A stretch of DNA of 25,081 nucleotides from a virus. This document shows, one piece after another, positions 1 to 25,081 of the stretch. Both the position numbers and the translations under genes were made by a program. A model generated the notes under the pieces. It was not told the DNA's origin, searched no databases, and saw only the letters and a list, made by a program, of their open reading frames with translations. Within the stretch, counting starts at the first letter, position 1. Each line of letters begins with the position of its first letter. The stretch spans positions 1 through 25,081 of the IMG/VR virus record IMGVR_UViG_3300025083_000213, one strand, 5' to 3'.

Positions 1-2
1 AT

Positions 3-416
3 GCTGATAAACAAATAATAAATGGGCCGCTTGTTACTACACACAATGGCTTTACAGGTGGTGATTACCAGATGTTGATTTTCCTAAAGAATCAACATCC
101 TGAGTTTTATTATCATGATGTTAAACTTAAAATTGAAATGTCTGACCTTATAGAAGGTGAAATCTTTAGTAATAGCGGTTGGTCTATTAAATTAAAGTAT
201 GGTTCAGAACAACCTACTGAAAAACAATGGGGTGATATATTAGTTAATAACGAAATATCTATTCCTGATATTGGCAATCAATATATACCTGATACAGATA
301 CTTATCATCCTATATGGATTAGAGTCTTTTGTCCTGGACATACTACTCCTGACATTAAAAAAGATATGAGTTGTGTATTGAAATTCTTTCGTAAATTAGT
401 AGGTGATAGTCAATGA
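3..416 (+). CDS. 5'-truncated virion-associated protein, function unknown
   Basis: The reading frame is open from the first bases of the window (frame starting at base 3), so the gene most likely begins upstream. The ATG at 72 is only an internal methionine with no purine-rich Shine-Dalgarno sequence before it. The visible C-terminal 137 residues begin ADKQIINGPLVTTHNGF and are rich in beta-prone, aromatic and polar residues, as in phage virion beta-sandwich proteins. I recognise no family. It ends in an ATGA overlap with the next gene, which implies translational coupling within one structural operon. A hairpin (71-99) lies in the coding sequence. The call is real-gene certain and function unknown. 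Confidence 0.75.
   Translation, partial: ADKQIINGPLVTTHNGFTGGDYQMLIFLKNQHPEFYYHDVKLKIEMSDLIEGEIFSNSGWSIKLKYGSEQPTEKQWGDILVNNEISIPDIGNQYIPDTDTYHPIWIRVFCPGHTTPDIKKDMSCVLKFFRKLVGDSQ
71..99 (+). repeat. intragenic hairpin, 10-bp perfect stem
   Basis: GATGTTGATT (71-80) pairs with AATCAACATC (90-99). A T-G and an A-T pair can extend it inward to 12 bp with a 5-nt loop. Confidence 0.8.
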
Positions 417-883
417 GTTTTTTTGATGATATCTTTGAAAATAAAAGATTTACAGAAGACCCAGAATTATTTAAGAAGTTTCTATTAGAGCAAAGAAAAG
501 AAACTTCTGAACCTGTAGTACCTCCAAGTATAATAGAATTACAAAAGATACTAGATAAAAGTCGTATTGATAAAGGTGCACAATTAACTATGGATGAAGC
601 AAAGTTAATTGATGCTCGCAATAAACAAAATATAAGTGAAGCTAAAACAGTAATGAAACAAATATCTAAAATTAAGAGTGATTTAATTGATGATATTAAA
701 AACAATGGTGATGGTTTTACATTATCTTTACGAAATAAAAGTCGTTTAAAAAATTGCGCTAATGCAATTTTTGGTAGCAACAAAGAAGAAATTACTTATG
801 ATGATTATATAACTTTATTAGAATTAAAAAAGTTATTAGATTATGAAGATGGTGCTGAACTTTTACAAGGAGAATATGAATAA
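413..883 (+). CDS. hypothetical structural-operon protein (156 aa)
   Basis: A 156-aa, charged, mostly helical protein starting MSFFDDIFENKRF and ending in an acidic tail (LLDYEDGAELLQGEYE). Its ATG overlaps the upstream stop (ATGA), and its stop overlaps the next start (TAATG at 881-885), so the genes are translationally coupled. There is no signal peptide or membrane segment. The family is not recognised. Its position in a run of virion genes suggests a small virion or assembly protein, by inference only. A 9-bp intragenic hairpin sits at 749-772. Confidence 0.8.
   Translation: MSFFDDIFENKRFTEDPELFKKFLLEQRKETSEPVVPPSIIELQKILDKSRIDKGAQLTMDEAKLIDARNKQNISEAKTVMKQISKIKSDLIDDIKNNGDGFTLSLRNKSRLKNCANAIFGSNKEEITYDDYITLLELKKLLDYEDGAELLQGEYE
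749..772 (+). repeat. intragenic hairpin, 9 bp
   Basis: AAAAATTGC (749-757) pairs with GCAATTTTT (764-772), loop GCTAAT. Inside a gene; A+T-rich. Confidence 0.65.
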
Positions 884-1182
884 TGGGCTTTTATAGTAAG
901 TTAAGAAATGAAGAAGATTCTCCTAGAGAAGATGAAAATGATGCATTAGAGGAACAGTATCAAAAGCTATATAAAAAGATAGCGCGAGATTTTGTTCATG
1001 TAGGTGATTTTCAAAAAGTTATTCTTGACTTAATAAATGATAAGTCTTTTTTAATAGCATTAGCAACAGCAGCAACAAAACAAAAAGCTATTGCTAAAGC
1101 AATAGAGTATAAAGAGAATTTAGAAAAACCAAAGAATCAAAGAACTACTTATAAAGATATTTTGGATAACAAAGATGACTGA
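883..1182 (+). CDS. hypothetical small protein (99 aa)
   Basis: A 99-aa, highly charged, helical protein. It has an acidic N-terminal third (EEDSPREDENDALEEQ), a central amphipathic helix and a basic C-terminal part. An Ala-rich stretch (LIALATAATKQKAIAKAI) lies near residues 55-72. It starts in the TAATG overlap with the preceding gene, and AAGGAGAATATGAATA upstream (867-882) supplies a good ribosome binding site. Its 3' end overlaps the 813-aa gene by 8 nt. No family is recognised; chaperone or minor virion roles are possible but unsupported. Confidence 0.75.
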   Translation: MGFYSKLRNEEDSPREDENDALEEQYQKLYKKIARDFVHVGDFQKVILDLINDKSFLIALATAATKQKAIAKAIEYKENLEKPKNQRTTYKDILDNKDD

Positions 1183-3616
1183 TTTAGAAATAGCATACCC
1201 AGAAATAGTTACATTAATAGAAGCTTATGAAAGAGCTTTATTTAAGAAGATGGAAAAAGATCCATCTGATTCTGATGTACGTACAGCATATATGGCAAAT
1301 TTAATTAACATGGAATCTATTATGCAAGCACATGTTGATGCTAGTAAAGTTTCTGCTGCGAATGTTGTTGATGGGTTGTTAAGTGAACTAAAGAATAAAG
1401 AACGACAAGAAAATTCTAATTTAGACATTGAAACTCAAACTTATGGTTTGGGTAAAAGTAGTCAAAAAAATAACGATAAAGATCCTAAAACTTGGGGTGA
1501 TTATACATACTCTGAATGTACTGTAACAGATATAAATGGTAAAGAGTATAGTGTAAATGACCCTAATGCACCTGATGTGTTTGATGCTACATGGTATGGA
1601 GATAGGGAAAACAATCTTACAGAAGATAGATGGTTTGATGGAGAAGAAATAAAAAAGAAATATGCAGCTAGATTTACTAATAAATTTGAAGCTAGTTATT
1701 CAGCAAGAGTTACTGAGTATTTAGATGATAAAATTGCTGGTGGTACAGGTAAATTAAAAGGTAGTAACTTTTCTATTGAAGATTGTTTAAATTGTGTAAT
1801 TAGAATTGAACTTGATTTACTAGTACCAAACTTAGAAATCGTTATTGACTTTAGTAAACTGCTTAATCAAGTAAAACAATTATTGCAACAGTTGCTGAAC
1901 GATTTAGACCCAACTAAATTGTTCAGTATGATATGTGATTTTTTCTTAAAATTTAAAGGAAACTTTTTATGCCCTCAAAACCTAATAGGCATACAATTAC
2001 TTTTACCTACCTTATTTGCTAAGTTTAGTTTTGATTTAATTAAATTTAGATTTGATTGGACTGCTTTGATAGGGCCTTTAATAAAAGGCATATTAACTTT
2101 CTTAGTATCTTTAATAGAAAACATACCTAAAATAACAAATCCAATAATAGATTGTTTAATTAATAGTATTACGACTGTAATGAAAGCATTACAGTCTATA
2201 GCTTCTTCAATTGATAAAGGTGTAAATGAAGTTGCAGGTGGTATTGAAAAAATAGTTAATAGAGTATTTAGCATTTATGAAAGAATCTTAGAACGTATTT
2301 ATGAAAAAACAGGTGGAAAGGGTCTTATTGGTCAATTTGGTAGTATCAGTTTAGAAAGTGATATGTTTAAAGAAGAATATAAAGAGTTTTTAAAAGAAAA
2401 TGGAGATGTCTTTAATCAAAATGGTGAAGTAAATCCAGAGTATTTTGAAACAGATTTAAATACTGAAAAAGCCAAAGTTGTAGATGATTTTATTTCTTAT
2501 TTAAAATTTGCTTATACTATAAGTCCTCATGATCTTGGATCATCGGGTTCAGATGTAGATGGACTTTCATTTGAAGAAATAACTACATACTTCTTGCAAT
2601 GGTTACAAGAAGATGAAAATTACAAAGATTTTTATACTGTTTTTGTCAATAAAAATCAATATGGTTCAAGACAACAAAAACAAAAAGCAAAAAAATACAA
2701 CGATTTAGTAAAAGAACAAACACAATATCAAGAAAGAATAAAAAAAGAAATAGATGAGGAAAAAAGAGATAAAAATAAAAAATATTTTAAAGCTGGTTTT
2801 ACTATTGAAAAAAATAGTATAAAATTTCCTGCTGTTATTGGTATGAAACCTGGAGCCAAAATAAATAAGTATCAAACAGTAGTACCTTATATTGGCATTG
2901 CTAAAACTAAGAAATTAAAACAAGGCTACCTTCTACAACGTGGTTTTGATGAAGCTGGAACTATAGATAAATCAGAATATAAATGGACTGATTACTTGCA
3001 ATCTAAAGTTGGTTTAGACATTAAAAGCGAATATAGAACTTCAGATTTTCTTGATATTCCAACTCTTAATTTAAGAAAAGCTTTTGATGACACTGTATTT
3101 AAGTTTGTAGATGAGAGAATACTTTACTATTTAAGAATTGCTAAATCTTGGATCAACGAAAGTGTTGGAAATGTTGTAAAGGCTTTAAAAGCTTTACAAC
3201 AATTTATTGGTGAAGCATTTGATGCTGAATTTAAAATACTTGGTGAAATGCAAGAAATCTTACAAATAGTAAGATTTGTAAGATTGATGATAGAGTTGAT
3301 AGATAACGGTTTAACTAATTGTGATGAATTGCGTAAGAATAAAGATGTCTTTCGTAGTATACTTGAAAAATCACAAAGAAACCCTTCTAATGGTAACTAT
3401 GAAACAAGCAACAATGCTTTAACTGTATTAGATGATGACGAAGTATCTAACATGGGTTTAGATCCTGAAGATCATATAGTAATGGTTACTAAAGATAGAA
3501 AATATAATTCTGTAGTTGACTTAAACGAATGTGCTGATGTTTCAAAACATTTAGAAATAAATGATTATAATCTAGACTTAATTTATGAGGGTATAGAAAA
3601 TGGCACAATCGTATGA
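1175..3616 (+). CDS. large virion-type protein (813 aa), function unknown
   Basis: An 813-aa protein with alternating helical and beta segments. Residues about 230-360 are notably hydrophobic (LIGPLIKGILTFLVSLIENI and nearby) and could be membrane-interacting or form a helical bundle; a second long helical region spans about 645-720. Around residues 500-545 there is a Lys/Glu/Gln-rich low-complexity segment. The Cys residues (DCLNCV near 205, plus LCPQN) are scattered with no clear metal site. It overlaps both neighbours, consistent with one polycistronic late mRNA. Large proteins next to head genes in myophages are often baseplate, fibre or internal virion proteins, but no motif decides. Five of the intragenic hairpins lie here, including a 15-bp one at 1893-1928. 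Confidence 0.8.
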   Translation: MTDLEIAYPEIVTLIEAYERALFKKMEKDPSDSDVRTAYMANLINMESIMQAHVDASKVSAANVVDGLLSELKNKERQENSNLDIETQTYGLGKSSQKNNDKDPKTWGDYTYSECTVTDINGKEYSVNDPNAPDVFDATWYGDRENNLTEDRWFDGEEIKKKYAARFTNKFEASYSARVTEYLDDKIAGGTGKLKGSNFSIEDCLNCVIRIELDLLVPNLEIVIDFSKLLNQVKQLLQQLLNDLDPTKLFSMICDFFLKFKGNFLCPQNLIGIQLLLPTLFAKFSFDLIKFRFDWTALIGPLIKGILTFLVSLIENIPKITNPIIDCLINSITTVMKALQSIASSIDKGVNEVAGGIEKIVNRVFSIYERILERIYEKTGGKGLIGQFGSISLESDMFKEEYKEFLKENGDVFNQNGEVNPEYFETDLNTEKAKVVDDFISYLKFAYTISPHDLGSSGSDVDGLSFEEITTYFLQWLQEDENYKDFYTVFVNKNQYGSRQQKQKAKKYNDLVKEQTQYQERIKKEIDEEKRDKNKKYFKAGFTIEKNSIKFPAVIGMKPGAKINKYQTVVPYIGIAKTKKLKQGYLLQRGFDEAGTIDKSEYKWTDYLQSKVGLDIKSEYRTSDFLDIPTLNLRKAFDDTVFKFVDERILYYLRIAKSWINESVGNVVKALKALQQFIGEAFDAEFKILGEMQEILQIVRFVRLMIELIDNGLTNCDELRKNKDVFRSILEKSQRNPSNGNYETSNNALTVLDDDEVSNMGLDPEDHIVMVTKDRKYNSVVDLNECADVSKHLEINDYNLDLIYEGIENGTIV
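1893..1928 (+). repeat. intragenic hairpin, 15 bp with two G-U pairs
   Basis: Core arms 1895-1907 and 1914-1926 with loop ACCCAA. G-U pairs fall at 1901/1920 and 1894/1927, both allowed only in the + strand RNA. Confidence 0.8.
2173..2196 (+). repeat. intragenic hairpin, 10-bp perfect stem, tetraloop
   Basis: GACTGTAATG (2173-2182) pairs with CATTACAGTC (2187-2196), loop AAAG. Confidence 0.82.
3172..3201 (+). repeat. intragenic hairpin, 10-bp perfect stem
   Basis: TGTTGTAAAG (3172-3181) pairs with CTTTACAACA (3192-3201), 10-nt loop. It encodes part of a long helix. Confidence 0.75.
3255..3277 (+). repeat. intragenic hairpin, 9-bp perfect stem
   Basis: AAATCTTAC (3255-3263) pairs with GTAAGATTT (3269-3277), loop AAATA. 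Confidence 0.75.
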
Positions 3617-6428
3617 ACAAGTAAGAAAACAAGCTGCAGAATATAAAAGACAAGTAGAAGAGTTAGAAAGGAAAGAAGGTATTGAGGAAGCAAATAAACT
3701 TCTTAATGAAATAGAAACCTTTATAAAAGATCACGATCCTGAAGAATATAGAATAGCTGTTAGTGAGTTTTTAGATTTAGTTTTTCTTATATTAAATAAC
3801 TATAGTTATCAAAACAAACGTAATAAAAAAGCAGCAGACATGTTAAATGCTTACGAAAAAAGCATGTTCCCATTATCTCCATATTCATTAGATGGAACAA
3901 ATGGAAAATTTTTACCTGAAGACTTAATAGTTAAAAAAGAAGAAGAAATAATAGAAGTAATACAATCATTCCCTAAAAAAGATATTAAAGATTCTAAAAA
4001 AGATACTAAGGAAAGTTATATTGGTATTGACGGACTTTACTTTCATACAGTAGATAAACAAGAAGAATATGTAAATGATAGCTTAGTGACTCCAGATCAA
4101 ATAAATTTGGTAAGTCTTACTGTTAATTTTTCAATGTACAATAATCATGATCCTAGTTTTAGTAATATTATACCTCAAATTCATGATTGGTATGCATTAG
4201 GTAATTATAATTTTGATTTAGATGATTATGAATTTTTTCCTAATAAAGAAAATTCTAAAAATAATTTAGATTACTCTTTATTTTATCTTCATTCAAATTT
4301 TGAAGAAGGATGGTTGGATAGTAGTGGAATATTAGATACGATTCTAGAATTAAGTAATAACAACAGCTTAAGTCCTAATGTTTTTGTTGATCTTTACAAA
4401 ATAAATCGAGGTGGTTTGTTAAATTTTTTTCTTGGTTTTGCAATGGACAGTGATAAAAGTAAAGAACTTAATAAAATAAATCTTTTTTTAGATATGTCTA
4501 TTTTAGAATCTTTATTTAATAAAAATACAAAAAAAATAAAAGAAATTTTTTTTATAGAGCAATTAATTAAAAAACATAATGTAGAAATTCATATTTATAT
4601 AGTAACTGCATTTTCTGAATACTTAAAAAAAGAACCAGCTAAAAGACTTAAAAATTTCCTTATAGAAATAGAAAACAATTATAATAGCAAAGAACAAAGT
4701 AAAGTCAGTGCTGCAGTTGAAAATAGTTTTCTTTCTTTTAATTATATTTCTACATTTGAAGATGTTTATACTGATAGATTTGTTACTGAAGATCAATTAA
4801 ATCTTATTTACCCTTATAATTATTCAACACCCACCCGTTATTATTGGGACAATTTATTTAATAAAGATAAAATAAATTCTAACAATAATCTAGTTTACGA
4901 TAATTATTATGTAGGAATAACAAATTATGAAACAGAAGGTTTTGCTGATGCTTCAACAAAGTTAAGACTTTTTAGAGTTGGAAGTGGTTTACTTAATCCT
5001 TCAGATAATAATTCATTTGTAAATGATTTTATTAGTGTTTTTCCTACTGAATTATTTTATAAATTCTTTAATGATAATGTTGATGAAGCAGAAGTTTTTA
5101 GCAGTACACCAAATGAAAGTTTAATTATTGATTTTCAAACTTATAATTATTTAACTCAAACTACTGTTATTAATAAAATAAATTTATTTTTAGATATTTC
5201 GAATATATTAAATTTGTGTTTTTCTCCAACTGGTATATCAAAATTTGTAAATGAATTTAATAAAATTGAAAAAACATTTGAATTAAAAATACATATTTGG
5301 TTTTTAGAATATAAGATAGAAGAACTCGATGAAAAAACTAAACAAGAGATAGATAAAAGAAAAGCGTTTTTGAATAATTATTTTGCACCAAAAGAAACTA
5401 TACAAGAAAAAAAGAAATTAATAAAAACAACAAAAGTAAAACCTATAGAATCTAAAACCTTAAAAGTGTTTCCTAGAGCAGTTGCTAAAAGTGCAAGCAG
5501 AAAAGCTAAAAGAAGAAAAGTAAAACCAAGAAAGAAACAAATAGCAAATAATAAAGTTAATACTGCTAGTAAAAACAATATAAATAATGATGTACCTGTA
5601 GAATATGTAGATCCAATGGTTTCTATAAATGAAACCATTGGATACAATGGTCAGCCTTTAAAATATGATGAACAATCATTAACTAAAGAAAGAAAATACT
5701 TTGGAATTGATAATAATAAAGAGTATTTGGAATTAAGAAACGAAATAGATCAATTTACTCGTGAACAAAAAGATAAAGCACCATCATATCTACTTGCAAC
5801 TCAATCAGCTGATGGAAAACTTTCTCAAAGTTCAGATGAATATTATTTAGAAGAAGGTAGCGATAAGTTAGATGCACATTTATTTGAATTTAAAGAATTT
5901 CCAAAAGAAAGATTAAAACATTTAGATAAACAAAAAGATAAAATATATTTAATGGGTTATGTTAATACTCAAAATTACACTAAAGTAAATCAATTAATAA
6001 GTGCTTTAAGTAATCAAGAATTGGAGTTACGAAATAGTATAGAAACACTTAACTTCGCAATACTAGATATAACTAATACTAATAGTCAAGATCTTTCTCT
6101 TTTTAATAGAAAAGAGGATTTAAAAGATTATGAAATTGAAAAAAAATCTTATGAAAATGATTTAAGAAATATAAAAAAACAAATAAATGAATTATTAAAA
6201 ATAAGACAAACTATGAAAGAATATAAAAATGATGATGTTGAATATAAAAGAACCCCTTCTTCAAGAAAAATTGTAACTGATGAGGTCCTTATTGATTTCG
6301 CTGAAGGAAGTGAAGCACTTGGAAGAGTAGAAGAAGATAATATAATTTATTTAAGTTACGAAGATTTTATTATACAAAAAGAAATAAAAGCAATTATAGA
6401 TTATAATAATAAAAAACGTAAAAAATAG
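3600..6428 (+). CDS. large repeat-containing virion-type protein (942 aa) with basic linker
   Basis: A 942-aa protein with four visible parts: a helical N-terminus (1-130); two divergent copies of a domain of about 233 residues (about 155-385 and 388-615); a Lys/Arg-rich linker (about 600-650, with SASRKAKRRKVKPRKK); and an acidic/coiled-coil C-terminal region (coiled coil about 790-880). The copies are matched by VTPDQINLV/VTEDQLNLI (residues 163 and 395) and KINLFLDMS/KINLFLDIS (292 and 526), with EIHI/KIHI downstream. Similarity persists in the DNA. The gene is more A+T-rich than its neighbours, and its first 2 kb lack the strong hairpins found elsewhere, which may mean later acquisition. 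It overlaps the upstream gene by 17 nt. Function is not recognised; an extended virion or fibre-like protein is possible. Confidence 0.8.
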   Translation: MAQSYEQVRKQAAEYKRQVEELERKEGIEEANKLLNEIETFIKDHDPEEYRIAVSEFLDLVFLILNNYSYQNKRNKKAADMLNAYEKSMFPLSPYSLDGTNGKFLPEDLIVKKEEEIIEVIQSFPKKDIKDSKKDTKESYIGIDGLYFHTVDKQEEYVNDSLVTPDQINLVSLTVNFSMYNNHDPSFSNIIPQIHDWYALGNYNFDLDDYEFFPNKENSKNNLDYSLFYLHSNFEEGWLDSSGILDTILELSNNNSLSPNVFVDLYKINRGGLLNFFLGFAMDSDKSKELNKINLFLDMSILESLFNKNTKKIKEIFFIEQLIKKHNVEIHIYIVTAFSEYLKKEPAKRLKNFLIEIENNYNSKEQSKVSAAVENSFLSFNYISTFEDVYTDRFVTEDQLNLIYPYNYSTPTRYYWDNLFNKDKINSNNNLVYDNYYVGITNYETEGFADASTKLRLFRVGSGLLNPSDNNSFVNDFISVFPTELFYKFFNDNVDEAEVFSSTPNESLIIDFQTYNYLTQTTVINKINLFLDISNILNLCFSPTGISKFVNEFNKIEKTFELKIHIWFLEYKIEELDEKTKQEIDKRKAFLNNYFAPKETIQEKKKLIKTTKVKPIESKTLKVFPRAVAKSASRKAKRRKVKPRKKQIANNKVNTASKNNINNDVPVEYVDPMVSINETIGYNGQPLKYDEQSLTKERKYFGIDNNKEYLELRNEIDQFTREQKDKAPSYLLATQSADGKLSQSSDEYYLEEGSDKLDAHLFEFKEFPKERLKHLDKQKDKIYLMGYVNTQNYTKVNQLISALSNQELELRNSIETLNFAILDITNTNSQDLSLFNRKEDLKDYEIEKKSYENDLRNIKKQINELLKIRQTMKEYKNDDVEYKRTPSSRKIVTDEVLIDFAEGSEALGRVEEDNIIYLSYEDFIIQKEIKAIIDYNNKKRKK
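5611..5643 (+). repeat. intragenic hairpin, 13-bp perfect stem
   Basis: ATCCAATGGTTTC (5611-5623) pairs with GAAACCATTGGAT (5631-5643), loop TATAAAT. It lies just after the basic linker of the 942-aa protein. Confidence 0.88.
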
Positions 6429-6437
6429 GAAAACAAA

Positions 6438-7964
6438 ATGAGACCTAATACTGCTTTAAATTTAATTAATCATCTATCTTCAAGATCTAACCTTGAAGAT
6501 AGAAATCAACCTTTAAATGTTGAACGCATCTCAGGTGTAAGAGTTAAAAAAGTTAATGGAAGATCTATGACTTATGCTGATAGGCATAGAGGTAATTGGT
6601 TTAAACCTGAATACGATTTAACTGAATTGCAAATAGCTCAAGATACTGATAGCTTTTTATTTAAAGCTATACAAAAAAAAGTACAGCGTTTTGTTTTAGC
6701 TGGTTGGGAATTTGTAGGTAATAATGAGGAAACAGTTAATTATGTAAAGCGTCGTCTCAAAGAGATAGAGTTGGTTAGCGGTGTACCATTTAATTTATTA
6801 CTAACTGATTTAGCTCATGATCTAATTAGGTATAGTAATTGCGCTTGGGTTAAAGTGCGAAACAATGATGCGTCGACAGGACGCATCAGAAATCGTCGAA
6901 ATAAAACTGTTGAACCTGTAGCTGGTTACTTTATTTTACCATTTGAAACTTTATGGTTTAAGGTTAAAAAGAATGGCGAAATAAAAAAGATAATGCAAGA
7001 ACAACCAAATACAGGTGAAACTAAAGAGTTTGCACCTGAAGATGTTATTCATTTTTATACAAATAGAAAGCCTGGATTTACTATGGGTACTCCTGAGCTT
7101 TTACCTGTATTAGAAGACATAGCATTATTACGTCGTTTAGAAGAAAACATAGAAGAAATGATTGATGCTAACTTACATCCTTTGTTTCATTATAAGGTAG
7201 GCAATGATACTCATCCTGAACGTTATGGCCCTGATGGTGTAAAAGAATCTGATCTTGTTAGACAAACAATTGAATATATGCCTTCTGGAGGCATATTCGT
7301 CTCAGATCATAGACATAATATTAATGCTATTGGTTCTGAAGGAAAAGCACTTAAAATTGAAAGCTATTTGGAATACTTTAAAAAAAGAGTATATGCTGGC
7401 TTAGGTGTATCAGCTATTGATATGGGTGAAGGTGATAGTGCTAACAGAAGTACAGCTAATACCTTGTCTAAAATAGCTATACAAGATGTAGAAGCTTTAC
7501 AAAAAACTATAAAAACATTTGTAGAAAACTATGTAATAAGTGAGCTTCTTATTGAAGGTGGTTATGATGATGCATTATTAAATAGTAATGATATGGTGCA
7601 TATGAAGTTTGGTGCTGTTGATAAAGAGATGCAAATGAAAGAAGAAAATCAAACTATTCAATTATGGTTGAATAATTTGATTTCAGAACGTGAAGCTAGA
7701 AAACGTTTAGGTGAAACACCTGTAGCTGATGAAGATAGAGCAAGTACTAACTTTGAGTTATATCAATTGCCATTAGCTTTATTAAAGAGTAATCCTTTAG
7801 CTAAAGTTGATAAAGGTGATGGTTTATCTGAAAATAAAGCACGTCCTGAAAATCAACATGGTAAAAGATTATCACCTAAAACTAATTCTGACGACTCTTT
7901 ATTAAATGACATTTTAAAAGAAGATAATTTAGATATTATTCAAAATATACTTGAAAAGTACTAA
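6438..7964 (+). CDS. portal protein
   Basis: A 508-aa protein of the phage portal family: the dodecameric ring at the capsid vertex that nucleates prohead assembly and passes DNA during packaging. Family-type features include the N-terminal DSFLFKAIQKKVQRFVLAGW segment, the central VIHFYTNRKPGFTMGTPELLPVL motif region (split here as VIHFYTNRKPGFTMG and TPELLPVL), the stretch around AGLGVSAIDMGEGDSANRST that precedes the long clip/stem helices, and a C-terminal region with EREARKRLGETP. Length is normal for the family. It lies immediately upstream of the prohead protease and capsid genes, the standard order. The start at 6438 follows AAAATAGGAAAACAAA (Shine-Dalgarno-like AGGA). The terminase genes are not in this window. 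Several intragenic hairpins occur, one 35 nt after the start codon. Confidence 0.95.
   Translation: MRPNTALNLINHLSSRSNLEDRNQPLNVERISGVRVKKVNGRSMTYADRHRGNWFKPEYDLTELQIAQDTDSFLFKAIQKKVQRFVLAGWEFVGNNEETVNYVKRRLKEIELVSGVPFNLLLTDLAHDLIRYSNCAWVKVRNNDASTGRIRNRRNKTVEPVAGYFILPFETLWFKVKKNGEIKKIMQEQPNTGETKEFAPEDVIHFYTNRKPGFTMGTPELLPVLEDIALLRRLEENIEEMIDANLHPLFHYKVGNDTHPERYGPDGVKESDLVRQTIEYMPSGGIFVSDHRHNINAIGSEGKALKIESYLEYFKKRVYAGLGVSAIDMGEGDSANRSTANTLSKIAIQDVEALQKTIKTFVENYVISELLIEGGYDDALLNSNDMVHMKFGAVDKEMQMKEENQTIQLWLNNLISEREARKRLGETPVADEDRASTNFELYQLPLALLKSNPLAKVDKGDGLSENKARPENQHGKRLSPKTNSDDSLLNDILKEDNLDIIQNILEKY
6473..6503 (+). repeat. intragenic hairpin, 12-bp perfect stem, near portal start
   Basis: TCTATCTTCAAG (6473-6484) pairs with CTTGAAGATAGA (6492-6503), loop ATCTAAC. 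It begins 35 nt after the portal ATG. Confidence 0.87.
6866..6888 (+). repeat. intragenic hairpin, 9-bp GC-rich stem
   Basis: TGATGCGTC (6866-6874) pairs with GACGCATCA (6880-6888), loop GACAG, in the portal gene. Confidence 0.8.
7012..7038 (+). repeat. intragenic hairpin, 11 bp with one bulge, tetraloop
   Basis: CAGGTGAAACT (7012-7022) pairs with 7027-7038, with a single unpaired G at 7032; loop AAAG. Confidence 0.75.
7272..7298 (+). repeat. intragenic hairpin, 2-nt bulge
   Basis: GAAT-(AT)-ATGCC pairs with GGCATATTC (7290-7298); two inner pairs (one T-G) may extend the stem to 11 bp. Confidence 0.6.
7646..7683 (+). repeat. intragenic hairpin, 15 bp with one mismatch
   Basis: Arms 7646-7661 and 7668-7683 pair except C7654/A7675; loop TTATGG. 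In the portal gene. Confidence 0.82.
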
Positions 7965-8005
7965 TATCTTTATTTTAGAATGTAAACAAACAAAAAGGTA
8001 TTAAT

Positions 8006-10771
8006 ATGAGTAAAATTATTAAATATAATGACTTTATACAAATTAACCCTGATGAACGTATATTAACTTTAGATAAAAGTGAAAAAGTTAAAATTATTGA
8101 TAATATTTTAACACGTTCTTATGAGGGTGGAAAAGGTCTTGTGATTACGTATGATCTTTCTCATTCAGGGAGAAAGATCAATAATCGTATTTACTCTGTA
8201 CGTGGTCAAAAGCGAGGTATTGAATCTTTAACAAATCCTTATCCAAAACCAATATTAAAAAACCACAACCAAATGGGAGAACCTATTGGTCGTTTTATTA
8301 GTGGTGAGTGGCAGGATTTAAGAAACGAAGCATATGATTATATGTCTAACAAAGATTCTTTTTACTCTGTAAATGATGCATTTCAAAAAGATGATCCTAT
8401 GAAGATCTATAAAATGCTTAAAAACAATAACCTTCTAAATGATAAGAAATGGCCTGGGCTTGGCAGAATGCGAGTCCAAGCAAACATTACTGATGAAGAA
8501 GCTATTAAGAAGTTTATGGATGGTCGTTATTTTACTTTTAGTGCTGGTAGCACTACTGATAGACATGTATGTTCTATATGCGAAACTGACTGGATTAAAG
8601 ACGGTATGTGCGAACATAGACATGGAAAAGAATACGACGGAGAGACGTGCGTGTTTATCACTGGAGACTTCATTGTTATGGAGGGATCTGTGGTAAATAC
8701 ACCAGCGGATGATCTCTCTCAGATCATCCACATGGAACTAACTGATAAAGAAGGTTCTAGTGAAAATACTGATTACTTAAGAAACATAGAGCAAATAACA
8801 TTAACAGATTCTATTTACTTTTTAGGAGATGAAGATGCATTACAAAGCAGCTTACAAAACACCAAGCAAGTCGACACCAAAGAAGAAGACAACTACAAAG
8901 AAGAAGAAAAAGAAGAAGACGAAAAAGAAATGATTGATAAAGAATATGATCACTCTATGTCTTTATCTGATAAATCAATGATGGAGTTACATGAAAAAGG
9001 TGTAACTTATGTTACACAATCTTCAGGTAAACAAAAAATGATTATTAGAATTACTTATAGTGGTTCTATGAGAAAAGATCATAATGATGAATTAGAATCA
9101 TTGATTGAATTATATGAAGATGAAAAGACTTTTAAAGTTCCTTCAGGTGCTAAAGGTAATGCTCAAAAAGTACTTGATTGGAAAAAGAAGTATAGCTCAG
9201 AAGTTAAAGGTATGACACCTGTTGGCTGGGCTAGAGCTAGACAATTAGCTACTAAATCTGAAATTGGTTTATCAACTGTTAAACGAATGGCAGCATTTGC
9301 ACGTCATCGTAAGAATGCTGTTGTTGCCCCTGAATACAAATCCACACCTTGGAAAGATCGTGGATATGTAGCATGGTTAGGATGGGGTGGCACATCTGGT
9401 GTTGATTGGGCGATTAAGATTAGTGCTGCAAATGATTTTGAAACATCTTACAATGGATGCACAAAGGAAGAAGCTCAAATGTATCGTAATCCTATTTCAG
9501 AAACAGAAGATGCTTATCGTTCATCACCTAAAGGTAAAGGAGCTAAAACTCCTGCTAAGCCTAGTGAAAAAATAAAAGGTTCTAAAAAGAACAAAAAAGG
9601 ATCTGCATCTAAATCCAACTCAAAGATTTCTGTAGGCTCTGTATTAGGTAGTCTTAAAGAAAAAGTTAAGAAACATAATGCTAAATATGGTAAAGAAAAA
9701 GGCAAGCGTGTTAGTCTTGGTATGTTAAAAGCTGTATACCGAAGAGGAACAGGCGCTTTTTCTTCTACTCATAGACCAGGTATGTCAAGATCTGGTTGGG
9801 GTGTTGCAAGAGTGAATGCTTTTCTTAAACTAGTAAGAAGTGGTAGACCTTCTAACCCTAAATATAAGCAAGACAATGATTTGCTACCTGCAGGTCATCC
9901 TAGAAAATCTAGTAATAAATCTAAGCAAAAGGATTTTACAATGAGTGAGAATATTGTAACTGAAGAAAATATTGAGATTGTAGATACTGAAGAACAAGAA
10001 GAAGTATCTGCTGAAGATCAAGATCTTTTAGAAGAAGCACATGAGCCTACTGCTGAAGAGCAACAAGCACATGACGAATCTTTTGATGATGAAGAAACAG
10101 CAGATCAAGAAGATTCAGATATAGACTGGAATCTTCTTGATTTAGCACTTACAGGTATTATGGAAGACAAAGCTCTTACTACTGAGCAACGTAAAGACCT
10201 ACCTGACAGTGCATTCTGTGGACCAAATAGATCTTTCCCAGTACCTGACTGCGCACATGTAACAGCAGCTAGAAGATTAATTGGTCAAGCTAAAGCTTCT
10301 GGTGAAACCAAAGCTAAAATTATGGCTTGTGTTAATTCTAAATCTGGTAAGATGAAATGCGGAAAAAGTGAAGATTATCTAGAACTTGAGCAACAATTTG
10401 ATGAGCTTAAGAAACAGCATTCTTTACTATCTGAAAAGCTTGCATTAGTTGTAAATAAATTAGAAGAGAAAAACATTTCTTCTTCTAATGACGAAAAAAT
10501 GCAAGAAGAAGTTGAAAAGTCTATTGAAGATACAGTAGATAATAGTAATGAAATAAATTTAGAAGATCAAACAGTAGAAAGTCCTTCTGTGCATAGCGAA
10601 GAAGAAATCAAAACAAATAGTAAACCAAAGAGTCAATTAGGTTCTTTTGAGCAAAAAATTGTAGACATGTATAATGATATACTTAAAGTTGAAGGAAAAG
10701 ACGCGGCTAATTATTACTTGAATAGTAAAGCTGCGTACTTACCTCGTGGTTTTGATCCAAGTAATTTTTAA
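8006..10771 (+). CDS. prohead maturation protease fused to accessory modules and scaffold-like C-terminus (921 aa)
   Basis: The N-terminal part (about 30-260) is a prohead serine protease. It has the conserved SGRKINNRIYS motif, candidate catalytic His87 in ILKNHNQMGEPIG and Ser179 in YFTFSAGS, followed by a Cys/His metal-type motif (C189-x2-C192-x9-C202-x-H204) and EGSVVNTPADD (226-236). These proteases cleave scaffold and capsid proteins before DNA packaging. An acidic linker follows (about 286-312). Then come three small modules seen in other phage proteases: GMTPVGWARARQL to GYVAWLGWGG (about 403-470); KRVSLGMLKAVYRR to SHRPGMSRSGW-type sequence (about 560-630, DUF5824-like); and LPDSAFCGPNRSFPVPDCAH (about 730-775, DUF6582-like). 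A coiled coil (788-823) and a scaffold-like acidic tail end the protein. At 921 aa it is far longer than a stand-alone protease (about 200-250 aa). DUF assignments are from memory. Confidence 0.92.
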   Translation: MSKIIKYNDFIQINPDERILTLDKSEKVKIIDNILTRSYEGGKGLVITYDLSHSGRKINNRIYSVRGQKRGIESLTNPYPKPILKNHNQMGEPIGRFISGEWQDLRNEAYDYMSNKDSFYSVNDAFQKDDPMKIYKMLKNNNLLNDKKWPGLGRMRVQANITDEEAIKKFMDGRYFTFSAGSTTDRHVCSICETDWIKDGMCEHRHGKEYDGETCVFITGDFIVMEGSVVNTPADDLSQIIHMELTDKEGSSENTDYLRNIEQITLTDSIYFLGDEDALQSSLQNTKQVDTKEEDNYKEEEKEEDEKEMIDKEYDHSMSLSDKSMMELHEKGVTYVTQSSGKQKMIIRITYSGSMRKDHNDELESLIELYEDEKTFKVPSGAKGNAQKVLDWKKKYSSEVKGMTPVGWARARQLATKSEIGLSTVKRMAAFARHRKNAVVAPEYKSTPWKDRGYVAWLGWGGTSGVDWAIKISAANDFETSYNGCTKEEAQMYRNPISETEDAYRSSPKGKGAKTPAKPSEKIKGSKKNKKGSASKSNSKISVGSVLGSLKEKVKKHNAKYGKEKGKRVSLGMLKAVYRRGTGAFSSTHRPGMSRSGWGVARVNAFLKLVRSGRPSNPKYKQDNDLLPAGHPRKSSNKSKQKDFTMSENIVTEENIEIVDTEEQEEVSAEDQDLLEEAHEPTAEEQQAHDESFDDEETADQEDSDIDWNLLDLALTGIMEDKALTTEQRKDLPDSAFCGPNRSFPVPDCAHVTAARRLIGQAKASGETKAKIMACVNSKSGKMKCGKSEDYLELEQQFDELKKQHSLLSEKLALVVNKLEEKNISSSNDEKMQEEVEKSIEDTVDNSNEINLEDQTVESPSVHSEEEIKTNSKPKSQLGSFEQKIVDMYNDILKVEGKDAANYYLNSKAAYLPRGFDPSNF
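8152..8180 (+). repeat. intragenic hairpin, 11-bp perfect stem, in protease core
   Basis: TGATCTTTCTC (8152-8162) pairs with GAGAAAGATCA (8170-8180), loop ATTCAGG. It covers the conserved SGRK part of the protease. Confidence 0.85.
8707..8729 (+). repeat. intragenic hairpin, 9-bp perfect stem
   Basis: GGATGATCT (8707-8715) pairs with AGATCATCC (8721-8729), loop CTCTC, just after the protease NTPADD motif begins. Confidence 0.78.
9941..10771 (+). CDS. candidate nested scaffold product from an internal start (276 aa)
   Basis: This is an in-frame internal ATG (Met646 of the protease polyprotein) preceded by AAAAGGA (9927-9933) at a 7-nt spacing, a credible ribosome binding site. The resulting 276-aa product, starting MSENIVTEENIEIVDTEE, would hold the very acidic segment, the DUF6582-like Cys module, the coiled coil and the C-terminal helix, but no protease. 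This is the arrangement of the lambda C/Nu3 and herpesvirus UL80/UL80.5 protease-scaffold genes, where scaffold is made separately in excess. That this start is used is an inference. Confidence 0.5.
   Translation: MSENIVTEENIEIVDTEEQEEVSAEDQDLLEEAHEPTAEEQQAHDESFDDEETADQEDSDIDWNLLDLALTGIMEDKALTTEQRKDLPDSAFCGPNRSFPVPDCAHVTAARRLIGQAKASGETKAKIMACVNSKSGKMKCGKSEDYLELEQQFDELKKQHSLLSEKLALVVNKLEEKNISSSNDEKMQEEVEKSIEDTVDNSNEINLEDQTVESPSVHSEEEIKTNSKPKSQLGSFEQKIVDMYNDILKVEGKDAANYYLNSKAAYLPRGFDPSNF
10102..10143 (+). repeat. intragenic hairpin, 13-bp perfect (15 with G-U) stem
   Basis: Perfect arms 10104-10116 and 10129-10141, extended by one G-U and one A-T pair; 12-nt loop. In the scaffold-like region. 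Confidence 0.83.
10459..10489 (+). repeat. intragenic hairpin, 13 bp with one bulge
   Basis: 10459-10471 pairs with 10476-10489 leaving T10480 unpaired; loop AACA. Confidence 0.78.
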
Positions 10772-10799
10772 TAAATAGCTTTATCCTAGGAGAATAATT

Positions 10800-12119
10800 A
10801 TGGCTATTAGTCGTTTCCAAAGTCGTTTTAAAACACGCACTGACTTAATGGACAACATTACACCAAATAATGTTGTCCAAATGAATGCTTCTGTTCCTCA
10901 TGGTGAATGGAAGCCTGCTTCTTGGTTGCCTGTTGTATGGCAAAATGAAAAAAGCAAAGACTACTTTACTATCTCTTCTGGTAAAGTTGTTTCTCTTGAT
11001 GCTTCTGGACGTGTAGTTCCTTCAGGTATTCTTCGTCGTGCTTTAAATGCTACTACCAAAGAAGATCAAATTCTTTTTTATGGTGCAGGTGATATTGAAG
11101 CTCGTGTAATTGATATTCGTACTGGTGCATTTGTTGCAGCTTCTGGTGCAGTAAGCCTTGTAGAATTCTGTACTGCTATTCTTGATAATGGATGGGCACC
11201 AGGATTTGATACTAGTGGTATTAATGATGCATTAGTTACAGGTAATGATGCAGCAGCTGATGCTGTTGATTTAGATAAACGTCAAAAACTTGTAGAAGCA
11301 TTTATTTCTGCTCCTGTAGGCATCGCAGCTTATGACGTTTACGTATGGGCTGGTGACGATCCTGCTAATCTTCATTTCACTAACTACCAAAAACAACACT
11401 TGATTCAGTTCTTTACTGATATTCAAATGAAGGTAGCTCACGTTTGTGAATCAGCAGCATCTACTGTAGCAGTACCAGCTTTAGGAAGTTTTACTACAGG
11501 TGCAACACTTGCAGGAAGACCTCGTTATGTTGGTTTAGATATGACTAACGTTATTGGTTTAGATCTAGGTTTAGGAAAAGTTGCTACTAATACTTCTCGT
11601 ACACCTCTAACACTTGCAGGTAGTTGGCGTGAACGTTCTGATGTAGCTTTGCTTGCTAAAGCTGGTGATTGGTATCTTGACGCAGATGCAGGTATGATTC
11701 TTTTCTATGAAGAAGGTGGAAATGCTATTCCTCTAGATGCTGATAGTGCAGCTTTAGCAGGAAATATTACAGTATTTGAATATAGTGATGCTGTATCTGC
11801 TCAAGAGCGTATGGTAATGATGGTTGGCGATTGTCGTTCTGGCGATTTTGTTAGTTTTGACGAAATGAGTAACTTTGTTGTTGCTGCAGCTGGTGATCAT
11901 ACTGATCAATTAGTTGTTGGTCGTATGCTTGCTCTTTACAAAGAGCCTCGTGGTCTTCTTGAAAGAGTTAAAACTGGATTTAGTGGATCTGAGTTTGATG
12001 CTAGTGCACAAATGCCAGGTTCTGCAACTAAAGGATTCTCTGACCTTATTACACTTTCTGCTCATCATGAAGAAAGTGTTGCTGATGAGATTGCAGTTAT
12101 TAACATTAAGATTCAATAA
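10800..12119 (+). CDS. capsid-associated virion protein (439 aa), probable decoration/head protein
   Basis: A 439-aa protein with a beta-rich N-terminal region (SSGKVVSLDASGRVVPSG, about 60-77) of the kind found in phage capsid-decorating proteins and Ala/Gly-rich structural segments. It lies between protease/scaffold and major capsid genes with an excellent ribosome binding site (CCTAGGAGAATAATTATG). Its codons are noticeably richer in GGT, CGT, GCT and ATT than the genes upstream, like the major capsid gene, suggesting high expression. No enzyme motif, signal peptide or transmembrane segment is visible. Head decoration or stabilisation is an inference from place and composition. A perfect 12-bp hairpin begins 49 nt after the start codon. 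Confidence 0.7.
   Translation: MAISRFQSRFKTRTDLMDNITPNNVVQMNASVPHGEWKPASWLPVVWQNEKSKDYFTISSGKVVSLDASGRVVPSGILRRALNATTKEDQILFYGAGDIEARVIDIRTGAFVAASGAVSLVEFCTAILDNGWAPGFDTSGINDALVTGNDAAADAVDLDKRQKLVEAFISAPVGIAAYDVYVWAGDDPANLHFTNYQKQHLIQFFTDIQMKVAHVCESAASTVAVPALGSFTTGATLAGRPRYVGLDMTNVIGLDLGLGKVATNTSRTPLTLAGSWRERSDVALLAKAGDWYLDADAGMILFYEEGGNAIPLDADSAALAGNITVFEYSDAVSAQERMVMMVGDCRSGDFVSFDEMSNFVVAAAGDHTDQLVVGRMLALYKEPRGLLERVKTGFSGSEFDASAQMPGSATKGFSDLITLSAHHEESVADEIAVINIKIQ
10849..10879 (+). repeat. intragenic hairpin, 12-bp perfect stem, near gene start
   Basis: TGGACAACATTA (10849-10860) pairs with TAATGTTGTCCA (10868-10879), loop CACCAAA. It begins 49 nt after the ATG of the 439-aa virion gene. 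Confidence 0.88.
12051..12079 (+). repeat. intragenic hairpin, 9 bp, near gene end
   Basis: ACACTTTCT (12051-12059) pairs with AGAAAGTGT (12071-12079), 11-nt loop, 40 nt before the stop of the 439-aa gene. Confidence 0.6.
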
Positions 12120-12144
12120 TTAGATTTATATAAAGGGTATTAAA

Positions 12145-13497
12145 ATGACTTTTAAGATGACAGACGGTAATAGTTTAGCTTTACCTACAAATAAAAAGGC
12201 TGCTGCTCGTTATGTAGCTGATATGATTAGTAATCGTGGACACCTTCCTGATTCAGAAGAGCGTGTTACTTGGGATAACTTTGTAAACGTAATTAGTCCT
12301 AAATATCGTGATGCAATCTCTAGTTCTGAAATCACTCCTCTACTTCAAGAAAGTATGGAGATTCTCATTCGTGAGCCTGTAGAACCTAATATGGTTATCA
12401 CTCCATTGTTTACTCGTGTACAAGCTCAAGGCTTGAACACTCAAATCCTTGCTGGTGCAATGGGTGCAGTATATGCTGGTGACGTACAAGAATCAGGTAC
12501 TTACCCAGAAGTAAACTTCCAAATGGGTGGTGCTGTTAGTACTGCTTACATCGGAAAGAGTGGTATTGCTGCTTCTTTCACTGATGAAGCTCTTCGTTAT
12601 AGCACTTTCGATATCATGGCTAAGAACCTTGAACTTATGGGTAATGCAATGATTCGTCACAAAGAGCAAAAAGCTGTTTCTTTCTTGAAGCAACTTGGAA
12701 CTACTCTATTTGACAATCTTAACCCTGCTACATCTCTATATGGTGTAATGACTGGTCGCGGTTTAGTTGCTAAAGCAGATCCTGCTAATGGCTCTGAACT
12801 AAAAGCTAACGGTTCTCTTACAATGGAAAACTTAATGCGTGGTATGGCTCATATGTCAGAAGAAGGATTTACTCCTAACGTATTACTAATGCATCCATTG
12901 TTTTACTACACATTTGTACAAGATCCAGTACTTCGTACTATGATGCTTGCTCATGGTGGTGGTTCTATCTTCAACCCTTACACTGGCGATCCAGGACCTT
13001 TAGATCCTTATAGCAATGGTGCAATGGGTGCTCGTGGACCTTCTAACGGTACACGAGTTATCAATCCTCGTGGAATTGGTACTAGTGGTCAAGGTAGTGG
13101 TGGTACTGCTACTTCTGTACTTGAGCGTAGCCAACGTATGACATCTGCTCCTCGTCTACCTAGCTACTTCCCATTTAACTTCCAAATCATTGTTTCTCCT
13201 CTTTGTCCATATGATCCAGAGTCAGAGACAGGTGATATCTTCCTTCTTTCAAGTGGTAACATTGGTTTCCATCTTGTTGATGAAGAAGCTACTACTGTTG
13301 AATGGCGTGACGAAAACACTGAAACTGTTAAAGTTAAGATCCGTGAGCGTTATGGTTTTGCTGTTGCTCATGAAGGTCAAGGCGTTGGCGTATTCAAGAA
13401 TGTTAAACGCGCTGAAAACAAATGGGATGGCTCTATTGATGCTGCTCCTTCTGATATTATAGAAGTTGCTGAATCAGATGTTAAAGGCAATCTTTAA
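12145..13497 (+). CDS. major capsid protein (HK97 fold)
   Basis: A 450-aa major capsid protein, the main shell subunit. It has the expected downstream position after protease/scaffold, and capsid-type segments. These include an N-arm with LLQESMEILIREPVEPNM-type helix and strand (about 70-90), a long central Ala/Gly-rich region (AGAMGAVYAGDVQESGTYPE, about 103-122), a spine helix near IMAKNLELMGNAMIRHKEQK, and a C-terminal P-domain strand set ending with RERYGFAVAHEGQGVGV. A Gly/Ser/Pro-rich loop (about 275-320) may be a surface insertion. Codon choice is biased to likely highly expressed codons. The ribosome binding site is AAAGGGTATTAAAATG. A strong terminator follows, consistent with abundant separate expression. 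The fold is assigned by pattern and context. Confidence 0.9.
   Translation: MTFKMTDGNSLALPTNKKAAARYVADMISNRGHLPDSEERVTWDNFVNVISPKYRDAISSSEITPLLQESMEILIREPVEPNMVITPLFTRVQAQGLNTQILAGAMGAVYAGDVQESGTYPEVNFQMGGAVSTAYIGKSGIAASFTDEALRYSTFDIMAKNLELMGNAMIRHKEQKAVSFLKQLGTTLFDNLNPATSLYGVMTGRGLVAKADPANGSELKANGSLTMENLMRGMAHMSEEGFTPNVLLMHPLFYYTFVQDPVLRTMMLAHGGGSIFNPYTGDPGPLDPYSNGAMGARGPSNGTRVINPRGIGTSGQGSGGTATSVLERSQRMTSAPRLPSYFPFNFQIIVSPLCPYDPESETGDIFLLSSGNIGFHLVDEEATTVEWRDENTETVKVKIRERYGFAVAHEGQGVGVFKNVKRAENKWDGSIDAAPSDIIEVAESDVKGNL
13031..13057 (+). repeat. intragenic hairpin, 9 bp with one mismatch, in major capsid gene
   Basis: CTCGTG-G-ACC (13031-13040) pairs with GGT-A-CACGAG (13048-13057), loop TTCTAAC. 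Confidence 0.6.
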
Positions 13498-13507
13498 TAG
13501 ATAGCTT

Positions 13508-13537
13508 ATAAATTCTAACTTTCGGGTTAGAATTTAA
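13508..13537 (+). promoter_or_regulatory. hairpin with TTCG loop after the major capsid gene
   Basis: A 12-bp inverted repeat (13509-13520 with 13525-13536; one G-U next to the loop) closes a TTCG tetraloop. It starts 12 nt after the capsid stop codon. There is no T-run after it, so it is more likely an mRNA 3'-end stabiliser or processing site than a terminator by itself. Confidence 0.75.
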
Positions 13538-13553
13538 ACATTGCTTATGCTAT

Positions 13554-13580
13554 AAAAAGCGAGGGAAACCTCGTTTTTTT
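13554..13580 (+). terminator. rho-independent terminator downstream of the major capsid gene
   Basis: A GC-rich stem (CGAGG 13560-13564 with CCTCG 13569-13573) closes a GAAA (GNRA) tetraloop and is followed by seven T residues (13574-13580). An upstream A-run (13554-13558) allows extension of the stem and could make it work in both directions. It separates the head genes from the neck genes. Confidence 0.92.
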
Positions 13581-13597
13581 ATTTTGTGGAGCAAGCA

Positions 13598-13756
13598 ATG
13601 AGTCATTTTAAAGAACAACTAACTGAAATTGAATTGTTTATTGAAGAAAACTTTAACTATAATGATGAGGACGATAATAAATTTACTGTAGAAGATGAAG
13701 GTGAATTTGTTGAAATAAAACCACCTTTAAAAGAAGAGGATCAAAATGGCGATTAA
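13598..13756 (+). CDS. small acidic ORF (52 aa) between terminator and neck genes
   Basis: A 52-codon ORF starting MSHFKEQLTEIELFIEENF and ending KPPLKEEDQNGD. It is strongly acidic, with about one third Asp/Glu. GGAG at 13588-13591 stands 6 nt before the ATG, a good ribosome binding site placed right after the terminator. It overlaps the next gene by 11 nt in a different frame, typical of coupling in this operon. Function is unknown; small acidic proteins beside capsid genes can be head-completion or DNA-mimic proteins, but nothing here shows that. Confidence 0.6.
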   Translation: MSHFKEQLTEIELFIEENFNYNDEDDNKFTVEDEGEFVEIKPPLKEEDQNGD

Positions 13757-14921
13757 TTTTCTTAGTTCTGAATCAATACCAATAAACAATGAAGATCAAT
13801 TTCCTGTTGGTCAAGAAATCATCTTAGTATTTAACAATCCTGTAGATTTGAAAACATTTAAAGAATGCTGCGCTTTATTTGGTCCTGACTTTGATAGAAC
13901 ATCAGGCCCTGAAAACAGTTTATGGTTAAACAAATCTAGTGGAGCTAATCCATTCTTTTTAAAATCGCCAGGGTTTAAAGGTTTTGTTGATTACGATGTT
14001 AAACAATATTATGTAGACAACAACTTAGATCAGTTAGCTTCCCAAGAGCTAACTGATAAACCAATAGCTCAAAAAACTGCAGTAGTAATTACTCCTAAAA
14101 ATGTATTAGCAGAAAATACTAAATACCAATTATTTATAGTAGGTTCTTCTGTTGATAATCTAGATAATATATCTAATGCATTGCAGAATTATTCTAAAGA
14201 TAAATCCATCTCTTTTCAAACAGTTTATGATGTATATGAACTAATAAATAATGTTGAAACAGAACAAAATAAAATTAAATCTTATGGAACTTTCATTCCT
14301 AAAAATAACGAAGCATCTGCAATTTTAAATGTTAAAATAATAGAAGCAGGTGAAGGATCTGTTGCTAAATACAAATGGTGGTTTGCAGATGAAGATGAAC
14401 CTCAACCTGCAAGTTCAAATTATAATAATAGAGTTAGTAGATGTGTACAAAGATGGAGAGTATTAGATAGAGGTATTTATTTAAGATTTGCTGGAGTACA
14501 GTATGAACTAAATGAAACCTATCAGTTGAAAGCTTATAAGAAGGAACATCTAGTAAATTCATATTTAATTACTTTTGATACTAGCAATGAAGAAATTTAT
14601 ACAATACCAAATGATATTTCTACATCACCATTATTAGAAGATGAACAACTGGGAAATATATCATCTAGTGATGATATATTAAAAGTAATTAGTATGAAAC
14701 CTATTGATGGATCTGTAAACGAACCATTAGATTTAAAACAAATAGAAATTACTTTTAATAAAAATTTAGATGCTTCTACAGTTACTCAAGATACAGTAGT
14801 ATTAAAGAACTTACCTGCTAGTGGTTTTTTTGATGGTAATGCTGGAACTAGATCAGATAGAGAGCGCAAAATATTTAAAATAATTAGTGTTGTTAATAAT
14901 AAAATAATTCTTGAGCTTTAA
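13746..14921 (+). CDS. Ig-like neck/virion protein ending inside a Big_5-type domain (391 aa)
   Basis: A 391-aa beta-rich protein. The N-terminal region (about 1-160) resembles a Big_5-type Ig domain with a large insertion (FPVGQEIILVFNNPVD at the start, AENTKYQLFIVG and SISFQT at its end). A second beta domain with KYKWWFADEDEPQP follows (about 180-285). From residue about 315 a new Big_5-like domain opens with SMKPIDGSVNEPL and IEITFNKNLDASTVTQDTVV, but the protein stops at NNKIILEL, where the family would continue with its D-x-x-GN-L...FxT end. That missing end appears inside the next gene. In phages such domains decorate neck, head or tail surfaces. It stands first in the post-terminator neck operon. 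Confidence 0.75.
   Translation: MAINFLSSESIPINNEDQFPVGQEIILVFNNPVDLKTFKECCALFGPDFDRTSGPENSLWLNKSSGANPFFLKSPGFKGFVDYDVKQYYVDNNLDQLASQELTDKPIAQKTAVVITPKNVLAENTKYQLFIVGSSVDNLDNISNALQNYSKDKSISFQTVYDVYELINNVETEQNKIKSYGTFIPKNNEASAILNVKIIEAGEGSVAKYKWWFADEDEPQPASSNYNNRVSRCVQRWRVLDRGIYLRFAGVQYELNETYQLKAYKKEHLVNSYLITFDTSNEEIYTIPNDISTSPLLEDEQLGNISSSDDILKVISMKPIDGSVNEPLDLKQIEITFNKNLDASTVTQDTVVLKNLPASGFFDGNAGTRSDRERKIFKIISVVNNKIILEL
14029..14057 (+). repeat. intragenic hairpin, 11-bp perfect stem
   Basis: ATCAGTTAGCT (14029-14039) pairs with AGCTAACTGAT (14047-14057), loop TCCCAAG. Confidence 0.86.
14655..14680 (+). repeat. intragenic hairpin, 11-bp perfect stem, tetraloop
   Basis: AATATATCATC (14655-14665) pairs with GATGATATATT (14670-14680), loop TAGT. 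Confidence 0.84.
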
Positions 14922-14932
14922 AGGAGTTTAAA

Positions 14933-16027
14933 ATGAGTTGTTCTTCTAATAGTAATTCTTGTTCTAGTCCTATAAGTGTTACAAGAAAAGGTTCTTATGT
15001 AAAAGATGAAAGATCTTGTTTTCAACTTAATAAAGAGATTAAGTTGAAAGTTATCTTAACTGATGATTGTGGAAACTTAATTAATGCTGATGACGGAGCT
15101 GCTATTACTGTATCTATAACAGATCCAAATGCTGCAGCTAATAATATAATAGCTCAAAATATAATTAAAGCAGATGATGGTTTTTATTATGCTTTATATA
15201 CTCCTACAATTGTAGGTAGTTATACTGATGCTTGGACATTCGTAGTTAATGGTGCAAATGTTCAAATAACAAATAAATTTACTGTTAAAAACGGAGGAGC
15301 AATCCAAGCGTTACAAAACGGCTTGGATTTTAACAGCCTTATTCTAATTGAATTAGATTCAACAATTTCTGACACTGACGGCAATACATTAAATATAAAT
15401 CAATTCCTTTCATTTACTACAGAATATAACCCATTCTATTGTTCAGTTGAAATGGTTAGAATGGAAATGGGAACTTGGGTAGATCTAGTGCCTGACGATA
15501 CTATTGCATTAGCAATACATTGGTCTTCACTAGAAGCTAATAACATTACAGGTGTTAGACCTAGTAGTGAAAGATACTATCATGCAAGAAGTAAGTTTGT
15601 TATGTATGATACGGCATTGCGTTTATTCGCAATGCCTATAGGTACTTCATCTCCAGGATCTGGTAAGCAAAAACAATTAGGTGATTTATTAATAGAAAAC
15701 GGTTCATCTTTAGATTTTAATATAAAAGATCTTATAATGGAATTACGATTAGAAAGAGATGAATGGTGGAGAGTTGTTAATGCAGGTGGTTGTATTGTTA
15801 ATGGGCAAGGTTTAGGACCTACAATGGCTACTAAAGGTGGTTCTATTAAAGAAAAAATTAAACGTTCTAGAGAATGGCATGATCCTTGGAATGAACATTA
15901 TATACAACCTACACAAAACTCTAAATACAGAAAGAAAGGTGAGTCTAAATACAAATCAGGTTATACTGGTTGGAATGAATATTACTTTACTTCTGTATCT
16001 AGAGGAATAAGGAAAGGACGTAGATAA
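14933..16027 (+). CDS. head-tail connector/neck protein with N-terminal Ig-like module (364 aa)
   Basis: Residues 1-10 are Ser/Cys/Asn-rich. About 20-120 form an Ig-like module with LKVILTDDCGNLINADDG and YYALYTPTIVGSYTDAWTF. At about 138-162 the sequence LILIELDSTISDTDGNTL and FLSFTTE reads as the terminal strands of a Big_5 domain whose start is missing here. From about 165 a helical connector-type region begins (FYCSVEMVRMEMGTWVDLVP, then DDTIALAIHWSSLEA), similar to phage head-tail joining adaptors. The C-terminus is basic (RGIRKGRR). The ribosome binding site is AAAGGAG (14920-14926). Its stop overlaps the next ATG (TAATG). Connector function is inferred from the helical region and position. 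Confidence 0.75.
   Translation: MSCSSNSNSCSSPISVTRKGSYVKDERSCFQLNKEIKLKVILTDDCGNLINADDGAAITVSITDPNAAANNIIAQNIIKADDGFYYALYTPTIVGSYTDAWTFVVNGANVQITNKFTVKNGGAIQALQNGLDFNSLILIELDSTISDTDGNTLNINQFLSFTTEYNPFYCSVEMVRMEMGTWVDLVPDDTIALAIHWSSLEANNITGVRPSSERYYHARSKFVMYDTALRLFAMPIGTSSPGSGKQKQLGDLLIENGSSLDFNIKDLIMELRLERDEWWRVVNAGGCIVNGQGLGPTMATKGGSIKEKIKRSREWHDPWNEHYIQPTQNSKYRKKGESKYKSGYTGWNEYYFTSVSRGIRKGRR
15020..15049 (+). repeat. intragenic hairpin, 12-bp perfect stem
   Basis: TTTCAACTTAAT (15020-15031) pairs with ATTAAGTTGAAA (15038-15049), loop AAAGAG; 87 nt after the connector gene start. Confidence 0.86.
15301..15329 (+). repeat. intragenic hairpin, 12 bp with one bulge, at a domain junction
   Basis: AATCCAAGCGTT (15301-15312) pairs with 15317-15329 leaving one G unpaired; loop ACAA. 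It lies where the Ig-like module ends and the Big_5 remnant begins. Confidence 0.78.
15613..15636 (+). repeat. intragenic hairpin, 9-bp GC-rich perfect stem
   Basis: GGCATTGCG (15613-15621) pairs with CGCAATGCC (15628-15636), loop TTTATT. Confidence 0.85.
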
Positions 16028-16572
16028 TGCGCTCTTTTAGAAAACCACAAGGTTCTTGTGAAGTAGATTTACGTAAAGAATTTGATGAAATTGTTTATGG
16101 TATAAATGGTTGTAAACCACATAATACTTTAATTTTAGTTCGTAACATGCGATTACGTGATGGTAATCGCATTCAATGTGAGTGTTACAATACACTAACT
16201 AACGAAAGTAATAGTGAAACAGAATGTAAATATTGTTTAGGTGAAGGTTATATTTGGGATGAAAGATTTACTAGATGTTATTCTAATTTGATTGGTGCTG
16301 ACGGTGGCAAAGCTAATAGAACAAGAAGAATAATGCCAGGTGAGATTTTAACAGACTATAAAGTGTTTTACTTAAGATATGATGAAAAAATATCGTATTA
16401 TGATAAAATAATTGAATTGGCACTTGATATTGAAGGAAATCTGCAAGTACCATACAAGAGAAAGAGAATATACAAACCTGAAACGATACAAGAAAATCGT
16501 GCAGATAATGGTAGAATAGAATTCATAACCATATCTGCACGAGAAGAATCTTCAATTAGAAAGAAATCTTAA
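16027..16572 (+). CDS. neck / head-completion protein with Cys-rich metal-type motif (181 aa)
   Basis: A 181-aa protein whose centre carries CECYN (CxC) and CKYCLGEGYIWDE (CxxC) separated by a Ser/Asn/Thr-rich loop, about residues 56-82. This pattern is seen in neck or head-completion proteins of large myophages and looks like a small structural zinc site. The rest is beta-rich and basic. It is coupled to both neighbours by one-base stop/start overlaps. Its place between the connector and the tail-terminator-like gene supports a role in the head-tail interface. The exact role is inferred. Hairpins of 10 bp (16147-16172) and 15 bp (16497-16542) lie inside it. Confidence 0.75.
   Translation: MRSFRKPQGSCEVDLRKEFDEIVYGINGCKPHNTLILVRNMRLRDGNRIQCECYNTLTNESNSETECKYCLGEGYIWDERFTRCYSNLIGADGGKANRTRRIMPGEILTDYKVFYLRYDEKISYYDKIIELALDIEGNLQVPYKRKRIYKPETIQENRADNGRIEFITISAREESSIRKKS
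16147..16172 (+). repeat. intragenic hairpin, 10-bp perfect stem
   Basis: ATGCGATTAC (16147-16156) pairs with GTAATCGCAT (16163-16172), loop GTGATG. Confidence 0.85.
16497..16542 (+). repeat. long intragenic hairpin, 15 bp with one bulge, near gene end
   Basis: 16497-16512 pairs with 16528-16542 with one unpaired A. The 15-nt apical part can itself fold (GAAT-AGA-ATTC). It ends 30 nt before the stop codon. Confidence 0.83.
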
Positions 16573-17282
16573 TGAGACCATCAGAAAATATTGTAATAAA
16601 TGTTATTGATTCTCAAGGAGGCATTTTAAATGTATTGAATGCTCCTAAAGATTTTTTAATTGATAACCCATACAATGTTAATATTGGACGTTTGTTCTTA
16701 GAAACAGAACGTCCAATGACATTAGATCGCTTTTTTGAAGTATCTAATAAGTTAATTCAAGATGCTCAAGAACGTGAAGGTGCAAATTCGAAAGTACAAC
16801 TAGTAGAAGAATATCCACCTGAAAACATGTCTAATTATGGAGATGAAGTAATTACATTTAAAGTGGTTGAAAGAAAACCTGGTATGATGAATACTAAAGG
16901 AACTGGTAGACCCCATAGAAAAGCAACATATTCTCATCAAGAGATAACACCTGAGCTTCCTAATAAAGTAATTACAATTGAATCTAGACCTGTTGATCAT
17001 GTAATAGAATTTAATTGCTGGGGAACTAGCAATAAAATTGTAAATAAAAGAGCCATTTGGCTAGAGAAATTGTTTATAAATTCTGCATTTGTTTTTGAAA
17101 AAACAGGAGCAGAACGTTTCTTTTGGAAAGAAAGATTATCTGATACTTATATGACTGTTGGAAATCAAAGAATATTCTCTAGACCAATAAGATTCTTTCT
17201 TAGGTTTAGAGAATTTGATGCAAAAGCAGATTCAATCATAAGAAGAATTTTAATTGACATTGAGATATTGCCTAAAAAATAG
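16572..17282 (+). CDS. tail terminator / tail completion-like protein (236 aa)
   Basis: A 236-aa protein placed directly before the sheath gene, where myophages encode the tail terminator that caps the tube and sheath and joins the head. VIEFNCWGTSNKIVNKRAIW (about 140-160) matches the strand-helix core of this group (xxFDCWGxxxxEAxxLxxW in my recollection). The C-terminus has IRFFLRFREFDAKAD. It starts in a TAATG overlap. No enzyme motif is present. Family assignment is by pattern and synteny. It contains two of the longest hairpins in the window (16683-16717 and 17174-17214). Confidence 0.75.
   Translation: MRPSENIVINVIDSQGGILNVLNAPKDFLIDNPYNVNIGRLFLETERPMTLDRFFEVSNKLIQDAQEREGANSKVQLVEEYPPENMSNYGDEVITFKVVERKPGMMNTKGTGRPHRKATYSHQEITPELPNKVITIESRPVDHVIEFNCWGTSNKIVNKRAIWLEKLFINSAFVFEKTGAERFFWKERLSDTYMTVGNQRIFSRPIRFFLRFREFDAKADSIIRRILIDIEILPKK
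16683..16717 (+). repeat. intragenic hairpin, 14 bp with one bulge
   Basis: ATTGGACGTTTGTT (16683-16696) pairs with AACA-(G)-AACGTCCAAT (16703-16717), loop CTTAGA. Confidence 0.85.
17174..17214 (+). repeat. long intragenic hairpin, 17 bp with one G-U and a 2-nt bulge
   Basis: 17174-17185 pairs with 17203-17214 (G-U at 17182/17206); after a bulged AA, 17188-17192 pairs with 17198-17202; loop TTCTT. It lies near the end of the tail-terminator-like gene. Confidence 0.83.
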
Positions 17283-17291
17283 GAGTTTAAT

Positions 17292-19979
17292 ATGGCCTAT
17301 CAAGATCTTATTTTTAATAACCTAGCAGGTAAAGTTGTTGGCATTTATAATGACAACAACTTACAAAGAGATGTAGAAATACCTTTAGCTAGCCCTCGTC
17401 GTATTATTGCAACTGGAACTGCAACTGCAGGTGCTCGCAACGAACTTTTTAATGTTCGTTCTATTAACACTGCAATGCAAACTTTTGGAAATGATTCTGA
17501 AATTGCAACTATTATTCAACGAGTTGCTAATATAAACACAAATTTCAATTTAAGTGTTATGCGAATTGGTTCTAAACCTTTCCATTGGCGTTTAAAACAA
17601 GACATTGCTGGATCATATGAAAAGGAACCTCTAATTTCTATTGTACCTGTCTTTGTACAAGAAAAAGATGCAACACAAAATATATTTTCTACTTTAGAAA
17701 ATTTAAAAATCGTTTTAATGCCTTTTGTAGATAACAATGTTATTCGTCAACGTGTAATCTTGTTTAACCATGATCGAAATCCTGATTCTACTAATGCTAT
17801 TTATGATTCTGAAAGATTACTTGTTGCTAATGGCGAAGTAGGTTTTGAGGTTTCTATTGATGTGCCATACGGTACTGTACTTTATACTCCAAATGCCTTT
17901 TCTGCTAATACTCAAATAGGTAATGGATATACAGATGCACAATTAGCAACACTTTCTGAAGTTAATGCATTTCTAACTGATAGTATGACTGTTTTAAGTG
18001 ATGAAGCTAACTTTGACACTGCTATCTCTTCTATTAATACTATTAATAGAAGCGTTAATACATTAAGCGGAATAACTGGATACCATTTAGATGTTTATGC
18101 TGGTAAAAGCCAAAAGAAATTAAATTACTGTGAAAGATATATTAACAATGAAGAAGCTTATCGTGTTCTTGAATTCCAGAATGCAGATTTTCTTTATTGT
18201 GAAGGATGTTTTGCAGATATTAAACCAGTATCTTTAATTGGTAAAAATGCTGCATTTGCATTAAACTGGGCATCAGAAAACTTAGGTTATCTTTGGAAAT
18301 ATGTATTCAATGGTCGTTCATATTCTTATATGTTCCGTACAGCAGAACCATTTACAAATACTTTAGTAACAAGCACTTATACAAATGACGGTGTTACTTA
18401 TAACTTCTCTGCTAGTAATAAGTTGCTTGGTGATTTATTAAATCTTGTAGAAATACACCTACATCCTAAAGCTCAAGGAACAGCTACTGACATTGAAACT
18501 TTTTCTAATGAAAAAGGTATTATTGAATGTCATGTAGACTTTGATTGTGATCCTACAACTGCTACAGATGCAAGAGGAAGAACAGAAGCTGAATTTGTTT
18601 TACTAGCAGGGTATAACGATGCAAACAATGATGGTGAAGATGATGTTACTGGTTTAAATAACGCAGCACATACTGCTTATGTTGATGCAGGATGGATCGA
18701 AGCAGTTGGAACTATTACTTTACAAACACCATTCTGTGAACTGCAATTTGATGTAACTAAATTTAACGATGGTGATGCTGACTATACAAAGCGTCTTCGT
18801 CCATCTTTAATTGATGTAAGTGATGCAGTAAGTACTTTATTAAGAAATGGTGACAGTGGAAACAATGACCCATTTGTAATCTCTCATTGGGATATGGCAC
18901 AAGATGAGATTCCTGAAGGTGTTATAGCAAGACTTATTAATTTCCCAGAAACTGGAGCTTCAGCTGCTACACTAGTAGCATCTAACTTAGAAGTACGTGA
19001 AGTTTCTTTCTTACATCAAGTAGCCCAAGCTGCTTATCAAGCTTCTAGTAACTATAATCACACTGTAGGACTTGTTCCGACAAGTCATCCTAGTTCATCT
19101 AAAACTGGTTTGCATGTATGGGCAGGTAATCCTGCTGAGTACGAGGTAAAAGAAGATGGAAGTATTGTTGTTACCAAAAATGGTACTGGCATTTTAGGTA
19201 ACAAATTGTTAGCTGGTGAAGTTGGCTATCGCGATAGTGCTGCTTTTGGTGGTATCATCCTTACTAATGGTGAGGATTTACCAAATGATTTACCTTATGG
19301 TATCGATGATAGTGATGAAGCATTAGATGTAAATAACAACCCAATAGATTTAGGTAAACATGTTGTTGTTGTTGGATCTTATGGATATGTACCTGATCCT
19401 AGAAATTCATTCACAGCGAACAGAGGTAAAGTAAGTCGTATCAATCCTTTCAACAATCCTCTTTATGTAAATGCTGGTCCTAGTATTGCTCAAATCCTTT
19501 GTGATCTTCCTCCAGGAAATGAGCCTATTGGTCCTGTAAATGGTGCTGTTGCTGGATTTAATAACAGAATGCAAACACCTAGACAGATTCTTAACAACTT
19601 AGCTGCTTTGCGTATTTGTATGATTGGTCAAGATAGTGTTATCTCATCAATTTATACAGCTGCTTTAAGAACTTCAGACTACACAAAAATCTCTTCAATT
19701 ATTTCTTCAAATGAAATATTGAAGAGAGTACGTCAATATGCAGCACCTGTTCTTGGTCAAGCATTAAGTGATGCAACTATTAATAGCTTAGATACTACAA
19801 TGTTAGGTTTATCTAATGCGTTAAAGAACGAAGGATATGCACAAGCATGTCGTATCCAATTGCGTGCTAATCGTTTAGATCGTATTAATGGCGTTTTGAA
19901 TGCAAGAGTTAGCTTTGTACCTCCATTTAGCTTGGAGACTATCAATGTTGACATTACTCTTGAAGCACCTGCAGTTTAA
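17292..19979 (+). CDS. tail sheath protein (895 aa)
   Basis: This is the contractile sheath subunit. The C-terminal domain is typical: LAALRICMIGQDSV, a helical segment, ACRIQLRANRLDRINGVLNA and the final strands with SFVPPFSLETINVDITLE, which provide the donor and acceptor strands of the sheath mesh. The N-terminus (AGKVVGIYNDNNLQ and SPRRIIATGTATAGARNELF) fits the first sheath domain. At 895 aa it is larger than most sheaths (about 400-700 aa), the extra length lying in the middle (about 150-700) as surface-exposed insertion domains. AGGAGTTTAATATG gives a strong ribosome binding site. The tube genes follow at once, the usual order. Hairpins lie at 17332, 18028, 19168 and 19690. Confidence 0.92.
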   Translation: MAYQDLIFNNLAGKVVGIYNDNNLQRDVEIPLASPRRIIATGTATAGARNELFNVRSINTAMQTFGNDSEIATIIQRVANINTNFNLSVMRIGSKPFHWRLKQDIAGSYEKEPLISIVPVFVQEKDATQNIFSTLENLKIVLMPFVDNNVIRQRVILFNHDRNPDSTNAIYDSERLLVANGEVGFEVSIDVPYGTVLYTPNAFSANTQIGNGYTDAQLATLSEVNAFLTDSMTVLSDEANFDTAISSINTINRSVNTLSGITGYHLDVYAGKSQKKLNYCERYINNEEAYRVLEFQNADFLYCEGCFADIKPVSLIGKNAAFALNWASENLGYLWKYVFNGRSYSYMFRTAEPFTNTLVTSTYTNDGVTYNFSASNKLLGDLLNLVEIHLHPKAQGTATDIETFSNEKGIIECHVDFDCDPTTATDARGRTEAEFVLLAGYNDANNDGEDDVTGLNNAAHTAYVDAGWIEAVGTITLQTPFCELQFDVTKFNDGDADYTKRLRPSLIDVSDAVSTLLRNGDSGNNDPFVISHWDMAQDEIPEGVIARLINFPETGASAATLVASNLEVREVSFLHQVAQAAYQASSNYNHTVGLVPTSHPSSSKTGLHVWAGNPAEYEVKEDGSIVVTKNGTGILGNKLLAGEVGYRDSAAFGGIILTNGEDLPNDLPYGIDDSDEALDVNNNPIDLGKHVVVVGSYGYVPDPRNSFTANRGKVSRINPFNNPLYVNAGPSIAQILCDLPPGNEPIGPVNGAVAGFNNRMQTPRQILNNLAALRICMIGQDSVISSIYTAALRTSDYTKISSIISSNEILKRVRQYAAPVLGQALSDATINSLDTTMLGLSNALKNEGYAQACRIQLRANRLDRINGVLNARVSFVPPFSLETINVDITLEAPAV
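17332..17362 (+). repeat. intragenic hairpin, 13 bp with one mismatch, near sheath start
   Basis: AAGTTGTTG (17332-17340) pairs with CAACAACTT (17354-17362); after a G/A mismatch, CATT pairs with AATG around a TAT loop. It begins 40 nt after the sheath ATG. Confidence 0.78.
18028..18052 (+). repeat. intragenic hairpin, 11-bp perfect stem, triloop
   Basis: CTTCTATTAAT (18028-18038) pairs with ATTAATAGAAG (18042-18052), loop ACT. Confidence 0.82.
19168..19204 (+). repeat. intragenic hairpin, 14 bp with one mismatch
   Basis: TTGTTACC (19168-19175) pairs with GGTAACAA (19197-19204); after an A/A mismatch, AAAATG pairs with CATTTT; loop GTACTGG. Confidence 0.82.
19690..19727 (+). repeat. intragenic hairpin, 15 bp with one bulge
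   Basis: TCTCTTCAAT (19690-19699) pairs with ATTGAAGAGA (19718-19727); after a bulged T, ATTTC pairs with GAAAT; loop TTCAAAT. Confidence 0.84.
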
Positions 19980-20004
19980 TTTTAGATTATAGGAGAAATA
20001 TAAA

Positions 20005-20778
20005 ATGGCAACTTCTTTAGATTTAAGTAGAACATATACATCCTATAGCGGTGTTGATATTAGAGTTATTGTTAATGGTGCTCAAGTTGGTAGTATGCAA
20101 GCTTTGTCTTATGCTATTCAACGTGAGAAAGCACCTATTTATGTTATGGGTTCTGTAGATCCTGTATCTTATTCTCGTGGTAAACGTGGTATTGCTGGTA
20201 CTATGATTTCACTAATGATGGATGTGCATTTATTATATACACCGTCATTTACTGGTGAAAGATACTATGGTGATAATGATGAAATTAGACCTGTAGTAGA
20301 TAAAGACGGTGATTTATCTGATGTAGATAACGAGGGGCTAGAAGAAAACCGAGGGGAAGGGATTGGAAGCATTAGCCTTAGAAAAGCAAATAATGCTCAA
20401 ATTTCTTATTTAAAAGAAATAGGGTCTACAAGGGGTTATCCTGGTGTAAATGGTACTGTTCTTCGAACAGAAGCTAGCTATGATACAAATGATTTATTTG
20501 AAAATTATTCTGTTCAAAATGTATTTTATGTAGATCAAATACTTCCTTTTGATATTACAATTGTAGCTGCAAATGAATACGGTCAAACTGCTCAAATGCG
20601 TTTATATGGTTGTGAAATTCTTAATGAAGGTTCTGGTTTTTCTATTGATGATATTGTTATTGAAAACCAAATGACTTATGTTTGTCGTACAATATTACCT
20701 TGGAGAACTATTCAAAATACTGAAGCTGACAAAATGTATAAAACCTTATTAAATGAGGATCATCGTGGATATGAGTAA
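20005..20778 (+). CDS. tail tube protein (257 aa)
   Basis: The major tail tube candidate, located just after the sheath. The N-terminal half has the tube hallmarks: SGVDIRVIVNGAQVGSMQAL, then YAIQREKAPIYVMGSVDP and SYSRGKRGIAGTMISLMM, a pattern shared by tube proteins of many large myophages. An acidic insertion lies around residues 90-120 (DNDEIRPVVDKDGDLSDVDN). The C-terminal strands include AANEYGQTAQMRLYGCEILN. Tube rings stack on the tape measure and are wrapped by the sheath. The ribosome binding site is AGGAGAAATATAAAATG. It is the first and longest of three tube-fold paralogues. Confidence 0.88.
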   Translation: MATSLDLSRTYTSYSGVDIRVIVNGAQVGSMQALSYAIQREKAPIYVMGSVDPVSYSRGKRGIAGTMISLMMDVHLLYTPSFTGERYYGDNDEIRPVVDKDGDLSDVDNEGLEENRGEGIGSISLRKANNAQISYLKEIGSTRGYPGVNGTVLRTEASYDTNDLFENYSVQNVFYVDQILPFDITIVAANEYGQTAQMRLYGCEILNEGSGFSIDDIVIENQMTYVCRTILPWRTIQNTEADKMYKTLLNEDHRGYE

Positions 20779-20797
20779 TAGTAAAAATAAGACGTAG

Positions 20798-20848
20798 TTG
20801 ATTTCGATTTTTATATAATATACTCTTTATAAAAAAGGAGTATATCAT
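20798..20848 (+). promoter_or_regulatory. AT-rich intergenic with SD-masking hairpin and possible -10 box
   Basis: The 70-bp gap before the second tube paralogue contains an 8-bp inverted repeat (ATATACTC 20818-20825 with GAGTATAT 20838-20845) whose 3' arm includes part of the AAGGAG ribosome binding site (20835-20840). TATAAT at 20814-20819 could be a -10 box, but no -35 stands at the right distance (TTGATT is only 10 nt upstream). Translation control is more plausible than a new promoter. Confidence 0.35.
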
Positions 20849-21412
20849 ATGTCAACTATTTATCCGATTCGCTATTCATTTTCAGGTGCAGATTGTAGAG
20901 CTTACGGTTACTTTGATAGTGGTAAACCAACTCCAGAAAATATTGGTCATAATAATTTATGGTTATATCCTAGAATTCCAGTACTTTTAAATAACTTTGC
21001 AACAATATCGCTTTCAATACATGAGTCTAAATCACCTGTTAGAAGATTGGGGCATATGGCTCCTGTTGGATATACAAGAGCAGTTAGAACCATTGCTGGA
21101 TCAATGGTTCTAACTATAATCGGAAGTAATCATCCTTTAACAGAATTATCAATTAAAGACCCTTATTCAATAACGCATTTTAGTATGGACTCAGATAATA
21201 GTTCTAATATTGTAACAAAGATGAGTCCTTTTAATTTGATATTACTTTATAAGTCTGAATTGCCTGGAGCATCTGGATCTAAAATGAAAATTAAAGGTGT
21301 AGAATTTATAAATGAAGGTATAGTAACGTCTGTAAATGATTTAGTAAGTGAAGTAGTGTTACAATTTGTTGCATTAGATATCGAACAATTTGAAAGCGAT
21401 AGTTATTTATGA
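20849..21412 (+). CDS. tube-fold paralogue, second copy (187 aa)
   Basis: A divergent paralogue of the tube protein. SGADCRAYGYFDSGKP, PVRRLGHMAPVGYTRAV and RTIAGSMVLTIIG align without gaps to SGVDIRVIVNG, APIYVMGSVDPVSYSRGK and RGIAGTMISLMM of the first copy. It probably forms a specialised ring at one end of the tube (initiator or terminator side) or part of the baseplate hub; the sequence does not decide. Its stop overlaps the next start (ATGA). The RTIAGSMVLT segment is encoded by the longest perfect hairpin in the window (21082-21115). Confidence 0.8.
   Translation: MSTIYPIRYSFSGADCRAYGYFDSGKPTPENIGHNNLWLYPRIPVLLNNFATISLSIHESKSPVRRLGHMAPVGYTRAVRTIAGSMVLTIIGSNHPLTELSIKDPYSITHFSMDSDNSSNIVTKMSPFNLILLYKSELPGASGSKMKIKGVEFINEGIVTSVNDLVSEVVLQFVALDIEQFESDSYL
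21082..21115 (+). repeat. intragenic hairpin, 14-bp perfect stem (longest perfect in window)
   Basis: AGTTAGAACCATTG (21082-21095) pairs with CAATGGTTCTAACT (21102-21115), loop CTGGAT. It encodes the conserved RTIAGSM motif of the second tube paralogue. Confidence 0.92.
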
Positions 21413-21879
21413 GTAATTATGAATATTTTAGTGGTGCTAATGTTGTTGTAAAAGTAGATAGTAATGTATTGACAGAATGCGCTGGCATTTCATATGTTGT
21501 TCAATCATCTTCACAACCTGTATACAGTTACGCATCTACTAAATTTGATTTAATGCTAAATGGCAGAGAAATGGTTCAAGGTAATTTTTTAATAAATTAT
21601 ACTACTCCAGATAGTTTACTAACTAGAATAACACAAGAAATACAATTAACAGATATAAAGCAAAAGGGTGTAATTGCTGATTTAAGTGAAGCTTTTAAAT
21701 ATTATTTTGATATTGAAATACACTTTGGTCCTGAAATAGGTAAATTTGATAATCCAAAAAATAAACAAACAATAAAAAATTGTCGAATAATTTCTAGAGG
21801 AAAAACTATACAAATATCTGATCAAGTGTTATTAGAAGAGTATACTTTTATTGGAAGAAATATTGAAATTGGTTTTTAA
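21409..21879 (+). CDS. tube-fold paralogue, third copy (156 aa)
   Basis: The shortest tube-like protein. SGANVVVKVDSNVLTECAGI and YVVQSSSQPVYSYASTKFDL correspond in order to the first two motif blocks of the tube proteins, followed by NGREMVQGNFLINYTTPDSL in place of the RGIAGTM block. The C-terminal strand region (KNCRIISRGKTIQISDQVLL) matches the tube C-terminus in order. It is translationally coupled to the second copy through an ATGA overlap. Likely a minor tube or hub component; inference from homology within the window. Confidence 0.7.
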   Translation: MSNYEYFSGANVVVKVDSNVLTECAGISYVVQSSSQPVYSYASTKFDLMLNGREMVQGNFLINYTTPDSLLTRITQEIQLTDIKQKGVIADLSEAFKYYFDIEIHFGPEIGKFDNPKNKQTIKNCRIISRGKTIQISDQVLLEEYTFIGRNIEIGF

Positions 21880-21892
21880 GTAAAGGAATTCT

Positions 21893-22771
21893 ATGGGTCT
21901 ATCAGGAAGAAAAATAAATGACAATATGGTTCTATTTGGAGACCCCTTAAATGAAAAAGCTATAGATGCTTTAAGACGTACTTCACCTACTGGTAATGAC
22001 ATCATAAAGTCATTACCGAAAAGTGCATTTATTCCTATTGTAAAAAAAGAGAATAAAGAGGAAATTTTAAAACAACAAAAAAAAGAAGAAGAAAATCTTT
22101 TGATTTTAAATTCTATTAAAAGTGCAAAAGAAAGACGTCGTTTAAAAAGAGAAAAAAGTTTATTAAAAAAAGAGGTTGAAAATAAAACTCAAAAAAGTTT
22201 TAATTTTTTAAAAGATTTAATTTACAAAAAAAACCCTATAGAAAAAATAAAGGAATTTAATATGAGTTTAGAAGAAGAACTTGCAATGTTAGAAAAAGAG
22301 ATTGAAAAGAAAAACATTCAGCAAGAAAATCCTGAAGCTGTATTTTCTGATGAACCCGCTCCTGAGCAAGTTGAAATGAAAGACCAGATTCTCCAAATAT
22401 TAAAGAATTTGGAGAATGCACCATCTGAAGAAATTATAAATGCATGGAAAGAAAAGTATGGTAAATCTGGCGTACATGTAATGGCATTTGGTGAAGACGA
22501 CGTATATATTTATCATCATCTTACTAGAGGTGAATGGCGTAAGATTAAAGAAATAATGAATAAGCTGAAAGAAAATTCAGATGACGCAGATTTAATTGAA
22601 GAAAAGCTAAAAGAAAAAGTTGTTTTATATTGTGTGCTTTTCCCATCTGTAAACGAACAATGGTTAGATAATTGTAAAGCTGGTGTTTTAGATTCATTAT
22701 ATCAAATGATTCTTTTAAACTCTGGGTTCTTAACTCCACAACAAGCAATGTTATTAACAACTCAACTGTAG
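21893..22771 (+). CDS. tail assembly chaperone-like protein with N-terminal extension (292 aa)
   Basis: The C-terminal 169 residues resemble phage tail assembly chaperones. Features are MSLEEELAMLEKEIEKK, IINAWKEKYGKSGVHVMAFG, DDVYIYHHLTRGEWRKIKEI, then a hydrophobic VVLYCVLFPS strand and the closing KAGVLDSLYQMILLNSGF. Such proteins hold the tape measure during tube assembly and are encoded between tube and tape-measure genes, as here. Residues 1-123 are an unusual Lys/Glu-rich extension with its own start (AAAGGAATTCTATG) and no recognised family. A second in-frame start with a better ribosome binding site opens the chaperone part. Confidence 0.75.
   Translation: MGLSGRKINDNMVLFGDPLNEKAIDALRRTSPTGNDIIKSLPKSAFIPIVKKENKEEILKQQKKEEENLLILNSIKSAKERRRLKREKSLLKKEVENKTQKSFNFLKDLIYKKNPIEKIKEFNMSLEEELAMLEKEIEKKNIQQENPEAVFSDEPAPEQVEMKDQILQILKNLENAPSEEIINAWKEKYGKSGVHVMAFGEDDVYIYHHLTRGEWRKIKEIMNKLKENSDDADLIEEKLKEKVVLYCVLFPSVNEQWLDNCKAGVLDSLYQMILLNSGFLTPQQAMLLTTQL
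21992..22017 (+). repeat. intragenic hairpin, 9-bp perfect stem
   Basis: GGTAATGAC (21992-22000) pairs with GTCATTACC (22009-22017), loop ATCATAAA; 99 nt after the long chaperone start. Confidence 0.8.
22262..22771 (+). CDS. probable internal-start chaperone product (169 aa)
   Basis: The ATG at 22262 (Met124 of the longer ORF) is preceded by AAAGGA with correct spacing (AATAAAGGAATTTAATATG). The product would begin exactly at MSLEEELAMLEKEIE, which is how related tail assembly chaperones appear to start. The long and short forms may both be made. Use of this start is inferred from the ribosome binding site and family length. Confidence 0.6.
   Translation: MSLEEELAMLEKEIEKKNIQQENPEAVFSDEPAPEQVEMKDQILQILKNLENAPSEEIINAWKEKYGKSGVHVMAFGEDDVYIYHHLTRGEWRKIKEIMNKLKENSDDADLIEEKLKEKVVLYCVLFPSVNEQWLDNCKAGVLDSLYQMILLNSGFLTPQQAMLLTTQL
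22388..22417 (+). repeat. intragenic hairpin, 11-bp perfect stem
   Basis: ATTCTCCAAAT (22388-22398) pairs with ATTTGGAGAAT (22407-22417), loop ATTAAAGA. Confidence 0.86.
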
Positions 22772-22772
22772 T

Positions 22773-23438
22773 ATGAATATAAAGAAAGTACTTGAATATA
22801 ATACTGAATTATATTCAATAGCATATTCGAATACTTTATCTTTTGAGTTTCGTCTATTAAAAATAAAAGAGTTTAACTTATTTAACAAGTTGTTAGTAGG
22901 CGGAATTCATGAATACCTTATATATGAAGAAATCTTTGAGATTTGTTATATTGGTAATTATAAGTATTTACCTAGTTCATTACCTATAGGGTATATAATA
23001 ACAACAGGTAATTTAATATATAATTTATCAGGCGCAGATTCATCTGATAACTTCTTATTTAAAATAGCTGAACAACGTAAAGAACAAAATCCTAACTCTT
23101 TGCTTGAGCATATGAAAGGTGTAATTCATATTGCTTTCTCATCTATATCTCCAAAGGATATAGATGAGATGACAGAGAATCAGCTAATAAAAACATTTGT
23201 ATCTGCTGAAAATGTACTAGCTAAACAAAACGAAAACTTTGTTAGAATAGATCTAAAAAAGATTTATGATGAGTTAAATGGTATAGTTGATAAACCTAAA
23301 AAAGAATATGTTTCAGATAACGCAATGCTTGAAAAAGAACTTGGTTACTGGAACTTACAAGAAGCAGAAGATAAATTTGTTAAAGAAGAAAAAGAAAAAT
23401 TGTCTAAGGAGGTATTAAGATCCTTAGATAGGAGGTAA
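22773..23438 (+). CDS. second tail/baseplate assembly protein before the tape measure (221 aa)
   Basis: A 221-aa protein starting 1 nt after the chaperone stop. It has a helical N-terminus with SNTLSFEFRLLKIKEFNLFN, a hydrophobic central part (PIGYIITTGNLIYNLSG, about 70-86), and a charged coiled-coil C-terminus (KEELGYW to KEEKEKLSKEVLRSLDRR). Its position beside the chaperone resembles the paired chaperone or T4 gp26/gp51-type hub-assembly genes, but no motif is diagnostic. No slippery heptanucleotide is visible at the junction, so it is probably translated independently by coupling. It contains two perfect hairpins, 22792-22818 (19 nt after the start) and 23137-23169. Confidence 0.65.
   Translation: MNIKKVLEYNTELYSIAYSNTLSFEFRLLKIKEFNLFNKLLVGGIHEYLIYEEIFEICYIGNYKYLPSSLPIGYIITTGNLIYNLSGADSSDNFLFKIAEQRKEQNPNSLLEHMKGVIHIAFSSISPKDIDEMTENQLIKTFVSAENVLAKQNENFVRIDLKKIYDELNGIVDKPKKEYVSDNAMLEKELGYWNLQEAEDKFVKEEKEKLSKEVLRSLDRR
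22792..22818 (+). repeat. intragenic hairpin, 11-bp perfect stem, near gene start
   Basis: TTGAATATAAT (22792-22802) pairs with ATTATATTCAA (22808-22818), loop ACTGA; 19 nt after the ATG of the 221-aa gene. Confidence 0.84.
23137..23169 (+). repeat. intragenic hairpin, 13-bp perfect stem
   Basis: TCTCATCTATATC (23137-23149) pairs with GATATAGATGAGA (23157-23169), loop TCCAAAG. Confidence 0.9.
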
Positions 23439-23440
23439 CT
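23404..23440 (+). promoter_or_regulatory. tandem Shine-Dalgarno region, upstream copy in a hairpin
   Basis: AGGAGGTA occurs twice, at 23407-23414 and 23430-23437. The second is the ribosome binding site of the gene at 23441. The first is part of a 7-bp hairpin (CTAAGGA 23404-23410 with TCCTTAG 23421-23427) and has no start codon at a usable distance. It could be a ribosome standby or decoy site. Confidence 0.5.
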
Positions 23441-25081
23441 ATGTTTACACAACAAGGTCCTGGCGGTATTTATTATTCTGCTGTACAAACAGAACCTGAT
23501 ATGCACCCATTAATAGAAATGGGTGCATCTATTGCACCTTATGCTTTAGGTTTTGCTGGATTAAGTAAACTAGCTTCTACTCAATATTCTAAAGACTCTC
23601 AATATAGCTATTTAGATATATTTCAAAAACAAGTAAGAAATCTTGCTGAACTTACACCATTAGGTATTGGTAATACTTTTCGTATACCAGAATATCTATC
23701 TCCTTATATGTCTGCTAAAGGACTTGGTTTGGATATAGGTAAGTCTGTATTAGATCCTACTCAAGATGTAGGTAAATATATATTAGATGCAGACTTTTTA
23801 ACAAACAGCAGTACAAAGAATGCTTTAGAAGGTGTTTTAGGCAAAACACAATACGATAAAATAAGTACTTTCTTAACTGAAGGACAAAAAGACTTTCAAT
23901 TAGTTTATGAACAAGGTTTAGAAGGTAAAGGTAAGTCTAATTTAATATTTCAACAATTAGAAGAATACTCAGACACTCTAAGTGATGGCACTAAACAAAT
24001 AAAAACTCGTGTCAAAAAAGGTACTAATATACATCTTGGCAGTGACTTTAGATTAATGAATCTAAATTACGGTGATAGCAATTATGATTTTTTAGAAACT
24101 TTTGGTAAAGATAAAAAGTTAAATCCTGCTATGTTAGGTTTTTTTCAATCATTAGGTTTACCTCAAGATACAAAATACTCACAAATATATTCTAATGCTG
24201 CAGGTGATAAAGCTAAGTTTGCTTTAGTATCTTCAGTAGGTGGTAAGCTAGATAATTTAGGTGATTTAAGAAGACGCACTGCTTTACTTACTGCACCTTT
24301 GTCATCTGGTATAAATCGTTTTAATCGATTACTAGAAGCAACAAGGAATCAAATACCTATATTAGGTGATTTCGTAGGAAGATTATCTGAAGCAACTGGT
24401 TTGTCATTAAAGACAAGACCAGATGCTTTTTACAAACAATATGCTTCGTTAGGTTTGAAAGCAGCAAAGATAGGTGCAGTTCATTTAGGCTTACAAACAG
24501 TTGACCATTATAGGCGTAACTTTGGTACAGTAGGAAACCTTGTTGCATCTGCAGGTGTAGGTGCAGGTGTTGGTTACTTATATGATAAAATGTCTAAGCA
24601 AAAGAAGTTTGGTGCAGGCAAAGTAGGAATGGTTGCTTTTGGAGCACAAATGTTAATGCCAGGTTTTGACCAAGGCATTGTTGAAGGTTTATCTACTACG
24701 TTGACCAACATTGATATTGGAAGATCAATGATTGGTCAAATGACAGGTTTATCTTATTTGCGTAGAGGTATTGAAGGAGTTTTGCCAGGGTTTACTGATT
24801 ATACTGTAGGTTTAGCTTTAGGTGTTGGTGTTGCTGGGTTAAGTTATAGTGGCTATGCAGAAGGAATGTTAAAAAGAACAAATCAAAATAAACTGACACA
24901 AATGGATAAGTTTTTAAAAGGCTTCGTACCTAAAAGTATAAAAGATAGAATTGGATTTGTATCAGGTGTTTTAAAGTATAAAAATCCAGACAGTGTAATT
25001 AAATCTAGAGCTTTAGTAGATGTTTTAGATCCACAAAACTTTACATTAAAAAGTAAATCTGGAATTTTTTCTAAAATAAAT
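23441..25081 (+). CDS. large virion protein in tape-measure position, 3' end outside window
   Basis: An ORF of at least 547 codons, open to the window end, starting MFTQQGPGGIYYSAV after a perfect AGGAGG. The N-terminal 350 residues are polar and mixed. From about 360 the protein is Gly/Ala-rich with several hydrophobic helices (VASAGVGAGVGYLYDKM, VGMVAFGAQMLMPGF, YTVGLALGVGVAGLSYSGYA), as in tape measure or internal virion proteins that contact membranes on ejection. Position directly after tube and chaperone genes supports a tape measure, whose length would set tail length; a fused lytic domain could lie beyond the window. Identity is inferred from context. Confidence 0.7.
   Translation, partial: MFTQQGPGGIYYSAVQTEPDMHPLIEMGASIAPYALGFAGLSKLASTQYSKDSQYSYLDIFQKQVRNLAELTPLGIGNTFRIPEYLSPYMSAKGLGLDIGKSVLDPTQDVGKYILDADFLTNSSTKNALEGVLGKTQYDKISTFLTEGQKDFQLVYEQGLEGKGKSNLIFQQLEEYSDTLSDGTKQIKTRVKKGTNIHLGSDFRLMNLNYGDSNYDFLETFGKDKKLNPAMLGFFQSLGLPQDTKYSQIYSNAAGDKAKFALVSSVGGKLDNLGDLRRRTALLTAPLSSGINRFNRLLEATRNQIPILGDFVGRLSEATGLSLKTRPDAFYKQYASLGLKAAKIGAVHLGLQTVDHYRRNFGTVGNLVASAGVGAGVGYLYDKMSKQKKFGAGKVGMVAFGAQMLMPGFDQGIVEGLSTTLTNIDIGRSMIGQMTGLSYLRRGIEGVLPGFTDYTVGLALGVGVAGLSYSGYAEGMLKRTNQNKLTQMDKFLKGFVPKSIKDRIGFVSGVLKYKNPDSVIKSRALVDVLDPQNFTLKSKSGIFSKIN
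23501..23538 (+). repeat. intragenic hairpin, 11-bp perfect stem, with competing 6-bp partner
   Basis: ATGCACCCATT (23501-23511) pairs with AATGGGTGCAT (23518-23528), loop AATAGA. The 3' arm segment GGTGCA (23522-23527) can instead pair with TGCACC just downstream (23533-23538). It begins 60 nt after the start of the tape-measure candidate. Confidence 0.82.
24047..24066 (+). repeat. intragenic hairpin, 8-bp perfect stem, tetraloop
   Basis: TTTAGATT (24047-24054) pairs with AATCTAAA (24059-24066), loop AATG. Confidence 0.6.
24701..24739 (+). repeat. intragenic hairpin, 15 bp with one bulge
   Basis: TTGACCAACATTGAT (24701-24715) pairs with ATCAATG-(A)-TTGGTCAA (24724-24739), loop ATTGGAAG. 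Confidence 0.84.

Follow-up and report, generated by a model that had tools for sequence, protein, structure and literature searches.

Hairpins in the structural genes of a large myovirus

The window, by which we mean the whole stretch of 25,081 nucleotides analysed here, carries the structural module of a large myovirus of the 0305phi8-36 / ME3-like type, with a homologous portal and neighbouring head and tail genes identified by PHROG hits. The portal is 31–34% identical over 84–92% to those of KLEB27-3, ME3, and MTATph1, and the ME3 database record states homology to 0305phi8-36. No tRNAs were found, an Rfam scan gave no match, and a search of bacterial genomes with the portal, intended to name the host, also gave none. 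A search for further close relatives with a fast-evolving 942-aa protein returned only the same virus. The window contains the following hairpins (window positions; strand given where assigned, and source of the call in brackets).

71–99: perfect 10-bp hairpin, loop 9 (inverted-repeat count)
749–772: perfect 9-bp hairpin, loop 6; relatives resemble the 3' arm more (repeat count and alignment)
1895–1926: 13-position stem, one G-T mismatch, loop 6 (mismatch-tolerant count)
2173–2196: perfect 10-bp hairpin, loop 4 (inverted-repeat count)
3172–3201: perfect 10-bp hairpin, loop 10 (inverted-repeat count)
3256–3285: perfect 12-bp hairpin, loop 6; can also fold as a 9-bp stem at 3255–3277 (inverted-repeat count)
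5611–5643: perfect 13-bp hairpin, loop 7 (inverted-repeat count)
6473–6503: perfect 12-bp hairpin, loop 7, at the beginning of the portal gene (repeat count; portal is PHROG 9232)
6866–6888: perfect 9-bp hairpin, portal gene; relatives match the 5' arm (0.77), not the 3' arm (0.46)
7646–7683: 16-position stem in the portal gene with a single C-A mismatch; 5' arm the more conserved (0.85 vs 0.68)
8152–8180: perfect 11-bp hairpin, loop 7; overlapped in some relatives by another hairpin at 8171–8202
8707–8729: perfect 9-bp hairpin; relatives share the 5' arm (0.78), while the 3' arm differs (0.50) (repeat count and alignment)
10104–10141: perfect 13-bp hairpin, loop 12 (inverted-repeat count)
10849–10879: perfect 12-bp hairpin, loop 7; stem also in sister virus L034 and in L007
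12051–12079: perfect 9-bp hairpin, loop 11; missing in L034, which is shorter there
13509–13536: perfect 11-bp hairpin, intergenic, following the major capsid gene; 13 bp long in L034, with outer pairs changed
13554–13579, + strand: ordinary terminator-like hairpin with T-run, outside the phenomenon (terminator scan)
14029–14057: perfect 11-bp hairpin; L034 lacks 9 nt of it
14655–14680: perfect 11-bp hairpin, loop 4; unchanged in L034
15020–15049: perfect 12-bp hairpin, loop 6 (inverted-repeat count)
15613–15636: perfect 9-bp hairpin; relatives resemble the 3' arm more (0.69 vs 0.52)
16147–16172: perfect 10-bp hairpin, loop 6 (inverted-repeat count)
17332–17362: 14-position stem, one G-A mismatch, tail-sheath gene (PHROG 16991)
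18028–18052: perfect 11-bp hairpin, loop 3, tail-sheath gene (inverted-repeat count)
19168–19204: 15-position stem, one A-A mismatch, tail-sheath gene (mismatch-tolerant count)
21082–21115: perfect 14-bp hairpin, loop 6; longest perfect stem (inverted-repeat count)
21992–22017: perfect 9-bp hairpin; relatives resemble the 3' arm more (0.89 vs 0.44, two relatives only)
22388–22417: perfect 11-bp hairpin, loop 8 (inverted-repeat count)
22792–22818: perfect 11-bp hairpin, loop 5 (inverted-repeat count)
23137–23169: perfect 13-bp hairpin, loop 7 (inverted-repeat count)
23501–23528: perfect 11-bp hairpin, loop 6 (inverted-repeat count)

Short-loop inverted repeats exceed expectation

With loops of 3–12, the window contains 30, 20, 16, 8, and 4 perfect stems of at least 9, 10, 11, 12, and 13 bp, respectively, compared with 2.5, 0.55, 0.22, 0.07, and 0.03 expected from dinucleotide shuffles in 500-bp blocks. 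When codons are shuffled within each gene, with protein and codon usage preserved, 1.5 stems of at least 11 bp are expected (maximum 4 in 200); swapping third bases so that dinucleotides are preserved as well gives 2.3 (maximum 6). Short perfect hairpins are present at 10- to 30-fold over expectation in the genes of this phage, as they are in a few scattered relatives. An earlier note on this DNA had counted about 40 hairpins, close to the 39 non-overlapping stems found from 71 to 23528 once mismatches are allowed, and about 14 intragenic perfect stems of at least 11 bp, where we find 15 of 16 (the stem at 13509–13536 is intergenic). Its estimate of 0.3 expected is about right under the dinucleotide null, but the fairer protein-preserving null gives about 1.5.

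The stems are 9–17 bp long with loops mostly of 3–9, and the reading frame stays open through each of them. Their sequences all differ, in agreement with the note's view that they are not a dispersed family. By loop size the excess is concentrated at 3–9 and peaks at 4–7, with a weaker tail at 10–20 and little beyond, so that it falls off as the loop lengthens. Direct repeats (4 vs 0.8) and mirror repeats (3 vs 0.9) are barely raised, and the excess is thus specific to inverted repeats. In the scan of 5082–25081, none of the hairpins is a convincing terminator on the sense strand, as the note had also held; the only classic T-run on the + strand belongs to the separate site at 13554–13579.

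An assembly artefact was considered and rejected. The same virus with the same hairpins occurs in two other IMG/VR contigs from two samples (L002 and L003), which are 99.9% identical to the window with zero differences inside any stem, and some hairpins recur in L034. The two contigs cover window positions 1607–19802, for which assembly error is excluded. Chance, base composition, or repeated amino-acid motifs can be set aside almost entirely: A+T richness does make random pairing likelier and codon shuffles retain about 1.5 of the 16 long stems, but the excess stands in the comparison with codon- and dinucleotide-preserving shuffles that the note had proposed (16 vs 0.2–2.3), and relative L089, with a GC content of 0.48, has 18 genic stems where 0.5 are expected.

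The trait is lineage-specific

The hairpin excess recurs in scattered relatives, in one of which it extends beyond the late genes across a whole 180 kb stretch. It is absent from the closest clade of the window virus, although these near kin have the same late genes, and from 11 reference phages, T4 included. The trait is thus genome-wide and switches between close lineages, and hairpin positions are mostly not kept between relatives. DNA polymerase family was examined as a cause and rejected, as a C-family enzyme occurs in seven of nine long contigs, hairpin-rich and hairpin-poor alike, and no A or B family polymerase was found in these nine contigs of both kinds.

Codon registers and strand symmetry argue against mRNA folding

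The note had reported even use of the three codon registers (5/7/5 over 17 stems), and this holds at 12/12/12 over the 36 genic stems of the window with mismatches allowed, and at 51/50/60 over 161 stems pooled from six hairpin-rich genomes. Synonymous tuning would favour two of the three registers 50- to 100-fold; with random codon order, the proteins leave room for an 11-bp stem at 4.6 sites in the 3:3 register compared with 264 and 443 in the others, while the window has 6 stems in the 3:3 register and 4 and 5 in the others. The 3:3 register is as common as the rest although it is the hardest to tune synonymously, indicating that amino acids were changed. Among single-mismatch stems, G.T and A.C on the sense strand are equally frequent (28 each, about 4-fold over chance), the pattern expected if perfect stems decay by transitions.

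The first explanation offered by the note was selection for folded late mRNA, with codons tuned into hairpins that would stabilise transcripts, guide their processing, pace translation, or help them evade RNA-targeting defence. The data do not support such selection as the source of the hairpins, and we regard it as very unlikely. The hairpins do occupy structural genes, which are expected to be highly expressed, the stems at 10849 and 14655 are identical in L034, and the sister pair G014/G015 contains a small excess of pairing-restoring double changes. However, G.U is handled like any other mismatch, with no preference for G-U in relatives (0.94 vs 1.05 in control pairs), the register that is hardest to tune synonymously equals the others in frequency, and covariation in relatives is slight, with 45% of double changes restoring pairing compared with 40% in controls. 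Moreover, the excess spans whole genomes, and close kin with the same genes do not have it.

Stems decay at a nearly neutral rate in one sister pair

In G014/G015, which are 77% identical, the stems erode roughly as neutral sequence would. In every codon class, the share of pairs left unchanged lies near the square root of the value for control pairs, which is the prediction of neutral decay on one branch (observed vs predicted, 0.64 vs 0.69 for 1:3, 0.68 vs 0.69 for 2:3, 0.51 vs 0.55 for 3:3, and 0.89 vs 0.90 for 1:2). Conservation was considered for the reduced arm divergence in this pair and rejected, the values being close to those from ascertainment on a perfect stem plus one-branch neutral decay. 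Fourteen double changes in the pair restore pairing and nine do not. The note had named decay without compensatory change as evidence against its proposals; the outcome is split, with stems mostly lost or decayed, yet a few double changes that restore pairing.

One-arm footprints occur at single sites (6866 and 8707, with further cases in L022 and L055). Pooled over all alignable hairpins, neither one-arm divergence nor arm asymmetry is significant compared with matched control windows, and there is no excess of private bases; the relatives in these tests are mostly too distant, with flank identity of about 0.75. Near-palindrome correction requires just two or three changes. The first alignments hinted that the 3' arm is consistently the derived one, but this polarity disappeared when further sites were aligned. 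A cluster-based search of hairpin-rich genomes for changes explained by reverse-complement copying gave 11 hits compared with 3 (reversed) and 1 (complement) in controls, but is partly circular and serves for examples only.

Fold-back template switching as the probable source

The hairpins could instead be functional as DNA, with selection independent of sequence for cruciform or single-stranded forms bound by protein in replication, packaging, or recombination. Strand symmetry, strict Watson-Crick pairing, loops of 4–7, and the spread over genomes would suit such a role. We nonetheless consider it improbable, given the about-neutral decay in G014/G015, the uniform registers despite their amino-acid cost, the failure of most relatives to keep positions, and the near kin that have no hairpins. 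Similarly doubtful is a process in which hairpins extrude from single-stranded DNA and the mismatches within them are converted, one arm being repaired from the other. The pairing, loops, frame, and strand symmetry that it predicts are those of template switching, but it fits poorly with length changes such as the 9-nt indels relative to L034 at 12051 and 14029.

The note's second explanation, template switching that perfects quasi-palindromes, fits best, although its analogy with T4 fails at the genome level, with no clear hairpin excess in the 50 kb of T4 checked. We propose that fold-back template switching (quasi-palindrome correction) during replication, rather than mRNA function, probably writes the hairpins. 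In this process, the nascent strand, after copying a short stretch, would fold back on itself, or jump to the sister strand, at a chance quasi-palindrome. One arm would then template the other before the strand returns to its original template, leaving a perfect inverted repeat with a 3–9 nt loop in any reading frame. Point mutation would erode the stems at about the neutral rate, and later switches could occasionally re-perfect them, giving double changes that restore pairing. The switching rate would be high in some lineages only, that of the window virus among them, and the hairpins would need no function.

Several observations count against switching. Whole-arm replacement predicts one-arm divergence and private bases, neither of which appears in the pooled tests; therefore we infer the switching step, in preference to repair conversion in an extruded hairpin, rather than observe it. 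Registers are also uniform at alignable sites, where purifying selection should remove most 3:3 hairpins, and selection is another possible reading of the restoring double changes seen in G014/G015 and at the 13509 hairpin. Finally, no replication gene lies within the window and no gene difference separating high from low hairpin lineages was found. The lineage difference would presumably reside in replication, repair, or host exonucleases. There is perhaps an even chance that some phage lineages are natural template-switch mutators through a heritable change in replication or repair (or in the available host exonucleases), gained and lost several times among close relatives.

In such mutator lineages, fold-back switching would be a major source of mutation, filling whole genomes, coding regions included, with hairpins that alter proteins and offering a route for changing several amino acids at once. 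Work on template switching at quasi-palindromes has mostly followed single reporter sites. Related phages, some saturated with apparent products and their near kin clean, provide a natural experiment for mapping the genetic cause, and the hairpin-rich ones allow the process to be measured from sequence alone. The case also cautions against assuming that a hairpin in a viral gene is a functional RNA structure.

Relation to known systems

Bypass and palindromic elements (the T4 gene 60 gap, Magnusiomyces byps, and Rickettsia palindromic elements) also place hairpins in coding sequence. Unlike these elements, the hairpins here share no sequence, lie in an open frame, and are not insertions at a conserved site: relative to most relatives there is no insertion at 7646, 8152, 10849, or through the arms at 6866, where alignments are ungapped. 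Mitochondrial genes of Nematomorpha contain many perfect inverted repeats that are gained and lost between species without clear function, for which the authors suggest arm conversion or template switching (PMC6649704). However, those repeats are up to 284 bp in length, with a bias against the 3:3 phase among the long ones (PMC6649704), whereas the stems in the window are at most 17 bp with mostly 3–9 nt loops and equal phases.

Bacteria, yeast, and rRNA genes all provide established cases of this class of mechanism (PMC7202029, PMC8604942, PMC8794818). In rRNA and yeast genes, one-arm copying likewise perfects stems (PMC8794818, PMC8604942), and four-base loops were enriched in the rRNA study (PMC8794818), but single events were inferred on trees there, in contrast to genome-wide accumulation in a DNA phage. 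The small inverted repeats of prokaryotes and the related E. coli assays (PMC7202029) share with the window short-loop repeats above chance across genomes and the same proposed mechanism. Samples of 50 kb from E. coli and T4 have 3 genic stems where 0.7–1.0 are expected, compared with 24 vs 3.3 in 24 kb of the window virus, and unlike the prokaryotic excess the trait here jumps between close lineages. We found no paper on such an excess in phages in a literature search of incomplete coverage. The mechanism and a mild prokaryotic excess are thus already known, while the intensity, the patchy distribution, and the frame-blind writing into phage genes appear to be new.

Short-loop hairpins exceed expectation

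The window, an IMG/VR virus record of 25,081 bases, bears a large-myovirus structural module, with all major genes on the + strand and PHROGs matches to tape-measure-like, portal, major capsid, and tail-sheath proteins. Portals of Bacillus phage KLEB27-3, Acinetobacter phage ME3, and Moorella phage MTATph1 share 31-34% identity with the one encoded here. Two further contigs, from two samples, carry the window virus itself at 99.9%. Three paralogous genes in a row (20005-21879; 257, 187, and 156 aa), 3' of the tail sheath, each match PHROG 9206, annotated as a head protein, and are probably tail-tube paralogues.

Perfect stems with loops of 3-12 were counted against block-wise dinucleotide shuffles, yielding 30 stems of at least 9 bp (2.5 expected), 20 of at least 10 bp (0.55), 16 of at least 11 bp (0.22), and 8 of at least 12 bp (0.07). 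At 11 bp, shuffles preserving protein and codon usage gave 1.5 stems and dinucleotide-keeping third-base swaps 2.3. The earlier note had described coding DNA full of about 40 hairpins beyond chance, to be checked with such shuffles; all of these shuffles fall far below the observed count, and the window holds 39 stems once mismatches are permitted. The excess peaks at loops of 4-7, is weak at 10-20, and is near background for longer loops, while direct and mirror repeats are scarcely above expectation.

In stems with a single mismatch, the window shows A.A far more often than any other mismatch (8 vs 0.3 expected at 11 pairs), and T.T only rarely. This bias seems to reflect stem decay towards coding-strand purines, or A-rich loops supplying chance inner pairs.

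One-mismatch stems listed for the A.A bias (window positions)
474-508
581-611
809-836
17008-17039
19168-19204

The excess recurs in a few scattered lineages

Relatives fetched via the portal, capsid, sheath, and one tail protein gave about 110 loci (L-numbers; longer contigs have G-numbers), most with 65-78% DNA identity in alignable parts and few hairpins. Only a handful are hairpin-rich.

Hairpin-rich relatives
L034, sister virus, 4 kb
L018/L055/L093, single contig, G002
L016
L060
L087, G006
L089, G009, GC 0.48, genic stems 18 vs 0.5
L099/L112, G015/G014

Eleven reference phages including T4, ME3, and KLEB27-3 (50 kb each) had little or no excess, and 46 kb of E. coli had 3 stems vs 0.7. In a tree of one tail protein, the hairpin-rich state must change at least four times, and the window virus nests with good support in a hairpin-poor clade (L077, L079-L081). 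The hairpin excess is a real, strong, and lineage-specific phenomenon. In the 192 kb contig G012, it is present in all nine 20-kb segments examined (5, 8, 8, 2, 9, 5, 10, 9, and 5 genic stems, vs 0.0-0.8), and is therefore a property of the whole genome rather than of late genes.

Selection on mRNA structure or codons is not supported

In RNA, G.U pairing is almost cost-free and A.C pairing is not. On the sense strand, stems with exactly one mismatch in six rich genomes contain 28 G.T and 28 A.C, each about 4 times chance. Hairpin pairs in distant relatives change to G.U about as often as to A.C (0.94 vs 1.05 in control pairs), window hairpin pairs show 109 changes to G.U vs 166 to A.C in relatives, and pairing is restored by 45% of double changes in distant relatives vs 40% in the control. 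Selection for folded late mRNA, proposed in the earlier note, is not supported as the cause, given no G.U preference, equal codon registers, and an excess extending beyond late genes.

Genic stems can pair codon positions in three registers, and where third pairs with third, the protein dictates two thirds of the pairs. When codon order was shuffled in the window genes, 11-bp stems had 4.6 available sites in this register, and 264 and 443 in the others. The third-third register would be near-empty if selected synonymous changes had built the hairpins. The stems instead divide 6, 4, and 5 in the window and 51, 50, and 60 in the six pooled hairpin-rich genomes, so the initial observation that registers are about equal and codon bias is no explanation stands. 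The well-filled third-third register speaks strongly against codon tuning as the builder of the hairpins. Protein-level potential in that register is elevated (12 vs 4.6; at 12 bp, 7 vs 1.5), and therefore amino acids have changed.

Hairpins turn over between relatives

L034 is about 84% identical to the window in the main aligned block. The stems starting at window positions 10849 and 14655 are common to both, those at 12051 and 14029 are missing from L034 with a 9-nt length difference at each, and L034 bears one hairpin of its own. At the 14029 site, palindromes and local length changes coincide: facing window 14018-14057, L034 (about 3300-3330) has additional sequence that includes a perfect palindrome of its own, GTAAAGCTTTAC. 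Across 10787-11141 and 11940-14863, blocks of ~100% identity adjoin blocks of ~70%, a mosaic that suggests recombination between the two viruses.

Two tandem hairpins (13509-13579) lie 3' of the major capsid gene.

First: perfect 11-bp stem, no T-run, outer pairs covary with L034
Second: ordinary terminator

The first, intergenic hairpin 13509, is altered yet still perfect in L034 and may be a real RNA element, unlike the genic hairpins.

The hairpin-rich pair G014/G015 (77% identical) has 7/23 and 10/24 hairpins in common as perfect stems. In every codon class, the unchanged-pair fraction is about the square root of that for ordinary complementary pairs, as expected from inheritance and one-branch neutral decay when the query is picked as a perfect stem, and G.U changes are not clearly above this prediction. 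Double changes restored pairing in 14 cases and did not in 9, somewhat above the independent-change expectation. Of the decay without compensation raised earlier as a possible outcome, the decay was found, at about the neutral rate, along with a few restoring changes. All turnover data are consistent with stems being born, decaying neutrally, and now and then being re-converted.

Fold-back template switching as the probable mechanism

The hairpins are best explained by template switching or by some equivalent process of arm conversion. Fold-back switching at quasi-palindromes would account for short loops, exact complementarity, strand symmetry, and blindness to frame, as well as for protein change and the decay and restoration of stems. 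We infer the switching step itself, and single-site footprints are consistent with it, with one arm conserved and the other rewritten at 6866 (0.77 vs 0.46) and 8707 (0.78 vs 0.50) of the window and at L055 16402 (0.80 vs 0.38), and likewise at L022 5470. In comparisons of pooled sites with matched control windows, there was no significant arm asymmetry and no significant excess of private changes; relatives are mostly too distant for polarising changes, and correcting a near-palindrome needs few changes. The perfecting of quasi-palindromes by switching, as first suggested, fits best, with footprints at individual sites and no significant signal in pooled tests.

In E. coli, the known suppressors of quasi-palindrome template-switch events are 3' exonucleases, so their loss or inhibition is a natural guess for what lies behind the rich lineages. 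A C-family polymerase is encoded by rich and poor long contigs alike, in seven of nine, and none has an A or B family polymerase. The C-family (Pol III alpha) enzyme was seen in G001 (L005), G003 (L020), G012 (L098), G016 (L107), G017 (L051), G018 (L094), and G013 (L108). In six of these seven contigs, the match is divided between two open frames with about 0.5-5 kb between them, one piece reading through a stop in G003; such a division may reflect an intron, an intein, or a truly split gene. In G013, the match is a single 1146-aa frame.

Comparison with known systems

No report of a comparable hairpin excess in phages was found in the literature searched. The excess here is an extreme form of an already-known phenomenon, and fold-back template switching at quasi-palindromes is established in other systems (PMC7202029, PMC8604942, PMC8794818). 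Long coding palindromes in Nematomorpha mitochondria avoid the third-third register (PMC6649704), whereas the phage hairpins fill all three registers about equally.

Follow-up and report, generated by a model that had tools for sequence, protein, structure and literature searches.

Perfect hairpins with stems of at least 10 bp are scattered over a 25,081-base virus sequence (record IMGVR_UViG_3300025083_000213; the whole stretch analyzed is called the window here), and none of them lies at positions 3600-5610, inside a gene encoding 942 amino acids (aa). Does this bare stretch mark a segment that arrived recently, as an earlier note proposed on the premise that hairpins accumulate over time in this lineage? 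Very probably, the gap arose by chance among about 23 hairpins, 22 of them intragenic, and the gene occupies, as an accessory gene, a variable slot between an 813-aa structural gene and the portal gene, whose content is gained, lost, exchanged or rapidly diversified among related phages. The surprise of this locus is its intragenic hairpin load, with an excess of 8.6 per 10 kb compared with at most 3.6 in relatives and 1.2 in reference phages.

Gene Content and Sequence Support

The window is a fragment of a contractile-tail phage, and its assigned genes are all located on the plus strand (Table 1). A weak tape-measure-like match (best 2.1e-4) was found in residues 226-366 of the 813-aa gene product. 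The related set consisted of 30 viral loci obtained by a portal search, including L002, a contig of the same species from another record that is 99.94% identical to the window over 14.5 kb. Another same-species contig from a different record, L039, is 99.99% identical over 9.0 kb. None of the nine sites that differ from L002, nor the single site that differs from L039, lies in a listed stem. Since both contigs are near-identical to the window and differ from it outside the stems, an assembly artefact of one record was ruled out as the source of the stems. Five of the nine differences from L002 fall in 72 bases (window 1727-1798); all nine are transitions and six are synonymous. A search for further contigs via the last gene of the window returned none, and a literature search of limited coverage found no publication title on this phage or its slot.

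Table 1. Genes, hairpins and intervals of the window discussed in the text.
Feature	Position	Strand	Remark
813-aa gene	1175..3616	+	Upstream border of the slot
942-aa gene	3600..6428	+	Lineage-specific, in the variable slot
Hairpin "desert"	3600..5610		0 perfect stems of at least 10 bp (loop 3-20)
Duplication unit 1	4020..4694	+	Diverged; from protein self-alignment
Duplication unit 2	4731..5414	+	Diverged; from protein self-alignment
13-bp perfect stem, loop 7	5611..5643		Inside the 942-aa gene, one base beyond the end of the "desert"
Portal gene	6438..7964	+	Downstream border of the slot; PHROGs match, Pfam match under the cut-off
12-bp stem	10849..10879		Arms identical in L006, loop different
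Longest gap between stems of at least 10 bp	10880..13508		Covers most of the 439-aa gene and the capsid gene
Capsid gene	12145..13497	+	PHROGs match; Pfam match over the cut-off
Stem directly after the capsid gene	13509-13536		A+T-rich, without a T-run
Tail sheath gene	17292..19979	+	PHROGs match alone
Longest stem of the window (14 bp, loop 6)	21082..21115		Intragenic

Extent of the Hairpin Gap

Perfect stems with loops of 3-20 nt were listed over the whole window. As the earlier note had reported, stems of at least 10 bp are absent from positions 3600-5610 (0 of 23), and its figure of one hairpin per 500-700 bp in the flanks agrees with the 35 stems of at least 9 bp found outside this stretch, one per about 660 bp. 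The window holds 37 stems of at least 9 bp, counting one overlapping pair, and two of them lie inside the gap. These two (4529-4553 and 4851-4878) had been thought to rely on G-U pairs, and proved to be perfect Watson-Crick stems of A and T. The gap also contains one stem of at least 11 bp with a G-T pair.

A gap of this size is ordinary for the scatter of these hairpins. At the mean stem rate of the window, an empty stretch of 2011 bp has a probability of 0.16, and among 23 uniform random points a largest gap of at least 2326 bp is expected with P = 0.98. The largest gap observed lies elsewhere (10879-13509, 2630 bp) and covers the whole capsid gene. Of the 30 related loci, 21 share the 439-aa gene and 20 the capsid gene, many of the others being cut by contig ends. 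Stem-free stretches of 2,011 bases make up 4.3% of all stretches of that length and derive from the two longest gaps. The 942-aa gene as a whole has one stem of at least 10 bp against 2.6 expected (P for one or fewer, 0.27). Positions 3600-5610 lack the excess seen elsewhere in the window, with no stem observed against 0.28 and 0.08 expected from dinucleotide and synonymous shuffles, respectively, and are too short for significance. These results show that the "desert" is within chance.

Hairpin Load of the Window and of Other Phages

Unlike the gap, the intragenic hairpin load is beyond chance. The 23 perfect stems of at least 10 bp compare with 1.0 expected from 50 dinucleotide shuffles in 500-base blocks and 2.6 from 50 synonymous-codon shuffles, and the excess of 10-14 bp stems is thus 22-fold and 9-fold, respectively. 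Twenty-two of the stems are intragenic, where 1.05 were expected. Per 10 kb of coding DNA, the intragenic excess is 8.6 in the window and 7.3 in the same-species contig L002, ranges from -0.24 to 3.56 in 17 other relatives of at least 10 kb, and from -0.23 to 1.16 in seven reference-phage stretches (KLEB27-3, ME3, MTATph1, T4, P-SSM2, HTVC008M and phiKZ), which were chosen and are not a random sample. Three of these, Bacillus phage vB_BauM_KLEB27-3, Acinetobacter phage vB_AbaM_ME3 and Moorella phage MTATph1, have portal and capsid proteins 31-34% and 22-31% identical to those of the window, an intragenic excess that does not exceed 0.95 per 10 kb over the first 40 kb, and no homologue of the 942-aa protein. 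In raw counts per 10 kb, the window has 9.2 stems, and the shorter contigs L015, L005 and L031 have 5.1, 4.2 and 3.5, respectively. The spacing of the 22 intragenic stems (71-23528) is slightly more even than random (CV 0.68 vs 0.93, P = 0.049). A 17-bp perfect stem with a loop of 11 was observed in the tail sheath gene of L017 (position 17754), whose hairpin load is also raised.

Perfect inverted repeats have been surveyed across 118,019 genomes with arms of at least 10 and a spacer of 0-8 (PMC13155455). The available part of that survey gives a mean of 1.93 for viruses, values of 12.0 and 9.7 for the two phyla with the highest density, and up to 180 for single genomes. With the same definition, the window reaches 19.7 bp per kb, its relatives of at least 10 kb 0-12.0, and the reference phages 0-4.3. 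The density of the window is therefore high and no record, and its repeats are mostly intragenic, whereas those described in the available part of the survey lie mostly between genes. By that account, perfect short inverted repeats are approximately 10 times as abundant in this phage species as in the published virus average. For coding DNA, a small excess of short perfect inverted repeats of 6-9 bp has been described, and template switching was suggested as their origin (PMC4060949, section 4.1). The hairpins of the window are of the same kind as those described in that section, a coding excess, but have stems of 10-14 bp and a 9- to 22-fold excess.

Features and Origin of the Hairpins

Loop, GC, T-run and codon tallies were made without L002, and identical hairpins were counted once. 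Perfect arms with short loops exceed sequence-matched controls, as template switching would produce; the loops of the 22 intragenic stems measure 3-18 nt and are at most 8 nt long in 16. The GC content of the intragenic stems (0.302) is close to that of the window (0.313), and they are not followed by a T-run (T fraction 0.31 vs a background of 0.32). Among 14 near-perfect stems with one mismatch and at least 10 pairs, there are three G-T, three A-C and eight other mismatches (0.7, 0.45 and 3.2 expected), and no preference for G-U over A-C was seen in these small numbers, in keeping with an origin at the DNA level. Codons in the arms end in G or C more often (GC3 0.192) than those in chance stems of at least 8 bp from synonymous shuffles (0.075). 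Third positions in the arms thus follow pairing and not codon bias, which we count among the signs of DNA-level copying. The stems fall into codon-phase classes of 8, 8 and 6, numbers too small to indicate a preference.

Two other identities of the hairpins were rejected. Intrinsic terminators do not agree with 22 of 23 being intragenic, with stems that are not G+C-rich or with the lack of a T-run. A REP-like repeat family would share a consensus, and no common motif was found among the 23 hairpins: the longest word present in two of them is 10 nt, against a mean of 12.2 in random segments. Directly after the capsid gene, the relatives have stems of another kind. A stem of at least 8 bp lies within 70 bases of the capsid stop in 13 of the 16 relatives not cut there by a contig end; most are G+C-rich with a T-run, and they are probably terminators.

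Hairpins were also compared at homologous sites of the relatives. For 24 window stems of at least 9 bp, a stem of at least 8 bp was present in 17 of 394 comparisons and absent in 377; random sites have one in 1.2%, so that homologous sites are 3.5 times richer. A few window stems recur in relatives with the same arms, one such case being the 12-bp stem shared with L006 (Table 1). In homologues of the 921-aa gene, a near-identical intragenic hairpin was seen in L008 (3503), L012 (11824), L017 (8788) and L031 (919); no stem of at least 8 bp of this sequence is in the window list.

In the proposed mechanism, the polymerase would briefly switch template during replication and copy one arm as an inverted repeat, leaving perfect arms around a short loop; in this lineage, such switches would be unusually frequent. 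That the window hairpins arise by such template switching at the DNA level is our best guess, held at about even chances. Selected mRNA elements acting in stability, pausing or processing, which the 942-aa gene does without, are an unlikely alternative origin for the intragenic hairpins. The enrichment at homologous sites and the few recurring stems speak for such elements, as do the homologous-looking hairpins of the 921-aa gene family in L003 (5271) and L005 (3251), which by eye seem to include a compensating base pair; stability has also been proposed for a hairpin excess in coding sequence (Katz and Burge, cited in section 4.1 of PMC4060949). Template switching fits better than a function in RNA because there is no G-U preference, stem GC equals the background, T-runs are lacking and most hairpin sites are not common to the relatives. 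The terminator-like stems after the relatives' capsid genes, which do tend to be G+C-rich and followed by a T-run, also differ from the intragenic hairpins.

It is rather doubtful, though conceivable, that the replication apparatus used by this lineage, its own or the host's, writes perfect short inverted copies into coding genes at several times the rate of that of the relatives. If this were true, the hairpin load would be a readable mutational record and slot genes could be dated given whole genomes.

A single template-switch event can make a perfect stem, and coding genes are affected, as described in the available parts of PMC8794818 and PMC8604942. The window likewise has perfect stems in coding genes; its arms show no consistent polarity, and no near ancestor is available. 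For the arm tests, L002 and any comparator at least 93% identical to the tested row were excluded, and collapsing identical hairpins reduced their number from 126 to 103. The 5' arm was less relative-like in 12 of 15 window stems of at least 10 bp (p = 0.035; 17 of 24 for stems of at least 9 bp). Among six added downstream stems it was so in one, giving 13 of 21 in total (p = 0.38), and in stems of relatives the 5' arm was less conserved in 17 of 36. Arm polarity was dropped as proof of template switching on these totals. An apparent flip of polarity near 17 kb (Fisher p = 0.003) was likewise set aside, being post hoc, dependent on different sets of relatives and discordant with codon typicality: the 5' arm was the less codon-typical one in 10 of 15 stems upstream and 6 of 7 downstream of about 17 kb. 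Codon typicality alone gave 16 of 22 window stems (Wilcoxon p = 0.13) and 25 of 46 in relatives. A comparison of the less conserved arm with its flanks (p = 6.6e-6) was discarded, since choosing the minimum biases it; against controls of the same geometry, the arm difference was not above that of random segment pairs. The hairpin events are not datable, since the closest non-conspecific portal among the tree loci is at most 75% identical to that of the window.

Composition and Duplication of the 942-aa Gene

The gap had been described as the most A+T-rich stretch. The lowest GC content of any 500-bp bin (0.216) is indeed found at 5001-5500, but the A+T richness continues to about position 6500. 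GC content in the 942-aa gene is 0.098 at third and 0.063 at fourfold sites, within the ranges of the other window genes (0.090-0.231 and 0.026-0.145, respectively), and its codon usage is typical. Composition at synonymous sites and codon usage, checks of the kind that the earlier note had named, therefore do not set the gene apart. The internal duplication that it had noticed was confirmed at the protein level, where the local score of 118 was reached by none of 1000 shuffles (46 ± 8). This duplication is old and is barely visible in the DNA (score 49, maximum 48 among 300 shuffles).

The 942-aa protein has no significant match in Pfam (best 0.76), PHROGs or PDB sequences, and no homologue was found in 50,697 phage records. 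Tested as a virion-associated cell-wall hydrolase, it matched no catalytic domain in Pfam, PHROG or PDB sequences. Structure prediction gave a mean pLDDT of 33.5 for the protein alone and 44.4 for the first repeat when the second served as its alignment, both unusable.

A Variable Slot between the 813-aa and Portal Genes

The 942-aa gene is present in one of the 30 related loci, the same-species L002. In eighteen loci, a gene of the 813-aa family and the start of the portal gene can both be identified. Counting a slot as filled when it holds a gene of at least 100 aa, eight of them (L002 included) are filled, with genes of 465-1096 aa; in the other ten, the gap is 3-22 bases in eight and 159 and 203 bases in two. 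In three more contigs, which start just inside the 813-family gene, inspection by eye showed no gap in L016 and a short one, with no large gene, in L005 and L022. The slot proteins of the relatives form several groups without a mutual match, and the 942-aa protein matches none of them outside its species (best E value 1.4).

Differing slots were found even among phages with portals 98.0-99.6% identical (slot sequences of L007, L011, L013 and L018 are partial). L004 and L005 are 98.0% identical in the portal and 96.9% in the 921-aa protein, yet the slot of L004 holds a 1010-aa gene and that of L005 approximately 200 bases, in which any reading frame is short. In L011 and L013, the portal (99.5%), the 921-aa protein (98.9%) and the 439-aa protein (99.1%) are nearly the same, and the C-termini of the slot proteins do not match. 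The slot proteins of L004 and L007 are 42% identical over the readable part, with portals at 98.6%; those of L014 and L020 are 65% identical, compared with 90-99% for neighbours, and those of L018 and L019 79%, compared with 99.6-99.8%. Between conserved flanks, the genes are thus absent, unrelated or hyperdivergent, as in a variable accessory-gene slot. Such a portal-adjacent slot, with differing genes or none at near-identical portals, is probably a place where these phages adapt to their hosts.

A portal tree, constructed from 29 rows without L002 and L031, places the window as sister to a clade of 14 rows (support 98/96), but its long end branch (0.44) makes the placement unsure. Within the sister clade, most readable slots are filled, that of L005 excepted; among the readable slots outside it, those of L023 and L024 alone are filled. 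The slot may therefore have long been filled and its gene since replaced or diverged.

Origin of the 942-aa Gene

Judged from the gene content of the slot and not from the absent hairpins, it is plausible that the 942-aa gene is a lineage-specific arrival, possibly by exchange. The part of the earlier proposal that stands is that arrival is plausible given the variability of the slot; the reasoning from hairpins fails, and "recent" is not supported. Its neighbours are kept in the relatives and the 942-aa gene is missing there, so the sharing of the gene with the same synteny that had been named as counting against the proposal was not found. The suggested count of hairpins per gene went against its logic. 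In eight relatives, the slot genes have more stems of at least 10 bp than the rest (7 in 18.1 kb vs 22 in 120.7 kb; ratio 2.1, binomial p = 0.09), and for stems of at least 9 bp there are 14 in slot genes and 43 elsewhere (p = 0.017). These overall ratios of 2.1-2.2 come from small numbers, with the A+T richness of slot genes uncontrolled. The pool comprised the eight relatives with a readable slot gene, of which L008 is cut at the start and L014 and L020 are related to each other; the copies L025 and L024 and the partial L007, L011, L013 and L018 were excluded.

That the stretch is bare because hairpins accumulate with time and the gene is recent is thus very improbable. This would agree with the lineage-specificity of the gene, with the variability of the slot and with the missing flank-like excess at 3600-5610, but such a gap is expected by chance, the conserved capsid region shows a longer one, the gene itself holds a 13-bp stem, the slot genes of eight relatives are richer in stems than the rest of their sequence, and the codon usage of the gene matches that of its neighbours. 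Inferring a recent arrival from a lack of hairpins is unsafe, and this step was removed. Less likely than not, though to be taken more seriously than the hairpin clock, is the reading that the 942-aa gene is not foreign: it would be orthologous to the other slot genes and evolve very fast. In the sister clade, a slot gene of some kind does occur in the majority of observable members, those of L004, L014, L019 and L020 occupy the same place with an overlapping start, and two pairs of near-identical phages have slot proteins that diverge far beyond their neighbours (65% and 79% identity). The 942-aa protein, however, has no detectable similarity to other slot proteins at a best E value of 1.4, the slot proteins of the relatives themselves fall into several unmatched groups, and in L005, which belongs to this clade, the slot holds no large gene.

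Possible Role of the Slot Proteins

The slot protein would be an accessory protein of the virion that acts during host entry. We put this role forward tentatively, as it follows weakly from the slot protein of L029, which has a weak Amidase_2 match (24.2 bits, under the cut-off of 26) and weak endolysin matches. The slot protein of L004 (6912-9941) contains what we take to be an HExxH-like motif, and those of L014 (7722-9959) and L019 (7766-9976) contain Cys/His motifs that we presume to be reminiscent of cysteine peptidases; none of the three has a model match. The unrelated 465-aa slot protein of L023 (8527-9921) appears by eye to contain an internal repeat.
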